Source of the DNA: Pseudobutyrivibrio xylanivorans DSM 14809
GTDB lineage: Bacteria; Bacillota; Clostridia; Lachnospirales; Lachnospiraceae
Reading direction: 5' to 3'
Assembly (NCBI RefSeq): GCF_900141825.1
Contig: NZ_FQYQ01000014.1
Location: 1-64,000 of the forward strand
Length of the DNA: 64,000 bases
Part shown: positions 1 to 64,000 of the stretch, one piece after another
Numbering within the stretch: the first letter of the stretch is position 1
Layout of the letters: every line of letters starts with the position of its first letter
Program-made: the position numbers and the translations under genes
Notes under the pieces: generated by a model
Databases searched by the model: none
Seen by the model: the letters and a program-made list of their open reading frames with translations, nothing else
Told to the model about the DNA's origin: nothing

Positions 1-1881
1 ATACCACTGATATGTCACACCCTCTGAAGGACTAGCTGTAGCTGTAAAAACATTTCCTTCTACTCCAATTGCCAATGATGTAAAATCTTCTGGTGGTTCT
101 GCTGCTGTACTTGCAATGTCTGTAGTAGATACGTCTGAAATATTTACTGCTGCATCCTCAACTACTACATATGCCTTATATGCTGTGTCAGCTGTTAAAC
201 CTGTGATTGATACACTATTTGCACTTGCTGTAGCAGCGGCTGTTCCTTTCGCTACTGCATCTCCCTGAGCCTTTATTGTAGCTGCATTAGGTGCTTCTGC
301 AGCAGCTGCTAATACGAGGTAATAGTATGTACCTGCCTCACTTGATGTAAATGCAAGTGTTGCGGTTTCTGCTGCTGTTCTTGTTGCAGATACTAAACTA
401 AGTGTTGGTGCTGTCTCGTCTGCTGTTACTGTTACTTCACATTCAGCTTCAAAATCTCCATCTTCAGTTGTAACTGTAATTGTTGCTGTACCTGCAGCTA
501 CACCTGTTACAACACCATCTTCAACTGTTGCCACATCTTCATTATCTGAAGACCATGTAACATTCTTATTTGTTGCATCGACTGGAGCTACAGTAGCTTC
601 CAATGTCTCTGTTGTTCCCTCAACAATAGATGTTGTTGACTTATTTAAAGTAACACCTGTTACTGCTACTGGATCTGCAATTGTAAATGTAATATTATCA
701 CTTACTTCGCTTCCATCTTTTGCTGTTGCAGTAATTGTTACCTCAGTTGCTGTTTCATCTGCTTCTACAGATACAAGACCAGTAGCACTCACTGTTACTG
801 TTTCAACATCTGATGACCACTCTACCTCTTTGTTTGTAGCGTTTTCTGGAGTAACTTCTACTGTAAGCTGTAATGTCTGTCCCTTAGTGATTGATGTTGC
901 ATCCCCTGCTGCTGTTACTGTTATGTTCTCTACAGCTACAGGCTCTTCTGGCTCAGATGGCTCTGTTACTGTTACAGTACATGTAGCTGTCTTGCCACCA
1001 TCTGCTGTAACTGTAATTGTAGCTGTTCCTGCTGCTACACCTGTTACTTTACCTTCAGCAACAGTAGCAACTGCAGTATCAGATGAACTCCAAGTAACCT
1101 TCTTTACGCTTGCATTTTCTGGCTTAACAGTTGCCTTCAACGCAAGTTCTTCACCAACTTCTATAGATGCTGTAATCTTGTCTAATGTTACACCCGTAAC
1201 AGCCACATTTGCTGCTGGCTCGCTAGGTGTTTCTTCCTTATTATCCTCTGGCTTTGTAGCATTCTGCTTTGTAGAAGCTGAGCCGCCACCGCCTGAGCTT
1301 GAGCTAGAGCTGCCTGATGAAGCAACAGGAGCTGCTGCCATAGCTGCGGCTGGATCTGTGATGCCCTTAGCCTCTGCAGCCTTGATTGCTGCTGGTGTAA
1401 GAACTACAGTAGGATCTGCTACAGAAGTTACTGTAATACCTGCATCTGCAGCTGCCTTTAAAGTAGTGATAGGACGATCTTCCTTAGAACCAACTGCTGC
1501 GTAGTGAATGTAGTACTTTACGATATCCGCACCAAATTTACCCTTAAGGTCTGGATAAGCACTAGCATAAGCACTTACGTTGAAGTTAGCACTTAAAGAA
1601 CGTCCTTCATAGATTCCGAACTTAGCGAAATGATTGAATAGGGCTTCTCTGCTATCTCCAAACTTTGCAACAACGTCTGGATTCATCTTCTTGTAATATT
1701 CATAATCGAATATGCTCCTAAGAAGAGCTGCCTCAGAAGATGAGGTGTTTCCATAGGTTACGGCGGCAGCTGTTTTCGCCATAGTAATCTCTGCTGCCTG
1801 TACAGGCATACTACAGAATACTGTAGCTGCAGCGACTACGAGAGAGAGCGAAAAAGTTGCCAAAAACTTTCTGTTCTTCAT
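1..1881 (-). CDS. Secreted Ig-like (BIG2) repeat surface protein, C-terminus outside window
   Basis: Reads from ATG at 1881 with no stop before the window edge, so 627 codons are visible and the gene is partial. Residues 1-29 form a signal peptide (MKNRKF, hydrophobic core, cut near VQA-AE). Residues ~55-135 hold two copies of a YYKKMNPDVVAKFG / AYASAYPDLKGKFG type module with FGIYEGR/GSKEDRP ends, a repeat common in Firmicute surface proteins. A Ser/Gly linker (SSSSSSGGGGS) follows, then three bacterial Ig-like domains, each ending in VTGVAAGTATITVT or a variant, then a fibronectin-like stretch. Inference: an exported adhesin or cell-surface scaffold; the anchoring region is not visible. It is divergent from a small ribbon-helix-helix gene that could regulate it. 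Function beyond surface location is unknown. Confidence 0.9.
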   Translation of the reverse strand, partial: MKNRKFLATFSLSLVVAAATVFCSMPVQAAEITMAKTAAAVTYGNTSSSEAALLRSIFDYEYYKKMNPDVVAKFGDSREALFNHFAKFGIYEGRSLSANFNVSAYASAYPDLKGKFGADIVKYYIHYAAVGSKEDRPITTLKAAADAGITVTSVADPTVVLTPAAIKAAEAKGITDPAAAMAAAPVASSGSSSSSSGGGGSASTKQNATKPEDNKEETPSEPAANVAVTGVTLDKITASIEVGEELALKATVKPENASVKKVTWSSSDTAVATVAEGKVTGVAAGTATITVTADGGKTATCTVTVTEPSEPEEPVAVENITVTAAGDATSITKGQTLQLTVEVTPENATNKEVEWSSDVETVTVSATGLVSVEADETATEVTITATAKDGSEVSDNITFTIADPVAVTGVTLNKSTTSIVEGTTETLEATVAPVDATNKNVTWSSDNEDVATVEDGVVTGVAAGTATITVTTEDGDFEAECEVTVTADETAPTLSLVSATRTAAETATLAFTSSEAGTYYYLVLAAAAEAPNAATIKAQGDAVAKGTAAATASANSVSITGLTADTAYKAYVVVEDAAVNISDVSTTDIASTAAEPPEDFTSLAIGVEGNVFTATASPSEGVTYQWY

Positions 1882-1944
1882 GTAAAAGTCCCCTTTCTAC
1901 AATTTTTCGGGTTAAACCCGTGTCTGTTAAGTATTGTAACTCTA

Positions 1945-1982
1945 TGCATTGCTATTTGCAATGCAATTGCCATGCAATTTGC
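1945..1982. promoter_or_regulatory. TGCATTGC inverted/tandem repeats between divergent genes
   Basis: TGCATTGC (1945-1952) and GCAATGCA (1958-1965) form an inverted repeat, followed by ATTGCCATGCAATTTGC containing further ATGCAA copies. The site lies between the surface-protein start (1881) and the ribbon-helix-helix gene (2040). Such proteins bind short repeated boxes, so this is a plausible operator, but that is inference. Confidence 0.4.
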
Positions 1983-2039
1983 TTTGTTTCATAATTTTTT
2001 CACACAATTAACATAAATGTATGAAGAAAGGAGAACTAT

Positions 2040-2216
2040 ATGGCATTTATACTAAAATCAGACAGAAAAGAAACTGAAAACAAAACGGTGAGATTTCCAC
2101 TAGATTTGATACACAGAATCGAAGAAGCAATCACTGGTAAAGACGTGACTTTCTCAGGATTTGTAATACAAGCGTGTGAATTTGCTTTAGAAAATATGGA
2201 AAAAGATAAAAAATAA
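2040..2216 (+). CDS. Small ribbon-helix-helix DNA-binding protein
   Basis: A 58-residue protein starting MAFILKSDRKETENKTVRF, with a good ribosome site (AAAGGAG, 7 nt before ATG). The pattern ENKTVRFPLDLIHRIEEAI...DVTFSGFVIQACEFALENM fits an Arc/MetJ ribbon-helix-helix fold: a short beta strand (KTVRFP), helix A, a turn with the F-S-x-F-V pattern, then helix B. The family usually acts as dimeric repressors, sometimes as antitoxins; no toxin partner is adjacent here. It ends directly in its own terminator, so it is monocistronic. The target could be its own promoter and the divergent surface gene. Fold call fairly sure, target unproven. Confidence 0.75.
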   Translation: MAFILKSDRKETENKTVRFPLDLIHRIEEAITGKDVTFSGFVIQACEFALENMEKDKK

Positions 2217-2247
2217 AAGCGTATTGCGAAATGCAATACGCTTTTTT
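2215..2247 (+). terminator. Rho-independent terminator of the ribbon-helix-helix gene
   Basis: A 13-bp stem AAAAGCGTATTGC / GCAATACGCTTTT with a 5-nt loop runs into a T-run. It overlaps the stop codon at 2214-2216. Confidence 0.85.
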
Positions 2248-2248
2248 A

Positions 2249-2268
2249 TTCCCCTCAACGGGAAGCCT
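2249..2268. repeat. Partial copy of the CTCAAGGGGAAGC palindromic repeat
   Basis: CCCCTCAACGGGAAGCCT matches the 3' end of the interspersed palindromic repeat that is complete at 14479-14527. It sits 5 bp from the permease stop codon. Confidence 0.5.
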
Positions 2269-2272
2269 CATT

Positions 2273-3700
2273 TTATACTGCTAAGAAGAACTTGATAAGG
2301 AAGAGAACTGAGATTACATATGTAAGACCAGAAACTTCCTTTGCCTTGCCTGTAAATACCTTAATGATTGTGTAAGAAATCATAGCAAGACCAATACCGT
2401 GTCCGATTGAACCTGAGATTGGCATACCAATAAGCATGATTGTTACAGGAACACAAACTGAAAGATCATCAAAGTTAACCTTCTTAAGACCTGTCATCAT
2501 AAGTACACCAACATAGATAAGAGCTGCTGATGTAGCTGCTGCTGGAATGATTGCAGCAATTGGTGCAAGGAAAATGCAAAGAAGGAATGCGATACCACAT
2601 GTAAGTGCTGTAAGACCTGTGCGTCCGCCTGCCTCTACACCTGAAGCTGACTCGATGAATGTAGTAACTGTAGATGTACCTGTGCATGAACCAACGATTG
2701 TACCAACTGAATCAGAAAGAAGTGCTTCCTTCATGTTTGGCATATTTCCCTCGCGGTCAACCATTCCTGCACGTGAAGCTGTACCTACGAGTGTTCCGAT
2801 TGTATCGAACATATCAATGATACAGAATGTGATAACAAGTGTTACTGCTGTGAACCAACCCATCTGAGCAAGTCCAGCAAAGTTGAACTTGAAGAGTGTT
2901 GTTGAAGCCATATCACCAAATGCTGGAACGAATGAAGCTGTTGCAAGTGAAGCAAATGGGTTGCTTCCAAGGAATACTGCATCGCATACCCAGTAAAGAA
3001 CTGAAGCTGCGAGCATACCAATAATAACTGCGCCCTTTACACCCTTAGATGCAAGAACAACGATTACAAAAAGACCAACGAACATTGTGATTGCTGAAAG
3101 AACCATTACTGGATAAGCATCTGTCATTACGTCTCTAGCATGTGAAGCTGTAAGAGCTCCAAAGAAATCCTTCATTACGAAGAACTGATTGAAATTTGAA
3201 TCAGCAATGTAAACGTTAGAACCAAAACCAATGTTAAGAAGCATAAGACCAATAGCTGGTGAGATACCAAGTCTGATGCCAAGTGGAATTGCATCAACGA
3301 TCTTTTCACGAACATTAAGAAGTGAAAGGATAAGGAATACAACACCTTCGATAAGGATGATGCAAAGCATTGACTGGAAGGACTGTACATAGCCCATTCC
3401 TGTTGTAGCAACAAGCTGACCAATAACGATTGCCATGAATGAGTTGAGACCCATACCTGGAGCAAGACAGAATGGCTTGTTTGCAAGGAATGCCATTACA
3501 AACATAGCAACTGCAGATGAAAGACATGTAGCAAGGAATACACCATTCCAAAGCTCTGCGCCACCTGCTCCGTAGTTTGTAAGGATGTTTGGATTCAAGG
3601 CAATGATGTAAGCCATTGTCATGAATGTAGTAAGACCGGCAAGAATCTCAGTCTTTACTGTAGTGTTGTTAGCACTAAGTTTGAATCTTTTCTCTAACAT
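2273..3700 (-). CDS. AzgA/PbuG-type guanine/hypoxanthine permease
   Basis: A 475-residue polytopic membrane protein of the NCS2 nucleobase permease superfamily, AzgA branch (usual length 430-480). The N-terminus EKRFKLSANNTTVKTEILAG and then TTFMTMAYIIALNPNIL are the family signature; FDTIGTLVGTASRAGMVD and GTSTVTTFIESASGVEAGGR hold the conserved substrate-site segments. Role: proton-coupled uptake of guanine, hypoxanthine or adenine. Ribosome site AAGGAG lies 7 nt before ATG. It is downstream of pyrG on the same strand, across a palindromic repeat, so both may serve nucleotide supply. I found no purine riboswitch in its short leader. Substrate among purines is not decided by sequence. Confidence 0.9.
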   Translation of the reverse strand: MLEKRFKLSANNTTVKTEILAGLTTFMTMAYIIALNPNILTNYGAGGAELWNGVFLATCLSSAVAMFVMAFLANKPFCLAPGMGLNSFMAIVIGQLVATTGMGYVQSFQSMLCIILIEGVVFLILSLLNVREKIVDAIPLGIRLGISPAIGLMLLNIGFGSNVYIADSNFNQFFVMKDFFGALTASHARDVMTDAYPVMVLSAITMFVGLFVIVVLASKGVKGAVIIGMLAASVLYWVCDAVFLGSNPFASLATASFVPAFGDMASTTLFKFNFAGLAQMGWFTAVTLVITFCIIDMFDTIGTLVGTASRAGMVDREGNMPNMKEALLSDSVGTIVGSCTGTSTVTTFIESASGVEAGGRTGLTALTCGIAFLLCIFLAPIAAIIPAAATSAALIYVGVLMMTGLKKVNFDDLSVCVPVTIMLIGMPISGSIGHGIGLAMISYTIIKVFTGKAKEVSGLTYVISVLFLIKFFLAV

Positions 3701-3747
3701 ATTTTTTCTCCTTATTATTAAAAAATATTTAATAACTATTTAATTAA

Positions 3748-3840
3748 CACCTCATCCACCGCTAACGCGGTCCCCCTTCCCTTCGCCAGGGTGGCAGATG
3801 ATGCTTAAAAGCATCATCTCAGCCCCTCAAGGGGAAGGCT
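3748..3840. repeat. Interspersed palindromic repeat, divergent long copy
   Basis: Starts CACCTCATCC and ends CCCCTCAAGGGGAAGGCT like the other copies. The middle is replaced by extra hairpins (CCGCTAACGCGG and GATGATGCTTAAAAGCATCATC). Its last two bases overlap the pyrG stop codon. It may fold in the transcript between pyrG and the permease gene. Confidence 0.75.
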
Positions 3841-5431
3841 ATTTGATAGAGGCTTTTACAAATGCTGCGAATAATGGATGTGGCTTGTTTGGACGGCTCT
3901 TGAATTCTGGATGGAACTGAACACCAACGTGGAACTTGTTTGTAGAAACCTCTACTGCCTCTACTACTTCATCGTTAGGTGATGTACCAGAAATTGTAAG
4001 TCCCTTTGAAGTCATTACATCTCTATATGAATTGTTAAACTCGAATCTATGTCTGTGACGCTCAGAAATATTATCCTGACCATATGCCTCATGAAGCTTT
4101 GTGTCTGGACGAACTGCACATGGGTAAGCACCAAGTCTCATTGTACCGCCTTTACGAAGTACAGCCATCTGCTCTTCCATAAGGTCGATTACGCAGTTCT
4201 TTCCTGTGCTGTTGAACTCTCTAGAATTAGCATCCTCAAGTCCACATACGTTTCTAGCAAACTCGATAGCAGCAACCTGCATACCAAGACAAATTCCAAG
4301 ATAAGGAATATCGTTCTCACGTGCAAACTGGCAAGCAATAATCTTACCTTCGATACCTCTGTCACCAAAACCACCTGGAACTAAGATACCGTCACAAGCT
4401 CCAAGCTTCTCCTTAACATTCTTCTTTGTGATTTCCTCTGAATCAACCCACTCAACCTCAACGTGTGCGTTGTTTGCATATCCACCATGATAAAGAGCTT
4501 CTCTAACAGAAAGATAAGCATCGTGAAGAGCAACATACTTTCCAACGATTGCAATCTTTGTAGTCTTCTTAAGACCCTTGATTGTCTTAACCATGTCTTC
4601 CCATTCCTGAATCTTTGGCTCGCGATTCTCGAGGCCAAGCTCACGACAAACGACATCATCAAGACCATACTTATGCATCATAAGTGGTGCTTCATATAAG
4701 CAATCAAGTGTATCATTCTCAATTACGCAGTCCTTCTTAACATTACAGAAAAGAGAAATCTTATCCTTAATAGACTGCTCAAGTGGATGATCAACACGGC
4801 AAACAATAATGTTTGGAGCGATACCAAGTGACTGAAGCTCCTTAACAGAGTGCTGTGTTGGCTTAGATTTATGCTCCTCTGAGCCTGAAAGCCATGGAAC
4901 TAAAGTAACATGGATGAATAAGCAGTTCTCACGACCCTTCTCAAGTGAAACCTGACGGATTGCCTCAAGGAATGGCTGTGACTCGATATCACCAGTTGTA
5001 CCACCAATCTCTGTGATGAGTACGTCGCAATCAGATGTCTCTGCACCCATGTAGATAAATCTCTTGATTTCTTCTGTGATGTGAGGAATTACCTGAACAG
5101 TCTGTCCAAGGTACTCTCCCTTTCTCTCACGATTAAGGACATTCCAGTAAACTCTACCAGAAGTAAGATTAGAATATTTGTTTAGACTCTCGTCAATGAA
5201 ACGCTCATAGTGACCAAGATCAAGGTCTGTCTCTGCTCCATCATCTGTAACGAAAACCTCACCATGCTGATAAGGGCTCATGGTACCTGGGTCTACGTTC
5301 ATGTAAGGATCAAGCTTCTGTGAAGCTACCTTATAACCCCTCATTTTAAGTAGACGTCCTAAAGACGCTGCTGTAATACCTTTTCCTAAACCTGATACTA
5401 CACCACCAGTAACAAATACGTGTTTTGTCAT
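3839..5431 (-). CDS. pyrG: CTP synthase
   Basis: A 530-residue enzyme converting UTP, ATP and glutamine to CTP in the cytosol, the last step of pyrimidine nucleotide synthesis. The amidoligase domain (about 1-266) begins [18 protein letters not shown] with the P-loop; the class I glutamine amidotransferase domain (about 290-530) carries the nucleophile in GICLGMQ and the His/Glu pair in GVQFHPEF. Full length for the family. Two ATGs are adjacent (5434 and 5431): AGGAG is 3 nt from the first and 6 nt from the second, so 5431 is preferred. A hairpin with a T-rich tail in the leader may attenuate it. Stop codon overlaps a palindromic repeat. Confidence 0.97.
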
Positions 5432-5478
5432 CATATACTCCTTTATTATTTATTTACTACTCTGCCTTTTTTTCTTTT

Positions 5479-5535
5479 CCAAATAGAAAAGGAGTCGAAA
5501 GTTACACCCTTATGTAATAAGGTGCTTTCAACTCC
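5479..5535 (-). terminator. Candidate attenuator hairpin in the pyrG leader
   Basis: On the minus strand GGAGTTGAAAG and CACCTTAT pair with AAGGGTG and CTTTCGACTCC, followed by TTTTCTATTT. It lies about 50 nt upstream of pyrG with no other gene before it, so it would stop pyrG transcription early. The mechanism is not visible; the C/U-rich stem arm used for pyrG reiterative-transcription control in Bacillus is absent. Confidence 0.5.
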
Positions 5536-5709
5536 TAAATATTCAAATATGATTCCCAACTATTGCACAATGGTATAGCTGCCACATATTTCCTCCTGAA
5601 AATAAAAAAAAGCGTTTTTTTTTACGAGAAATTTCTTCCTCATAAAAATGTACGCCCTGTACTTTGAAAGTGTACAACAATGAATGCATTTTGTAAAGAG
5701 GAAAATTGA

Positions 5710-5810
5710 ACACCTCATCAGTCACCTTCGGTGACAGCTTGTCTCGCCTCCCGGCTCGGTCGTTGCTAAACAGGCTCCACTGGAGCCTAGCAACCCTCAA
5801 GGGGAAGCCT
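5710..5810. repeat. Interspersed palindromic repeat with inserted hairpin
   Basis: Begins CACCTCATCAGTCACCTTCG and ends CCTCAAGGGGAAGCCT. Between the halves it carries about 50 extra bases that form a strong hairpin (GTTGCTA..AGGCTC / GAGCCTAGCAAC). The 5435-5907 gap otherwise holds the pyrG attenuator and the promoter of the next gene. Confidence 0.75.
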
Positions 5811-5836
5811 TTGAAACAATTTTTATGTTTTGTTTA

Positions 5837-5865
5837 TTGTATATTTTTGCATCTACATTTATAAT
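5837..5865 (+). promoter_or_regulatory. Sigma-A promoter of the activase gene
   Basis: TTGTAT (5837-5842), a 17-bp spacer and TATAAT (5860-5865), about 35 bp upstream of the start codon at 5908. Confidence 0.7.
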
Positions 5866-5907
5866 AGCTGAGGTTAGAATTTATACATATAATAAGAAAG
5901 AACAATA

Positions 5908-8900
5908 ATGATTATGAAAAACAAACAGTTTAAACTCGGCATCGACATCGGCTCTACTACAGTAAAAATTGCCGTGTTAGATGAAGAAAACAATCTTTTA
6001 TTTTCGGATTATCAGAGGCATTTCGCTAATATTCAGCAGACTCTTACCGATTTATTAACACAAGCCAAGTCAATGCTTGGAAAGATCGAGGTCAGACCTA
6101 TGATTACAGGTTCCGGCGGACTCACTCTTGCAAAGCATCTTGGTGTTGAATTTGTACAGGAAGTAATTGCTGTTTCCACATCTCTTACTCACTATGCTCC
6201 ACAGACAGATGTAGCTATCGAGCTTGGTGGCGAGGATGCAAAAATCATTTATTTTGAAAATGGAAATGTTGAACAGCGTATGAATGGTATCTGTGCTGGT
6301 GGTACAGGTTCTTTTATCGACCAGATGGCTTCACTTTTACAGACAGATGCTCCTGGTCTTAATACATATGCAAAGGATTATAAAGCTATCTATCCTATCG
6401 CTGCACGCTGTGGTGTATTTGCCAAGACAGATATTCAGCCTCTTATTAATGAAGGAGCTTCAAAGGAAGATCTTTCAGCTTCTATTTTCCAGGCGGTTGT
6501 TAATCAGACTATCTCTGGTCTTGCATGTGGTAAGCCAATCCGCGGACACGTTGCATTCCTTGGTGGTCCTCTTCACTTCCTGGATCAGCTTAAAGAAGCT
6601 TTCATTCGTACATTGAAGCTAGATGATGAGCATACAATCGACTTAGATAACTCACATCTTTTTGCTGCTATCGGTTCTGCTCTTAATTCAAAAGAAGAAA
6701 ATCACGTTCCTATGGATGAGCTCATTGATAAGCTCTCTGAAGGAATTAAGATGGATTTCGAGGTTGCAAGACTTGAACCTCTCTTTGAATCAGAGGAAGA
6801 TTTCCGTGAGTTCAAGGACAGGCACGCATTAGCAGAAGTAAAGAAGGGTGACCTGGCTAATTATCATGGAAATGTTTACCTTGGTATCGATGCAGGTTCT
6901 ACTACTACAAAGCTTGCTGTTGTAGGTGATGACGGAACACTTCTTTATTCCTTCTACTCAAGCAACAATGGTAGCCCACTTGCTACATCCCTTAAGGCAT
7001 TAAAAGAGATTTACTCTATCATGCCTGAGGATACACATATCGTACATTCATGCTCTACCGGTTACGGTGAGGCACTTTTAAAGGCAGCTCTCCAGCTTGA
7101 TGATGGAGAAGTAGAGACAATCGCTCACTACTATGCTGCAGCATTCTTCAATCCTGAAGTTGACTGTATCCTTGATATCGGTGGTCAGGATATGAAGTGC
7201 ATCCGCATTAAGAACGGTGTTGTTGATAGCGTTCAGCTTAACGAGGCTTGCTCTTCTGGTTGCGGTTCTTTCATCGAGACTTTTGCTAAGTCACTTGATT
7301 TCAGCGTTCAGGATTTTGCAGAAGAAGCTTTATTTGCTCTTAATCCAATCGACCTTGGAACACGTTGTACTGTATTCATGAATTCAAAGGTTAAGCAGGC
7401 TCAGAAGGAAGGTGCTTCAGTAGCAGATATTTCTTCAGGTCTTGCTTACTCTGTAATCAAGAATGCATTATTCAAGGTTATTAAGCTTTCAGATGCTTCT
7501 GAGCTTGGAAAGAATATCGTTGTTCAGGGTGGTACATTCTACAATGACGCTGTTCTTCGTTCACTTGAGAAAACAGCTGGTGTAAATGTGGTTCGTCCTG
7601 ATATTGCAGGTATCATGGGCGCCTTTGGTTGTGCTCTTATTGCTAAGGAGCGTTACGAGGAAAATCCTACTACCACTACTCTTGGTATTGATGAGATTAA
7701 CAATCTTACATTTGATACAAAGCTTACACGTTGTCAGGGTTGTGTAAACCACTGTCTCCTTACAATCAATCGTTTCTCTGGCGGACGTTCATTCATCACA
7801 GGAAACAGATGTGAAAAGGGTGCAGGCGGTGTTAAGAATAAAGAAAACATTCCTAACCTTTACGATTACAAATACAACAGATTGTTTGATTACGAGTCAC
7901 TTTCAGAGGAGGAAGCTACTCGTGGTACAGTTGGTATTCCTAGAGTACTTAACTTATACGAAAATTATCCTTTCTGGGCTACATTCTTCAAGGCTTTGAA
8001 ATTTAGAGTTGTATTATCACCACGTTCTAACCGTAAGGTTTACGAGCTTGGTATCGAATCAATTCCATCAGAATCAGAGTGCTACCCAGCAAAGCTTGCT
8101 CACGGACATGTTCAGTGGCTTATCAACGAGGGAAATGTTGATTTCATTTATTATCCATGTATTCCATATGAAAGAAATGAGTTCCCTGATTCAAATAATC
8201 ACTACAACTGCCCTATCGTTACTTCTTATGCTGAAAACATTAAAAACAACGTAGATGAGATTACAAGTGGAAAGGTTCGTTTCCTTAATCCATTTATGGC
8301 ATTTACAAGTGAGGACATTCTTGCTTCTCAGCTTGCAAAGGTATTTAAGGAAGAGTTTGATATTTCTGAGAGCGAGGTTCGTGCTGCTGCTCACGCTGCA
8401 TGGCTTGAACAGGAGCATTTCAGAAATGATATGTATGCAAAGGGTGCTGAGGTTCTCAAGTATTTAGAGGAAACTGGCAGACACGGTATCGTTCTTGCTG
8501 GTCGTCCTTACCACGTAGATCCTGAGATTAACCACGGTATTCCAGAGCTTATTAACAGCTACGGTATTGCAGTTCTTACTGAGGATTCAATTTCAAACCT
8601 TGGTGAGGTTGAGCGTCCTCTTATCGTTATGGATCAGTGGATGTTCCACTCACGTATGTATGCCGCAGCAAACTATGTTAAGAAGCATGACAACCTCGAT
8701 TTGATTCAGCTTAACTCATTTGGTTGTGGTCTTGATGCTGTTACTACAGATCAGGTTTCAGATATCCTTACTCACTCAGGTAAGATTTATACTTGCCTTA
8801 AGATTGATGAGGTTAACAACCTTGGTGCTGCACGTATTCGTGTTCGTTCATTACTTGCTGCACTTCGTGTAAAGAAAAAGAAGAAGCAGGAGCGCACAAT

Positions 8901-10164
8901 CGTTCCAGCTAACTATAACCGTGTAATGTTTACAGAGGACATGAAGAAGAATTACACAATTCTTTGTCCACAGATGTCACCTATCCACTTTGATTTGATT
9001 GAGCCTGCATTTAATGCTGCCGGCTACAATCTTGTGGTACCAGACATCCCTACACGTACATGCGTAGATGTTGGTCTTAAATATGTAAACAACGATGCAT
9101 GCTATCCTTCACTTATGGTTATTGGACAGCTCATGGCTGCCATCGACACAGGGGAATTTGATATGAGCCGTACTGCGCTTTTGATATCTCAGACTGGTGG
9201 TGGATGTCGTGCTTCAAACTACATCGGATTTATCCGTAGAGCTCTTGCTAAGGCTGGCTACCCAGATGTACCAGTTATCTCACTTAACCTTAGTGGACTT
9301 GAGCCAAACCCTGGATTTAAGCTTACACCAAGCCTTATCCAGCATGGACTTTACGCTCTTACATTTGGAGATATTCTTCTTCGTTGTGTTTACAGAGTTC
9401 GTCCATACGAAGCAGTTCCTGGTTCTACTAACGAGCTTCACGAGAAGTGGAAAAAGAAAATTGTAGAATTCGTTGGTACTCCAAAGATGCTTTCACATAG
9501 AAAGTACAAGAAGATGTGCCGTGAAATGATTCGTGATTTCGATAATCTTCCTATCATTGAAGGACTTGTTAAGCCAAGAGTTGGTATCGTAGGTGAGATT
9601 CTTGTTAAGTTCCTTCCAGCAGCAAACAATCATCTTGCTGATTTACTTGAGCAGGAAGGTGCTGAGGCAGTTGTTCCAGATCTTACAGACTTCTTACTCT
9701 ACTGCTTCTACGATTCAACATTTAAGGCTGATAATCTTGGAGCAAGCAAGATGTCTAAGCACATTGGAAATCTTGGAATTAAATTCTTTGAGTGGCTTAG
9801 AAGTGCTGCAAGAGATGAATTTAATAAGTCTAAGAGATTTACAGCTCCAGCTTACATTAAAGATACTGCTGAGCAGGCAAAGGATATTGTATCAATCGGA
9901 AATCAGACTGGTGAGGGTTGGTTCCTTACTGGCGAGATGCTTGAGCTCATTGAAAATGGAGCAAGCAATATTGTATGTATCCAGCCTTTCGGATGCTTAC
10001 CAAACCATGTAGTTGGTAAGGGTGTAATCAAGAGAATTCGACATGAGCATCCAGATGCAAACATTGTAGCCATCGACTACGATCCAGGTGCATCAGAGGT
10101 AAACCAGCTCAATAGAATTAAGCTTATGCTTTCTACAGCAAATAAAAACTTAAAAGATGCCTAG
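5908..10164 (+). CDS. Giant 2-hydroxyacyl-CoA dehydratase activase-related protein
   Basis: A 1418-residue protein with two BadF/HgdC-type ASKHA ATPase modules followed by dehydratase-related regions. Module 1 (about 8-265) has [30 protein letters not shown] and ARCGVF; module 2 (about 322-590) has [31 protein letters not shown] and GTRCTVF. Cysteines in both copies fit a [4Fe-4S] cluster site. A CQGCVNHC motif near residue 612 and the rest match the activase-associated DUF2229 and HgdB-like regions. The family uses ATP to inject an electron into 2-hydroxyacyl-CoA dehydratases; the substrate of this long form is unknown. No dehydratase subunits are adjacent. Monocistronic, own promoter. Ribosome site is weak (AAGAAAG); ATG at 5914 is an alternative start. 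Confidence 0.9.
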
Positions 10165-10301
10165 ATGACTTATCCAAGGTTTACATGCTCCCGCAAGGCA
10201 TCCTCCATATCAGCACATGGGTCCCCCCGCCGGCGTGGGCCCCACCCATGCACTGTATGGCGCCTCCTTGCTCGCGCTTACCGAGTCATCGAAAGTCATC
10301 T
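10163..10301. repeat. GC-rich structured element, copy A
   Basis: A 139-bp GC-rich island overlapping the stop codon of the activase gene. The ends pair (AGATGACTT 10163-10171 with AAGTCATCT 10293-10301), CCATA pairs TATGG (10205/10256), and CATGGGT pairs ACCCATG (10216/10244) around a C/G-rich loop. A second copy at 28109-28248 keeps the same architecture with different stem sequences. Shared unpaired-looking blocks include ACATGCTCCCGCA and a TCCT..GCGC.TACC segment. Transcribed strand unknown; may be an RNA or a small mobile palindrome. Confidence 0.65.
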
Positions 10302-10312
10302 ATAACATAATT

Positions 10313-10350
10313 AAAGCCAGCATGTACACGATGTACAGGCTGGCTTTTTT
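10313..10350 (+). terminator. Rho-independent terminator after the activase gene
   Basis: AAAGCCAGC and ATGTACA pair with TGTACA and GCTGGCTT, then TTTTTT. It closes the plus-strand transcript that carries the activase gene and element A. Confidence 0.85.
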
Positions 10351-10352
10351 CG

Positions 10353-11975
10353 TTATATGTTTGATGCGACGATGCGAAACTCGTATGGTTTGAGGTAGAA
10401 GTTATCCCGGTCGTATGCGTGATAGTTTCCGAAGATGATGCGGTCGCCATAGAACTCTACATGGCGATTTGATGAAGAGAGATTACAATAAATATAAAGG
10501 CGCTCTTCTTTTGCTTCCCTTGTAAATATGTACACGTCGTTTGGTGCTGCAACTCTTCTATAAACGCCCTCTGTTATAGCTTTTGAATTTTTCCTGAATT
10601 CTATCATCTGCTTGTAGAAATTCAGGATGCTATACTCATCTTCCTGTTCTGCTTCTACATTAATAAATGATTTATTTTCATTTACTCTTAACCAAGGTGT
10701 GCCTGTGGTAAATCCTGCGTTTTCTGAAGAATCCCACTGGATAGGAGTTCTTGCATTATCACGGGATGTTCTTAGGATTAATTTTCTTCGGAGCTTATGG
10801 GTTAATAATAATCGCTTCATTGCCTGATTAACATTATAGGATTCGATATCTTTAATATCCCTAAGACCTATAAAGTCTCCGTTAGTCATTCCAATTTCTT
10901 CACCTTCATAAATAAAAGGTATTCCTTTTAGGCTGAGGTTCAAGCCACATAAAAGCTTGGCACTCTTCTCCCAATACTCCTTCGTATTTCCGAAATGATT
11001 TACAGAACGAATCTGATCATGATTCTCTAAATAGTTTGCTGGAAATTCTAAAGCGTTTTGCCATTTATCTATAATTTTAATAAGCTTATTTGGCTTATAC
11101 TGTTTTTTGAACCATTTTATTCCACCTCTGCTATCTACATCCATGTGTTCAAAGAAGAATATTGCATCCAGCTCTCCTCTATCTTCATCACATAGAAGTT
11201 TAGCTTCATTTGGTGTAACAAATATAGTCTCTCCAACAATAAATGTTTTATATTTTGACCATACATCTTTATTGAATCTCTTTAGCAACTCGTGACAACC
11301 TTCTGTGTTAAGATAATGCTCACGACCTGTAAGAATTAATCTTCGTCTGCCATTTTTAATTGAATTCTTATATATGATGTTAATTACATCGCATCTGAAT
11401 CCAGCAATCCCCTTATCCAGCCAGAAACGCATCACATCTGTAATTTCATCATAAACATCTGGATTCTGCCAGTTTAGATCTGGCTGCTTCTCGCTGAACA
11501 GATGCATATAATAATCGCCATTTTCCGTCTTGGTCCAGGTTTTATTTCCAAAGAAGGAACCCCAGTTGTTAGGTGTATCGCTAAAGAAATAATAGTTCCT
11601 GTATTTTGGATCTCCTGCCAGGGCATTCTTAAACCATTCGTGCTCATCAGAGGTATGGTTTATGACCAGGTCCATAATTATTTTTATGCCTAGTCTCTTT
11701 GCTCGGCTGATTAGTCGCTCCATATCTTCCATTGTTCCAAATTCAGGATTAATGCCCTTGTAATCAGAAATATCGTAGCCATTATCATAGCCTGGGCTTG
11801 GATAAACCGGGCTGAGCCATATGACGTCAACTCCCAGATTCTTAAGATAATTAAGTTTAGAAATGATGCCTGGCAAATCGCCTATGCCATCGCCATTGCT
11901 ATCACAAAATGAGCGCGGATATATCTGATATACAACCGCGTTCTTCCACCATTTTTTTGTACCAGTTGTGGCCAT
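10353..11975 (-). CDS. GH13 alpha-glucosidase (oligo-1,6-glucosidase type)
   Basis: A 540-residue cytoplasmic glycoside hydrolase, no signal peptide. WWKNAVVYQIYPRSFCDSNG and GIGDLPGIISKLNYLK are typical of GH13 subfamily 31 exo-alpha-glucosidases. Catalytic segments: GFRCDV (nucleophile Asp), FIVGETIF (acid/base Glu), LENHDQIR (transition-state Asp). It probably releases glucose from isomalto-/malto-oligosaccharides; trehalose-6-phosphate hydrolase is a less likely alternative. The frame extends upstream to 12074, but the promoter (12034-12062) lies inside that extension and GGGGGA sits 5 nt before the ATG at 11975, so this start is chosen. Confidence 0.9.
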   Translation of the reverse strand: MATTGTKKWWKNAVVYQIYPRSFCDSNGDGIGDLPGIISKLNYLKNLGVDVIWLSPVYPSPGYDNGYDISDYKGINPEFGTMEDMERLISRAKRLGIKIIMDLVINHTSDEHEWFKNALAGDPKYRNYYFFSDTPNNWGSFFGNKTWTKTENGDYYMHLFSEKQPDLNWQNPDVYDEITDVMRFWLDKGIAGFRCDVINIIYKNSIKNGRRRLILTGREHYLNTEGCHELLKRFNKDVWSKYKTFIVGETIFVTPNEAKLLCDEDRGELDAIFFFEHMDVDSRGGIKWFKKQYKPNKLIKIIDKWQNALEFPANYLENHDQIRSVNHFGNTKEYWEKSAKLLCGLNLSLKGIPFIYEGEEIGMTNGDFIGLRDIKDIESYNVNQAMKRLLLTHKLRRKLILRTSRDNARTPIQWDSSENAGFTTGTPWLRVNENKSFINVEAEQEDEYSILNFYKQMIEFRKNSKAITEGVYRRVAAPNDVYIFTREAKEERLYIYCNLSSSNRHVEFYGDRIIFGNYHAYDRDNFYLKPYEFRIVASNI

Positions 11976-12033
11976 ACCGTTCCCCCGTGTGCTCATGCGC
12001 AATAAAATACCCTTGCGCTCTCCCCATAGACCT

Positions 12034-12062
12034 ATAATATAGTAATGCACATAGTATTTCAA
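12034..12062 (-). promoter_or_regulatory. Sigma-A promoter of the GH13 gene
   Basis: On the minus strand TTGAAA (12062-12057), a 17-bp spacer, and TATTAT (12039-12034). The transcript would start about 50 nt before ATG 11975, which rules out the longer reading frame. Confidence 0.8.
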
Positions 12063-12133
12063 CAATTTCTTCACACAATCATCACATTAGTTAGCAATTA
12101 TTGCGACAAATCGCATATTTTCATGATAATAGT

Positions 12134-12163
12134 AAAAAAACGGCAGACTAATCCGTCTGCCGT
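12134..12163 (-). terminator. Terminator of htpG
   Basis: ACGGCAGAC pairs with GTCTGCCGT around a 6-nt loop; on the minus strand a run of seven T follows. Confidence 0.85.
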
Positions 12164-12208
12164 TATAGATTTATGCAAGTGCACAACCTCTAATTTTTGT
12201 AACAATTC

Positions 12209-14290
12209 TTATTTTGTGAGTAACATCATGATCTTATTTGAACGTGCTACAAACTCAGTCATTGCCTCTGGCGAAAGAGGTGCATTAGCAATCTTAGCAA
12301 GATCATAAAGCTGAGCTGCAAATGTTGGAACGTTCTCTGAGTCCTTATTGTTAAGGATGTACTGAACAAGATCATTGTTTGCATTAAGGACAAGTGTCTC
12401 TGATGCAGAACCGAACATGTTCATATCCATGCCACCCATAGCGTACATTCTCATCATATCCTGCATACGACGACTCTCTTCTGATACTGTGAGCATAGAA
12501 GAAAGATCCTTGTTCTTGAACTTCTCAACCTTAACCTCAAGTCCTTCGTTATTAAGCGCCTTACGGAATACATCTGTAAGAGTCTCTGTCTCTGACTTAA
12601 GCTCGTCCTCTGATGTCTCCTCAACCATTGTGTCAGTAACATCAGCATCGATACGACAGAACTTATAGTTCTCATTGCGCTGTTCAAGCTGTGTGATGAA
12701 TGATGTATCAATAGCGTGGTCAAGGATGACTGCATTCTGTCCCTGCTCCTTGAACATATTTACATACTGAGACTGCTGCTGAAGATCAGTTACATAATAA
12801 ACTGTCTTTCTAGTATCTTCTGGCTCTTTAGTCTCATCAGCATCTTTGTTTTCTTCTACAACTTCTGCCTCTACAGCCTCGCCGTTTTCATCTGTAGCCT
12901 TCTCTTCCTCTTCCTTAACAAGAAGCTCTGGAAGTGTGGTGTATTTATCGTTGATGTCCTTGAATAAGATGTAGTCGTTCATCTTATCACAGAACTTTGT
13001 ATCCTTTAAGCAACCGAACTTGATGAATGGAGCGATATCGTCCCAATACTTCTCATAAGATTCCTTATCAGTCTTACACATGCCTGTAAGCTTGTCTGCA
13101 ACCTTCTTTGTAATGTACTCAGAAATCTTTGTAACGAAACCATCATTCTGAAGTGCAGAACGTGATACGTTAAGTGGAAGATCTGGGCAATCGATAACAC
13201 CCTTAAGAAGCATCAAGAACTCTGGAATAACTTCTTTAATGTTATCTGCGATGAATACCTGGTTATTGTAAAGCTTGATTGTACCTTCAATAGAATCGTA
13301 CTCTGTATTAATCTTAGGGAAGTATAAAATACCCTTGAGATTGAATGGATAATCCATGTTAAGGTGAATCCAGAAAAGAGGCTCCTTATAATCATGGAAT
13401 ACATCTCGGTAAAATGCCTTGTAATCTTCGTCTGTACACTCTGAAGGAGACTTAGTCCAAAGAGGATGTGTCTCATTAAGAGCAACTGGACGCTTAACAA
13501 TCTTAAGCTTATCCTTTGCAGGTGAAACCTCTACCTGTTCCTTTTCGCCATTCTCATTTTCTTTTTCTTCGAACTTTGCTTCTTCATGAATTTCTTCAAT
13601 GACCTTATCAGTATCTCTCTTGTCAGCTGCATCTATAGTTTCATATTCCTCTGGTGCATCCTTCTTTGAAAGATAAATCTCTGTAGGCATGAACGAACAG
13701 TACTTTGTGATGACTTCTCTTGCTCTGTATTCGTTTGCGAACTCGAGACAATCTTCATTTAAGAATAATGTGATCTTTGTACCTACCTGATTCCATTCGC
13801 CATCGCCCATCTCAAACTCTGTACCACCATCACATTCCCAGTGAACTGGTGTAGCACCTTCTTTGTAAGAAAGTGTATCGATGTGAACCTCATCTGCAAC
13901 CATGAATGCAGAATAAAAACCAAGACCAAAGTGACCAATAATCTGATCTGAATCTGCCTTATCTTTGTACTTCTCAAGGAAGTCTGTAGCACCTGAAAAT
14001 GCAATCTGATTAATGTACTCATCTACCTCTTCAGATGTCATTCCAAGTCCGTTATCGATGAATGTAAGTGTCTTGTCCTCAGGGCTAACGATTACCTGAA
14101 TCTTTGCCTTGTAATCAAGTGGAAGAGAATACTCTCCCATCATGTCTAACTTCTTAAGCTTTGTGATGGCATCACAGCCATTTGAAATAAGCTCTCTATA
14201 GAAAATGTCGTGATCAGAATATAACCACTTCTTAATCACTGGAAAAATATTTTCACTTGTAATAGATAAACTACCTTTTTTATTACTCAT
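12209..14290 (-). CDS. htpG: Hsp90-family molecular chaperone HtpG
   Basis: A 693-residue cytosolic ATP-dependent chaperone. The N-terminal GHKL ATPase domain has ELISNGCDA (Asn-box), DNGLGMT and GHFGLGFYSAFMVAD; the middle and C-terminal dimerisation domains follow, with an acidic Glu-rich insertion near residues 480-510. The frame is open to 14377, but AAGGAG 9 nt before ATG 14290 (MSNKKGSLSITSENIF) fits the usual family N-terminus. A sigma-A promoter and a perfect CIRCE operator lie upstream, so HrcA control is expected; in Bacillus subtilis htpG is not a CIRCE gene. It has its own terminator. Confidence 0.96.
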   Translation of the reverse strand: MSNKKGSLSITSENIFPVIKKWLYSDHDIFYRELISNGCDAITKLKKLDMMGEYSLPLDYKAKIQVIVSPEDKTLTFIDNGLGMTSEEVDEYINQIAFSGATDFLEKYKDKADSDQIIGHFGLGFYSAFMVADEVHIDTLSYKEGATPVHWECDGGTEFEMGDGEWNQVGTKITLFLNEDCLEFANEYRAREVITKYCSFMPTEIYLSKKDAPEEYETIDAADKRDTDKVIEEIHEEAKFEEKENENGEKEQVEVSPAKDKLKIVKRPVALNETHPLWTKSPSECTDEDYKAFYRDVFHDYKEPLFWIHLNMDYPFNLKGILYFPKINTEYDSIEGTIKLYNNQVFIADNIKEVIPEFLMLLKGVIDCPDLPLNVSRSALQNDGFVTKISEYITKKVADKLTGMCKTDKESYEKYWDDIAPFIKFGCLKDTKFCDKMNDYILFKDINDKYTTLPELLVKEEEEKATDENGEAVEAEVVEENKDADETKEPEDTRKTVYYVTDLQQQSQYVNMFKEQGQNAVILDHAIDTSFITQLEQRNENYKFCRIDADVTDTMVEETSEDELKSETETLTDVFRKALNNEGLEVKVEKFKNKDLSSMLTVSEESRRMQDMMRMYAMGGMDMNMFGSASETLVLNANNDLVQYILNNKDSENVPTFAAQLYDLAKIANAPLSPEAMTEFVARSNKIMMLLTK

Positions 14291-14411
14291 AATTTCTACT
14301 CCTTCTCTCGCTGTTACACTAACAAGCATGATGATTTCTACACTCGGCTGAAGAAAGCCTCGCTTAAGAAATATCATAGCTTGTTAGTTACAGCTATTTT
14401 CACTAAAACTT

Positions 14412-14440
14412 ATGATAATACTGCATGTTTACGAAGTCAA
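14412..14440 (-). promoter_or_regulatory. Sigma-A promoter of htpG
   Basis: On the minus strand TTGACT (14440-14435), 17-bp spacer, TATCAT (14417-14412). It starts 7 bp downstream of the CIRCE element and gives a leader of about 115 nt. Confidence 0.65.
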
Positions 14441-14447
14441 TAGAAAA

Positions 14448-14474
14448 TTAGCACTCTATAAATAAGAGTGCTAA
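14448..14474. promoter_or_regulatory. CIRCE operator (HrcA binding site)
   Basis: TTAGCACTC-N9-GAGTGCTAA, an exact match to the 9-9-9 CIRCE consensus recognised by the heat-shock repressor HrcA. It lies just upstream of the visible htpG -35 box, whereas most CIRCE sites overlap or follow the start of transcription. Confidence 0.95.
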
Positions 14475-14478
14475 TAAT

Positions 14479-14527
14479 ACACCTCATCAGTCACCTTCGG
14501 TGACAGCTTCCCCTCAAGGGGAAGCCT
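14479..14527. repeat. Interspersed palindromic repeat, complete short copy
   Basis: The cleanest copy in the window: CACCTCATCA, then GTCACC-TT-CGGTGAC, then GCTTCCCC-TCAA-GGGGAAGC. Two adjacent perfect hairpins in 49 bp. It fills the gap between the CIRCE site and the next terminator. The 14291-14595 gap holds only these elements. Confidence 0.9.
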
Positions 14528-14565
14528 ATAAAAAAAGAGTCATATCGTATATACGATATGACTCT
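14528..14565 (-). terminator. Terminator of the H1-like gene
   Basis: A perfect 30-bp palindrome (14536-14565; AGAGTCATATCGTAT and its complement), followed on the minus strand by a run of T. Confidence 0.85.
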
Positions 14566-14595
14566 ACGCTACATCATAATAAATAAAACAAAATC

Positions 14596-15033
14596 TTAAA
14601 GCTCTACAGATCCCACACTGTCCTTATTAGCTACGTAATAAATTTTACGCTCTTCAGGTTTAATGTAAATGTTTAACTCTTCAAGAGTCTTACCCTTGTA
14701 ATCCTTCTTGAACTGAGCCTGTGCTTTCTTTAAGCACTCAGCCTCTGTAAACTCACGATCCTGATACTGAACAACTGCTGTTGTTGTAACTGCTTTTTTC
14801 TTTGTTGTAGCTTTCTTAGCTGTTGTCTTTTTAGCAGTTGTTTTCTTAGCTGTTGTTTTCTTTGCAACTGTTTTTTTAGCAGCTATTTTTTTTGTTGCTA
14901 CTTCTTTCTTAACTTCGTCAACAACTTTCTTTGTAGTCGCTGGTGCACTAGCTACTGCAGACTTAACAGTTGTAGCTGCAGATGCTGCAGACTTCTTTAC
15001 ATCATCAACTGTAACCTTTGCATTTGTTACCAT
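14596..15033 (-). CDS. Lys/Ala/Thr-rich histone H1-like protein with conserved C-terminal domain
   Basis: A 145-residue basic protein. Residues 1-45 are Ala/Val/Lys-rich and likely helical (VDDVKKSAASAATTVKSAV); residues 46-80 are repeats of AKKTT/AKKTV, like the tails of histone H1 and Hc1-type nucleoid proteins; residues ~88-145 form a compact domain (YQDREFTEAECLKKAQAQF ... YIKPEERKIYYVANK) that resembles the DUF6465 family of Lachnospiraceae (from memory, not searched). Inference: a nucleic-acid or polyanion binding protein. Strong ribosome site AGGAGGGTG, 6 nt before ATG. Monocistronic between two intergenic regions with its own terminator. The repeat number may vary among strains. Confidence 0.75.
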   Translation of the reverse strand: MVTNAKVTVDDVKKSAASAATTVKSAVASAPATTKKVVDEVKKEVATKKIAAKKTVAKKTTAKKTTAKKTTAKKATTKKKAVTTTAVVQYQDREFTEAECLKKAQAQFKKDYKGKTLEELNIYIKPEERKIYYVANKDSVGSVEL

Positions 15034-15195
15034 TTTTTCACCCTCCTATTTGAGCAATAAAAGTTTTTGTTTTTTATTTAAATAGTATTATAGTCATTCT
15101 TTCTTTTAAATGCTAGTCTATTGTAAAAATTTTCTACCAATTTAACAAATAAAAACAAATTATAAAATGGATTTAATACAAAGTGCACTTATATT

Positions 15196-16182
15196 TTATA
15201 AATACTCACTTAATGTTTTGAAAAAACTTGCACTTGTAAGTTCAGAAACATCATCCGTAAATACGATATTGTTCCAAAGTTCTGTGTTCATATCAGAGAA
15301 ATTTTTCTCTTCCAAATCTTTTACAATATCAGCCAAAACCTGCTGACGTCTTTTCTCAATTATGACCTCTTTATTTGCCTCTGATAATTCCTCATTATAT
15401 TTATCCAGACACTGGAAAAAGTAGTATCCATTATCAGCAGCAATAGCTGTAGAAACTTCGTCTGTATCAAGGTTAAAAACCACATCATCAATAGCCTTGG
15501 AATACTCTCCTCTTGCGAAAGTAACCTGGTAAGAATCATGCTCTGTATATGTGGATGCAAGTCGCTCAAAAGTGTAGCCGTAATCAATCATGCCCTGGAT
15601 TTCATTTGCCTTTGCTTCGTCTGAAACAAACAAAACAAATGCTTCCATAACTCGTGCTTCATCTTCAGAAACTTCTTCATCTACAGAATCCATAAGTTCC
15701 TTGTAAACCTTTGTTGCAAGAGCATATTTTTTATAGGCGTTTGCTACATCCTTTTTTCTAACTCCGGTAAAAGAACGCTCTGCAGAATTAAGTGAAGAAT
15801 AATATTCTTTTGCTGCATCTTCACATGCTTTTTCTTCTTTTTCTGTAAGTGTTATTTCTTTCTCTTTTGCATATAAATTTAATACGTATACACGTGTTAA
15901 ATGTTCGATGGTTAAATCTTTAATTGAACCTGTCATAGTGTCGATATCAAAATCTTCAGTCCAAAGATTTACACCATCAACTGAACCATAAATATTTTTT
16001 TCATTTAAAAGATAAAGAAGTGCTTCCTTTTTTGAGCACTTCATATCACCAATTTTAAACACTGTATTTCTTCCACTGGAGGTGTCGAAATACACCGTCT
16101 TATCCTGGAATGTGCAGGCAGAAAATGACAAAGAAATAGATGCCACAAGACATGCTGCACAGATTCTTTTTGCTAACTTCAT
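15196..16182 (-). CDS. PrsA/SurA-like foldase lipoprotein (peptidyl-prolyl isomerase family)
   Basis: A 328-residue exported lipoprotein: signal peptide with lipobox LSFSAC, lipid on Cys22. Residues ~50-170 are helical, like the SurA N-domain, with the DMKCSKKEALLYLL start seen in this family. Residues ~175-290 look like a parvulin domain (VMEAFVLFVSDEAKANEIQGM ... TFARGEYSKAIDDVVFNLD ... YYFFQCLDK), with weak catalytic conservation. Probable role: folding of secreted proteins outside the membrane. It starts 2 bp after the stop of the 84-residue gene and is last in a run addB-addA-small protein-foldase; that order suggests cotranscription but no shared function. Confidence 0.8.
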   Translation of the reverse strand: MKLAKRICAACLVASISLSFSACTFQDKTVYFDTSSGRNTVFKIGDMKCSKKEALLYLLNEKNIYGSVDGVNLWTEDFDIDTMTGSIKDLTIEHLTRVYVLNLYAKEKEITLTEKEEKACEDAAKEYYSSLNSAERSFTGVRKKDVANAYKKYALATKVYKELMDSVDEEVSEDEARVMEAFVLFVSDEAKANEIQGMIDYGYTFERLASTYTEHDSYQVTFARGEYSKAIDDVVFNLDTDEVSTAIAADNGYYFFQCLDKYNEELSEANKEVIIEKRRQQVLADIVKDLEEKNFSDMNTELWNNIVFTDDVSELTSASFFKTLSEYL

Positions 16183-16184
16183 TT

Positions 16185-16439
16185 TTATCCCTCTACAATA
16201 AGATATCTTCCGTCGCCAATGGCAAAAACTTCCTCAGAGGAAAGAATTTCCTCCTCAGACATTCCTGAGATATCCATTGCATCTTCGAGATATTCCATTA
16301 CTTCTTTTTTATTTTTACATACAGTGGCGCAAACGTCCTCTAGGAACTCGGCTGCCTCCTGCTCATCTTCAGCCACCTTTTCTGGGAAGAGCTTAAGCTG
16401 ATTGTCAAGGAAAGCCTTGATTGTTAATTTGTCGTACAT
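16185..16439 (-). CDS. Small acidic protein of unknown function
   Basis: An 84-residue acidic, probably all-helical cytoplasmic protein (MYDKLTIKAFLDNQLKLFPE...). No signal, membrane segment or motif that I recognise. It overlaps the end of addA by 16 bp and ends 2 bp before the foldase gene, so it is translated in the same operon; AAAGGAG sits 7 nt before ATG. The tight coupling on both sides supports a real gene. I cannot assign a function. Confidence 0.75.
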   Translation of the reverse strand: MYDKLTIKAFLDNQLKLFPEKVAEDEQEAAEFLEDVCATVCKNKKEVMEYLEDAMDISGMSEEEILSSEEVFAIGDGRYLIVEG

Positions 16440-19400
16440 ATCGTAACTCCTTTCTCTAATGCGAAGGAATATAGAAGCATTTCCTTCACAGGGGTGTTGT
16501 AAGCTTTTTCGATTGCAGACTTGTATAACTGTAACTGCTTTTCATATCTTAGCACTAATTCATTCTCTTCGGCAACTCTATCTGTCTTATAATCCATAAG
16601 AACTATTCCATCATCCTCCTGGAAGAAAACATCAATAATTCCCTGAACTAAAATCAGCTCATCTGACGCATCTAAATCATCAAATAAGTCTCTTCCATTG
16701 CTTCCAAAAACAAATGGTTTTTCTTTGAATAATAAGCCCTTTTCTGCCGCACCAGAAATGCGTTTTGCTATGTCATCAGACAGGAATTTTTTGAGCTTAT
16801 ATTTGTTGATTCTCGTCTGCTCATCATCAGAAAGCATATGCACGTCTTTCATGTATTGGAGCTGTTCATCAAATGATTCTCTGAAATCACTTCTTGCAAA
16901 ATCAAAACATTCCATAAAGCGGTGCATAGCAGTTCCGTAAAGTGCACCTGCAGGAATTTTAGAGTCCGCTTCATCATTTGCAGATTCGTTGATTTCTGCT
17001 CTCATAAAGTTTGGAATGTAGCTTTCCTCTTCATTGTGAATGAATGCTGGTGCTGCATCTACATTCTGCTCATAGGCGGATTCCATTGCTGTGTGTTTAA
17101 TTTCAGAAACAGAATATTTGCTCTTATATTTGCTATCTTCTATAGCGTCATATTTAAATGCTAACGTATTTACAATTTCATTATCTGAAGAAAGCTGTGC
17201 TTCATCCACCAATCTCTGGATGGCATTTTTTGCATCCTCACGAAGGACTGCGTTCTTGACCTCATCCACAAATAGCTGACCACATTCCACGACGCTCTTA
17301 TTATAGGAGACACCTGTAGCATTCAAGCCTCGAATCATAAGCTCGATAGCAGACTGTGCCTTTTCTTTTGTGAGGTAATCAACCACGTTAGATGAAGCCG
17401 TAAATCCATTAATAATATCTGCAACGGATTTGTCTTTTGTAGGCTTCATTGTGGCTGTAATAATCAACTTATCTACAGGTCGTGTAAGAGCAACATAATA
17501 CTTTCTGAAAAACTCACCCTTTGCACTTTCATTAAGCTTTGTTTTTACAATGCTGTAGAAAGGTGTGGTGCAGCTGATTCTTGTGGTTGGATTCTGATAA
17601 TTCAGAGCCAGACCAAGGCTGTCATCATAGCAGAATTTGCCACCTTCATTTGCCATTCCACGACCACATCCACATACAAAAACAACTGGGAACTCCAATC
17701 CCTTGCTCTTATGAATGGTCATTATTTTAACAGCATCATCATTTTCTCCAACAGTTTTTGCAAGGCCTAAATCCTCTTCGTAAGTACGAAGTCCTTCTAT
17801 GTATTCTACAAAACGAGAAAGGCCTTTGAAGCTGGTGCCTTCAAAGCTGACAGCCTCATCAACAAGCTTTTCCAAATTAGCGTAGGCCATCTTTCCAAGA
17901 GGAAGAGCGCGAACATAAAGACCGTAGCCAGTCTCCTCCAAAAGCATTTCGATAACCTCATGAATAGGTGTGTCGATTGCTATATCACGGAAACGATTTA
18001 ATGTATCCAAAAACTTTGCAATGTCATCTGATGGTTTGTTTTCCTGATATTCAATCAGGCAATTATATAAGAATCCATCAGGCTTTTTGGCACGAATCTG
18101 TGCCAGTCTGTTTGATGAAAATCCAAACATAGGTGAGTGTAAAACCGCTGCAAGAGGAATGTCGTTAAATGGATTATCTATGCAGGTAAGCATGGATAAA
18201 ACAGTCTCTATTTCTTCTCTCTCAAAGAAACCTGTCTCCTCTGCCACATATGCAGGAATTCCTTTTTCTTTTAAAACACTTATAAACTTTTCAGCGTGCC
18301 CCTTTACCGCCGACATAAGAATAACTATATCGGAATACTTCATAGAGCGAAGATCTCGCTCATCACCATTTTTGAAGCTGACCTGGAAATTGTCACGCTT
18401 AAGTTCTTTAATTCTTTTAGCTACAACAAGAGCCTCCAGCGAATCTGCATCTTCTATGGCAAGCTCTCTCATTGCTTCACTGTCCTGAGATGCTACTATT
18501 ATTTCAGATTCATAGTTTTTTCCTTCGCCCTTAAAAGTATTATCTCCTACCTTAAGTGCTGCTCGCTCGTCGTAAATTACGCCACCCATATCTGCCTGCA
18601 TAAGAGGCGCAAAAATCTGGTTGCAAAAATTCAAAACTTCTCCACGGCTTCGGAAGTTGTAATCCAAATCTATTCGAACTGAATCTGCATTTTCATCATC
18701 CATTGGATAAGAATAAAGCTTATCGATGAAAAGCTTTGGACTAGCCTGTCTGAATGCATAGATAGACTGTTTTACATCACCTACTGTAAAGTAGTTATTT
18801 CCGGATGTGATGGTGGTAAGAATCTGTTCCTGAAGCTCATTAGAGTCCTGATACTCATCTACCATAACTTCCTTAAAATGGTTGGCAAGCTCAATGGCAA
18901 CAGGGCGAATCTCATGCTCTTTCGAATCCTTATTTCTTAGAATCTCCAATGCCATGTGTTCTATGTCATTGAAGTCATATATATTCTTTTTCTCCTTCAT
19001 TTTTAGAAGGGTGTCGGTATAATCCTGGGTAAATCTAATCAGGGCTGTAGCTTGCTTTTTAACAAAGGAAATACAGTCGAATAATTCATCGGTATTCATA
19101 GCGAAAAAGTCGTTCCCATAATCCTTGATTACGCCCTTATACAATTCCCTGATTTCTTTTATTCGTTCTATGTCATCTGGATTTAAAGGTGACTTTTTTG
19201 CATCCCATCTTGCAGGTGAAAAGCCAGCGTACAATCCTACTTTTTCTTTATATGTTTTTGCATTTATTATGGCCTGAATGTAAGAATATTCCTCGGAAAT
19301 TATGGTTCCGTCTTTGGTAGAATAATCCCCATTATAAAGCATCATTAAAGGTGAAAGACGCTTTAAAAGTTCTGATAAAACAAGGTCAGTTGTCCTGATA

Positions 19401-20041
19401 ATACACTGAATAAATTCGCTTTCCTCAAGCTCATCTTCGGAGTTGATATCGTATATACGAAGTGCATCCTGATACCACTCGTGAGGCCATGGATAACTTG
19501 CAGCCTTTGCATGAAGATCGAAAACCATTTTCTTCAATGTATCAGTTCTACGACCTGAAATATAAGCATCTGCAAGGAGTCTAAACTCCTTATCATCAGA
19601 CTCTAAATACTTGCTAAGCAAATCATCAAAAACCTGGTCAGAAAGCATTTTTAGCTCTCCTGTAGTACCTATTCTAAAGGATGGTTCCTGATCGATTTCG
19701 TAGAAATAATTCTTAACAATCCAGCTACAGAAGCTGTCGATTGTTCTGATATGAGCGCTATGAATCAGCGTAGCCTGAGCCTTGATTCGCTTATCAGCCC
19801 CCTTTGCAGAAACAGCCTTATCAATGGCCTGACGAATTCTATCCTTCATCTCTGCTGCGGCAGCATTGGTAAAGGTAACGACCAAAATCCTGTCTACATC
19901 AATAGGATTTTGCTCATCGAGAATTTCGGATATTATGCGCTGTACAAGTACAAAAGTTTTACCACTACCTGCGGCAGCGCTGACCAACATATTTTTATTT
20001 CTGGTATCCCTTACCTTTTCCTGTTCTTTAGTAAGACCCAC
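16424..20041 (-). CDS. addA: ATP-dependent helicase/nuclease subunit A
   Basis: A 1205-residue UvrD/Rep-family helicase with a C-terminal RecB-like nuclease, the Gram-positive counterpart of RecBCD in double-strand break repair. Walker A VSAAAGSGKTFVLV (about 17-30), motif II VDEYQDSNELQ, motif III GDVKQSIYAFR, motif V/VI KIMTIHKSKGLEFPVVF and YVALTRPVDKL, nuclease motif LMDYKTDRV followed by EKQLQLY near residue 1165. Starts with GTG at 20041, preceded by AAAGGAG inside the end of addB, 6 bp downstream of addB. Forms a heterodimer with AddB. Confidence 0.96.
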   Translation of the reverse strand: MGLTKEQEKVRDTRNKNMLVSAAAGSGKTFVLVQRIISEILDEQNPIDVDRILVVTFTNAAAAEMKDRIRQAIDKAVSAKGADKRIKAQATLIHSAHIRTIDSFCSWIVKNYFYEIDQEPSFRIGTTGELKMLSDQVFDDLLSKYLESDDKEFRLLADAYISGRRTDTLKKMVFDLHAKAASYPWPHEWYQDALRIYDINSEDELEESEFIQCIIRTTDLVLSELLKRLSPLMMLYNGDYSTKDGTIISEEYSYIQAIINAKTYKEKVGLYAGFSPARWDAKKSPLNPDDIERIKEIRELYKGVIKDYGNDFFAMNTDELFDCISFVKKQATALIRFTQDYTDTLLKMKEKKNIYDFNDIEHMALEILRNKDSKEHEIRPVAIELANHFKEVMVDEYQDSNELQEQILTTITSGNNYFTVGDVKQSIYAFRQASPKLFIDKLYSYPMDDENADSVRIDLDYNFRSRGEVLNFCNQIFAPLMQADMGGVIYDERAALKVGDNTFKGEGKNYESEIIVASQDSEAMRELAIEDADSLEALVVAKRIKELKRDNFQVSFKNGDERDLRSMKYSDIVILMSAVKGHAEKFISVLKEKGIPAYVAEETGFFEREEIETVLSMLTCIDNPFNDIPLAAVLHSPMFGFSSNRLAQIRAKKPDGFLYNCLIEYQENKPSDDIAKFLDTLNRFRDIAIDTPIHEVIEMLLEETGYGLYVRALPLGKMAYANLEKLVDEAVSFEGTSFKGLSRFVEYIEGLRTYEEDLGLAKTVGENDDAVKIMTIHKSKGLEFPVVFVCGCGRGMANEGGKFCYDDSLGLALNYQNPTTRISCTTPFYSIVKTKLNESAKGEFFRKYYVALTRPVDKLIITATMKPTKDKSVADIINGFTASSNVVDYLTKEKAQSAIELMIRGLNATGVSYNKSVVECGQLFVDEVKNAVLREDAKNAIQRLVDEAQLSSDNEIVNTLAFKYDAIEDSKYKSKYSVSEIKHTAMESAYEQNVDAAPAFIHNEEESYIPNFMRAEINESANDEADSKIPAGALYGTAMHRFMECFDFARSDFRESFDEQLQYMKDVHMLSDDEQTRINKYKLKKFLSDDIAKRISGAAEKGLLFKEKPFVFGSNGRDLFDDLDASDELILVQGIIDVFFQEDDGIVLMDYKTDRVAEENELVLRYEKQLQLYKSAIEKAYNTPVKEMLLYSFALEKGVTICTTN

Positions 20042-20047
20042 GTTAAT

Positions 20048-23000
20048 TTACTCCTTTGAATCCATTGATTCCTTCATAAGTTCTATTACATCTTCTTTTT
20101 TGCCAAGCTTTTGAAGCTTTTTAGCCTGATAGCCTTCCTCATTCTCATTGAAATGGCATACACTGCTAAAGCTACAGAATCGACATGCATCAATATCACC
20201 GAGCTTGGCTGGAGAACAATCAAAATCTCCCTCTATAATGTGCTTGGCAGTTTCAGCTGCAGAATACTTAGCATATTCCAAAACGGTATTTATTCCATCC
20301 AGGCTGACAGCATTTGTGTGAGCATCGATATTGCCATCTTTTTTCACACTGTAGGGTACGATAGATGACTTGGATGTCTGTCCATCTTCTGTACCTACTG
20401 TGGAGTCGTTGGCATATAAATCCTCCTCTTCTGCTGACAATAAGCCTTCCATTCTGCTGAGCTTTAATCGCTCCTCTTTTGTGCCAGCAAGAGTGCCTGT
20501 GCGCTCCACGTATTTGTTAGCCATCTCATAATAAAGCATGGCTGATGGATGCATGGATGCGTTTGGATATTTTTCCTTAAGCTTATCCAAAACAACGCCC
20601 ATGTATATTGGCAGCTGCATAGAAAGGCCATAGTAACATTCTTCCAAATCCAGCTTATGACCGCTTGATTTGTAATCAATGATTCGAACTGCCATATCAT
20701 CAGTATCTGTTAAATCTATTCTGTCCACCTTTCCTTTTAAGTTTGCAACAAGCTCGTCACTATCCCTGTCACGAATTTCTGCGGCAATTGTTTTCTCAAA
20801 ATAGGCTGGCTCAAATTCGCCTCGAGATACCTGAGTGGTGATAACCTCCACTGTGTGTCGCAGTGTATCTCTCATGGATTCTACGATATATTTCTGAGTT
20901 GAATCCTCCAGGGTGGAAACCTTAGCCATTGATTCAAAAGTCTGATTGAAGGCCGTATTTAAATATGCCTCCCGCTCATCCTCTGAAACATCCTTCCACT
21001 TCTTTCCATCTTTTTTCAGATTGTCAGAATAGTGCTCGATGGCAGCATGGTAAAAGTTTCCCATATCCATGCTGGACAGCTCGAATTTCTCCCTTTCCTG
21101 AAGCTTTAGTATGTATGTAAGAAAATATTTATAGGCACATTCGTTGTATAGTTCAAAACGCGAAACTGAACCTGATACAGTCTCATCTGAATTAAATGCC
21201 TCGTTAACCGCCAGCATAATGTCCTTTTCAACTGACTCTGGCTGATGCTGATAGAATGCTCCTGAAAGTATGGTATCCAACAGGTCTGCATCTTCAGACT
21301 TGGCCCATTCAACAAGATTCTTGAACATCTTTAAATCTTCAGGCGAGATTCCATCGATGCCTTTAACTGAAGCTTGATTGATAAGCTCGATAAGATAATT
21401 TACGGCACTCTTTTTTGACAATAGTCTGTCTGATATACTAAATTCCTCAATTTCCTTAAGTGAAACCTGAGGGAACATCTTTGTGATAACCTCTACGAGA
21501 TATGATGGATTTACTGATTTTCCATCAACATCTACTCGTGGCATTGTAATAAATAGCTGCTGATTTGGCTTTGTGAGCATCAGATATAAATAGAATCGCT
21601 GTCTAAATGATTTCTGTCTATCTGAAGGTGCCAGCTCAAAGCCCTGGTCCAGAAGTTGTTCTCTTTCAAGCTGTGAAAGAATACCTCCATTTTCCACCTT
21701 TTTGGGAATAGCATCATCAGATGCTCCAAGACAGAAAAGGACTTTGATATTTGAAAGTCTGGTTCGCTCGATATCACCTAAAATCACACTGTCATTTGCA
21801 GGTGGAATCACACCTATGGACGCAGCTGAAAGACCCGCCTCATAGATGTCGTGGAACTCATCTAACTTCATTTTTTCCTGGTCTAAGATGTTAACCATCT
21901 TATCAAGAATATCCATGATGATTGGATAAATCTGGCTATATTCTTTCGCCTTTACAGCATTATCATTTTCCTGGTAAAGATTTCCTCTCTCTTTGATTTT
22001 GTTTTCAACATCAAAATATATAAGGAATTTGTACAGTGCTGTAGCGATGTTTCTTACTGAATCTGTCTTATCTACTGCATTATCAAAATCAATAAATGGC
22101 TGAATGAATTTATTTCTGATTTCGTTTATACGAATCAAATCTTCATCCGAATTAAACTGATTAGAACGGATTGCAAACGGATGGAAATACTTCTTTTTTC
22201 CACGAATGCCCGTTGCTAAAACATAGTTTTCAAGAAAATCAATCTCATCATTTGTAAGGACTGTTAAATCTGTTCTTAAAAATCTAAACACATCCTCTTT
22301 TCTAAAATCATTGTCAAATATATCAAACAAAGAATCGATTGCCTCTGCCATTGGATGGAATAAAATCTCAGTTTTGGCATCAATAAAGTACGGTATCTTG
22401 TAGTCTGACCAAATCCCTGGCAAAAGATATCTGTAATTTTCCATGTTAGGTGCCACCACCGCAATATCCTTGTATCGCATTCCGTTACGAACAAGTTTGT
22501 TGATGGTGATTGCCACATATTTCAGCTCATCTCGAGGGCTTCTCAGGCTGATAAGCTTAATAGAATCAGCAGCATCCTCTCCCTCAAACTGTATGTCATT
22601 TCTAAAAATATTTCTCTCTAAAAACTGAAGTGGTGGGTTTTGTGAAAGCCATCCGTTTTCATCAGATATGAACACCGACTCATTAATCTCTTTGTCGATT
22701 CTCTTTGCAATCTGATTAAGCTTAACAGCAAATTCTGATGACATTGCAAAAACATCATCCTCAGATTTCATTTCAAAAAGCGCAGTATTTTCATCAGCGG
22801 TAATTGTAACTGCCACCTCATCGCAAATCTGAAGCATGTGCTCTACAAGCTGATATTGGATAGGTGTAAATCCAGTAAAACCATCTAAGACTACGGTAGA
22901 ACCTGTGACAATCTCTGAGCTGTCTAACATCTCATTTAGAGTAGATAATATGGACTCTGTGGTAACATATTTACCTTCTATGAAATCCAAAAATGCCTGA

Positions 23001-23488
23001 TAAATCACCAGCAAATCTGAAGCTTTTCTTCTGAAGCTTTCAGACATTACAGGAGAATTCATCATATTCAGAAGCTTTTCCGGGGTAATGTTGTACTGCG
23101 TCATCTCTGAAATAAGTGATTTAATCTGGGTGATATAGCTTACTCGTGTGATGTTGTTCCTGAGGGCTTTAATATCATCCAGTTTATTGTTTACAAGCTT
23201 GCGAATCACAAGAGACTTTCCGGTATCATCCAGAACAGACTGAACCGCTGTACCAAGCTCTTCAAAAACTCTGTACGCCAAACGATTAAATGAAAGAACA
23301 TCTATGTTCATAATGCATTTGTTTGGATGCATGGAAACAAGAAGTCGCTGAGTAGACATAGTGTACTGCTCAGGGACAATTACAAGATAATTCTTATCCA
23401 TATTTTCCATGGATTCTTCAATGATTCTGCTGTAAATGTTTGTAGATTTGCCGGAGCCTGAGCTGCCGACAATAAGAGATAACGACAT
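20048..23488 (-). CDS. addB: ATP-dependent helicase/deoxyribonuclease subunit B
   Basis: A 1146-residue AddB. Walker A VGSSGSGKST near residue 7; an inactivated helicase core that in this family scans for Chi; a C-terminal nuclease domain with RIIDYKSSGHKL and SMQLPIYM. Cysteines YNECAYKYFL near residue 792 and ACRFCSFSSVCHF near 1105 are the four-Cys set that holds a [4Fe-4S] cluster linking the nuclease ends. Ribosome site AGGAG. First gene of the addB-addA operon; a long hairpin lies just upstream. Confidence 0.96.
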   Translation of the reverse strand: MSLSLIVGSSGSGKSTNIYSRIIEESMENMDKNYLVIVPEQYTMSTQRLLVSMHPNKCIMNIDVLSFNRLAYRVFEELGTAVQSVLDDTGKSLVIRKLVNNKLDDIKALRNNITRVSYITQIKSLISEMTQYNITPEKLLNMMNSPVMSESFRRKASDLLVIYQAFLDFIEGKYVTTESILSTLNEMLDSSEIVTGSTVVLDGFTGFTPIQYQLVEHMLQICDEVAVTITADENTALFEMKSEDDVFAMSSEFAVKLNQIAKRIDKEINESVFISDENGWLSQNPPLQFLERNIFRNDIQFEGEDAADSIKLISLRSPRDELKYVAITINKLVRNGMRYKDIAVVAPNMENYRYLLPGIWSDYKIPYFIDAKTEILFHPMAEAIDSLFDIFDNDFRKEDVFRFLRTDLTVLTNDEIDFLENYVLATGIRGKKKYFHPFAIRSNQFNSDEDLIRINEIRNKFIQPFIDFDNAVDKTDSVRNIATALYKFLIYFDVENKIKERGNLYQENDNAVKAKEYSQIYPIIMDILDKMVNILDQEKMKLDEFHDIYEAGLSAASIGVIPPANDSVILGDIERTRLSNIKVLFCLGASDDAIPKKVENGGILSQLEREQLLDQGFELAPSDRQKSFRQRFYLYLMLTKPNQQLFITMPRVDVDGKSVNPSYLVEVITKMFPQVSLKEIEEFSISDRLLSKKSAVNYLIELINQASVKGIDGISPEDLKMFKNLVEWAKSEDADLLDTILSGAFYQHQPESVEKDIMLAVNEAFNSDETVSGSVSRFELYNECAYKYFLTYILKLQEREKFELSSMDMGNFYHAAIEHYSDNLKKDGKKWKDVSEDEREAYLNTAFNQTFESMAKVSTLEDSTQKYIVESMRDTLRHTVEVITTQVSRGEFEPAYFEKTIAAEIRDRDSDELVANLKGKVDRIDLTDTDDMAVRIIDYKSSGHKLDLEECYYGLSMQLPIYMGVVLDKLKEKYPNASMHPSAMLYYEMANKYVERTGTLAGTKEERLKLSRMEGLLSAEEEDLYANDSTVGTEDGQTSKSSIVPYSVKKDGNIDAHTNAVSLDGINTVLEYAKYSAAETAKHIIEGDFDCSPAKLGDIDACRFCSFSSVCHFNENEEGYQAKKLQKLGKKEDVIELMKESMDSKE

Positions 23489-23505
23489 ATAATTCTCCTA
23501 AACAC

Positions 23506-23603
23506 AAAAGCACCTCGTCACGCTCTCAAGCCTAAGATATTGCTTTCAGTCACTAGATGTTCCTTTCAGCAACACTTAGAGCTTGATAGCTACGGGTGCT
23601 CTC
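23506..23603 (-). terminator. Long imperfect hairpin between amidohydrolase and addB
   Basis: On the minus strand AGCACC, TCAAGC and TTGCT pair in order with AGCAA, GCTTGA and GGTGCT, making a hairpin of about 95 nt followed by TTTTGTGTTT. It ends 20 bp before addB. It may terminate the amidohydrolase transcript or act as an addB leader. Confidence 0.5.
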
Positions 23604-23629
23604 TTATTTGTAATTAGTGCGTATTTACG

Positions 23630-25177
23630 CTATTGTGGAAACATTCCTCGAAGCATGGTGGCCATTGAGCCGGTTCGAGAACGTTTATATGGTTTTCCTT
23701 TGAGATAAAGCTCTGAAACATTTATTGTCTTTAGCTCATCCACTGGAATCTCATATGGATTCTTATCGAGAACTGCCAAATCACAGCTCTTACCCATTTC
23801 GAGAGTACCTCGTTCCTTCTCATCGAAGCATGAAAGCGCACCATTTATTGTGGCCATTTTCAGTGCCTCGTATACAGAAACAGATTCTTCTGGGTTAGCA
23901 TTGTTACATGCATCATGAATCCACATAATTGGGTCCGGATCTGAAGCTGGTGCATCTGAATTAAAGCACACCTTTATTCCCATATCCGTAATAGTCTTGA
24001 GAGGATTAATTCCCTTTGCTCTATCCTCAGAGATTATTCCATCGACAAATTCCTTCACGCCATCAATATGTGTAAGAAGAGATGGCTGTACAGAAATCAT
24101 AATGTTGTATTTAGCGCAAATCTTCAATGCCTTTTCTGTAGGCAATGAACCATGCAGGATAATGTGTCTGTGGTCGTAACGAGGATAATCCTCAAGGGCC
24201 ATAGAAATAGCATTGACAGCCTGTTCAAATGCAGCATCACCAACTGCATGTAAAGCGATTTGATAGCCGCTTCTGTTGGCATGGATGCAGAAATTCTGAA
24301 CTTCAGCGTCACTAAAATATGAAACACCCTTATTATTAATAGTTACATAGCTGTCGTTTAATGCAGCATCCTTATTGGCGAAGGTTCCGTCAAGATTTCC
24401 AAATACAACTCTTGTCATATCCTTCTTTGCAATTTTGTCCACATTAGAACACTGATAAGCAACTCTTACCTGCATTCCGTTATCAAGTCCCTTGGCAACA
24501 GAACGTTCCATATCGAAATCGTAATCACGAATGAATCCCATTCCGCTGGCTGAGCAAATCAGACCGATGCCTTTGCTGGCAAGAAAATCCGATGTCTCCA
24601 CCATAGAATCGATAACCTTTTTAGTGGACATACCATGAGTGATGAATTCACAGGCTGTTAAAAATGCTTCCTGCTTAAGCTCACCGGTATCTTCATTATA
24701 ACCTCTAAGGTTGGAAACCTTTGATTTGATAGCATCCAGGAACAGGCTGTTAGCCACACCAGAATGAGCATCATGCTTAATAATGAAGGCTGGCTTTTCA
24801 GGGCATGCCACATCCATCTGCTCCTTAAGAATAAGGTGGCCCTCGGATACGGCAAACTCAGTGGCGCCAAAACCAACTATTATATTCTCTCTGGTACGGG
24901 TTGCATATTCCTTGAGCTGTTCCAAAATCTTAGCATTGGAATCCGTATCATTGATAGGAAACATCTTATGCAAAACGGAAAAACCCGAATAATGCATATG
25001 TGTATCAGTGAAAGCCGGAACCAAAACATTGTTACCCAGTTCAATAGGTGGTACAACTTCGTATTGTGTAGGGAGCTTAGTTCCAATGTAGGCTATACGG
25101 CCCTCTCGCTCAACTAAATAATTTGCAACGGTATTGTTTTCATCACAAGTTAATATTGTTCCATGAAATACCTGCAT
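23630..25177 (-). CDS. Amidohydrolase family 3 protein (YtcJ-like)
   Basis: A 515-residue metal-dependent hydrolase of the amidohydrolase superfamily. An N-terminal small beta domain (MQVFHGTILTCDENN) leads to the metal motif FTDTHMHYSGF (HxH), then YQIALHAVGDAA and IILHGS histidines, and the C-terminal NSDAPASDPDP aspartate. The family hydrolyses amide-type bonds in varied small molecules and the substrate cannot be read from sequence. No signal peptide. It lies downstream of the phosphofructokinase gene on the same strand with a 39-bp gap and may be cotranscribed. Confidence 0.85.
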   Translation of the reverse strand: MQVFHGTILTCDENNTVANYLVEREGRIAYIGTKLPTQYEVVPPIELGNNVLVPAFTDTHMHYSGFSVLHKMFPINDTDSNAKILEQLKEYATRTRENIIVGFGATEFAVSEGHLILKEQMDVACPEKPAFIIKHDAHSGVANSLFLDAIKSKVSNLRGYNEDTGELKQEAFLTACEFITHGMSTKKVIDSMVETSDFLASKGIGLICSASGMGFIRDYDFDMERSVAKGLDNGMQVRVAYQCSNVDKIAKKDMTRVVFGNLDGTFANKDAALNDSYVTINNKGVSYFSDAEVQNFCIHANRSGYQIALHAVGDAAFEQAVNAISMALEDYPRYDHRHIILHGSLPTEKALKICAKYNIMISVQPSLLTHIDGVKEFVDGIISEDRAKGINPLKTITDMGIKVCFNSDAPASDPDPIMWIHDACNNANPEESVSVYEALKMATINGALSCFDEKERGTLEMGKSCDLAVLDKNPYEIPVDELKTINVSELYLKGKPYKRSRTGSMATMLRGMFPQ

Positions 25178-25216
25178 TTGTCCCCTCCAAAAACTAATAG
25201 AATTTATATCTTTTTA

Positions 25217-26458
25217 TTATTTTTTGCCTGTTGGTCTGTAGATGTGTCTTGGAATACCATCTACCATGATAGGTGAAACATCGCCCTGAATAAGCGGTCT
25301 TACATATGTAATAAATGCCTCTGTTACATATGTACCATCATGTGTAATCCAGTTACGAGGTACAAGCTTCTCGTCGTTGGCAATCTTGTGAACATCCTTA
25401 ACCTCTGTTCCGCACTGGTAAGGATCATCAGAATGACGGATAAGTGTAACCATCTTTCCTGTATCGCCTTCGTCTGCAGCAAGAACAGCTGCACCACCAA
25501 CCTGATATGCTTCAAGGATATCTACACGAGATGCAAGGTGTGAGCCTGCACGCTGTAATGTAGATAGCTCGATAGCTCTTGTCTTGCAACCAACTTCAGC
25601 TGCAATGTAATTGCAAAGATATGCTGCTGTACCTGTAAGCTGTTTATGATTGAATGCATCAACAAACTCTACATTATTTCCGAGCTCACATACATATTTT
25701 CCGTCCTTTGTATGGATACCTTCAGAAATACAAATTACGACAGATGACTGTGTCTTTAAAAGCTTGAGAACTCTCTCTTTGAATTTTTCAATATCAAATG
25801 GAACCTCTGGCAAATAAATCAAATCTGGGCCTTCACAATCTTCTCCCTTTGCAAGGATGGAAGCACCTGTAAGCCAACCTGCGTTACGTCCCATAATTTC
25901 AACGATTGTAACAAGTCCCTTGTCATACTCTAAGCAATAGCTATCACGGATGATTTCCTTGACAGATGTACCGATGTATTTAGCGGCACTACCAAAGCCT
26001 GGTGTGTGATCTGTAAGAGCCAAGTCATTATCAATTGTCTTTGGACAACCAATAAACCTGATATCAGAACCTGTAAGAATAGCGTAGTCGGAAAGCTTTT
26101 TGATGGTGTCCATGGAATCATTTCCACCAATGTAGATAAGAGCTTCGATTTCCAGCTTCTTAAGAATACCAAAGATTTTCTCGTATGTTGCCATATCCTC
26201 GTGGATTTCTGGAAGCTTAAAACGGCAAGAGCCTAAATAAGCTGCTGGTGTACGTTTTAAGAGTTCTACATCCAAATCGTTCTTAATGTAGTCTGAAAGA
26301 TCGATGTACTGCTCATCCATCAACCCTTTGATACCATGCAGCATGCCATAAACTTTTCCAGCTCCACGGTCCTTAGCTGTTCTGTAAACTCCCGCTAAAG
26401 AAGAGTTTATTGCGGCGGTTGGTCCGCCTGATTGTCCCACAATTACGTTTCCAGTCAT
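25217..26458 (-). CDS. pfp: PPi-dependent 6-phosphofructokinase
   Basis: A 413-residue phosphofructokinase converting fructose 6-phosphate and a phosphoryl donor to fructose 1,6-bisphosphate in glycolysis. VGQSGGPTAAINSSL is the N-terminal phosphate loop; YIGGNDSMDT replaces the ATP-type GGDGS and CPKTIDNDL has Lys where ATP enzymes have Gly, both marks of pyrophosphate use; VTIVEIMGRNAGWLTG binds the sugar phosphate. The length fits the long PPi-type clade. GGGAGGTAATATGTA precedes ATG. Donor assignment is by motif and would need an assay; some long-clade enzymes use ATP. Confidence 0.9.
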   Translation of the reverse strand: MTGNVIVGQSGGPTAAINSSLAGVYRTAKDRGAGKVYGMLHGIKGLMDEQYIDLSDYIKNDLDVELLKRTPAAYLGSCRFKLPEIHEDMATYEKIFGILKKLEIEALIYIGGNDSMDTIKKLSDYAILTGSDIRFIGCPKTIDNDLALTDHTPGFGSAAKYIGTSVKEIIRDSYCLEYDKGLVTIVEIMGRNAGWLTGASILAKGEDCEGPDLIYLPEVPFDIEKFKERVLKLLKTQSSVVICISEGIHTKDGKYVCELGNNVEFVDAFNHKQLTGTAAYLCNYIAAEVGCKTRAIELSTLQRAGSHLASRVDILEAYQVGGAAVLAADEGDTGKMVTLIRHSDDPYQCGTEVKDVHKIANDEKLVPRNWITHDGTYVTEAFITYVRPLIQGDVSPIMVDGIPRHIYRPTGKK

Positions 26459-26558
26459 TACATATTACCTCCCAATCATTTATTGTCAAAAATATTAAGA
26501 CCGATAATCATATGTCTTCTTCCCAAATCCCCATAAGAGAAAAAGACCCGCCGATATG

Positions 26559-26819
26559 TTAATCATCCTCTGGAATGTCACGAAAATGTCCTGCGATGAT
26601 GTCACATAAGCACCAAATAGCTCCTCCAACTGTTGATGCAATAAAAATCTTAATAATGTTTACCAAAAGCGTCACCGCAGTGAGAGTGCCGCTGGTAAAA
26701 CTAATAATTAGCCAATAAACAGAGCGTACGAATAATAGATATCCGCCTATGTACAACCCTAAAACTGTGCCAAGAATGCTAAACAGCACAGCTAACGCCC
26801 TCTTTGCATTCTTCTTCAT
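26559..26819 (-). CDS. Small two-helix membrane protein
   Basis: An 86-residue protein starting MKKNAKRALAVLFSILGTVL. Hydrophobic segments at about 9-30, 34-52 and 56-75 suggest two or three membrane helices; the tail HFRDIPEDD is acidic and probably cytoplasmic. The frame continues upstream to 26897, but GGAG lies 7 nt before the ATG at 26819 and the longer form would overlap the phosphatase gene. It follows the PAP2 gene by 26 bp, so it is likely cotranscribed. I do not recognise the family. Confidence 0.7.
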   Translation of the reverse strand: MKKNAKRALAVLFSILGTVLGLYIGGYLLFVRSVYWLIISFTSGTLTAVTLLVNIIKIFIASTVGGAIWCLCDIIAGHFRDIPEDD

Positions 26820-26845
26820 ATATAATCTCCGTAAAATTGTATCTA

Positions 26846-27382
26846 TTAAAATGGTAGCATAATGAGTCCAAAAACGCCACAAAAAAACCAAAAGCATATT
26901 ATGCCAATGAGGATTGCCATAATTGCTCCTGCCACGACATCCTTGATAAAATGGACTCCTCCTACCACTCTGATAACTGCCAAACCAATGCCAAGTATCA
27001 GTAAAAATACACCTACGGGGATTGAAACCTGGAAAAATGTAATCGCAACCATGAAAATGGAAAAGACATGGCGACTAGGAAAGCTCTTTCCTTTTGTATC
27101 CTTGTGTAAAGCTGGAGTGAAATTATAAACCTCGTATGGACGAGGAGCGCTGGCCACTTTTCTAAATAAGCTTACCAGCACAAATGAAACTCCTGGTATT
27201 ACAATACTTCTGTACAAAAGGGTAGCTCCTATCTTAGGAATAGAGATAGCTGCATAAATAAGCAGCCCAAGATAAAATAAAATCGTAATATAAGTAATGG
27301 CCTTGTCCAGCACATTTAGTACTGTAACAAGACCACTATTATTTTTTATTGAAGTTGATAATTCAGAATATGAAATCTTCAT
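26846..27382 (-). CDS. PAP2-family membrane phosphatase
   Basis: A 178-residue integral membrane protein with about five helices. It carries the lipid-phosphatase signature in order: KVASAPRPYE (motif 1, Lys...Arg-Pro), FPSRHVFS (motif 2, Ser-Arg-His), RVVGGVHFIKDVVAG (motif 3, His nucleophile and Asp). The family dephosphorylates phosphatidic acid, undecaprenyl-PP or related lipids on the outer face of the membrane; the substrate here is open. It starts 6 bp after the CarD-type gene and is followed by a small membrane protein, suggesting a three-gene operon. Confidence 0.88.
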   Translation of the reverse strand: MKISYSELSTSIKNNSGLVTVLNVLDKAITYITILFYLGLLIYAAISIPKIGATLLYRSIVIPGVSFVLVSLFRKVASAPRPYEVYNFTPALHKDTKGKSFPSRHVFSIFMVAITFFQVSIPVGVFLLILGIGLAVIRVVGGVHFIKDVVAGAIMAILIGIICFWFFCGVFGLIMLPF

Positions 27383-27388
27383 TTATTT

Positions 27389-27922
27389 TTATGCACCTAC
27401 AAGTAAATTATTTGAAAAATGTATCTTTACGGCGTCTTCAAATAAATGCTGTGCATAAGGGATATCCTTTCCCATTGAAAAAGCCATTTCCTCATAAAGC
27501 TTACGACCTGCAACGCTTAAAATCTTCTCATCTAATGCCATGACCTTCTTGCCAGATTCGATACGCTGCCACTTTCTAATAAGAACAGTCTTTACCACGC
27601 GTGCCAATGACTCTGGTGTAAACTCAGCCATAACCTCTTTGAACTTCTCCTGAAGCATTCTGTCGTTTGGCTCATTGATACATTCGATATCATCAATATT
27701 ATCAAGAATTTTGTTAAATGTAGTAACATCAGCTACCGGACGTAATCTAATAGTCGAACCAGTAATTGGAGTGAATACTTTTGCTCCAGCTTTGAATACA
27801 GGTGCCATGCAGTAGTAGGTCTTTTTTGAACCCTTGCCCATAAGCTCCATATCATCGATGTCCTCAATTTTACAAACACCACTTCCCTCATGAACTAAAA
27901 AATCGCCTACCTGATAATTCAT
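27389..27922 (-). CDS. CarD/CdnL-family transcription regulator
   Basis: A 177-residue protein. Residues 1-60 are the CarD/TRCF RNA-polymerase interaction domain (YQVGDFLVHEGSGVCKIEDI ... YYCMAPVFKAGAKVFTPI), a Tudor-like fold that binds the RNAP beta subunit; residues ~70-177 are helical, as in CdnL, where this part contacts promoter DNA. Family members stabilise open complexes, notably at rRNA promoters, or act under stress. AAGGATGG lies 4 nt before ATG. It is the first gene of a likely operon with the PAP2 phosphatase. A structured element (28109-28248) and the RNase P RNA lie upstream. Confidence 0.88.
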   Translation of the reverse strand: MNYQVGDFLVHEGSGVCKIEDIDDMELMGKGSKKTYYCMAPVFKAGAKVFTPITGSTIRLRPVADVTTFNKILDNIDDIECINEPNDRMLQEKFKEVMAEFTPESLARVVKTVLIRKWQRIESGKKVMALDEKILSVAGRKLYEEMAFSMGKDIPYAQHLFEDAVKIHFSNNLLVGA

Positions 27923-28108
27923 TTTTCACCATCCTTCTAAAGCATAAACAACGTGTCCCTCCATAACTCTTTTCTCCCATTACTTAATGTAATTATAACA
28001 CGATTTTAGTCTACAGGACACAGAAAATTCACATTCGTTAATAATTCACACGAAAACTTACGAAAATGTAGAATCTGTTGGTGATAATAAACTATAGTCA
28101 GACAATTC

Positions 28109-28248
28109 GCATGGTCAATATAAATCACATGCTCCCGCAGGCCATCTCCCATACTCGAGCAAGGGAACCTTCCCGCCCGGTGTAGGCCCCTCCCTTGCTC
28201 GGCATGGGGCCCTCCTGCTAGCGCCTACCTAGTTTACTTAGACCATGC
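28109..28248. repeat. GC-rich structured element, copy B
   Basis: A 140-bp homologue of the element at 10163-10301 in the same orientation. Outer stem GCATGGTC (28109-28116) / GACCATGC (28241-28248); middle stem CCCAT/ATGGG (28148/28204); apical stem GAGCAAGGGA (28157-28166) / TCCCTTGCTC (28191-28200). Stem bases differ from copy A at most positions but pair in both. It lies between rnpB and the CarD gene; the rest of the 27923-28294 gap shows nothing else I can name. Confidence 0.65.
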
Positions 28249-28294
28249 TATTTATTAAGCACATTATCACAGCTTATACAAACGATAAAAAAAA

Positions 28295-28630
28295 GGCCCG
28301 ACTGTGAGCCGGGTTATGTCTTTTAAAGTAGTCATCTATCTAGGACTGCTGTTGCCAACAGCCTCAAGCGTTCAACCTGGTGCTGGCGGGCCGCGTACGC
28401 ACCGTTTAGAACTTGCTTCGGATGGGGTTTACATGGCTACCGCTGTTACCAGCGATACGGTGGTCTCTTACACCGCCTTTCCACCCTTACCCGCATAAGC
28501 GGGCGGTATATCTCTGTTGCACTATCCTTGGAGTTACCTCCACCGGCCGTTAGCCGGCATCCTTGCCCTGTGAAGCCCGGACTTTCCTCTCCCTGGCTAT
28601 TACCACCAGGCAGCGACTACTCATCGGACC
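28295..28630 (-). ncRNA. rnpB: RNase P RNA, bacterial class A
   Basis: On the minus strand the RNA runs from GGTCCGATGAGTAGTCGC to CACAGTCGGGCC, the two ends pairing as helix P1. It contains the universal GAGGAAAGTCCGGGC block near the 5' end, the GGATAGTGCAACAGA region, and ACCCGGCTCACAG near the 3' end. About 336 nt. The catalytic RNA cuts 5' leaders from pre-tRNAs. A T-run follows at 28287-28294, acting as terminator with the P1 strand. It sits directly behind the nucleoside kinase gene, 25 bp away. Ends are estimated to within a few bases. Confidence 0.96.
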
Positions 28631-28654
28631 TTTATGAACTTTTTAGGTGTACTC

Positions 28655-30319
28655 TTATAGAATACATGAACCTCCAATAAACTCGCGAACCAGTGAATTG
28701 TTTGGAATTACATCTGGCGCCATTGGAAGGAAATAATCCAAAAGCTTGATAAGACGCTTTGCCTCAGCATACATAGGATGATTAGGCTCAATAGCGTAAA
28801 GCATCGGATCGACATACAATTTTAGCACAGCCATCTCATAAATTAAAGCTGTATTAAATATATAATCAGCCTTTTCCTGGAATGGGAAGATATTCTTCTC
28901 CTCTCCTCGGCGAACTGAGTCCCACATAGCAATAGTTTCTTCTGCTGATGTAGCTCTTGTTCTGGCGTCTCTGACAATACGACGAATCAATCTACCATCT
29001 GCTGTAGATAGTGGATTGTGCTCATCAATAGAAAGCTGGGTCAAGGCAGAAAGATAAATCTTATATTTAGATTCTGCTGGCAGCGATGAGCTCATTCTGT
29101 CATTAAGACCATGAATACCTTCGATAACAAGAATATCATTCTTGCCCAGCTGCATGTAATGGTCATTATACTCTCTTTTACCAATTTTGAAATTAAAATT
29201 TGGTAAAAGAACACGTTCTCCATTAAGGAGCTTTACCATGCACTCGTTGAAATAAGGAATATCAAGACCTTCAATTGCCTCAAAATCCTTCTCGCCATAC
29301 TCATCGATAGGCATCTGATCTCTGTTTAAATAGAAATCATCCAGTGGAAGTGGATGTGGAACACAGCCCAATGCTCTAAGCTGAGCTGAAAGCTTGTGAG
29401 AAAATGTGGTCTTTCCTGATGATGAAGGACCTGCCATCATGACAAATTTTATATCCTTATTTGCTGCGATGTTGGCTGCTAATTCACCAATATTTCTCTC
29501 GAAAATTGCTTCCTGGGAAAGGACTAAATCCCTAATCTTTCCTTTGGCAATGACTTCATTTAATGCGCCTACTGTAGGCACACCCATTATCTGACCAAAG
29601 TCAGAAGCAGCCTGCTGAACGCAAAAAAGCTTCATAGGCTTTTTAAACTCAGCAACAACTCTTGTGTCGATGCCTGGAAGACTTCCATCTGGATACATAA
29701 GCATGAAGCCATTCTCGAATTTGATCAGGTCAAAATACTTAAGATATTTAGTAGACGGTACCATATAGCCATAGAAATAGTCTATACAGCCATCTAAATC
29801 ATATACATTAATATTTGAGCTGGTTCGGTATTTTAAAAGCTGCTCCTTATCCTTCATATTGAAGCTGTGGAACATCTCCTTGGCCTGAGTAGTCTTGATG
29901 GAATACTTCTTAAGAGGTAAATCCTTCTCAACCAAATCAAGCATTACCTTTTTCAGCTCCTGCAAATCCTCTTCTGTAATCTCGCCAACGCCCTCCAAAG
30001 TACAGAAATCACCCTGTCCAAGAGAATGCTCGACTCTGAGATATGGATTTGCTGGCAATGGATAAACATCCATAAGAGCTCGCTGAAGAAGAAATACTAC
30101 ACTTCGTCTATAGGCTCTGCGTCCATCCTTATCAGCTGTTGTAAGAAACTGTAAATCTGCCACACCTGTAACAGCTTTGCTAAGCTCAGTAAGGCTTCCC
30201 TTGTACTTTGCGAGTACAATATCATCCTTGTACTCAGACTGATGCTTGGCTGCGATGTCTACTAATCGTGTGCCTTCCTCGTAAGTTTCTTCATTGCCGC
30301 CTATAATTACTTTCGCCAT
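28655..30319 (-). CDS. Uridine kinase-like nucleoside kinase with N-terminal TGS-type domain
   Basis: A 554-residue fusion common in Firmicutes. Residues 1-60 resemble a TGS domain (MAKVIIGGNEETYEEGTRLVDIAA); the middle resembles the threonyl-tRNA synthetase second additional domain (FHSFNMKDK..); residues ~285-490 are a P-loop kinase of the phosphoribulokinase/uridine kinase family with MAGPSSSGKTTFSHKL and LPLDDFYLNRDQMP. The probable reaction is nucleoside phosphorylation. It starts 14 bp after trmK and is in the rpoD cluster by position. The native substrate is not settled for this long form. Confidence 0.85.
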   Translation of the reverse strand: MAKVIIGGNEETYEEGTRLVDIAAKHQSEYKDDIVLAKYKGSLTELSKAVTGVADLQFLTTADKDGRRAYRRSVVFLLQRALMDVYPLPANPYLRVEHSLGQGDFCTLEGVGEITEEDLQELKKVMLDLVEKDLPLKKYSIKTTQAKEMFHSFNMKDKEQLLKYRTSSNINVYDLDGCIDYFYGYMVPSTKYLKYFDLIKFENGFMLMYPDGSLPGIDTRVVAEFKKPMKLFCVQQAASDFGQIMGVPTVGALNEVIAKGKIRDLVLSQEAIFERNIGELAANIAANKDIKFVMMAGPSSSGKTTFSHKLSAQLRALGCVPHPLPLDDFYLNRDQMPIDEYGEKDFEAIEGLDIPYFNECMVKLLNGERVLLPNFNFKIGKREYNDHYMQLGKNDILVIEGIHGLNDRMSSSLPAESKYKIYLSALTQLSIDEHNPLSTADGRLIRRIVRDARTRATSAEETIAMWDSVRRGEEKNIFPFQEKADYIFNTALIYEMAVLKLYVDPMLYAIEPNHPMYAEAKRLIKLLDYFLPMAPDVIPNNSLVREFIGGSCIL

Positions 30320-30333
30320 AGTTCCTTCCCCTC

Positions 30334-31041
30334 CTACAGTGAATTTTTGATTTGGGTTATTATTTCAAGCTTGGCTCTAAGCTCCTGACATCTTGCTAAT
30401 GCAGCCTCGGAAGCGCCCCCTTGCTCAAGCTTGTTAATAATTGAGCTATATTCACTTTCATTTTTATCCAAAAACTTAATTAAAAGCTCTGGTGCCTTTT
30501 CTATGACCTTAGGTCCGTATTCAAGCTGGGCAGTGTTATAGGTCACACGTTTGCTCTCATCAGCCTCATAATGAAACTTAATAATAGGATATATCTTGTT
30601 TTCCTCACAGGTAAGGTCTTCATCATCAATAACAAAGCCCTGTTCCATAAGGAAGGTTCTAAGCTCTAAGTATTCTGACTGTGGCTCAATAATCATAAGC
30701 CTAGCAGATTTTGCAACAGCAATACCTGCACTGATTATCCTTTGAATGAGAGCGCCGCCCATGCCACAAATGCATATGACATCTGCCTCATCTGGTGATA
30801 GTTTTGCAAGTCCGTCAGACAATCTAAGGTCAGACTGGTCCAAGAAGCCTGCAGCCTGGATGTTTTCTGAGGCCTTACTAAGAGGCCCCTTGTTGACATC
30901 CATTGGAATCACCTTTTTTGCAACACCGTTTTCAAGAAGTGCGATGCTGAGATATCCATGGTCACAGCCTACATCTGCAACGGTGTCACAGGCAGGAATC
31001 ATGTCATATACAATTTGTAATCTTGGTGACAATTTTATCAT
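30334..31041 (-). CDS. trmK: tRNA (adenine(22)-N1)-methyltransferase
   Basis: A 235-residue SAM-dependent enzyme that methylates A22 in the D-arm of tRNAs. VADVGCDHGYLSIAL is the SAM motif I, ICICGMGGALIQRII the catalytic-side motif with the family-typical GMGG, and LMIEPQSEYLELR follows; the C-terminus is a coiled-coil tail (ELRAKLEIITQI), as in Bacillus TrmK (YqfN). It lies directly downstream of rpoD, as in Bacillus subtilis. Length is normal. Confidence 0.92.
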   Translation of the reverse strand: MIKLSPRLQIVYDMIPACDTVADVGCDHGYLSIALLENGVAKKVIPMDVNKGPLSKASENIQAAGFLDQSDLRLSDGLAKLSPDEADVICICGMGGALIQRIISAGIAVAKSARLMIIEPQSEYLELRTFLMEQGFVIDDEDLTCEENKIYPIIKFHYEADESKRVTYNTAQLEYGPKVIEKAPELLIKFLDKNESEYSSIINKLEQGGASEAALARCQELRAKLEIITQIKNSL

Positions 31042-31067
31042 TTAATTGTGTACAATCCTTGTTATGT

Positions 31068-32468
31068 TTACTGATCAAGGTAATCCTTGAGCTTGCGGCT
31101 GCGGCTTGGGTGACGAAGCTTTCTAAGTGCCTTTGCTTCAATCTGACGGATACGCTCACGTGTAACGTTGAACTCCTTACCTACCTCTTCAAGTGTGCGA
31201 GCCTTGCCATCCTCAAGACCAAATCTGAGGATAAGTACGCGCTGCTCACGCTCTGTAAGTGTATCGAGAACCTCGTGAAGCTGTTCCTTTAAAAGTGTAA
31301 ATGTAGCAGCTTCTGCTGGAACTGGTACGTTCTCGTCTGGAAGGAAGTCTCCAAGGTGGCTATCTTCCTCCTCACCGATTGGTGTCTCAAGAGAAACTGG
31401 CTCCTGAGAAATCTTAAGAATCTCATGTACTCTGTCTACAGTAATTCCCATTGCTGCAGCGATTTCCTCTGGAGTAGGTTCACGGCCGTACTCCTGGAGT
31501 AACTGTCTAGAAACTCTGATGAGTTTGTTGATAGTCTCAACCATATGTACAGGGATACGAATTGTACGGGCCTGATCTGCGATAGCACGTGTGATAGCCT
31601 GACGAATCCACCATGTAGCATATGTAGAGAACTTATATCCCTTGTGGTAATCGAACTTTTCTACAGCCTTCATAAGACCAAGGTTACCTTCCTGAATAAG
31701 ATCAAGGAAAAGCATACCACGGCCAACGTAACGCTTAGCGATAGAAACTACAAGACGAAGGTTTGCCTCAGCAAGCTTATTCTTAGCCTCCTGATCACCT
31801 TCCTCCATACGCTGAGCAAGCTCAACCTCTTCCTCTGCAGAAAGAAGTGGTACTTTACCGATTTCCTTAAGGTACATACGTACAGGATCCTCAATGCTGA
31901 CAGAATCAGGCACTGACATGTCGATGTCTTCTAAATCCTCATCATCACTTGCAAGTAAAAGTGCATCTGAAGGGCCAGATGAGAAGTTTACATCGATACC
32001 CTTCTTATCAAGGTAAGTAAGGATGCGCTCCATCTGCTTTGCATCAATCTTATAGTCCTTTAAGAACTCTGAAATCTCGTAATCTTCAAGGATATTCTTT
32101 TGAGACTTAGCAATTTTGATAAGCTCAGTAACCTTTGAATCAAGCTCATCACTACCGAATGAATCGATGTCATCATCCTCATCTTCATCATCCATATCCA
32201 TAGATGTCTTTGCACCTACTGATGCAAGGAATTCATCTACATCATCATCCTCTGTCTCATCGATGTTGTCGAAATCATGCTCATCGAACTCAAGGTCCTC
32301 AGCTGAAATTTCTTCGAGATCGCCAAAATCAACGTCTTTATCATCGGATTCAGCATCCTCGATATCGTCTACGTCCTCAGCATCTGCTTCTGCTTCAGCT
32401 AAAAATGCTTCTGCAGCAGCATTTAAATCTCCGTTTTCGATTAACTCATCTACTTTCTTCTTTGCCAT
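31068..32468 (-). CDS. rpoD: Primary sigma factor
   Basis: A 466-residue housekeeping sigma-70/sigma-A. A long acidic N-terminal part (about 1-130, rich in Asp/Glu) corresponds to region 1.1 and a lineage-specific extension; region 1.2 has [17 protein letters not shown]; region 2 has [39 protein letters not shown] and [14 protein letters not shown]; region 3 [12 protein letters not shown]; region 4 [18 protein letters not shown]. Directs RNA polymerase to the TTGACA/TATAAT promoters seen across this window. 12 bp downstream of dnaG, as in the classical macromolecular-synthesis operon. Confidence 0.97.
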
Positions 32469-32480
32469 TTTTGTTCCTTT

Positions 32481-34253
32481 CTAAAGTGAAATGTCTAAAC
32501 GCTCAAGGCGTTGTAGTGTCTTCTTCCCCTCCACAAGGCTTTTTAAATCGGCTCCATTTTTCTGGGCCAGCTCAAGGGAGTTCTTCTTTATTCTAAGCAG
32601 AGTCTCTTTAAGAGCCTTGCTAAGATCACTGTTATCGGTAAGCTCTCCAACTGTGGTATTGAACAGGGCCGCGACTGTTTTGCGCTCCTCATCCTCCATG
32701 AACAAATCAACGATTCTCGCTGTATCCACTGGATTTCCTTCATCACAGTATTTGAAAACTTCTTCTGCTACCGTCCGGTATACCCCGGCTTCGAAATCCT
32801 CTGGATTCACATAAAGCGAAATCTTCGGATAAACATCTGGGGTCTCAACCAGCCATGTAAGCAGTAGCCTTTGGGACATTTTCATGCCATCATCCTTAGG
32901 CTTTAATGACTTTTTCTGGTAGTCATCACCTGAGCCCAACTCTCTTCTGGCTGTAATGCCAGACTGACCAAGCTCCAATATATATTTAGCCAACGCATCC
33001 TTAGGGATGTTGAATTTGGCTGCTACAGACTCTGTGTAGTTTTCCCGCTCAAGCTGAGTAGGAAACTCCATAACAATCATTCGGGCCGCTTCCTTTTGGA
33101 AGTCTGACTTCTTTTCAGGATCAGTCATGTCGTAATTATTCTGAAGCATGCGAACCTGATACATAAAGCTGTTCTCGGCGTTTTGAATGCGCTTTTCATA
33201 TTCCTCAGCTCCAAGATTCTTGATGAACTCATCAGGATCTTTGTAAGGACTCATGTTGATGATTCGACATGAAATACCGGCATTTTTAAGGATTGGTATT
33301 GCTCGAAGAGCTGCCTTCTGACCTGCACCATCTGAATCGTAGCTAAGGTAAACATCCTTAACATATCTTTTAAGCATGCCTGCATGACCTTCTGTAAGGG
33401 CTGTACCAAGTGATGCAACCGCATTATCAAAGCCAGCCTGATGCAAGGATATGACATCCATGTAGCCTTCGCACAGTATAAACTGTTCACGTCTGGTCTT
33501 TCTGGCGAAATATAATCCAAACAGAGTCTTTGATTTGTTGAAAATCTCCGTTTCTGGAGAATTCAAATATTTAGGCTCTCCGTCTCCCATTACTCGACCA
33601 CCAAAGGCAACAACCTTTCCATTTGCATCGAATATAGGAAACATAGCTCGATTCCAGAATTTGTCATGACCGCCACGTTTCTCATCGATAGTGACAAGAC
33701 CACAATCCTTTAAAATGTTGTCATCATAGCCCTTTTCCCTGAGATATTTATAAAGGGAATCGGAATACTTGCTAGTGCAACCCAAACCGAACTTATGCAT
33801 GGTGTCTGGTGTTAATTCACGTTTTGTAAAATATTCCATGGCCTGCTTTCCAGCATCGGAGCGAAGCATCTTGTAATAGTAGGCCGCCGCATCCTTATTT
33901 ATTTCAAATAAGCGGCTGCGTCTGTCGGCACGCTGTCGTTCCTGTGCTGTAAGCTCTCTTTGCGGTAGGGTAACGCCGCACCTAGGTGCAAGCTCTTCCA
34001 CAGCTTCCTTGAAGGTCATATTTTCATAATCCATCAAAAAGCTGAATACATTTCCGCCCTTTCCACAACCGAAGCAATAATACATCTGCTTCTGTGGACT
34101 TACAGAAAATGAACCTGTTTTTTCATTATGAAAGGGACACAAGCCAAAATACTGGCTACCCTTTTTTTGTAAGTTAACATATTGCGAGATTACATCAACG
34201 ATGTTGGTGCGATTGCGCACCTCCTCGACAACTTCCTCTGGATAAATTGCCAT
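32481..34253 (-). CDS. dnaG: DNA primase
   Basis: A 590-residue primase that makes RNA primers at the fork. The N-terminal CHC2 zinc finger is visible as CPFHNEKTGSFS followed by YYCFGCGKGG; the catalytic core has LCEGYMDVISLHQ and the TOPRIM Asp pair in YLSYDSDGAGQKA; the C-terminal helical part (from ~440) binds the DnaB helicase. Order dgt-dnaG-rpoD with gaps of 30 and 12 bp indicates one operon. Normal length. Confidence 0.97.
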   Translation of the reverse strand: MAIYPEEVVEEVRNRTNIVDVISQYVNLQKKGSQYFGLCPFHNEKTGSFSVSPQKQMYYCFGCGKGGNVFSFLMDYENMTFKEAVEELAPRCGVTLPQRELTAQERQRADRRSRLFEINKDAAAYYYKMLRSDAGKQAMEYFTKRELTPDTMHKFGLGCTSKYSDSLYKYLREKGYDDNILKDCGLVTIDEKRGGHDKFWNRAMFPIFDANGKVVAFGGRVMGDGEPKYLNSPETEIFNKSKTLFGLYFARKTRREQFILCEGYMDVISLHQAGFDNAVASLGTALTEGHAGMLKRYVKDVYLSYDSDGAGQKAALRAIPILKNAGISCRIINMSPYKDPDEFIKNLGAEEYEKRIQNAENSFMYQVRMLQNNYDMTDPEKKSDFQKEAARMIVMEFPTQLERENYTESVAAKFNIPKDALAKYILELGQSGITARRELGSGDDYQKKSLKPKDDGMKMSQRLLLTWLVETPDVYPKISLYVNPEDFEAGVYRTVAEEVFKYCDEGNPVDTARIVDLFMEDEERKTVAALFNTTVGELTDNSDLSKALKETLLRIKKNSLELAQKNGADLKSLVEGKKTLQRLERLDISL

Positions 34254-34283
34254 TATTCTTCCTAACTTACTAAATTTATTAAA

Positions 34284-35300
34284 TTAAAATCCATCGACAA
34301 TCCATGCCTTTGGCATAAAGTATTCGTTGAATTTTGTAATGCAATACTGATCTGTCATTCCTGAAATGTAATCACAGATAATGCGCTCCTGAGATTCTCC
34401 ATCATCCTCCATAGCACGGTATCTATCAGGCAGTTCATCAAAGTGAACCTGATAATACTCGAAAAGCTCGCGAATCATACGCTTTGCCTTTACCTCTTCT
34501 ACCTTTGCAATAGAGTCCTTATAAACATTTGCAAACATGAAATCTCTCAGTTCTTTCATAGCCTCAGCGATTTCAGGTGACATTTTAATCTCTGGGCTGT
34601 TCTGACTGCTGATAATAACGTCGTGGATAAGAGTATCCAAACGAACCGCAGAAGTCATACCAAGTGTTTTTCTTACGCTCATAGGAATTGATTCCTCGGT
34701 AAGAATCTGTGCGCGGATTGCATCATCCACATCACTGTTTACATAGGCAATCTTATCGGAAAGGCGCACAATCTGCCCTTCTGGAGTGGCTGGGTGACCT
34801 TCTGTCTGGTGATTTCGGATGCCATCACGAACCTCCCAGGTGAGATTCAAGCCCTGACCGCCCTTTTCCAGCTTTTCAACTATACGGACGCTTTGTTCTG
34901 AGTGCACAAACCCAGTGGAGCACATAGCATTAAGCTGCGCCTCACCTGCATGTCCAAATGGGGTGTGACCCAAATCGTGCCCTAAAGCAATTGCCTCTAC
35001 CAAATCCTCGTTAAGTCTCAAAGCCTTTGCAATGGTTCTGGCATTCTGTGAAACTTCCAATGTGTGAGATAATCTGGTTCTGTAATGATCTCCTTGCGGA
35101 GTGAGAAAAACTTGAGTCTTGTTCTTCAGTCGGCGAAATGCCTTGCTGTGAAGAATTCTGTCTCGATCCCTCTGAAATAGAGGACGGATATCACATTGTG
35201 GCTCGTCCTTTTCACGACCACGTGAATTTTCATTGAGTGTGGCATAAGGGCTTAAAGTCTCCCTTTCCATCTGCTCAATCATTTCTCGAATTGTGCCCAT
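34284..35300 (-). CDS. dgt: Deoxyguanosinetriphosphate triphosphohydrolase-like protein
   Basis: A 338-residue HD-domain phosphohydrolase that splits dNTPs into nucleosides and tripolyphosphate. HD motif residues: TRLSHTLEVSQ (His), ALGHDLGHTPFGHAGE (His-Asp), and a later Asp in SDKIAYVNSDVDD. GGGAGG lies 7 nt before ATG 35300 (MGTIREMIEQMERETLSPYA), which matches the family start; the frame runs further upstream to 35408 into the tRNA terminator, so the longer form is rejected. First gene of the dgt-dnaG-rpoD operon, a common Firmicute arrangement. Confidence 0.93.
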   Translation of the reverse strand: MGTIREMIEQMERETLSPYATLNENSRGREKDEPQCDIRPLFQRDRDRILHSKAFRRLKNKTQVFLTPQGDHYRTRLSHTLEVSQNARTIAKALRLNEDLVEAIALGHDLGHTPFGHAGEAQLNAMCSTGFVHSEQSVRIVEKLEKGGQGLNLTWEVRDGIRNHQTEGHPATPEGQIVRLSDKIAYVNSDVDDAIRAQILTEESIPMSVRKTLGMTSAVRLDTLIHDVIISSQNSPEIKMSPEIAEAMKELRDFMFANVYKDSIAKVEEVKAKRMIRELFEYYQVHFDELPDRYRAMEDDGESQERIICDYISGMTDQYCITKFNEYFMPKAWIVDGF

Positions 35301-35406
35301 TTTAGCCTCCCAATCATGTAAAAACACACTTCTAAAAAACATATTACTCAAAAAAAAAGGATATCCTTTTTTATTTGAAAGAAATATTAATAGTTCCATC
35401 TTCTGC

Positions 35407-35443
35407 AAAAAAATACCTCTCAGGAAACCTGAGAGGTATTTTT
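35407..35443. terminator. Bidirectional hairpin terminator after tRNA-Leu(CAG)
   Basis: AAATACCTCTCAGG pairs with CCTGAGAGGTATTT, with A-run on one side and T-run on the other. On the minus strand it ends the tRNA transcript, 1-2 nt after the tRNA. Confidence 0.85.
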
Positions 35444-35444
35444 A

Positions 35445-35528
35445 TGCAGAAGATGGGACTTGAACCCACACGATATTGCTACCACAGGCACCTGAAGCCT
35501 GCGCGTCTGCCAATTCCGCCACTTCTGC
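35445..35528 (-). tRNA. tRNA-Leu (anticodon CAG)
   Basis: An 84-nt class II tRNA. Acceptor GCAGAAG/CTTCTGC, D-arm with GGCGGAATTGGCAGACG, anticodon stem CAGGC/GCCTG with loop TTCAGGT (anticodon CAG), a long variable arm, T-arm GTGGGTTCAAGTCCCA, discriminator A. CCA is not encoded. Reads CUG. Confidence 0.95.
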
Positions 35529-35689
35529 GAACATCTAGTATTCTAAGGAATTATAGGTATGAAGTCAAGGAAATTGTTGCATTTATTGGAAGGAACTTAA
35601 CTCGCCTTTTTTGCAATCGTTAATTTTCACAAAACATCCTCTCGAACATTGAGCTATCTGACAATTATCTTGTATACACTATTTTTATC

Positions 35690-35717
35690 TTGCAATTCAA
35701 GGAGTGCGCGTTATAAT
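35690..35717 (+). promoter_or_regulatory. Sigma-A promoter of a candidate non-coding RNA
   Basis: TTGCAA (35690-35695), 16-bp spacer, consensus TATAAT (35712-35717). No coding frame follows before the terminator at 36029-36081. Confidence 0.7.
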
Positions 35718-35755
35718 AATAAGTACAAAAAGATGTTATAGAAAAAAAGAGAAAG

Positions 35756-35902
35756 GGAGGTACGGTCCACCAAAACATTAATTAGTTATTGAAATGGTTT
35801 TATTAAAATCTAGTGATTGGAGGTATGGTCCACCAGAGGATTAATGTTAAAACCAAAGTTATTTGTTAAAATCTAGAGAATGGGGGGACAGTCCACCAGA
35901 GG
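35756..35902 (+). repeat. Tandem 63-bp repeats, about 2.3 units
   Basis: Units begin at 35756, 35819 and 35882, each with ..GTCCACCA at the same offset (GTCC at 35765, 35828, 35891). Units 1 and 2 match over their whole length; unit 3 matches only over its first ~25 bp. Two degenerate copies follow at 35936 and 35999. Confidence 0.8.
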
Positions 35903-36028
35903 TTTAAATTTTAACACACGCGACAATTTCATTATGAGGTCCATCAATGATTAAAAGTTTTCAAATGGACAGCAACAATGAAAAATAAAGCTGAATGAGA
36001 GGTACAGTCCATTGGGATCGAATTTCAG

Positions 36029-36081
36029 GGGCGGCATCAGCTAGGAATCAAGAGATTTCGAGTTGGTGTCGCCCGTTTTTT
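36029..36081 (+). terminator. Terminator of the candidate non-coding RNA
   Basis: GGGCGGCATCAGCT (36029-36042) pairs with AGTTGGTGTCGCCC (36061-36074), using G-U pairs, followed by GTTTTTTG. Confidence 0.85.
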
Positions 36082-36087
36082 GTGCTC

Positions 36088-36120
36088 AAAAAAATCTAGG
36101 CAGAGCGAATTGCCCTGCCT
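36088..36120 (-). terminator. Terminator of the 256-residue methyltransferase gene
   Basis: AGGCAG/CTGCCT hairpin with a run of seven T on the minus strand, 18 bp past the stop codon. Confidence 0.7.
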
Positions 36121-36138
36121 ATTATTATTCTTCCATTA

Positions 36139-36909
36139 TTACTTCTTTTTAGCAACGATAAGATATCTATGGATTGTTCCTTCTAAAACTCCATTTTTAT
36201 CTATTGTTTCCTGCATCTCTAAAAGCTTGTCAAAACATTTATCTACAGAGAATCCTGGGAACTCCCATTCAATGATATGAGCAAACCAAACAAAGGCTCC
36301 TATATCGTAAAAGCGAATTGGTCGATATGCTTCCTCAGCTCTGATGATTTCAAATCCAGCCTTCTCAAATTTCTCCTTCTGGACAGATAATTTAAGCTCA
36401 GGAAATGGTGCTTCTACTTCTGGTAAAACCATCTCTGCCAGGTCTCTGTCATTATCTGCACCAACCTGCTCTGTGATAAATAATCCGTTTTGCTTAAGGA
36501 TTCTGTGTGTCTCCTCAGGATCAAAATCACCATGTCGGTTGATAACTAAATCAAAAGAATCATCCTCAAATGGAATGTTTGCAGCATCATCACATGCCCT
36601 GAAATCAATGCCAAGAGGTAAAAGTATTTCCTTGCAAAGTTCCACATTTGGTGGGAATCCTTCTGTAGCTGCTGTATTTTCATATGGATGCTTAAGAGAT
36701 AATAAAAACTCACCACCACCTGTGTCAAAATCTAACATCTTTTTGTCATCGGTGCGATACTCAGCAATTATTCTTTCATAATCCCAAGGGAGGTCTTCCT
36801 CCTCTTCATAACGTCCGTGAATATGAGAAAAATCCCATCCATGGATATGTGCTATTTTCTCCTCAGCTTCCCATTCTTTTCTTAATTCATTTATTCTTTC
36901 TGTGTTCAT
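36139..36909 (-). CDS. Class I SAM-dependent methyltransferase
   Basis: A 256-residue cytoplasmic protein. SAM motif I is KMLDFDTGGGEFLLSL (about 56-72), motif II acidic end near VELCKE, and IPFEDDSFDLVINRHGDF gives the motif IV/post-I pattern of small-molecule or RNA methyltransferases of the Methyltransf_11 type. The N-terminus EWEAEEKIAHIHGWDFSHIH has several His and Trp residues typical of a Firmicute subfamily. AGGAGCAGAAT precedes ATG. Substrate not predictable. Own terminator; the next gene upstream (radical SAM) is 18 bp away, so cotranscription is likely. Confidence 0.85.
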   Translation of the reverse strand: MNTERINELRKEWEAEEKIAHIHGWDFSHIHGRYEEEEDLPWDYERIIAEYRTDDKKMLDFDTGGGEFLLSLKHPYENTAATEGFPPNVELCKEILLPLGIDFRACDDAANIPFEDDSFDLVINRHGDFDPEETHRILKQNGLFITEQVGADNDRDLAEMVLPEVEAPFPELKLSVQKEKFEKAGFEIIRAEEAYRPIRFYDIGAFVWFAHIIEWEFPGFSVDKCFDKLLEMQETIDKNGVLEGTIHRYLIVAKKK

Positions 36910-36927
36910 ATTCTGCTCCTTATATAT

Positions 36928-37812
36928 TTAGTAATTAATATCAAATATAGAAATCTGTGAATATCTTTCTGGCAAATCATTTAGATACTGAAAAATATCA
37001 TTTGGATTGAACATAATATTATGTTCTTTGCAAAAGGTTTTAAAGTACTTGCTCAGGGCCTTAGCGTTAGGACTTGGCAATTCGTATGCATTTCCATAGG
37101 TTTTAATATATCTATCTTTTAAACCTGGGAAATGCTTATCGAGTGCATCATAGTAATATTCCCTGTCACCTTCTCTAAGTGTAAGTCCCATCCCAAAATC
37201 TAAAATTCCCTTTACTCCAACTCGAGCACATTCCTGTAAGATAGCTGAGATATTTTCTTCAGTATCATTTATGAATGGCAATATAGGAGTTAGCCACACA
37301 ACTGAGGGAATTCCTCGCTGCTGCATTTCCTCCAGCACTTCTATTCTGCGCTTTGTGTTGCAGACATTTGGCTCGAGAATTTTACAAAGGGAATCATCAT
37401 AGGTAGTGAGGGTCATCTGAACTACACACTTCGCCGTTTGATTTATTTCATCTAATAAATCTATATCTCTTAGAATTAGGTCAGACTTAGTGATTAGTGT
37501 TACTCCGAATTCGTATTTACGAATTATTTCGAGACATCGTTTTGTCAGCTCCAATTCTTTCTCACAGTGCATATATGGGTCTGACATGGAGCCTGTGCCT
37601 ATCATGCACTTTTGTCTTTTTGATTTTAAAGCTTTTTCTAAAAGCTCCGGAGCATTTTGTTTCACCTCTATATCTTCAAAAGGATGAGTAAACTGATAGC
37701 ACTTGCTTCTACTATCGCAGTATATACAACCATGCGAACAGCCACGGTAAATATTCATACCGCAGTGACCACCACTATTTGTTAATATTCCTTTTGCATC
37801 CACAAAGTGCAT
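36928..37812 (-). CDS. SPL-family radical SAM protein
   Basis: A 294-residue protein of the spore photoproduct lyase-like radical SAM group. The cluster motif is RGCSHGCIYCDSRSKC (Cys-x3-Cys-x2-Cys, about 25-40), following GMNIYRGC; later GTGSMSDPYMHCEKELELT and VTLITKSDLILRD are conserved in this group. True spore photoproduct lyase repairs thymine dimers; this shorter form is usually of unknown function, so DNA repair is only a possibility. GGGAGG 6 nt before ATG. Starts 15 bp after the HAD gene. Confidence 0.85.
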   Translation of the reverse strand: MHFVDAKGILTNSGGHCGMNIYRGCSHGCIYCDSRSKCYQFTHPFEDIEVKQNAPELLEKALKSKRQKCMIGTGSMSDPYMHCEKELELTKRCLEIIRKYEFGVTLITKSDLILRDIDLLDEINQTAKCVVQMTLTTYDDSLCKILEPNVCNTKRRIEVLEEMQQRGIPSVVWLTPILPFINDTEENISAILQECARVGVKGILDFGMGLTLREGDREYYYDALDKHFPGLKDRYIKTYGNAYELPSPNAKALSKYFKTFCKEHNIMFNPNDIFQYLNDLPERYSQISIFDINY

Positions 37813-37827
37813 AGTTACCTCCCCGAT

Positions 37828-38655
37828 TTATATCAGTCCCAAATATTCAAAGGCTTTGTACAATCCATCTTTATCAACATCATCTGTAATATAGTCTGCA
37901 GCTTCTTTGCATTCATCGCCACCTGAGCCCATAGCTACGGAATAACCACAAGCTTTAAACATAGGAATATCTACCTTAGCATCACCAAAGGCTATGGTAT
38001 CTTCTTTTGATACACCAAGAAGCTCCAATAATACATCTACTGCATGCTTTTTAGATATTCCTTTTACACCTAAATCTCCAAAAAGGGCTTTCTCACCTGC
38101 TCCGCCCCAAGTGCCTGCTGTTAAATCTGGGAATTCCTTAACTGAATCTATATGATCTTGATAACTATTTAGAACAAAAGACACTTTATTTACATCCCCG
38201 CGATACAACTCTCCATCAAAAATCATATCTGGGAAAATCTGACGAACAGTTATGTTAGTATCTCTACCTTTACGTGATGAATACTCCTGTAAAATTGGCA
38301 GGGAATTTTCTTCAAAATGCTCACTACCAAATAGTCCATTATTACTTTCAAGATAAAAATCAAGATTTCGTGAATGACACCAGTCAACAATATGTTTACA
38401 CTGCTCCGCTGTTATCAACTGATGCATAACTACTGTGTTTCCATCTTTGACATAGGAACCATTTCCACCAATCATTCCATCTAAGCCAATCTCCCAAATA
38501 TTCTGATATACCTTTGCCTCACTTCTTCCTGTGCAAATATAAACCTTATGCCCATTCTCTCGGGCTTTCCTAATAGCTGAAACAGCACTATCTGGTAAAT
38601 TATTTTCATAATCAACCAAAGTGCCATCAACATCTATAAAAATTACTTTTTTCAT
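37828..38655 (-). CDS. Cof-type HAD phosphatase
   Basis: A 275-residue haloacid dehalogenase-fold phosphatase, IIB cap type. Motif I VIFIDVDGTLVDYEN, motif II ICTGRS, motif III Lys in GISKKHAVD, motif IV IAFGDAKVDIPMFKACG. Members dephosphorylate sugar phosphates, FMN or pyridoxal phosphate. The frame extends upstream to 38841 over the previous gene, but AGGAGAATATTAATT directly precedes ATG 38655, and MKKVIFIDVDGTL is the usual start. Starts 30 bp after the YfiH-type gene. Confidence 0.9.
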   Translation of the reverse strand: MKKVIFIDVDGTLVDYENNLPDSAVSAIRKARENGHKVYICTGRSEAKVYQNIWEIGLDGMIGGNGSYVKDGNTVVMHQLITAEQCKHIVDWCHSRNLDFYLESNNGLFGSEHFEENSLPILQEYSSRKGRDTNITVRQIFPDMIFDGELYRGDVNKVSFVLNSYQDHIDSVKEFPDLTAGTWGGAGEKALFGDLGVKGISKKHAVDVLLELLGVSKEDTIAFGDAKVDIPMFKACGYSVAMGSGGDECKEAADYITDDVDKDGLYKAFEYLGLI

Positions 38656-38684
38656 AATTAATATTCTCCTAAAAATTATTAAAG

Positions 38685-39506
38685 TTACAACGAAATAAAA
38701 GCAGCTTGTCCTCCACGGTTTGTTCCCATCACTCTGTGTGAAAAGAATAAATCTGGATGACATCTGGTGCAATAATCGGTAACTTCTATGTGCTCCTCTA
38801 TAACACCTGCCTCTAAAAGTGCGATTTTGCAAGCTACCCATAAATCAAGCATGTATTTATTATTATCTGTTGGATTAAATAAAGACTTACTAAGAATTTG
38901 TGGCTTGTGAGCTTCTCCAAATGCACCAACAATTGCCTCTGCCACATCAGCACTAACTTCATAGCAGTTTTTGCATATGCTTGGTCCAATTCCGCACAAG
39001 ATGTCCTCTGGCTTTGAGCCAAAAGCTTCTGTCATTTTTTCTACAGTGACTTTGCCGATTTTTCCAACGGTTCCTTTCCAGCCAGAATGTGACAGACCAA
39101 CTACCTGCTTTACAGGGTCATAGAAAAACAGTGGCACGCAATCAGCATGGGCTGTGACTAGTGGCATATCCTTGACATTTGTGACAACTCCATCCACATC
39201 CTTATATGGAATAGGCTTTGTAATTCCATTGCCTGCATCCTTTTCATCTACCACAATTACATTTGCTGTATGAGTCTGCATTGAAAAACACATGCGATCA
39301 TAATTCATATCAATTGCTTTGCACATTATCTTATAATTCTCATGTATATTATCAACATTATCTTCACTGTTAGTGTGCAGGTTAAGGGATTTAAAAACGC
39401 CCTTGCTTACACCTCCTAGCCTAGTAGAAAATGCATGTTTAACTCCAGCATTTTTAAGTGAATTAAATGTCATATAAGTGACACCATTTTTTTCTTCTTT
39501 ATTCAT
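38685..39506 (-). CDS. YfiH/LACC1-type purine nucleoside phosphorylase (former polyphenol oxidase family)
   Basis: A 273-residue protein of the DUF152/YfiH family. HAFSTRLGGVSKGVFKSLNL, MQTHTANVIVV, HADCVPLFFYDP and LSHSGWKGT contain the His-Cys-His zinc site. Bacterial homologues have adenosine phosphorylase/deaminase activity or edit peptidoglycan precursors (PgeF); the older name laccase/polyphenol oxidase is doubtful. GVPTP-like end is absent but CTRCHPDLFFSHRV and GTNRGGQAAFI complete the family. Probable first gene of a run HAD-radical SAM-methyltransferase. Confidence 0.88.
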   Translation of the reverse strand: MNKEEKNGVTYMTFNSLKNAGVKHAFSTRLGGVSKGVFKSLNLHTNSEDNVDNIHENYKIMCKAIDMNYDRMCFSMQTHTANVIVVDEKDAGNGITKPIPYKDVDGVVTNVKDMPLVTAHADCVPLFFYDPVKQVVGLSHSGWKGTVGKIGKVTVEKMTEAFGSKPEDILCGIGPSICKNCYEVSADVAEAIVGAFGEAHKPQILSKSLFNPTDNNKYMLDLWVACKIALLEAGVIEEHIEVTDYCTRCHPDLFFSHRVMGTNRGGQAAFISL

Positions 39507-39596
39507 AGCATTTCTCCATTTTTCATTTACTCTCTTATATCTTACATATTTCGATTTTACACTAATGACTTATATTGTATATGATTATACGATTTA

Positions 39597-39625
39597 TTGA
39601 CATAGCAAAATTCAGATGGTAAAAT
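39597..39625 (+). promoter_or_regulatory. Sigma-A promoter of the Xre-Uma2 gene
   Basis: TTGACA (39597-39602), 17-bp spacer, TAAAAT (39620-39625). The spacer contains the ATG at 39616, so translation must begin downstream, at 39658. Confidence 0.8.
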
Positions 39626-39657
39626 CAAGAAAGAAATGGAAAGGCGTTTGGAAATAT

Positions 39658-40416
39658 ATGGAAATTTTAGAATTAAAAAAATTAAAGGAAGAAAAACAAA
39701 TTACAAATGAAAAGCTTTCCGAGCTTTCAGGCGTCTCATATAGTACTATTACTAAGATTTTCAGCGGTGCCACAAAACGACCTCGTGCAGATAAACTATT
39801 GGCCATCGAAAATGCCATTAGGGATTTTATAAATGATGAATCCGGTGCATTGGATTTAAGTGTCTTTGCAAAGAAAAAATATAATACTGTAGAAGATTGG
39901 CTAAACCTTCCCGATGATAGAAGGGCTGAGCTTATTGATGGTGTTTTCTATGATATGGCTGAGCCAACTATTTGGCACCAGCGTGTAGCAGGTCTTGTCT
40001 ATTTTGAAGCCATTAAATATGTCAGAGAAAAAGGCGGAAATTGCCTGCCTCTAATCTCGCCAGTTGGAGTCCAGCTAGACAAGGATGACAAAACTGTTGT
40101 GGAGCCAGATGTAGTTATAGTCTGTGACCCTGATAAAGTAAAAGACAGGGTTATTTATGGTGCACCAGACTGGGTTCTTGAGGTGGTCTCTCCTAGTTCA
40201 AAGACCAAAGACTACATAGTTAAGCTTGGAAAATATCAGAATGCAGGTGTTAGGGAATATTGGATTATCGACAGAAAACAAGAGCGAGTAACTGTGTACT
40301 CGCACCTTGATGATTCTGAAAATATGGAAGTTAAAATCTATGGCTTTTCTGAGCCAGTTCCAGTTGGAATCTACGATGATTTAATACTGGATTTATCTGA
40401 AATACAGAGATATTAA
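39658..40416 (+). CDS. Xre-type helix-turn-helix fused to Uma2-family nuclease domain
   Basis: A 252-residue protein. Residues 1-60 are an HTH_3 domain (ILELKKLKEEKQITNEKLSELSGVSYSTITKIFSG). Residues ~78-235 are a Uma2 (DUF820) domain of the PD-(D/E)XK nuclease fold: YNTVEDWLNLPDDRRAELIDG, VVEPDVVIVCDPDK (Asp), DWVLEVVSPSSKTKDYIVKL (Glu...Lys) and NAGVREYWIID. Metal-site residues are kept. Uma2 proteins are abundant but their role is unsettled. The start at 39658 is used because the promoter covers the upstream ATG. It is the only plus-strand gene in this area and ends 2 bp from the convergent carboxypeptidase stop. Confidence 0.85.
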   Translation: MEILELKKLKEEKQITNEKLSELSGVSYSTITKIFSGATKRPRADKLLAIENAIRDFINDESGALDLSVFAKKKYNTVEDWLNLPDDRRAELIDGVFYDMAEPTIWHQRVAGLVYFEAIKYVREKGGNCLPLISPVGVQLDKDDKTVVEPDVVIVCDPDKVKDRVIYGAPDWVLEVVSPSSKTKDYIVKLGKYQNAGVREYWIIDRKQERVTVYSHLDDSENMEVKIYGFSEPVPVGIYDDLILDLSEIQRY

Positions 40417-40418
40417 TA

Positions 40419-41363
40419 TCAATTAGTTAACGAAGACGTTGCAGCCACAATTGGCCAAACTGGCAAATTCTTTGCATAGATTCCGCTGAATTGAGATATT
40501 GGAACTGGATTTGCTGTGCCAATTTCTATTGTTACACTAGGTGCCATTTCCACTGTTCCAAAGTAATCTGCAAAGCTTCCAATTGCATTTCCACAATACT
40601 CTCTTCTGTATCCATTTATGGCATGAACTAAGTCTGCCATTTTCTTACAGCCTTCTGCCACTTCAGGCGTATTAGTACTGGCACCATAATAAATAATATT
40701 TCCCATAGAATGATAATTGATTCCAGCGCAAAAGTCATTCTCATTTAATAATATTGCCATGGCCTGGGTCTCCAGCTCAGAAAGTGGTGATACTCCTGGG
40801 TAATAAGCTAACCCAGGTACGCTAGCAACTCTTGGTCCATCTCCGAATCCCAGCGGGAAATTCCTATTTAAATCTACTCCATTTGCATTTGCTTTTATTG
40901 ATTTCGTTCCATTTTGGCATATAGTAACTCCATCTGGATTTACCATTGGAAGAATGTAAAAACAAGTATTAGCAAAGCATTGTCTATAAGTAATTCCGTC
41001 TGAATTTGGAACATCATAATTCAAAACATACTCTTCCAGCATCCTCATAACAAGCTGTGACGACATATACTCTCTGGCGTGAATCGATGCGGTAATTAGA
41101 ATCTTGTTTTCTGCCTGAAAATCGCCAAATTTAATAAGCCATACATTTCGGCCCTGGGAAGTGATGGCTCTGGACTCATAGCTCATTATATCTTCATGGC
41201 CTAAGGTAAGAAGTACCATGTCTTCACATAAAGACTCATAGGAATAAAGCTGCTGTGACACATCAACGATAATAAAATCAGTTGCATAACAATTACCAGC
41301 AGAACAGAAAAACATCAGAATGATAACTATTGAACTAACTACGAAATTACGGAAATACCTCAT
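40419..41363 (-). CDS. Secreted M14-family zinc carboxypeptidase
   Basis: A 314-residue protein with an N-terminal signal or anchor helix (NFVVSSIVIILMFFCSAGNCYA). Metal and catalytic residues are in place: ITASIHAREYMSSQ (His-x2-Glu), VDLNRNFPLGF (Arg for substrate), GINYHSMGNIIYY (second His), and SVTIEIGT (catalytic Glu). It probably trims peptides or peptidoglycan stem peptides outside the cell, as gamma-D-glutamyl-type M14 enzymes do; the exact bond is unknown. The start codon lies inside the right arm of a 10-bp inverted repeat and has no clear Shine-Dalgarno. Short Cys-rich signal end could also be lipid-free. Confidence 0.88.
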   Translation of the reverse strand: MRYFRNFVVSSIVIILMFFCSAGNCYATDFIIVDVSQQLYSYESLCEDMVLLTLGHEDIMSYESRAITSQGRNVWLIKFGDFQAENKILITASIHAREYMSSQLVMRMLEEYVLNYDVPNSDGITYRQCFANTCFYILPMVNPDGVTICQNGTKSIKANANGVDLNRNFPLGFGDGPRVASVPGLAYYPGVSPLSELETQAMAILLNENDFCAGINYHSMGNIIYYGASTNTPEVAEGCKKMADLVHAINGYRREYCGNAIGSFADYFGTVEMAPSVTIEIGTANPVPISQFSGIYAKNLPVWPIVAATSSLTN

Positions 41364-41398
41364 GGTTCTATTCTAAAATGCAAATGTGATAGAACCAT
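41362..41398. promoter_or_regulatory. Perfect 10-bp inverted repeat over the carboxypeptidase start codon
   Basis: ATGGTTCTAT (41362-41371) and ATAGAACCAT (41389-41398), 17-bp spacer. On the minus strand the second arm ends in the ATG of the M14 gene. It could be an operator or an RNA hairpin hiding the start. Confidence 0.5.
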
Positions 41399-41450
41399 CA
41401 AAAATTCTGTAAATCAATGTGAAATCGCATATATAGACTAGCTGTATGGG

Positions 41451-42197
41451 CTAGTCCAAAACCTTAAGTGGTTTCCATCTCAAAGCATCACCGGACACAA
41501 GTGAATATCTGATTCTTCTTTTCTTTCCCGTGATGCTGTCGTGGAATCTGGTTTCGCCATGACAATGTCCATAAATCACCTGCGATACACCATACTGCTC
41601 AGCAAGCTTCGTGAAGATGCTGTTTGTCTGTATAATGTTGGTAGGTGGATAATGTAAAAACATAATGAATTTCTTATATCCATCAGCCTTTGCTGCCTCG
41701 AAAGAAGCCACTAATCTTTCTGACTCTCTCTTAACTAGCTTCTCAGCATGCTCAGCTTCCTTTTCATCCCAGCCCTGAATATTTCCATAGCTATCCACAT
41801 AAAATGGTCCTTCAAAGGTGTAGCCCTTTGTGCCCACCAAAGCATAATCTTCATAAGTGAAATAATTGTTCTGCAAAAATTCCAGTCTGCCCTTAAACAT
41901 TTCATTTAACTGATTAGTTTTCTTGGCATCCCAAAACATGTCGTGATTTCCGCGAAGTAAAATTTTTCTTCCAGGAAGATTCTCGATATATTCTAAATCC
42001 ATCTGACATTCCTCAAGATTTTTGCCCCAGCTGTGATCACCTACAAGTACAAGGGTGTCATCTGGTTTCATTGCCTTAAGGCAGTTTTCTTGGAAAATCA
42101 CCTCGTGATTCTGCCATATCTTATCTTCAATTTGATTTCTGGCTTTCAGTTCTGACTGAAAATGTAAATGTAAATCTCCGATAGCAAACAAGCTCAT
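41451..42197 (-). CDS. Calcineurin-like metallophosphoesterase
   Basis: A 248-residue cytoplasmic phosphoesterase with all five metal motifs in order: FAIGDLHLHF (Asp-x-His), LVGDHSWG (Gly-Asp), ILLRGNHDMFW (Gly-Asn-His-Asp), FMFLHYPPT (His) and VIYGHCHGETR (Gly-His-x-His). The family hydrolyses phosphomono- or diesters; the specific substrate is unknown. It begins 25 bp downstream of the HAD gene at 42223, likely one transcript. Confidence 0.88.
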   Translation of the reverse strand: MSLFAIGDLHLHFQSELKARNQIEDKIWQNHEVIFQENCLKAMKPDDTLVLVGDHSWGKNLEECQMDLEYIENLPGRKILLRGNHDMFWDAKKTNQLNEMFKGRLEFLQNNYFTYEDYALVGTKGYTFEGPFYVDSYGNIQGWDEKEAEHAEKLVKRESERLVASFEAAKADGYKKFIMFLHYPPTNIIQTNSIFTKLAEQYGVSQVIYGHCHGETRFHDSITGKKRRIRYSLVSGDALRWKPLKVLD

Positions 42198-42222
42198 GAC
42201 TATCTCTCCGTATATACGATAA

Positions 42223-43017
42223 CTATTCCGAAAAATTAGCAGCTAATACCTGGTATACTCCCTTTTCTTTCCATGAAGGACAAATGTGATTTGCAGCATC
42301 CTTAACCACGTCAGGTGCTGTCTCAACAGCATAGCTTTCTGTAGCGCACTTAAGCATACCAATATCATTATTGTTGTCACCAAATACCATAGTTTCATCT
42401 GGTGAAATACCATAAAACTTCTGGATAAACTTAAGAGCATTTCCCTTATCCACAGACTTGTCCATAAAATCTACCCAGTCTTCACCAGCCATAGTGACCT
42501 TCAGGCGATCCTTCCACTCTGGAATAAGAATCTCATCACCGATTGATCTGATAGATGGTCTTTTGAAAATAGAAGCTTTGATAATATTTGAACCTTCTGT
42601 CAAAACGTCATCTACCTGCTTGTAGTCACACTTATACTGTGTCTCGATAAAATTAATGAACTCTGGATTTTCTGATTCGATATAAGTAATTCCTGGTCCC
42701 TCGCAAATCATCTCACAGTCTTCAAAAGTTCTAAGCTCTTTTATAAGCTCATCAAGATATTCTGGATTCATATTTACGACATTTAAATCCTTGCCGCGGC
42801 ACTTTACGTGAGCACCATTATCAGCAATGAAAATCAAATCATCCTTAACATCCTTGAACAATTTTTCAATGCTGGAATACTGTCTGCCACTGGCAATACA
42901 GACAATAATATCTCGTCTTCTGAGCTCCTTTACCATCTCGATAATCTCTGGATAAATATCAGGAGAAGCGTCTTTTACTAATGTTCCATCTACATCTGTT
43001 GCAATAAGTTTAATCAT
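42223..43017 (-). CDS. Cof-type HAD phosphatase
   Basis: A 264-residue HAD-IIB phosphatase: IKLIATDVDGTLVKDASPD (motif I), VCIASGRQYSS (motif II), DKGNALKFIQKF (motif III Lys), MVFGDNNNDIGMLKCATESYAV (motif IV). Substrate class sugar phosphates or cofactors, not resolved. Paralogue of the gene at 37828-38655 with low identity. AGAAGGTATTTGA precedes ATG. Confidence 0.9.
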   Translation of the reverse strand: MIKLIATDVDGTLVKDASPDIYPEIIEMVKELRRRDIIVCIASGRQYSSIEKLFKDVKDDLIFIADNGAHVKCRGKDLNVVNMNPEYLDELIKELRTFEDCEMICEGPGITYIESENPEFINFIETQYKCDYKQVDDVLTEGSNIIKASIFKRPSIRSIGDEILIPEWKDRLKVTMAGEDWVDFMDKSVDKGNALKFIQKFYGISPDETMVFGDNNNDIGMLKCATESYAVETAPDVVKDAANHICPSWKEKGVYQVLAANFSE

Positions 43018-43065
43018 TCAAATACCTTCTTTTTTCTCATTTCTTGAACTACATCATATACTAAC

Positions 43066-43100
43066 ATAAAAATGGCGTGGCTACATCAAGTAACCACGCC
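43066..43100 (-). terminator. Terminator after the 214-residue methyltransferase gene
   Basis: GGCGTGG/CCACGCC hairpin (43074-43100) followed on the minus strand by ATTTTTATG, 8 bp beyond the stop codon. Confidence 0.75.
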
Positions 43101-43107
43101 TTTTATG

Positions 43108-43752
43108 TTATCTTGGCTTTCTTGCCACAAGGTACATTCTGAATTTCTTTGCAGCTTCAAGCTTTTCAATATTCACCCCAGCATTTTTGCAAAACTCCTT
43201 GATTTCATCCAATGAGTACGCTTTCACATCTCCATGTCCGATAAAGTTTGCAAGTGGCATTTCTGTATGATTCATGAACCAGAGCACAATACTTGGAGCA
43301 GTGTAATCCTGTAAAATAAGTCTTCCGTTTGGTCTTAATACACGCTTTACACTATCAAAAAACTTCTGAGGTTTTGGATAATGATGAAAACTGTTAGAAC
43401 AAATTATTACATCAAAAGAATTATCCTCAAAAGGTAGATTTTCACAATCTCCTACGACCCAATCTACACCCCTAAGATTCTTCGCCTTAGCCACCTCTAT
43501 CATCTTAGGGGTGATATCTAAACCTGTGTAATGCTTTGTTGAATCCTTTTCATGTAATAAAGAAATCATAGGTCCAGTACCACATCCACAATCTAATAAA
43601 TCCTGATAATCTTCTTGAGCTAATTCAGAAGCTATGTATGGATAATCATCCTTACACATTTCATAAATACCAGCCTGATTCGACTCATAAATATCTGCCG
43701 CCTTGGTAAACTCTTTAATTGTTAAGTCCTTATATTCTTCTGCCGTTCTCAT
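43108..43752 (-). CDS. Class I SAM-dependent methyltransferase
   Basis: A 214-residue cytoplasmic enzyme of the Methyltransf_11 type. LLDCGCGTGPMISLL is motif I, YTGLDITPKMIEVAKAKN motif II, VVGDCENLPFEDNSFDVIICSNSFHHYP motif III/IV. Similar enzymes modify menaquinone or other small molecules, but context gives no substrate. It is separated from the upstream hydrolase by 78 bp and ends in its own terminator, so it is the last gene or a separate unit of the 43108-46036 cluster. Confidence 0.87.
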   Translation of the reverse strand: MRTAEEYKDLTIKEFTKAADIYESNQAGIYEMCKDDYPYIASELAQEDYQDLLDCGCGTGPMISLLHEKDSTKHYTGLDITPKMIEVAKAKNLRGVDWVVGDCENLPFEDNSFDVIICSNSFHHYPKPQKFFDSVKRVLRPNGRLILQDYTAPSIVLWFMNHTEMPLANFIGHGDVKAYSLDEIKEFCKNAGVNIEKLEAAKKFRMYLVARKPR

Positions 43753-43830
43753 AAAACCATCACCTCTTCTAGTAAATAAATTATGCCATCAATATTCTAA
43801 TAGAAATGGCTTCTAAAATTCTGGCCGCCC

Positions 43831-44598
43831 TTAAACTGCCACATCCATAAATTCATCTATAGCTTTCAGCACAGGCTCAGAATATTCTTTTTCTCCGAAA
43901 AGCCACTGCTCATGTTGCATATCAAACTCTCTAATATCAGGGTCATGAAAATATTTCTTGTAGCGCTTTAAATACTTCTCCCCCATTTTATTGGCATATA
44001 TAAAATGAGCCCGTGTATGTTCTACCTCAATATCATCTTCAAGATGAGTCAATAAGTCAGTATAGTACTCATTCTTAATTGACTCTGGATTGAACTTTGA
44101 AAAACAGCTCATGAACTTCTCAGCAGTCTCGTCATTCATCAGAAAAAAACTCTTCAATTTTTCTTTAGTCTTATTCCGCTTCTTTTCGCTCTTTGTAAAG
44201 CTGGTAAGTAGCGGAACTACAAGCATAGACTGAAGCTTTGCAGCTACTTTTCCACTTTGGTCAAGGTCTGGACTACCAAAAATGGCATTGTCTATATGCA
44301 CATTTTTTCTCATAACAAGCTGTCCAACAAAACTTGAACCAAGAGAAGAACCTATAGCACCATCAAGTCTGCCATAGTGATTCTCCCTTATATAATTCTC
44401 AATTTTCTCTGTTACAGTTATCATGTCAGGAAATATATCATCACTTCCATCAAAACCATCATAGTTTACACATATAAGATGATATTTTTCAGCAAGCTCC
44501 GATATGACTGTTCCAAAATTTGTCTGCCAATCGCAGCATGTTCCAGGAAGTAGCATAAGCGTCTTTCCTGACATGTTTCCTATTTCTTCAAATTGCAT
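43831..44598 (-). CDS. Alpha/beta-hydrolase
   Basis: A 255-residue alpha/beta-hydrolase-fold protein: KTLMLLPGTCCDWQT (oxyanion region), ICVNYDGFDGSDD, nucleophile elbow AIGSSLGSSFVGQLV (Gly-x-Ser-x-Gly as GSSLGS), and a late Asp/His region (DPDIREFDMQHEQW). Function probably ester or thioester hydrolysis of a small molecule. GAGGAG sits 7 nt before ATG 44598; a TTG 27 nt upstream is less likely. Starts 13 bp after a methyltransferase gene, so it belongs to the operon that begins behind a metal-type operator at 46071. Confidence 0.8.
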   Translation of the reverse strand: MQFEEIGNMSGKTLMLLPGTCCDWQTNFGTVISELAEKYHLICVNYDGFDGSDDIFPDMITVTEKIENYIRENHYGRLDGAIGSSLGSSFVGQLVMRKNVHIDNAIFGSPDLDQSGKVAAKLQSMLVVPLLTSFTKSEKKRNKTKEKLKSFFLMNDETAEKFMSCFSKFNPESIKNEYYTDLLTHLEDDIEVEHTRAHFIYANKMGEKYLKRYKKYFHDPDIREFDMQHEQWLFGEKEYSEPVLKAIDEFMDVAV

Positions 44599-44611
44599 TA
44601 ATATGCTCCTC

Positions 44612-45232
44612 TCATTTCTCTGCAATCACAGTAATCCAAGGTTTGCTCTCATGATGGTCTGTTTTTATAGCTGAAAAACCAGCACCTTTTAGTGCTCCTT
44701 CAATTTCAGCAACAGTATGACATGTCATGCCATCTATGATTTTTTCAAACTTAAGGCTCGCCTCATCAGTACCATCAGATTCATTTACAATCATGAATGT
44801 TCCACCTGGCTTAAGCGCTTTATTAACTTCAGAAAAACACTTCTCCAAGCCTGGCCAAAAATAGATAGTCTCAAAAGCTGTGGCAAGATCATACTGCTCA
44901 TTCATGTTTAGATTTGATACGTCTCCCTGCTTAACTGTGCAACGTCCTTTCTGAATCATATCGGTGTTGTAAGCAGTTGCTTTTTCCACAGATACATCAG
45001 AATAATCAATAGCAGTTAAATTAGATGAAGGATATTTTTGCATAAGTTCATAGGCATTTCTTCCGCCACCACATCCAACTTCCAAGATTGACTCTGGCTC
45101 AATTGTCTGCAAGTGTGACATTCCCCAATCAGCCATTTTAGCATGCCCACTGTTCATTCCATTTACCATCATCTGACCTAAAAATCCTTCAGGTTTTCTT
45201 GTCTGACTAACAAAATTTTTAAATAATCCCAT
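44612..45232 (-). CDS. Class I SAM-dependent methyltransferase
   Basis: A 206-residue enzyme: ILEVGCGGGRNAYELM (motif I), LTAIDYSDVSVEKA (motif II), QYDLATAFETIYFWPGLEKCF, then PGGTFMIVNESDG (post-III). N-terminus MGLFKNFVSQTRKPEGFLGQ is short and may contact a partner. AGGAGG is 8 nt before ATG. Gap to the preceding methyltransferase gene is 12 bp, to the following hydrolase 13 bp: one operon. Substrate unknown. Confidence 0.87.
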   Translation of the reverse strand: MGLFKNFVSQTRKPEGFLGQMMVNGMNSGHAKMADWGMSHLQTIEPESILEVGCGGGRNAYELMQKYPSSNLTAIDYSDVSVEKATAYNTDMIQKGRCTVKQGDVSNLNMNEQYDLATAFETIYFWPGLEKCFSEVNKALKPGGTFMIVNESDGTDEASLKFEKIIDGMTCHTVAEIEGALKGAGFSAIKTDHHESKPWITVIAEK

Positions 45233-45244
45233 TTTTATAACCTC

Positions 45245-46036
45245 CTATTTCCTACCCACCAACAATGTTGAGCCAGACAATCCCATCCATGTGGCTTCCC
45301 ACTTGCTCATGAATTTTCCATTTGTAGTGTCTATAAGCTGTACTTTCTCATAGCCCATATCATTAAGCTGTTTTGCAAATAATTGCATATCTCCATATTT
45401 GGAGTTGGACATGATGTCATGGATTGCAAAGGTTCCACCTTTTTTCAATGTTCTAAGAGTCTCTAAAAGAATGGCCTGTCTGTCCTTACTAGGGATGTTG
45501 TGATAAACATAGTTGCTTGTGACAACGTCAAAGGTTTCATCATCGAATGGAAGCTTTGTAGCATCTCCCTGTCGGAAGCTTACATTACTTACACCTTCTG
45601 CCTGTGCGTTGTTCTCGCAAAGATTTCTGTTAAATGAAGCATATTCCTTCCCCCATCTGTCGATACCCATGAAAGATGCATTAGGATTCCTTTTTGCACA
45701 AGCAATGGTAAGTGCACCGCTACCACAACCTACATCAAGCCCTTTGCCACCATCAGGAATATTTACATACTCAGCAACCCCTTCGATAATCTGCTTTGAC
45801 ATCTGTCTCTTCCCTTTATAGGAAAATGCACGATGCATAAGAATCATCCAAACTGTCATAAATAGTAACATCACCCACAAAACAAGTAGTACTACAGATA
45901 CTACACTTCTTATAGTTTGAACTGTAATCAATCCAAAATTATTAATTACGTAAAATACCACCCAGCAAATAATAGCTGCGCATGCAAATCCGTTAATCAT
46001 TCCCTTAGGCATCCAATTTTTGTAATCTGCTTTCAT
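45245..46036 (-). CDS. Membrane-anchored class I SAM-dependent methyltransferase
   Basis: A 263-residue protein with two hydrophobic helices at the N-terminus (about 14-35 and 42-66) followed by a cytosolic methyltransferase domain: GKGLDVGCGSGALTIACAK, SFMGIDRWG, VSFRQGDATKLPFDDETFDVVTSNYVYHNI, LKKGGTFAIHDIM. The anchor suggests a lipid-soluble or transported substrate. First gene of the methyltransferase-methyltransferase-hydrolase operon; GTTAG-N6-CTAAC operator lies 35-50 bp upstream of ATG, and GGGAGG 7 nt upstream. It therefore may be metal-regulated with the feo genes. Confidence 0.87.
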   Translation of the reverse strand: MKADYKNWMPKGMINGFACAAIICWVVFYVINNFGLITVQTIRSVVSVVLLVLWVMLLFMTVWMILMHRAFSYKGKRQMSKQIIEGVAEYVNIPDGGKGLDVGCGSGALTIACAKRNPNASFMGIDRWGKEYASFNRNLCENNAQAEGVSNVSFRQGDATKLPFDDETFDVVTSNYVYHNIPSKDRQAILLETLRTLKKGGTFAIHDIMSNSKYGDMQLFAKQLNDMGYEKVQLIDTTNGKFMSKWEATWMGLSGSTLLVGRK

Positions 46037-46070
46037 TTCAAGTCCTCCCTTTTTCGTTAATTCAGTTCTA

Positions 46071-46086
46071 GTTAGTCATCACTAAC
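46071..46086. promoter_or_regulatory. Metal-regulator box upstream of the methyltransferase operon
   Basis: GTTAG-TCATCA-CTAAC, the same 5-6-5 palindrome as in the feo and ABC promoters. It lies between a terminator and the gene at 46036. A sigma-A promoter here is weak. Confidence 0.65.
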
Positions 46087-46095
46087 TCTACATTT

Positions 46096-46134
46096 AAAAA
46101 AAAGCTATTCAAGACCGGTATATCTCAAATAGCT
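46096..46134. terminator. Terminator of the feo-regulator operon
   Basis: AGCTATT/AATAGCT hairpin with eight T on the minus strand, 18 bp past the regulator stop codon. Confidence 0.8.
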
Positions 46135-46151
46135 TATTTTCATTTATAAAT

Positions 46152-46523
46152 TTACAACTCAGGATGAGCGATTATGAACTGCTTAATCCCTGCGTAGGTA
46201 TCGTCACTGATATAGTGCTCGATTTTGCAGGCATCTTCTTTAGCAGTCTCCTCGTCCACTCCTGCAACATCCTGAAGGAATCCGGTAAGAGTCACATACT
46301 TATCAATAATCACTTCTGCGATTTTCTGCCCCTTGATAGTGAACTCAATCTCTCCGTCTTCCTTCATGACGATGATATTGTCTTTACGAAGGTTCGACAT
46401 GGCTCTGGAAACACTGGCTCTAGAAAGGCCTAGTTCTTTAGCCAGATCAACAGAATGAAGATGGGCTTTATCTTGCTTAAGTATATATATGTTTTTGATA
46501 TAATCCTCTGATGCCTTGTTCAT
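46152..46523 (-). CDS. DtxR/MntR-family metal-dependent repressor
   Basis: A 123-residue regulator with an N-terminal winged helix (ASEDYIKNIYILKQD ... VDLAKELGLSRASVSRAMSNL) and a helical metal-binding dimer domain (DACKIEHYISDDTYAGIKQF) with the Glu-x2-His pair seen in MntR and DtxR. It lacks the SH3-like third domain, as do MntR-type members. ATG 46523 has GAGGG 6 nt upstream; an in-frame TTG at 46535 is less likely. It closes the feo operon and probably binds the GTTAG-N6-CTAAC boxes of this region with Fe(II) as corepressor; Mn(II) is the alternative. Confidence 0.88.
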   Translation of the reverse strand: MNKASEDYIKNIYILKQDKAHLHSVDLAKELGLSRASVSRAMSNLRKDNIIVMKEDGEIEFTIKGQKIAEVIIDKYVTLTGFLQDVAGVDEETAKEDACKIEHYISDDTYAGIKQFIIAHPEL

Positions 46524-46551
46524 TTTGTCCCTCAATCACATTTATCTACTG

Positions 46552-46731
46552 TTATTTAGATGATGTGGAATTACAAGATGAGCATCCACTGCATCCTGAA
46601 CATCCACAGCCGCAGGAAGATCCACCCTGCTTCTTTGTCTTAATCATTGAACGAATAATGCCAGCAACGATTAAGATAAGCACTGCTAAAACAACTATTG
46701 TTCCAATATTTTCTGTAATCCATGAAATCAT
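46552..46731 (-). CDS. FeoB-associated Cys-rich membrane protein
   Basis: A 59-residue protein: one membrane helix (about 9-27, IGTIVVLAVLILIVAGI), a short basic stretch, then a Cys-rich tail GGSSCGCGCSGCSGCSSC with seven cysteines. This matches the small FeoB-associated family that accompanies FeoB in Firmicutes, with a proposed role in handling ferrous iron at the membrane. It lies between feoB (21-bp gap) and the regulator gene. Start MISWITEN is the only good one. Confidence 0.85.
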   Translation of the reverse strand: MISWITENIGTIVVLAVLILIVAGIIRSMIKTKKQGGSSCGCGCSGCSGCSSCNSTSSK

Positions 46732-46754
46732 ATCTATTACCTTCTTAATTATAT

Positions 46755-49148
46755 CTAAGCAATCTCAAGCTTTGATGCCTCTTTGTACTTCTTGAAGAAA
46801 AGCATGTAGATAATACCTGCTAATAATACAATTGATACGATAAGACCAATAATATTTACATTACCTGTTAATGCATTTCCAAACTGTGTAATCATTAATG
46901 CTACTACATAAGCGAATCCACACTGGTATGCGATTGCAAACCATGTCCATGTTGCATTGTTCATCTCTCGCTTAATAGCACCGATTGCAGCAAAACATGG
47001 TGCACAAAGGAGATTGAATACGAGGAATGAGAATCCTGTAATACCTGTAAATGCCTGTGAAAGTGCCTGCCAAGCAGTCAACTCTCCACCGCCATAAAGG
47101 ATACCCATAGTACCTACGATGTTCTCCTTAGCTACAAGACCTGTGATTGATGCAACAGCTGCCTGCCAGTTACCCCATCCAAGTGGAATGAAGATCCAAG
47201 CGATAGCATTACCAATCTTAGCAAGGATAGAGAACTCAAGCTCATCCTCTGCAAGCATTCTGAATCCGTCCTCTGTGAATCCGAAGTAGCTTGTAAACCA
47301 AACAACGATTGTTGAAAGTAAAATGATTGTACCAGCCTTTTTGATAAATGACCAGCCACGCTCCCACATTGAACGAAGTACGTTACCAAGTGTTGGCATA
47401 TGATATGCAGGAAGCTCCATAACGAATGGTGCTGGATCGCCTGCGAACATCTTTGTCTTCTTAAGCATTACGCCTGAGATAACGATTGCTGCCATACCAA
47501 TAAAGTATGCTGATGTTGAAACCCATGCTGAGCCACCAAAGATAGCTCCGGCAATCATTGCAATGAATGGAACCTTGGCACCACATGGAATGAATGTAGT
47601 TGTCATGATTGTCATTCTTCTGTCACGCTCGTTTTCGATTGTACGGCTGGCCATAACACCAGGAACGCCACAACCTACACCAACAAGCATAGGGATAAAT
47701 GACTTACCTGAAAGACCAAACTTTCTAAATACTCTATCGAGAACGAAAGCGATTCTTGCCATGTAACCACATGCCTCAAGGAATGCAAGCATAAGGAAGA
47801 GTACAAGCATCTGTGGAACGAAACCAAGAACTGCACCTACACCAGCTACAATACCATCAAGGATAAGTCCCTTAAGCCAATCAGCAGTACCTGCTGCATC
47901 AAGTGCTGACTCAACAAGAGCAGGAATACCTGGTACCCATGTACCGTACTCTGATGGATCTGGCTCATCGCCGATTTCTTCAAGAGTCTTTACAGCAGCT
48001 TCATAATCAGAAATACTTGCTGTCTCTTCTGAAATTTCAAGTGTCTCCTCATCCTCTACTTCGTATGTGAACTCATCAACAGGAGCACTTCCATTTTCCT
48101 CTACAAAAACGTCATATCCATCAACGATAGCTGAAGCATCAGCATATCTTTCAGAGATATCACCATATCCGCCATCCATACCAAAGAGATGGAAACCATC
48201 ACCAAAGATACAATCGTTTGTAAAATCAGTAGCAGGTGCACCTACGCCTACCATAGCAACCCAGTATACAATGAACATAACTGCAGCGAAGATTGGAAGA
48301 CCAAGCCATCTGTTAGTTACTACCTTATCGATCTTGTCTGATACTGAAAGAGAGCCTTCGTTCTTTTTCTTGTAGCAAGACTTGATTACCTGAGCGATGT
48401 AAACATAACGCTCATTTGTGATAATACTCTCTGAATCATCATCCATTTCTGTTTCAGCAGCCTTGATATCTTTTTCAATATGCTCAAGCTTGTCAGCTGG
48501 GATATTTAACTGCTCAAGAACCTTGTCGTCACGCTCGAATACCTTGATAGCATACCATCTCTGCTGCTCGTCCGGAAGATTGTGAACAACTGCTTCCTCG
48601 ATATGAGCGATTGCATGCTCAACTGGACCTGAGAATGTATGAAGAGGAACTGTCTTACCATTCTTAGCAGCCTTGATAGCTTCCTCTGCAGCCTCTGCTG
48701 TCTTGTCGCCCTTAAGTGCTGAAATATCAACAACCTTGCAGCCTAACTGACGAGATAATTCATCAATGTGGATTTGATCTCCATTTTTCTTGACAATATC
48801 CATCATATTTACGGCTACCACTACTGGAATACCAAGCTCTGTAAGCTGTGTTGTAAGATAAAGATTTCTCTCAAGATTTGTACCATCGATGATATTTAAG
48901 ATAGCATCTGGACGCTCGTTGATAAGATAATTTCTGGCAACAACTTCTTCCAAAGTGTAAGGTGAAAGCGAGTAGATACCAGGAAGATCAGTGATAACTA
49001 CGTCATCATGTTCCTTAAGCTTACCTTCCTTTTTCTCAACTGTAACACCAGGCCAGTTACCAACGAACTGATTTGAACCTGTAAGTGCATTGAACAAAGT
49101 GGTCTTACCACTATTTGGATTACCTGCAAGTGCAATTGTTATGCTCAT
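46755..49148 (-). CDS. feoB: Ferrous iron transporter B
   Basis: A 797-residue Fe(II) transporter. N-terminal GTPase domain: LAGNPNSGKTTLFNALTG (G1), VTVEKKEG (G2), TDLPGIYSL (G3), VVAVNMMDI (G4); helical regulatory part to ~265; then the Gate and FeoB_C membrane domains with GVGCGVPGVMASRTI and IPCGAKVPFIA, where conserved Cys residues line the path. Between the first and second membrane helices there is a long acidic insertion (about residues 310-410, rich in Asp/Glu) not seen in the short E. coli loop. GGAGGAG precedes ATG. 2 bp behind feoA; promoter carries a metal-repressor box. Confidence 0.96.
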   Translation of the reverse strand: MSITIALAGNPNSGKTTLFNALTGSNQFVGNWPGVTVEKKEGKLKEHDDVVITDLPGIYSLSPYTLEEVVARNYLINERPDAILNIIDGTNLERNLYLTTQLTELGIPVVVAVNMMDIVKKNGDQIHIDELSRQLGCKVVDISALKGDKTAEAAEEAIKAAKNGKTVPLHTFSGPVEHAIAHIEEAVVHNLPDEQQRWYAIKVFERDDKVLEQLNIPADKLEHIEKDIKAAETEMDDDSESIITNERYVYIAQVIKSCYKKKNEGSLSVSDKIDKVVTNRWLGLPIFAAVMFIVYWVAMVGVGAPATDFTNDCIFGDGFHLFGMDGGYGDISERYADASAIVDGYDVFVEENGSAPVDEFTYEVEDEETLEISEETASISDYEAAVKTLEEIGDEPDPSEYGTWVPGIPALVESALDAAGTADWLKGLILDGIVAGVGAVLGFVPQMLVLFLMLAFLEACGYMARIAFVLDRVFRKFGLSGKSFIPMLVGVGCGVPGVMASRTIENERDRRMTIMTTTFIPCGAKVPFIAMIAGAIFGGSAWVSTSAYFIGMAAIVISGVMLKKTKMFAGDPAPFVMELPAYHMPTLGNVLRSMWERGWSFIKKAGTIILLSTIVVWFTSYFGFTEDGFRMLAEDELEFSILAKIGNAIAWIFIPLGWGNWQAAVASITGLVAKENIVGTMGILYGGGELTAWQALSQAFTGITGFSFLVFNLLCAPCFAAIGAIKREMNNATWTWFAIAYQCGFAYVVALMITQFGNALTGNVNIIGLIVSIVLLAGIIYMLFFKKYKEASKLEIA

Positions 49149-49150
49149 AA

Positions 49151-49378
49151 TTAATTCTCCTCCACTTCTATCATTTCCGCATCAGCCTTGCGAAGTGATA
49201 ATTCATAATTTCTTACTGTAACCTCGATTGGGTCACCAAGTGGTGCTACCTTGCGTACGAATACTGAAGTATTCTTAGTAATACCCATGTCCATTAGTCT
49301 ACGCTTAACAGCGCCTTCACCATGTAGCTTTACAACAGTAGCTGTCTCTCCGATTTTTACATCTCTCAATGTTTTCAA
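49151..49378 (-). CDS. feoA: FeoA-family protein
   Basis: A 75-residue SH3-like protein (TLRDVKIGETATVVKLHGEG ... RRLMDMGITKNTSVFVRKVAPLGDPIEV), the usual FeoA pattern. FeoA binds FeoB on the cytosolic side and supports iron uptake. TTG start at 49378 with GGAGG 8 nt upstream; no ATG is available nearby. Sits between a second FeoA-like gene (18-bp gap) and feoB (2-bp gap). Confidence 0.92.
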   Translation of the reverse strand: MKTLRDVKIGETATVVKLHGEGAVKRRLMDMGITKNTSVFVRKVAPLGDPIEVTVRNYELSLRKADAEMIEVEEN

Positions 49379-49396
49379 TGATTATTCCTCCTCTTA

Positions 49397-49609
49397 CTAG
49401 ATCATAATTTTTCTAGCCAGTTCATCGCTGACTGCCACTCTGCTCTCTTTAACCTTAACGATTAGGTTCTCGCCAAGTGTACTCACTACGCTAACCTCTC
49501 CACCTACGTTAAAGCCTAGGTGTTCCAAATGTTTTTTCACCTCAGGGCTACCACCGATTTTTTTAATTATCTGAGGTTCCCCTGGTTCTGCATAAATCAA
49601 TGGCATCAT
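49397..49609 (-). CDS. FeoA-family protein, first gene of the feo operon
   Basis: A 70-residue FeoA-like protein: MPLIYAEPGEPQIIKKIGG, then VKKHLEHLGFNVGGEVSVV and NLIVKVKESRVAVSDELARKI, the SH3-like core. It is a divergent paralogue of the next gene; many Firmicutes have two FeoA proteins ahead of FeoB. GAGG precedes the double ATG. Directly downstream of a promoter with three metal-type boxes. Confidence 0.9.
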   Translation of the reverse strand: MMPLIYAEPGEPQIIKKIGGSPEVKKHLEHLGFNVGGEVSVVSTLGENLIVKVKESRVAVSDELARKIMI

Positions 49610-49640
49610 ACATTTCCTCGCTTTTATTTATCTAATTTCG

Positions 49641-49656
49641 ATTAGCAAGCACTAAC
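49641..49656. promoter_or_regulatory. Metal-regulator box 3 in the feo leader
   Basis: ATTAG-CAAGCA-CTAAC, one mismatch from the GTTAG-N6-CTAAC form; about 60 bp downstream of the promoter. Confidence 0.6.
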
Positions 49657-49674
49657 CGTATACCCTAAAATATG

Positions 49675-49690
49675 GTTAGCAGCTGCTAAC
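49675..49690. promoter_or_regulatory. Metal-regulator box 2 in the feo leader
   Basis: GTTAGC-AGCT-GCTAAC, a perfect 16-bp palindrome just after the predicted start of transcription; a GCTAACAGCCACTAAC arrangement overlaps it. Confidence 0.8.
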
Positions 49691-49708
49691 AGCCACTAAC
49701 CATTACTA

Positions 49709-49737
49709 AGTATAGTTAGCACATGCTAACTTGTCAA
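49709..49737 (-). promoter_or_regulatory. Sigma-A promoter of the feo operon
   Basis: On the minus strand TTGACA (49737-49732), 17-bp spacer, TATACT (49714-49709). The spacer is almost wholly taken by a repressor box. Confidence 0.88.
49715..49730. promoter_or_regulatory. Metal-regulator box 1 inside the feo promoter spacer
   Basis: GTTAGC-ACAT-GCTAAC, perfect 16-bp palindrome between -35 and -10. A bound repressor would block RNA polymerase directly. Confidence 0.85.
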
Positions 49738-49765
49738 GTGTAATTTCACAATTATTTAAAGTTTT

Positions 49766-51505
49766 TTATGCCAATTTCCACCCATCAGTTACCATCTGCT
49801 TATTAAGCATATGAGCATACACTCCCTTGGTTCCGTGAAGCTGTTCTGGTGAACCCTGCTCTGCTACGATACCATCTTTCAGAACAACAATCTTGTCTGC
49901 ACCATCTACTGTACGCATACGATGGGCAATAACAAGAACTGTCTTGTTCTGAATCAAAGCTGAAAGCGCTTCCTGAATAAGCGATTCATTATCAACATCA
50001 AGGGAAGCTGTTGCCTCATCCATGAGAATGATTGGTGCATCCTTAAGGAATGCTCTGGCAATGGAAATACGCTGACGCTCACCACCTGATAACTCTGAAC
50101 CATTCTCACCAATCAATGTGTTATAGCCATCAGGTAACTTCTCCACGAACTCATCACAGTGGGCAAGCTTTGCTGCTGCCATAACCTGCTCATCTGTTGC
50201 ATCCTTGTTACCAATTCTGATGTTCTCCAAAACTGAGTTATTGAAAAGAGTTACATCCTGGAAAACGATAGAATACATTGATAAAAGTGTTTCTGGATCA
50301 ATCTTTGATACATCCATTCCGCCAACAGTAATCTTTCCGCTGTCGATGTCCCAGAATCTTGCAGCAAGTCTTGACACTGTAGTCTTGCCACCACCTGATG
50401 GTCCAATAAGTGCTGTTACTTCACCCTGTTTTGCTACAAAGCTTACATCACGAAGAACAGCCTCGCCCTCCTCGTAGGAGAACTTAACGTTCTTAAACTC
50501 AATATCATATCCGTCATTTGATAACTGCGAAATACCTGTCTGTTCCGGATGGGAAAGGATTTCATCCATTCTTTCACACTGAGTGTCTGTTGCGATAAGT
50601 GCTGCAAAATTCTGTAATGAAATCTGAAGTGGTTCATACATTCTTGACACTACAAGAAGGTACATGAAAAACGTAATTACGTTAATCTCTCCCTTTATAA
50701 GAAGTGATGATCCAACAACCGCAACAGTTCCTATTCCAAATTTTAGAATCATCTGCGCATTACATACGAATGCTGCATTAGCAAACTCGGATACAATGTT
50801 GTGAGTCTCCACAGCCTTAATCTTTTTTGTGAGTCCAACCATGTATGCTTCCTGTGCATTGTATGCTCTTAAATCTCTGACAGTCTCCAAAGCTTCCTGA
50901 ATTCCATCAAGGCATGCAACTTTATATCTGCTTCCTTTTCTGTTAAGCTTGTGCATCATTGTTCTGGAATAGAAAACTATGAAGAATGAAATTGGTACTA
51001 CCCACACTGCTGCAAGAGCCATTCTCCAGTCAAAGAAGAATAAGCTGATTACGATAATGACAGTAGATATCATGGCGCCAACCAATTCTGGAAGCCAGTG
51101 AGATGAAGCCGTCTCAATAATTGCACAATCCATCATGATTGTGTTAGTCAGGTCTGCTAAATCCTTTTTCCCAAAGAAGGAAAGTGGAATTCTTCTAAGC
51201 TTTTCAGCAAGGCTTCGTCTTCTAACGCCACTTTCTATATATGTAGAATAGAATGTTGCACCGTACTGGTAATACTGAGATATAAATACTGCTGCAAGGC
51301 AAATCAGAATTCCTACAATGTAAAACACAGGTCTTTCAGCAGGAGATTTTCCACTTAACAAATCAGATGAAAATGAAAACAAAACTCCTACTGGTAGCAT
51401 CTGGGCAAGATTTCCAATTGTACAAGCCACAAATGCTGTTACCATATCCTTTGCACCTTTTTCAGAAAGGGCATATTTGTGTTGTAACTTTTCTTCTAAT
51501 CTCAT
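49766..51505 (-). CDS. ABC transporter with fused membrane and ATPase domains (second subunit)
   Basis: A 579-residue half-transporter of exporter (type IV) fold: six membrane helices to about 300, then an ATPase with GPSGGGKTTVSRL (Walker A), LSGGERQRISIARAF (signature) and IILMDEATASLDVDN (Walker B with catalytic Glu). Start overlaps the stop of its partner by 4 bp (ATGA), so the two form a heterodimer. Metal box control of the operon points to a metal-related cargo. Exporter-fold pairs such as YbtPQ and IrtAB import iron siderophores, so uptake is possible as well as export. Confidence 0.88.
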   Translation of the reverse strand: MRLEEKLQHKYALSEKGAKDMVTAFVACTIGNLAQMLPVGVLFSFSSDLLSGKSPAERPVFYIVGILICLAAVFISQYYQYGATFYSTYIESGVRRRSLAEKLRRIPLSFFGKKDLADLTNTIMMDCAIIETASSHWLPELVGAMISTVIIVISLFFFDWRMALAAVWVVPISFFIVFYSRTMMHKLNRKGSRYKVACLDGIQEALETVRDLRAYNAQEAYMVGLTKKIKAVETHNIVSEFANAAFVCNAQMILKFGIGTVAVVGSSLLIKGEINVITFFMYLLVVSRMYEPLQISLQNFAALIATDTQCERMDEILSHPEQTGISQLSNDGYDIEFKNVKFSYEEGEAVLRDVSFVAKQGEVTALIGPSGGGKTTVSRLAARFWDIDSGKITVGGMDVSKIDPETLLSMYSIVFQDVTLFNNSVLENIRIGNKDATDEQVMAAAKLAHCDEFVEKLPDGYNTLIGENGSELSGGERQRISIARAFLKDAPIILMDEATASLDVDNESLIQEALSALIQNKTVLVIAHRMRTVDGADKIVVLKDGIVAEQGSPEQLHGTKGVYAHMLNKQMVTDGWKLA

Positions 51506-53283
51506 GCTCCCTTACCTACCTTCCAATTGATTGACTTGTTATACTCTGACCACATATGGTTGTAAATTCCAGCTTCTTTTATAAGACTTTCATGTGTACC
51601 GCTTTCTACAATTTTTCCACCAGAGAGAACGCAAATTTTATCTGCATCCACAACAGTTGAAAGTCTGTGAGCAATCATAATCACCGTCTTGTCCTTAGAA
51701 AGATTTGCAAAAGCCTGCTGCACCTTTGCCTCATTATCTGGATCCGCAAATGCGGTAGCCTCATCTAAAATAAGAATTGGTGCGTTCTTTAAAAATGCTC
51801 TTGCAATGGAAAGTCGTTGTGCTTCTCCTCCGGAAACATACACACCTTCTGTTCCAATCATTGTGTTAACTCCCTCTGGGAATTTTTCAATGATATCCAT
51901 ACACTGGGCATCCTTTAGTGCCTGCACAACCTGCTCATTAGTAGCATTAGGATTCCCCATTCTGACATTTTCCAAAATAGACATTTTCAAAAGCTTACTA
52001 TCTTGGAAAACGTAGGATACATTTTGCATCAAGTCTGCTGTAGCAATATCCTTTACATCCACGCCGCCGATTTTGATAGAACCGCTTTTCACATCCCAGA
52101 ATCTTGCAATAAGTGAAGCAAGTGTTGTCTTTCCACCACCAGATGGTCCTACGAATGCGATATGCTCACCAGGATTAATTGAAAGACTAATTCCGTCAAT
52201 GGCATTTCCCTTTTTATCATCATAGGAGAAATTAACATTATCAAGAACTATGCCTGCATCCTTAGGTGTCTTTGGATTGCTAGCCTCAGGAAGAGGTTCT
52301 ACATTAAGAATAGAATCCATTCTGTTTAAGGCATCCATTACAATCATCTCGCTCTCACCTGAGTAAGCCACCTTCATAAGTGTGACTGTAAGGATTGGTG
52401 TGATGATAATATAGAAAAGGATGTTAAATATAAACGTATTTGCGATACCCTCTCCACCAAAGATAAAGGCACAGGCAACAAGTGCTGCAAAAACTGCATT
52501 TGCCAAGGTTACAAAAGCAGTCATAGGAATTCTTACCGCTGTGGTATAACCAACTGTCCATGCCTCATATTTATCAATTGCTTCTTTGAAACGCTTGAAA
52601 GAAAATACTGTCTGTCCAAAGGTCTTAACAACAGGAATACCTCTTACATACTCTACTGCCTCTGATGTCATGTCTCCTAAAGCATCCTGATATTCTGCCA
52701 TAGCCTTTTTCATCTTATCGCCCATCATAAAGCCCATAGATAAAAAGGCTAAAAGTGCAGGAATAAGACAAATTAATCCAATTCTCCAATCGAAATAAAC
52801 AAGCATAAAGATTAGACCAACTGGAGTGACATAGCTTACTGCTTTATCTGGAAGTGAGTGAGCCAAAAATGTTTCTGTAGCAGCACTTGAATCTGCCACA
52901 ATCTTTCTAATCTTTCCACTTCCCTCCGACTCAATGTATCCCATAGGAAGCTTCATGATATGTTCCATCATTGCAACTCTCATATTTACCTGAACTCTAA
53001 AGGCAGCGATATGAGAGCACATCAAAGCCGCTATGTATACCAACATTGAAAGGAGGGACATTCCAACTGCGGTCCAGCCATATGCCTTGATGTGCACTGC
53101 CTGTGAAAAATCAGGCCTCACCTCAATTACCTCTCTGATAATTGCCCATATGTAGTAGAATGGCGCTAACGCTAAAAGTGCTGATATAGCTGCCAATATC
53201 CATGAGGCAATGGTAAGATACTTGTGGTTCTTCGCATATACGAATAATTGTTTTATTACCCCTTTACTGTCTTGCTGTTTCAT
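51502..53283 (-). CDS. ABC transporter with fused membrane and ATPase domains (first subunit)
   Basis: A 593-residue half-transporter: six membrane helices (from KYLTIASWILAAISALLALA), ATPase with GPSGGGKTTLASL, VSGGEAQRLSIARAF and LILDEATAFADPDNEA. The DEATAFADP string, from memory, is common in YbtP/Q and IrtA/B-like transporters. AAGGAG precedes ATG. The promoter 53347-53375 and box 53319-53334 put it under the same type of control as feo. First gene of a two-gene operon. Confidence 0.88.
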   Translation of the reverse strand: MKQQDSKGVIKQLFVYAKNHKYLTIASWILAAISALLALAPFYYIWAIIREVIEVRPDFSQAVHIKAYGWTAVGMSLLSMLVYIAALMCSHIAAFRVQVNMRVAMMEHIMKLPMGYIESEGSGKIRKIVADSSAATETFLAHSLPDKAVSYVTPVGLIFMLVYFDWRIGLICLIPALLAFLSMGFMMGDKMKKAMAEYQDALGDMTSEAVEYVRGIPVVKTFGQTVFSFKRFKEAIDKYEAWTVGYTTAVRIPMTAFVTLANAVFAALVACAFIFGGEGIANTFIFNILFYIIITPILTVTLMKVAYSGESEMIVMDALNRMDSILNVEPLPEASNPKTPKDAGIVLDNVNFSYDDKKGNAIDGISLSINPGEHIAFVGPSGGGKTTLASLIARFWDVKSGSIKIGGVDVKDIATADLMQNVSYVFQDSKLLKMSILENVRMGNPNATNEQVVQALKDAQCMDIIEKFPEGVNTMIGTEGVYVSGGEAQRLSIARAFLKNAPILILDEATAFADPDNEAKVQQAFANLSKDKTVIMIAHRLSTVVDADKICVLSGGKIVESGTHESLIKEAGIYNHMWSEYNKSINWKVGKGA

Positions 53284-53318
53284 TGTTTTTCTCCTTATAT
53301 TAGATATATCTATCCAGC

Positions 53319-53334
53319 GTTAGTCGTCACTAAC
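53319..53334. promoter_or_regulatory. Metal-regulator box upstream of the ABC operon
   Basis: GTTAG-TCGTCA-CTAAC, starting about 12 bp after the -10 box and 36 bp before the ABC start codon; nearly identical to the box at 46071-46086. Confidence 0.78.
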
Positions 53335-53346
53335 CTTTTCATGTAG

Positions 53347-53375
53347 AATCTACCCCATAACTTTCAATTTGTCAA
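53347..53375 (-). promoter_or_regulatory. Sigma-A promoter of the ABC operon
   Basis: On the minus strand TTGACA (53375-53370), 17-bp spacer, TAGATT (53352-53347). Confidence 0.75.
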
Positions 53376-53453
53376 TATGAATTATGTTATAAAACGATTT
53401 TAGATAATCCCTTGGCCCTGAATGTTATTTGCAATAACTTCTCTAATTTTCAC

Positions 53454-53481
53454 AAAAAAACCGCGGTGTTCAACACCACGG
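53454..53481 (-). terminator. Terminator of the HxlR gene
   Basis: CCGTGGTGTT/AACACCGCGG hairpin with a run of seven T on the minus strand, 13 bp past the stop codon. Confidence 0.85.
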
Positions 53482-53493
53482 CTAAAATTCCTT

Positions 53494-53835
53494 TTATAGA
53501 TTGTCCTCTCCCCAACGTTTTAGTTCTAAAAGAATAGGGATTAATGATTTTGCTTTATCAGTAAGAGAATACTCTACCCTCACAGGCATTTCATCATACT
53601 GCACACGTGAAATCATACCATCCCCCTCCAGTTCCTTTAAAGACTGAGCCAGCATAGTATTTGTGATTCCAAAAACGGAACGCCTTAAATCTCCGTAGCG
53701 CACTACTTCATTATTATCGATGACACAAAGAATCATAATCTTCCATTTTCCACCAACAATATTTAATACCTTCTTTAGTCCACAGCTCTCACCTGCTATA
53801 TCTTCACATAATGGTTCTTTCTTTTCTTTACTCAT
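53494..53835 (-). CDS. HxlR-family winged-helix regulator
   Basis: A 113-residue regulator. CGLKKVLNIVGGKWKIMIL is the family start, then VVRYGDLRRSVFGITNTMLAQSLKELEGDGMI (recognition helix) and RVEYSLTDKAKSLIPIL. N-terminal cysteines (LCEDIAGESCGLKK) include the one-Cys position that senses electrophiles or disulfide stress in HypR/YodB members. It is divergent from a ferredoxin operon, and a palindrome (53851-53872) between them is the likely operator. The Shine-Dalgarno is weak. Confidence 0.9.
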   Translation of the reverse strand: MSKEKKEPLCEDIAGESCGLKKVLNIVGGKWKIMILCVIDNNEVVRYGDLRRSVFGITNTMLAQSLKELEGDGMISRVQYDEMPVRVEYSLTDKAKSLIPILLELKRWGEDNL

Positions 53836-53850
53836 ATTCTTTTACTCGTA

Positions 53851-53872
53851 CTGGTAAGTTTTTTCTTACCAG
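53851..53872. promoter_or_regulatory. Probable HxlR operator
   Basis: CTGGTAAG-TTTTTT-CTTACCAG, a perfect palindrome 16 bp upstream of the HxlR start; a further CTTACCA half-site (53904-53910) lies in the spacer of the divergent promoter. Confidence 0.7.
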
Positions 53873-53891
53873 GTTAATTTATTTTGCGTAG

Positions 53892-53919
53892 TTGATATAT
53901 TTTCCTTACCACATATAAT
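53892..53919 (+). promoter_or_regulatory. Sigma-A promoter of the ferredoxin operon
   Basis: TTGATA (53892-53897), 16-bp spacer, TATAAT (53914-53919), 38 bp before the ferredoxin start. The spacer contains a half operator. Confidence 0.78.
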
Positions 53920-53957
53920 AAACGTAGTTCAAAAACAAAGCAAGTATAGGAGTCTAT

Positions 53958-54170
53958 ATGGTTAAGAAAAAAGCAAGTCCAGACAAGGACAGATGTGTAG
54001 CCTGTGGAGTATGTGCACTACAGTGTCCACGAAAGGCTATCAACATTTATAGGGGATGCTATGCAGTTGTGGAATTAGAAAAATGTGTAGGATGTGGAAT
54101 TTGTTCTAAAGCATGTCCTGCCAATGCAATAACAATTAATGAAATTAAGCAGGAGGTGGCAAATGGCTAA
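53958..54170 (+). CDS. 2[4Fe-4S] ferredoxin
   Basis: A 70-residue electron carrier with two complete cluster motifs, CVACGVCALQCP and CVGCGICSKACP (Cys-x2-Cys-x2-Cys-x3-Cys-Pro). First gene of a three-gene redox operon; its last codons overlap the next start by 8 bp, so translation is coupled. Likely hands electrons to or from the membrane protein encoded next. Confidence 0.92.
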   Translation: MVKKKASPDKDRCVACGVCALQCPRKAINIYRGCYAVVELEKCVGCGICSKACPANAITINEIKQEVANG

Positions 54171-54753
54171 GAATAAAATGAAACGTCATTGGTATGAGTA
54201 CCTATGGATTTGGTCTATCGTTTATTTTGCCTTAGGATTTTTCAATATTCTCTTTGCGTGGCTTGGAATGATTGATTTCATTCTTCCTTTGATTTTTGCA
54301 ATTGTAGGTGGAAATAAATGGTTCTGCAATCACATGTGTGGTCGAGGTCAGCTGTTCTGGGTTTTAGGACGAAATATGAAATGTTCCAGAGGTAAGGCTG
54401 CCCCTGCATGGCTATCATCTAAGTGGTTCAGATATGGATTTTTGATATTCTTCCTTACAATGTTTGGAACGATGGTATTCCAGACCTATCTTGTATTCTC
54501 TGGTGCTGGCACACTAAGAAAAGCCATCAAGCTGTTTTGGACTTTTAAGGTTCCTTGGCAGTGGGCTTACAATGGAAGCCTTTTTCCTGACTGGGTAGCT
54601 CAGTTTGGATTTGGATTCTACAGTCTTATGTTAACTTCAACGTTAATCGGATTGATTGTTATGGTATTATATAAAGAACGTACCTGGTGTACATTTTGTC
54701 CTATGGGTACAATGACACAGGGAATCTGTAAATTAAAAAATAATGATAAATAG
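54163..54753 (+). CDS. NapH/RnfB-like membrane [4Fe-4S] protein
   Basis: A 196-residue membrane protein with about four helices. WFCNHMCGRGQLFWVLGR and RTWCTFCPMGTMTQ are the two CxxxC/CxxC-P motifs typical of the NapH/CcoG/MauN 4Fe-4S membrane family; only part of the cluster ligands of NapH is present. AGGAGGT precedes ATG 54163; a start further upstream would run over the ferredoxin. Likely carries electrons across or along the membrane with the ferredoxin. Partner and acceptor unknown. Confidence 0.82.
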   Translation: MAKNKMKRHWYEYLWIWSIVYFALGFFNILFAWLGMIDFILPLIFAIVGGNKWFCNHMCGRGQLFWVLGRNMKCSRGKAAPAWLSSKWFRYGFLIFFLTMFGTMVFQTYLVFSGAGTLRKAIKLFWTFKVPWQWAYNGSLFPDWVAQFGFGFYSLMLTSTLIGLIVMVLYKERTWCTFCPMGTMTQGICKLKNNDK

Positions 54754-54763
54754 GAGTCTAAAA

Positions 54764-55144
54764 ATGGAAAGAAAAGAATTAGCAGTAGAACTTAAGCACA
54801 ACGGATACAACTGCTGCCAGGCGGTGCTTTGTTCATTTAAGGATGAGCTTTCATGCTCTGAGGGAGATTTAAAGAAAATGGGAGCCTCCTTTGGTGTTGG
54901 CATGGGCTGCATGGAAGCTACCTGCGGTGCACTTTGTGGAGCGCAGATGGTTCTTGGCATGAAGAAATATGAAGGTATGCCTATCCTTAGGGACGCTGCA
55001 GCTGTAGCAAAGGCTTTTGAAAACAAATGCGGTGCTACAATCTGCAAGGACCTTAAGGGTGTTGAAACCGGCGTGGTAAAATGCGAGTGCGATGACTGCG
55101 TTAGAAATGCAGTGGAAGTATTAGAGGCACATCTTTCCAACTAG
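54764..55144 (+). CDS. C_GCAxxG_C_C family redox protein
   Basis: A 126-residue protein. NGYNCCQAVLCSF, GMGCMEATCGALCGAQMVLG and VVKCECDDCVRNA contain the spaced cysteine and Gly-Cys pattern that names the family; an iron-sulfur or redox role is assumed, not proven. TAGGAG lies 8 nt before ATG 54764 and 10 bp after the preceding gene. Its stop overlaps by 4 bp the stop of the convergent ATPase gene. Confidence 0.85.
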   Translation: MERKELAVELKHNGYNCCQAVLCSFKDELSCSEGDLKKMGASFGVGMGCMEATCGALCGAQMVLGMKKYEGMPILRDAAAVAKAFENKCGATICKDLKGVETGVVKCECDDCVRNAVEVLEAHLSN

Positions 55145-56001
55145 TTTTCAAACTCTTCTCTTCTATCCATAAAGAATCTGTAATAGGCCTGCACATTTTT
55201 AAGCTTGTGCCAATCATTAGGGCCTGCAGGTTCTTTATCCAAATCATAAACAAGAGCATTTTTTAATGACAAGATAAATGGAGAATGTGTTGCAATAATA
55301 AACTGGCATCTAAATGCACGGACGGACTGCTCTAGGAAATTTACCAGTTCCAACTGCATCTCTGGCGATAGGCTGTTTTCTGGCTCGTCTAAGAGATAGA
55401 TGCCATTTTCCTTTATCTTGCTGGTGAAATATTTAAAGGCTGATTCCCCGTTAGAATACTCACGAACATTATCTAATAGGGTTTCTCTTATATACTTGGA
55501 CTGAGTCTTTGATTTGGCGGCATTACGCTTTCTAAGCTCTTCGATATCATCTATTGATTTCAACTGATAAGAGCTATACTTGTAATCCAGGTATTCCTCC
55601 AATCGCTCTTCCCTTTTTGTATCAATCCCTTCATTTAATCTTCTTATATCAAGCATATAATCAAAAATATCATCCGAGGTAATAATAAGCTTTTCTTCCA
55701 TCTGTGCATTGATATAATCCAGATCACAATAGCCCAGGTAATCCTCATAGAAATTAGAGCGATTATAAGGAGCCATTCTCTCGGCACCAATCTTTTCGGC
55801 AATTATATTAAGCATTGTGCTCTTGCCTGAGCCATTGCCACCATAGAGGATAGTGACATCTTTAAACTCTATTTCATCAATCCCCTTCTGTGGCAAAATC
55901 ATAAAAGGATAAAAGCTGTCATAGCAAGTTCTTTGAATATCATTTAAATACAAGTCCTCAGCTATGCCTGATGCAAAATAAAAATTCTTTAAGTAAACCA
56001 A
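55141..56001 (-). CDS. AAA-type ATPase (RecF/SMC-like, AAA_21 group)
   Basis: A 286-residue cytosolic ATPase. VTILYGGNGSGKSTMLNIIAEK (Walker A), NGESAFKYFTSKI (signature-like), YLLDEPENSLSPEMQLEL (Walker B and D-loop) and FIIATHSPFILSL (switch His). Such stand-alone proteins are often parts of defence or repair pairs, but no nuclease partner is adjacent here. TTG start at 56001 with GGGAG upstream at a long spacing. Function unknown. Confidence 0.83.
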   Translation of the reverse strand: MVYLKNFYFASGIAEDLYLNDIQRTCYDSFYPFMILPQKGIDEIEFKDVTILYGGNGSGKSTMLNIIAEKIGAERMAPYNRSNFYEDYLGYCDLDYINAQMEEKLIITSDDIFDYMLDIRRLNEGIDTKREERLEEYLDYKYSSYQLKSIDDIEELRKRNAAKSKTQSKYIRETLLDNVREYSNGESAFKYFTSKIKENGIYLLDEPENSLSPEMQLELVNFLEQSVRAFRCQFIIATHSPFILSLKNALVYDLDKEPAGPNDWHKLKNVQAYYRFFMDRREEFEN

Positions 56002-56036
56002 TTTAACTATTTCTCCCGAATGCGCTTATTCTCATT

Positions 56037-56390
56037 TTATTCCTTTATAATTAGCTTCCTCTTAAGATAATTGTGATTAAACTCAAGCCAAGCTATTTCA
56101 CCAATTATTGCCAAGGCAAATATGATTAATGAAAGCATGGTATTCTCAATCAATACCTGAGATATTCCAAACAAAACCATTGTTATAAACAATAAACATC
56201 CATATATTATAAAATTTCTACCATGTTTACGATTCCATTCTGTGACACTAACCAACTCTTCTGCCTTAGGAGGTTTTTCTCCTGTATTTATACTTACTGG
56301 CTCTTTTGCATGAACCTGGACTATCCCTATAATCACAAAAATTAATGAAACTAAAAATGAAATTGATAAATAAATTATTGTTGCTGCCAT
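56037..56390 (-). CDS. Small membrane protein (DUF3784-like)
   Basis: A 117-residue protein with three predicted membrane helices (about 4-27, 59-77, 82-103) and a conserved loop ELVSVTEWNRKHGRNFIIYG, typical of the DUF3784 group in Firmicutes. GGGGGAATAATT precedes ATG. Located between the ATPase and pyrophosphatase genes on the same strand. Function unknown. Confidence 0.75.
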   Translation of the reverse strand: MAATIIYLSISFLVSLIFVIIGIVQVHAKEPVSINTGEKPPKAEELVSVTEWNRKHGRNFIIYGCLLFITMVLFGISQVLIENTMLSLIIFALAIIGEIAWLEFNHNYLKRKLIIKE

Positions 56391-56412
56391 AATTATTCCC
56401 CCTATTCTTGTG

Positions 56413-56745
56413 TTATCTTAAAAGCTCACCTTCAAAGTATTGCTCCTGAAACTCAATTGCAGACAAAATGTCTTCGTCCGAATAATCGGTACCATCCAAT
56501 GAAACAATCCATTTGTCCTCATTATCATTAGTTCTATGATATACAGCAATTACCTTTCCTTCAAAGGTTTCTATAGGCTCGTTTGTGCCAAATACATATA
56601 CATCCTGCTCCTCGCCATCAGCTGCAAAAACATCATCCACATAACCATAGTTAATTGGATAAATCATGTCCGGATAATCTGGGTGAGCCGAGCCTAATGG
56701 ACGATCAATATGGCCTTTTACAATAGTGCCTATTATTTTATCCAT
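56413..56745 (-). CDS. Short inorganic pyrophosphatase-like protein
   Basis: A 110-residue protein resembling the core of family I inorganic pyrophosphatases: GHIDRPLGSAHPDYP, YPINYGYVDDVFAADGEEQDVYVFG (the Asp-rich metal loop in reduced form) and VIAVYHRTNDNEDKWIV. Usual enzymes have about 170 residues, so this is a minimal form found in Firmicutes, with activity uncertain. AAAGG is 7 nt before ATG 56745; the frame is open to 56793. Confidence 0.78.
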   Translation of the reverse strand: MDKIIGTIVKGHIDRPLGSAHPDYPDMIYPINYGYVDDVFAADGEEQDVYVFGTNEPIETFEGKVIAVYHRTNDNEDKWIVSLDGTDYSDEDILSAIEFQEQYFEGELLR

Positions 56746-56895
56746 CTCAAGCCTTTCCTTCAAATTCAATAATTGGACATTCGTTATATACATTATTCAC
56801 AGCTAGTTTTCCCCCCCATATTTTCATTATTCTACAATATCTTAAAAATGGTAACTTTGCAATTGAAGATTTATTTAGTGTGGCATATCTTTTTC

Positions 56896-57111
56896 GCATA
56901 TGCATCCCAAACCAATAAAAACTCATTTTGGGATGTAAGAAATTTACATTTTCAGTGTACAAATCGCAGATTTATGTATTTAGTATCATTCAAACATTTG
57001 GTAAAGCATATTTTGAGAAACAACTTTGTATAATCTGAGAATTAATTTATAGACACTGAAAGAAAAAATACATCCCATTTTCAATAAAGTTGGTGTTGGG
57101 ATGCATATTGC
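56896..57111. repeat. Inverted-repeat element, MITE-like
   Basis: The left arm 56896-56960 (ATATGCATCCCAA ... TTTGGGATGTA ... TTTCAGTGT) returns in reverse complement at 57053-57111. Each arm is also a hairpin by itself (GCATCCCAA/TTGGGATG). No ORF of worth lies inside. It occupies much of the 56746-57245 gap; the remainder is AT-rich with nothing else visible. Confidence 0.65.
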
Positions 57112-57170
57112 ACTTTGCACCCACTAATTAAAAAAAAATTCAACCAGTTGATAAAGCTTTTCTATCCAAA

Positions 57171-57197
57171 TGCGGACGGCGGGGTGAAACATGGAAA
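57171..57197 (-). repeat. tRNA 3'-end-like remnant downstream of tRNA-Leu copy 1
   Basis: On the minus strand TTTCCATG, then TTTCACCCCGCCGTCCGCA. The final CCCGCC-TCCGCA resembles the T-arm/acceptor 3' end of the neighbouring tRNA-Leu, and the same 27-nt sequence, 3 mismatches, follows copy 2 at 62067-62093. Confidence 0.55.
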
Positions 57198-57200
57198 CGA

Positions 57201-57232
57201 AAAAAGGCACCAGCTAAAGCTGATGCCTTTTT
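57201..57232. terminator. Terminator of tRNA-Leu copy 1
   Basis: AAAGGCACCAGC/GCTGATGCCTTT hairpin flanked by A and T runs, effective on either strand. Confidence 0.85.
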
Positions 57233-57245
57233 CATTTCCTAGTAA

Positions 57246-57330
57246 TGCGGAAGGCGGGACTTGAACCCGCACGCTCGCAATGAGCACAAGATCCTTAGTC
57301 TTGCTCGTCTGCCAGTTCCGACACTTCCGC
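57246..57330 (-). tRNA. tRNA-Leu (anticodon AAG), copy 1
   Basis: An 85-nt class II tRNA: acceptor GCGGAAG/CTTCCGC, anticodon stem CAAGA/TCTTG with loop CTAAGGA (anticodon AAG), long variable arm, T-arm GCGGGTTCAAGTCCCGC, discriminator A, no encoded CCA. Identical to the plus-strand copy at 61828-61912. Its promoter on the minus strand is TTGACG (57400-57395), 17 bp, TATATT (57377-57372), and the leader has a TTGTCGTTAAGACAA hairpin shared with copy 2. Confidence 0.95.
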
Positions 57331-57460
57331 AAGAACTCTTTTGAAGTTCGTTTGTCTTAACGACAAGACATAATATATCAAAGAAACCGCCATGCGTCAA
57401 CGGTTTTTAGTAAATTAAAGTGACTAACTTTACGCTGTTAAATCAGATAATTCTGACACC

Positions 57461-58333
57461 TTAATCAACCACTCCGTTGAACAGTAAATACTGATGCCAA
57501 GGCTCGTAGCAGGAACCCTTTAAATGCACTCCATCACCAGATAGTGACTCATCAAGATTGCCTTCTCCATCATCAAGCATATCATTAACATTTAGATAAA
57601 AAATATGCTGATTGTCTATCAAATCGAAAAGTGCTGCATTTCTAACATTAATATTTCCATTATTATAAAGCTCATCGCCATCACTCTTCTCCTTTGTTAC
57701 ATGCATAGTGCTGTTAATAAAAATAAGAGCATCTGGCTGAATCTCCAAAATTCTTTTAATAACATCAGCGTAGGCGTCTCTATAGCCCTCGTTAGTTCCG
57801 CGACCAATTTCGTTGATTCCTACCATAATGTAAACCTTAGAAAAAGAAATCTTAGAAAGGGCATCGAAAATAGTCTCCTTTGGACCATTCTCAACATCGA
57901 TCCATGCATCCTTTTGAAGGTTGTAAATTGTAAGAGACTTCTTTGCAAAAAATGTAGCTCTGGAATCAATCTCTGGACAATACTGAGAAAGTCCAACCAT
58001 TCTGGAATCTCCAATAAATACAGCATCATCAAAGTAAGAATCATCTACCTTTGTAAATGATTTAGGCTCTACAACCTCAATCTTAGCCTCTGGCTTTGTC
58101 TCCGCGACTTTATCCTTCTTGGCCAGCGACTGTGGATCCTCCTGTTTCTCGACAGGTGACCAAGGAAATACACCGGCAGATGCCCCTTTCAACATAGGTG
58201 CCATAACAGGCTCCTTATCAACACCCACAGAATATTCCTGATATTTTGCAGGAGTGTAAATATAGCTGCACACTGAGAGCCCCACAGCAGATATCACTAT
58301 TAAGATAATCAATAAATAACTTTTAATCTTCAT
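57461..58333 (-). CDS. Membrane-anchored SGNH/GDSL hydrolase
   Basis: A 290-residue protein with one N-terminal membrane helix (about 4-24) and an extracytoplasmic SGNH domain: FIGDSRMVGLS (block I Ser), VYIMVGINEIGRG (block III Asn), and GVHLKGSCYEPW (block V His). Linker is Lys/Glu/Pro-rich. Probably de-O-acetylates or transfers acetyl on a surface glycan. GAGG is 8 nt before ATG 58333. It starts 11 bp after the MBOAT gene, so the two likely act together. Confidence 0.85.
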   Translation of the reverse strand: MKIKSYLLIILIVISAVGLSVCSYIYTPAKYQEYSVGVDKEPVMAPMLKGASAGVFPWSPVEKQEDPQSLAKKDKVAETKPEAKIEVVEPKSFTKVDDSYFDDAVFIGDSRMVGLSQYCPEIDSRATFFAKKSLTIYNLQKDAWIDVENGPKETIFDALSKISFSKVYIMVGINEIGRGTNEGYRDAYADVIKRILEIQPDALIFINSTMHVTKEKSDGDELYNNGNINVRNAALFDLIDNQHIFYLNVNDMLDDGEGNLDESLSGDGVHLKGSCYEPWHQYLLFNGVVD

Positions 58334-58344
58334 AACCAAATCCT

Positions 58345-59718
58345 CTAGAATCTCAAGTACATAAATGGATTGCCAGCTGAATTTGCAAGACTAATAATTG
58401 AAATCCAAAACATCACAAATAAAACCAAAGTAACTAAAATATTTTCCTTGTGCTTTCTATATAAAGTCTGCACAAAAGGAATGACTAAAATAATACCCAT
58501 CAATAAATATGGCCAATAAGAAGGTAATAAATAAAGAATGTCATTCTGGTTTACAGCTATTCCATTATTTATTACTGGGAAAAGTCTAAGACCATAGGTA
58601 CCAAGCTTACGTACGGAATGAATTGCAAAAATCACCCATGTACAAGGAATTAAAACCCACACATTAATGTGACCAATAATCTTAAACGCCTTATCCCACT
58701 TGGAAAGAATAAACTTTTCCACAAGGATTATCACAAGAATAACCATTGCCCACAAAATAAAGTTTAAAGTCATACCATGCCACAAACCTGTTATCAGCCA
58801 TACCACCAGTAAATTAAAAATGGTACGTCCTGTGCCCTTCTTACTTCCGCCAAGAGGAATGTAGATATAGTCCCTGAACCAGCTTCCTAACGTAGCATGC
58901 CAGCGTCTGTAAAAATCAGAAACAGAATTAGCGGCATATGGCTGTATAAAGTTCTCAATAAATGGGAATCCAAGCATCACACCGATACCAGCTGCCATAA
59001 GGGAATATCCCCAGAAATCAAAATAAAGATTCATGGAATAGGCGTAGGCGCCAAGCCATGCAAGCGGTGTAGATATGCTCTCATATCCTATAGTCTTGAT
59101 ATCTGACCAGAGAACTGCCAAATGATCTGCTATCATAACCTTCATAAAAAGACCGATAACGAAATATTTCAAACCATCTTCTACTGAAGCTAAAACTGTC
59201 TGTAGACGCTGTCCCTTTGATGGGCGCTCTTCTTTTGGCGCAACAACCCAGGCACTGTTATCCTCAATATATGAATATCTGCTGATAGGACCAGATAAAA
59301 TCTGTGGGAACATAATGAAATAAGCGGACATATCCCTAAAGCTTACTGTCTTAATCTGCTCTCTATACAAATCCACCTGATATGAAATCATCTTGAAAAT
59401 ATAGAAACTAAGTCCGAGAGGAAATGCGATTCCAAGCTTCAGCCTGCCTGCCACCTTAAAGAACGACAATAATCCTGCATTAAAAATGACAATGCCGGCA
59501 AGTGCAACCTTTTTCTTTTTCGAAACAAGCTTTGCAAATCCGAAATTTACAATTGTAGCTCCAACAAGAATAGCGACAAACTTCCAATCATTTACTACAT
59601 AAAAAGCAAGGCTTGCAACAACAAGAAGCCAAGGTCTGAGCTTGGCTGAGAAAACATAATATATTATTAAAAATAGAGGCATTGCTCTAAAAATGAAATT
59701 CAAATCTGAAAAGGTCAT
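58345..59718 (-). CDS. MBOAT-family membrane O-acyltransferase (AlgI/PatA-like)
   Basis: A 457-residue polytopic protein. FYRRWHATLGSWFRDYIYIPLGGS is the AlgI signature and LWHGMTLNFILWA contains the catalytic His of MBOAT enzymes. Role: moves acetyl groups across the membrane for O-acetylation of an exopolysaccharide, teichoic acid or peptidoglycan. GGAG lies 8 nt before ATG. Operon with the SGNH gene downstream, matching the known MBOAT-SGNH pairing. Confidence 0.93.
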   Translation of the reverse strand: MTFSDLNFIFRAMPLFLIIYYVFSAKLRPWLLVVASLAFYVVNDWKFVAILVGATIVNFGFAKLVSKKKKVALAGIVIFNAGLLSFFKVAGRLKLGIAFPLGLSFYIFKMISYQVDLYREQIKTVSFRDMSAYFIMFPQILSGPISRYSYIEDNSAWVVAPKEERPSKGQRLQTVLASVEDGLKYFVIGLFMKVMIADHLAVLWSDIKTIGYESISTPLAWLGAYAYSMNLYFDFWGYSLMAAGIGVMLGFPFIENFIQPYAANSVSDFYRRWHATLGSWFRDYIYIPLGGSKKGTGRTIFNLLVVWLITGLWHGMTLNFILWAMVILVIILVEKFILSKWDKAFKIIGHINVWVLIPCTWVIFAIHSVRKLGTYGLRLFPVINNGIAVNQNDILYLLPSYWPYLLMGIILVIPFVQTLYRKHKENILVTLVLFVMFWISIISLANSAGNPFMYLRF

Positions 59719-59799
59719 AATAATTCTCCCTACTTCACAACTATAGTATACCCTAAGAATATGCCCTATTCCATTAAATTTAAATTACCTTTTTATTAC

Positions 59800-59835
59800 A
59801 AAAAAATAAAAGGCAATCCCATTTTGAGATTGCCT
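59800..59835 (-). terminator. Terminator of the carboxylesterase gene
   Basis: AGGCAATC/GATTGCCT hairpin (59811-59835) followed by a T-rich tail on the minus strand, 7 bp past the stop codon. Confidence 0.78.
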
Positions 59836-59841
59836 TAATAT

Positions 59842-61653
59842 TTATTTCAAAGATTCTTGATATTTATCAATAACTTTATAGATTTCCTGATTAGGATCTT
59901 CTACCATTTTAATCTCAGTATCGAACTGAATCAGCTTATCCTGCGTAGATGAGCGCATCTCCCAATTTGGAAGCCCCTCTCCATTAGGATTTCCAGTCTT
60001 AGCAAAATTCACCCAATATTTCTGCATTATCTCGGAAAGCTCATAATCCTCTTCCTCATAGAGCCCCGGATGTCTCCAGAGATTTCCATAGGCATATGGA
60101 AGCTCCCCTGCATGGTAATTTGATAGAATATTATTCTTCTTAGTGAAATAGTATTCGTATGTAGGAACACCCTGCTCAATCAGATAATTGTTCCAGAGAT
60201 AATGTGAATAGCTAAACCAGATAGCTGAGTACGCAGTATTAAGTGCTCCCTTCGCATCTCCTAAAGCATCAACTATAAAATGCTGGTCACGCTGTGAAGT
60301 ATTTGCAGGAACTACCTTTGCCATTTCCTCTGCTTGGTCGCCTAAATCTTCTGCCAAAAGCTCGACATAATTATCAGCAGTTGCTTTTGTGGACAATAAG
60401 AATGCATCGGCTTCCTTTGCGTTAAAACCATTAAGCAAAGCCTTCTCGTGATTGTTGCCTTTCTCGTAAGTAAGATATGGCTGCTCAACTATTGCGTATC
60501 CATCTATTGTCATTGCCGACTGGTCGCTGCCGTTATTTACAAGCTTCCATGGAGAAACATCTCTTAATTCAGCTGAAGAAGATACTCCGAAAGCATCACG
60601 AACCTTCTGTCCTTCTTCCAAAGCCACGTCATAAGAACGGAAAGTATGGAATGGCTCAATTGCTCCAATTCCACTAGATTCAGCAATGGCATAATTAAAC
60701 ATTCCTTCAGTAAGTGGTGATACGCACAAAGCATTTACACTCGAGGAACCTGCAGATTCACCTGCAATAGTAATCTGATTTGGATCTCCACCAAACTGTT
60801 CAATGTTTTCTCGAACCCATTTTAATGCAGCTATCTGATCCAAAAGACCATAGTTTCCTGTTGTACCATTAGGAGATTCTGCCTTCAAATCATCGGCTGT
60901 ATAATAACCAAATACGCCAAGACGATATGCAAAGTTTACAAATACTACTCCCTGCTTTGCCAAATCCTCTCCCCTATACTCTGAATAAGAAGACTGACCA
61001 GTAGTAAGACTTCCTCCATGGATATAGAAAATTACAGGCTTAAGCTCTTTATCATCTGTCTCTGGTGCCCAAACATTTAGGTAAAGACAATCCTCACTCA
61101 TTGCCTCGAGATACTCGTCACCAAATTTAACTTGATAATCATGCCAGCCTAATATGTGAGATAAACTATCTATCAATGGATTGGAACGAGTCTGCATGGC
61201 CATAGGACCAAATTCATTACACTCACGCACTCTGTTCCATTCTTCTGGCTCCTGAGGCTCTTTAAAACGCAAATCACCAACCGGTGCTTTAGCGTATGGA
61301 ATACCAGCATAAACCCTTACTGTCTTATCCTTATTGTATACACCTCTAAGATATCCCTGCTTTACCTGAACTACCTCTGTAATCTGTGGATTCTTTACAT
61401 CTACAGCTGGAACATTCTTAATTGGAGGTCTTGTAAAAATTAGATTTACAAAAAGAACTAAAATAAAAGCTACCCAGGTCATAATCTTAGCTCTTCGCGA
61501 AACAATATTCTGTTTCTTCAGCATATACCTTTCAACCAACATAATGGCTGCGGCCATCAAAGCTACCACCCAGCCAATGACTATATTCTTGGAAAGCTCT
61601 AAAAGCACCAAATATAATAATGTAACTGCAATAACTACTATCGAAAAAACCAT
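59842..61653 (-). CDS. Membrane-anchored type B carboxylesterase
   Basis: A 603-residue protein. Residues 1-75 contain three hydrophobic segments (MVFSIVVIAVTLLYLVLLEL, then two more); the rest is a type B carboxylesterase/lipase domain: YIHGGSLTTGQSSYSEY (oxyanion hole), TIAGESAGSSSVNAL (nucleophile Ser), a central Glu near FNAKEADAF, and YHAGELPYAYGNLW (catalytic His). Probable extracytoplasmic esterase, perhaps on acylated plant polysaccharides. The frame opens at ATG 61704, but the promoter 61707-61734 would start RNA just inside it, and AGAGG lies 6 nt before ATG 61653; the latter is chosen. Confidence 0.87.
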   Translation of the reverse strand: MVFSIVVIAVTLLYLVLLELSKNIVIGWVVALMAAAIMLVERYMLKKQNIVSRRAKIMTWVAFILVLFVNLIFTRPPIKNVPAVDVKNPQITEVVQVKQGYLRGVYNKDKTVRVYAGIPYAKAPVGDLRFKEPQEPEEWNRVRECNEFGPMAMQTRSNPLIDSLSHILGWHDYQVKFGDEYLEAMSEDCLYLNVWAPETDDKELKPVIFYIHGGSLTTGQSSYSEYRGEDLAKQGVVFVNFAYRLGVFGYYTADDLKAESPNGTTGNYGLLDQIAALKWVRENIEQFGGDPNQITIAGESAGSSSVNALCVSPLTEGMFNYAIAESSGIGAIEPFHTFRSYDVALEEGQKVRDAFGVSSSAELRDVSPWKLVNNGSDQSAMTIDGYAIVEQPYLTYEKGNNHEKALLNGFNAKEADAFLLSTKATADNYVELLAEDLGDQAEEMAKVVPANTSQRDQHFIVDALGDAKGALNTAYSAIWFSYSHYLWNNYLIEQGVPTYEYYFTKKNNILSNYHAGELPYAYGNLWRHPGLYEEEDYELSEIMQKYWVNFAKTGNPNGEGLPNWEMRSSTQDKLIQFDTEIKMVEDPNQEIYKVIDKYQESLK

Positions 61654-61706
61654 GATAAACCTCTTCTTTGATTTTATACAATTCAATTTATCCCAATTGT
61701 TCATCT

Positions 61707-61734
61707 ATCATACCACATAATATATTTTTGTAAA
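61707..61734 (-). promoter_or_regulatory. Promoter of the carboxylesterase gene
   Basis: On the minus strand TTTACA (61734-61729), 16-bp spacer, TATGAT (61712-61707). Confidence 0.6.
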
Positions 61735-61778
61735 CATAACTCCTAAAAAAATTTTATAAAAAAATTGTGAATTAAGTG

Positions 61779-61807
61779 TTGACTATGAGGCGGGTCTTTG
61801 ATATTAT
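61779..61807 (+). promoter_or_regulatory. Promoter of tRNA-Leu copy 2
   Basis: TTGACT (61779-61784), 17-bp spacer, TATTAT (61802-61807). Aligns with the promoter of copy 1 over TTTGATAT and the CTTGTCG-TAAGACAA leader. Confidence 0.8.
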
Positions 61808-61827
61808 ACTTCTTGTCGCTAAGACAA

Positions 61828-61912
61828 GCGGAAGTGTCGGAACTGGCAGACGAGCAAGACTAAGGATCTTGTGCTCATTGCGAGCGTGCGGGTTCAAGTC
61901 CCGCCTTCCGCA
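61828..61912 (+). tRNA. tRNA-Leu (anticodon AAG), copy 2
   Basis: Identical over all 85 nt to the tRNA at 57246-57330 but on the opposite strand, with homologous promoter and leader. Reads CUU/CUC codons after inosine modification of A34, as for bacterial AAG leucine tRNAs. Confidence 0.95.
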
Positions 61913-61923
61913 TCCTAAAAAAG

Positions 61924-61957
61924 ATAACCAGAGCATTAAGCTCTGGTTATTTTTTTA
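61924..61957 (+). terminator. Terminator of tRNA-Leu copy 2
   Basis: ATAACCAGAGC/GCTCTGGTTAT hairpin with a run of eight T. Confidence 0.88.
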
Positions 61958-61988
61958 TGTGCCGATTCGGTCGGTTCGACTACGGGAA

Positions 61989-62028
61989 GGCGCACATATT
62001 CTATGCCACTTCGTGGCGGATGTGCGCC
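61989..62028. other. GC-rich hairpin after tRNA-Leu copy 2
   Basis: GGCGCACAT (61989-61997) pairs with ATGTGCGCC (62020-62028), inner stem GCCAC/GTGGC with TTC loop. It has no counterpart behind tRNA copy 1. No T-run follows on either strand. The 61913-62257 gap holds this hairpin, the terminator and the tRNA-like remnant. Confidence 0.55.
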
Positions 62029-62066
62029 GTGGGAAACGAAAATATCATTTAACAATGCTATTTTCA

Positions 62067-62093
62067 TTTCCATGTCTCACCCCGGCTTCCGCA
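62067..62093 (+). repeat. tRNA 3'-end-like remnant downstream of tRNA-Leu copy 2
   Basis: TTTCCATG, then TCTCACCCCGGCTTCCGCA, nearly the same as 57171-57197 and similar to the 3' end of the adjacent tRNA-Leu (CCCGCCTTCCGCA). Confidence 0.55.
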
Positions 62094-62257
62094 ATGGTGG
62101 ACATATAAAAATCACAAAAGAATCCAACCCTTTTCATAATTTTTACATATTAAATAGGTTATACTTCTAGGTACACACCACCGATTGAGTGGATTTTTAT
62201 TGGGGAGATTAATGTTTTCTACTTATTTTCATAGTCTAATATGAGGAGGTAAATGCT

Positions 62258-62404
62258 ATGAATGAAGAAAACATTAAGAGAATGGAATCAAAACTTGTAA
62301 GAGCTTACAAAGAAGGACATTATGAAGAGACCTTGGTAAAAATGGTTACTAAGAAGCCAAGTGTATTAAAAACAATTGCCCATATTTTGGTATCAATACA
62401 TTAA
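62258..62404 (+). CDS. Small 48-residue protein of unknown function
   Basis: Starts MNEENIKRMESKLVRAYKEG and ends in a hydrophobic KTIAHILVSIH tail; helical and basic. The ribosome site GGAGGT lies 7 nt before ATG and a terminator starts 6 bp after the stop, which support a real gene. No family recognised. Confidence 0.55.
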   Translation: MNEENIKRMESKLVRAYKEGHYEETLVKMVTKKPSVLKTIAHILVSIH

Positions 62405-62410
62405 AAATTT

Positions 62411-62437
62411 AAGCTACCCACAACGGGTAGCTTTTTT
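62411..62437 (+). terminator. Terminator of the 48-residue gene
   Basis: AAGCTACCC/GGGTAGCTT hairpin with TTTT tail; on the minus strand it would also follow dtd from 62444. Confidence 0.8.
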
Positions 62438-62443
62438 ACGCCA

Positions 62444-62893
62444 TTAACAAATCTCTGCTGAGTCTAATACAATTGTAAATGGTCCATCATTTAAGAGAGA
62501 CACCTTCATGTCGGCGCCGAACTCTCCTGTCTCAACATGATAGCCTTCCTCTCGGCACTTTGCGATTATATATTCGTACATCTCATTGGCAAAATCCGGT
62601 GCACCTGCATCTGTAAATGATGGGCGATATCCCTTCTTGCAGTTTGCATAAAGGGTGAACTGTGATATGAGAAGAAGCTCACCGCCAACATCTGTAAGCG
62701 AAAGATTAATCTTATCGTTCTCATCATCGAAAATACGAAGTCCTAAAAGCTTCTTTACCATCTTGTCAGCTATTTCTTTTGTATCTGAATCTGATACTCC
62801 TATCAGGACAAGAAAGCCCTTCTTAATGGCACCGATAGTATTGCCATCTACAGCAACTGATGCTTCATTTACACGCTGAATTACAAACTTCAT
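62444..62893 (-). CDS. dtd: D-aminoacyl-tRNA deacylase
   Basis: A 149-residue enzyme that frees tRNAs charged with D-amino acids or glycine. [17 protein letters not shown] is the family start, [17 protein letters not shown] holds the conserved SQFTL and the cross-subunit site near NxGP is seen as [12 protein letters not shown]. The ATG overlaps the stop of the preceding gene (TAATG), so the two are translationally coupled; the ribosome site GAGGAG lies within that gene. Confidence 0.95.
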
Positions 62894-63954
62894 TATTCAT
62901 TCTCCTCTGGTCCGTGAACAGTTCCGTATAACTTTAAATTAGTATTCTGACGCTCTATTTCAGCGTTATATCGTTCAGATACCTGTTTCCAGTATGAATC
63001 AAGCTCTGCCTCACCTCTTCTGTCTGGAACATTAAATTCCTCCGATAAAACCTGTCCAAAGTACTGAGACATTTTCTCTGCACCAGCAAGGTTAAGATGA
63101 AGACCACCATCATAGGTATCCTTAGTCCAGTCAATTCCCATCTCATCCTGTAAATCAAGGAAATTAATATAAGGTAAGTCATTGGCAGCAGCATAATCCA
63201 CAATCTGCTCTTCCCACTGATCATACCAGTATGGATAAAGCGTTGGAGCCTTAACTAAAATAAGCTGCACGTCATTATCCTTACAGAGCTTTGTAAGCTT
63301 ATCTAAATACGCATATGCGTTATCACCAAATTGATAATCAGCCAGTGGCTTTCCTTCTGGAATATTCTCAGCAGGCTTTACATCCACACGCATGTAATAT
63401 CCATTAAATGTAACCTTGTCACTATGAGTGAAATAAGTTAAATCATCAGAATTCAAATCACTCCAACGTCTGTGATATCTAAGTAATGGGAAAACATAAT
63501 CAATGAAATGTTCTTCCTCTGTCATTGAAGCCTTGATAGAACCAATCTTGCTTGAAGACCACCTCATACCATCGATAGTCATACGATTGTAAGCTTCCTT
63601 CTGCGGCTCATTGTATTTCATAGATAAAACGTTGAATACAATTATATCTGGATGCTCAGTCTTAATAGTTTCCTCAGCAAGATAGTATGACTGCCATATT
63701 AACTGCTGCGCACTACCACGTATATACGAATTAATTCCAAAGTTCTCCCAGAGATACACTGGAGAAACGTTCTCATAGAGCTCACAGTCACCGATGAATA
63801 CTACATTGTGATCAGTAGGATCGTCATAGTATTCTTTTATCATCGCTCCTTCCAGAACCCCAGACATGTACTTTGGTTCTAAAAGTCTGGTGGTGAAGGC
63901 CAGGCCTGCGACGGCTATGAATAAAGTTAAAATAATAGCTAAAAGCTTTTTCAT
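62893..63954 (-). CDS. Secreted SGNH-hydrolase-like protein
   Basis: A 353-residue protein with an N-terminal signal or anchor helix ([19 protein letters not shown]). [15 protein letters not shown] replaces the usual GDS block I with Gly-Asp-Cys, so Cys would stand where the catalytic Ser normally is; [16 protein letters not shown] is block V with Asp-x2-His. It resembles AlgX/AlgJ-like SGNH proteins that accompany MBOAT acyltransferases. Its Shine-Dalgarno GAGGTG is supplied by a palindromic repeat just upstream. Upstream neighbours are outside the window. Confidence 0.75.
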
Positions 63955-63958
63955 TAAT

Positions 63959-64000
63959 TACACCTCATCAGTCACCTGCGGTGACAGCTTCCCCTCAAGG
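63959..64000. repeat. Interspersed palindromic repeat, cut by window end
   Basis: CACCTCATCA, GTCACC-TG-CGGTGAC and GCTTCCCCTCAAGG match the copy at 14479-14527 with one change, in the first loop. It abuts the start of the gene ending at 63954. Confidence 0.85.

What the first reader, a model, noticed from the sequence alone, without database searches (positions are those of the whole stretch)
10163..28248. Two GC-rich 140-nt elements with covarying stems
Copies at 10163-10301 and 28109-28248 share order and spacing of three nested stems while the stem sequences differ: outer AGATGACTT/AAGTCATCT versus GCATGGTC/GACCATGC; apical CATGGGT/ACCCATG versus GAGCAAGGGA/TCCCTTGCTC; middle CCATA/TATGG versus CCCAT/ATGGG. 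Compensatory change in several helices is the hallmark of selected RNA or single-strand DNA structure. Loops and linkers (ACATGCTCCCGCA, TCCT..GCGC) are conserved instead. GC content is far above the surroundings. One copy overlaps the stop of the activase gene, the other lies between rnpB and a CarD-type gene. I match it to no known family.
Basis: seen in the sequence. Interest (0 to 1): 0.82.

Follow-up and report, generated by a model that had tools for sequence, protein, structure and literature searches.

The report
Hairpin DNA repeats nested in hairpins
The two elements are copies of a small dispersed DNA repeat found in the rumen-bacterium genus Pseudobutyrivibrio; its outer stem has a different sequence at each site yet is usually self-complementary, and the pattern of changes points to a DNA-level rather than an RNA-level cause.

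Summary
In detail: both elements are real, homologous and have covarying stems. They are two of 15 clear copies in this genome. The family occurs in 27 of 29 genomes of the genus and in 0 of 32 and 0 of 198 genomes of other genera. Of 80 listed exact hits in named genomes (82 found), 79 are titled Pseudobutyrivibrio and one Butyrivibrio fibrisolvens. No Rfam match.

The outer stem belongs to the site: 89 of 102 sampled copies have at least 6 uninterrupted Watson-Crick pairs at fixed spacing, against 3.7 on average (largest 9) with shuffled flanks; copies with cores at least 95% identical share about as few stem letters as distant copies.

A second family, B (two copies in this window), has the same design and occurs in 28 of 29 genus genomes; A and B nest in each other. 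Wobble pairs are rare on both strands (B outer helix: 424 WC, 2 G·T, 3 A·C), whereas rnpB of the same genus shows 287 G·U and 2 A·C.

Best reading: non-autonomous hairpin DNA that settles in, or replaces, tips of existing hairpins. Against it: 21 of 42 orthologous places show no hairpin, and the mobiliser is unknown.

The parts
10163..10301 (+). Family A copy 1, outer stem included
   Evidence: Sequence; model R1 hit 10174-10290, 111.4 bits (the copy is in the model)
10163..10171 (+). Copy 1, left arm of the outer stem AGATGACTT (pairing runs on to TAGATGACTT)
10293..10301 (+). Copy 1, right arm of the outer stem AAGTCATCT
28109..28248 (+). Family A copy 2, outer stem included, downstream of the RNase P RNA gene
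   Evidence: Sequence; model R1 hit 28118-28237, 109.9 bits (the copy is in the model)
28109..28116 (+). Copy 2, left arm of the outer stem GCATGGTC
28241..28248 (+). Copy 2, right arm of the outer stem GACCATGC
14307..14398 (+). Family B copy 1
   Evidence: Pattern; model R2 hit, 78.5 bits (the copy is in the model)
23511..23600 (+). Family B copy 2
   Evidence: Pattern; model R2 hit, 77.1 bits (the copy is in the model)

Best explanation
Both elements are copies of a non-autonomous, dispersed hairpin DNA element (family A) of Pseudobutyrivibrio. Shown: it is multi-copy, was found only in this genus among the genomes searched, is present or absent at orthologous sites, has a conserved two-armed core, and has an outer stem that belongs to the site and not to the core; it occurs nested with a second family, B. 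Inferred: it moves as hairpin DNA (single-stranded or cruciform) and settles in, or replaces, the tip of a hairpin already present (a B element or an intrinsic terminator), whose stem becomes its outer stem. Inferred: the near-perfect Watson-Crick pairing is kept by processes acting on DNA (recognition of the DNA hairpin, or one arm copied onto the other), not by selection on an RNA. The enzyme is not known.
For: Multi-copy and polymorphic. Stem independent of core: 47 pairs of copies with core identity of at least 95% agree at 2.0 of 6 inner stem letters, against 1.70 for 3317 pairs below 80%. Stem present far beyond shuffles: 89 of 102 against mean 3.68. Nesting, read by eye: A within B arms in L211 and L220, B within an A hairpin with an 11-bp outer stem in L275. 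Of 42 orthologous places of 14 copies in three relatives, 10 were labelled B and 7 another hairpin. DNA-like pairing: B 1671 WC, 33 G-T, 29 A-C, against rnpB 1483, 287, 2; A outer stems 997 WC, 4 G-T, 14 A-C, 71 other mismatches.
Against: 21 of the 42 orthologous places show no hairpin, and neither arm of window copy 2 is seen in G009, G005 or G026, so a pre-existing hairpin with the same stem was never caught. No site gave a clean before-and-after pair. No mobiliser and no autonomous copy were found. In one case (L063, G025) A sits inside a B outer stem with a stem of its own not seen in B of G019, as if A brought its stem along. Within-core pairs of A were not tested for wobble.
Confidence: 0.5

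Rival explanations
1. A inserts at sites without any hairpin, and the outer stem arises afterwards: template switching during replication copies one flank as the complement of the other. The covariation is then a product of mutation.
For: Half of the orthologous places show no hairpin. Double changes without G-U steps dominate in B. Template switching is a published way to make perfect stems and simultaneous double changes (PMC8794818, passages read). Around copy 1 the stem TAGATGA/TCATCTA looks like the TCATCTA end of the shared frame mirrored onto the other side (by eye).
Against: Stems start at a fixed distance from the core while the conserved, unpaired spacers stay uncorrected; copying would be expected to erase them. 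A lies inside B arms in several cases.
Confidence: 0.25
2. A and B are structured RNAs (mRNA leaders, 3' ends or small RNAs) kept by selection, spread by duplication or gene conversion, with compensatory changes in the RNA.
For: Dense covariation, conserved internal loops, and orientation bias to genes: both neighbours antisense to the C-rich strand 31 times, sense 7 times, of 61 copies scored.
Against: Few G-U pairs on either strand, unlike rnpB; frequent flips such as T-A to A-T (35 and 30 copies); copies absent at many orthologous sites; near-identical cores with unrelated stems.
Confidence: 0.15
3. A is a REP-like or MITE-like repeat moved by a Y1 (RAYT) transposase or another insertion-sequence transposase that recognises its ends.
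For: Small, non-coding, dispersed and hairpin-forming, as REPs are (PMC3733652, passages read).
Against: Y1_Tnp (PF01797) was found in 10 of 29 genus genomes and not in this one, nor in G019 with 53 A hits. The outer inverted repeat is not shared between copies. Other transposase families were not searched.
Confidence: 0.1

Closest known systems
REP / BIME / REPIN palindromic repeats
   Same: Short, dispersed, intergenic hairpin repeats with complementary changes in stems (PMC3733652, passages read)
   Different: Longer (about 140 nt), outer stem specific to the site, no Y1 gene in 19 of 29 genomes; that paper reports frequent G-T pairs in GTAG stems, while here they are rare
Insertion sequences that target REPs (IS1397, ISKpn1, IS621, ISPpu9)
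   Same: Mobile DNA that goes into palindromes (PMC1525189, passages read)
   Different: Those are autonomous and recognise given REP families; A has no gene and its stems have unrelated sequences
MITEs
   Same: Small non-autonomous repeats (definition recalled; review listed, not read)
   Different: Terminal repeats of MITEs are shared between copies; the outer repeat here is not
Template-switch hairpins (quasipalindromes)
   Same: Perfect stems and simultaneous double changes (PMC8794818, passages read)
   Different: That is a mutation process and not a dispersed family; here cores are conserved and multi-copy
Integron attC sites
   Same: Sequence-variable stems around a fixed plan (recalled)
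   Different: Conserved outer boxes are the recalled mark of attC; here the outer arms vary; no integrase search was made

Membership tests
Structured RNA family (Rfam) | Match at the curated score | tested here: not met
   Window at gathering score: 4 matches, none at the elements. Lax search of copy 2 only: two chance-level matches far below their cut-offs
Structured RNA family (Rfam) | Stems that tolerate G-U on the transcribed strand | tested here: not met
   B 33 G-T and 29 A-C of 1781 cells; rnpB 287 and 2 of 1778. Both structures are RNAalifold predictions, which favour G-U on the strand given
Structured RNA family (Rfam) | A discrete transcript | not testable with these tools
   No expression data
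GTAG REP / RAYT system | Y1 (RAYT) transposase in the genome | tested here: not met
   PF01797 in 10 of 29 genus genomes, not in the own genome
GTAG REP / RAYT system | Short palindrome ending in GTAG | tested here: not met
   A cores are about 90-105 nt and longer with stems; outer ends vary. A GTAG occurs inside B near the stem but not as a fixed terminus
MITE | Terminal inverted repeats shared by copies | tested here: not met
   Outer arms of near-identical cores agree at 2.0 of 6 letters
MITE | Target-site duplication | tested here: inconclusive
   Sites compared by eye gave no clean empty-site pair
Integron attC | Conserved R boxes and an IntI integrase | not tested
   No integrase search; variable outer arms speak against it

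The most novel reading that the evidence does not exclude
A class of mobile DNA that chooses targets by shape, not sequence: it enters or swaps the tips of DNA hairpins of any sequence (terminators, other repeat families, its own kin), so that hairpins nest in hairpins and carry covariation that mimics a conserved RNA.
Probability: 0.35. Interest if true: 0.82.

Novelty: new variant of a known kind. Interest (0 to 1): 0.62.

Why it matters
Covariation is widely read as proof of a functional RNA. This genus holds hundreds of hairpins with dense covariation but few G-U steps on either strand, measured against rnpB of the same genus: a natural test set for telling DNA-level from RNA-level covariation. 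If target choice by hairpin shape is confirmed, it would be an unusual way for mobile DNA to find harmless sites, and would explain how layered intergenic hairpins are built.

Tried and rejected
Rfam: no match at the elements. Y1 transposase as mobiliser: found in 10 of 29 genomes only; other transposase families were not searched. Autonomous version: of 155 distinct left arms (one mismatch allowed) in the loci held, 145 have a right arm within 250 nt; of the other 10, only L358 lists a farther one (810 nt), and its near right arm is merely diverged by eye; loci of 0.5-8 kb limit this search. Other collections: the 25-nt exact pattern is in no viral contig; copy 2 has no blastn match in plasmids or phages; copy 1 was not sent there. 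Strand test on A outer stems: 14 A-C against 4 G-T, but 71 other mismatches make it weak. Replication-strand bias: GC skew sampled in G003 and G010 changes sign several times and gene direction goes with it, so no claim. Bare frame hairpins (TCC-G..., stem, TCAT or TCAC) with no insert: none among 46 hits in 940 kb held, which is not a random sample. Alignment A5 of rnpB mixed strands and was not used.

Limits of the counts. The 102 A copies are distinct by flank, come from loci fetched for several purposes, include some orthologs, and leave out copies that the pattern missed; a stricter version of the locating script had missed 38 loci (not used for counts). The 47 close pairs include orthologous ones with equal stems, such as L018-L061 and L114-L122; pairs whose cores differ by more than 12 nt in length were put in the lowest class. 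rnpB: 25 of 28 loci located, 5 left out for length, 20 used. Genus and family searches with over 40 genomes use stricter filters and a capped number of candidates, so absence is not absolute and copy numbers are lower bounds. In one search the B label uses a loose pattern and L146 and L176 may be wrong; L174 is masked by N and counts as none; L157 and L159 count as none but look by eye like A with the core deleted. Behind rnpB, 27 of 28 loci were readable: the own one has the A core, one other (L091, G024) matches loosely with up to 3 mismatches although R1 finds no A in G024, and 25 have none.

Full report
OBSERVATION. GC is 0.583 and 0.586 in a window of 0.394, and both fold better than shuffles on either strand. 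No Rfam family matches them (copy 2 also with lax limits).

MORE COPIES. Each copy, used as a DNA query on its own genome, brings up the other and further members. A covariance model, R1, was built from 14 of the 15 copies (L014 left out). In the own genome it gives 16 strong or split hits that make 15 elements (L014 is hit twice), one short fragment (E 3.6e-5) and two weak hits. Over 61 genomes it hits 27 of 29 of the genus and 0 of 32 others; over 200 genomes of the family it hits the two genus members and 0 of 198 others. A 25-nt exact pattern in named genomes found 82 stretches; of the 80 listed, 79 are titled Pseudobutyrivibrio and one Butyrivibrio fibrisolvens 16/4. The same pattern is in no viral contig, and copy 2 has no match in plasmids or phages.

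ANATOMY. Family A reads: outer arm; conserved spacer of about 12 nt (near ATCCAAGTTTTA); CATGCTCCCGCAAGCCATCTCCCAT; variable apical hairpin; ATGGGGCCCTCTTGCTCGCGCTTGCCAA; spacer of 8-9 nt; outer arm. Two own-genome copies, L014 and L015, carry extra GC-rich hairpins within the core (by eye).

THE OUTER STEM BELONGS TO THE SITE. Of 102 sampled copies, 89 have at least 6 uninterrupted Watson-Crick pairs at the fixed spacers; 200 shuffles of the right flanks give 3.68 on average and at most 9. Of 47 pairs of copies with cores at least 95% identical, the six inner stem letters agree at 2.0 on average, against 1.70 for the 3317 pairs in the lowest class. L006, L017 and L019, all in the own genome, have cores 97-99% alike and stems GCAACTCA, AGGCGG and ATGCGGC. 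At the copy 1 site, G005 carries A with the stem CATAGATGACT/AGTCATCTATG, sharing TAGATGACT with G000, but with another apical hairpin. At the site of L050 (G009) and L114 (G010), one pair of the outer stem differs by a double change, A-T to G-C, with cores of different subtype.

SECOND FAMILY. Orthologous sites often held another hairpin family, B: TTACRCTCTCAAGCC ... AGAGCTTGATAGCTA between variable outer arms. Model R2 finds B in 28 of 29 genus genomes, up to 144 hits in one with the number of scored candidates capped, and in 0 of 198 genomes of other genera. Two copies lie in this window. On alignment A3 (21 copies) 93.8% of cells pair, with 86 double changes against 28 in shuffles; on the model-fitted alignment A4 (72 distinct copies) 95.7%, with 349 against 100. 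Covariation is thus beyond doubt; its cause is the question.

FRAME AND NESTING. A scan for TCC-G(5 nt) ... matching arm-TCAT or TCAC gave 46 hits: 17 labelled A, 18 B and 11 unlabelled, of which by eye 7 look like B, 3 (L056, L057, L222) like other hairpin families and 1 like chance. All 17 A copies there have the same orientation to the frame; in the 102-copy sample 15 of 89 stems have the frame in that orientation and 0 in the other. By eye, A lies within B arms in L211 and L220, and probably in L117, L125 and L227, three species at one site where G009, G002 and G012 carry B. L275 shows B within an A hairpin whose outer stem TGTGAAATAGC/GCTATTTCACA is intact. At another site G019 has A followed by B, while G025 has what looks like an A remnant followed by the same B outer stem filled with an A copy in the other direction, which has a stem of its own; this last case fits the hairpin-tip model less well.

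SITES IN RELATIVES. For 14 own-genome copies in three relatives, 42 places: 4 A, 10 B (loose pattern), 7 another perfect hairpin of at least 8 bp that exceeds 20 shuffles, 21 none, one of them masked. Sites are thus often hairpin sites, but half are not. For copy 2, 25 of 26 readable relatives' rnpB loci have no A core and one has a loose match not supported by R1; G009, G005 and G026 show neither arm. L157 and L159, counted as none, look like A with the core deleted and the stem kept; L159 has GCAAATAAC/GTTATTTGC where G000 has GCAAATAGC/GCTATTTGC. No clean before-and-after pair was found.

DNA OR RNA. An RNA stem evolves largely through G-U pairs on the transcribed strand. rnpB from 20 genus genomes gives 1483 WC, 287 G-U, 2 A-C and 6 other cells. 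B gives 1671 WC, 33 G-T, 29 A-C and 48 other; its outer helix 424, 2, 3 and 3. Both structures come from RNAalifold on one given strand, so the bias towards G-U on that strand is alike. Frequent swaps in B are flips such as T-A to A-T (35 and 30 copies) and G-C to T-A (51 and 20), which do not pass through G-U. Outer stems of A: 997 WC, 4 G-T, 14 A-C, 71 other. The pairing is close to symmetric between strands, as expected of DNA. Template switching between arms is a published source of such changes (PMC8794818, passages read).

ORIENTATION AND MOBILISER. With A in its C-rich orientation, both neighbouring ORFs run against it in 31 and with it in 7 of 61 copies scored by a simple ORF rule. Y1 transposases are in 10 of 29 genomes and not in the own one. 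No autonomous copy was seen within the limits of the loci held.

LITERATURE. Nine searches of an open-access library listed no description of these repeats. Passages of PMC8794818, PMC1525189 and PMC3733652 were read; all other papers were seen as listings only. Subscription papers are not covered.

CONCLUSION. A real, abundant set of dispersed DNA hairpins of one genus, with site-derived outer stems and hairpin-in-hairpin nesting; nearest kind REP-like and MITE-like repeats, whose tested defining features it fails. How the stems arise (hairpin target, 0.5; later arm copying, 0.25) is not settled.

Noticed in passing
rnpB loci L100-L103 (G003, G002, G006, G025); also L094 and L090: One hairpin loop of RNase P RNA (ACCCGC-loop-GCGGG in the window's copy) carries inserts of about 90-120 nt in four species and shorter hairpins in two others; none looked like A.
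   Followed up: partly
L057, L222 and L056: Further hairpin families in the same TCC-stem / stem-TCA frame, unlike A and B.
   Followed up: no
L312, L314, L317 and L318: At one gene junction four species carry long hairpins between TAGATGAGC- or AAATGAGC-like and GCGGA-like ends, unlike A and B.
   Followed up: no
L160 and L191: Another repeat with CACCTCATCAGTCA at one end sits next to the A site of L002 in G005 and G014.
   Followed up: no
window 10162-10302: The outer stem TAGATGA/TCATCTA of copy 1 looks like the frame end TCATCTA mirrored onto the left side, a possible trace of arm copying.
   Followed up: no
G008:C2, G006:C305, G016:C84 and G013:C11: A and B copies lie tail to tail, about 20-45 nt apart, in four species (55-loci L055, L231).
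   Followed up: no
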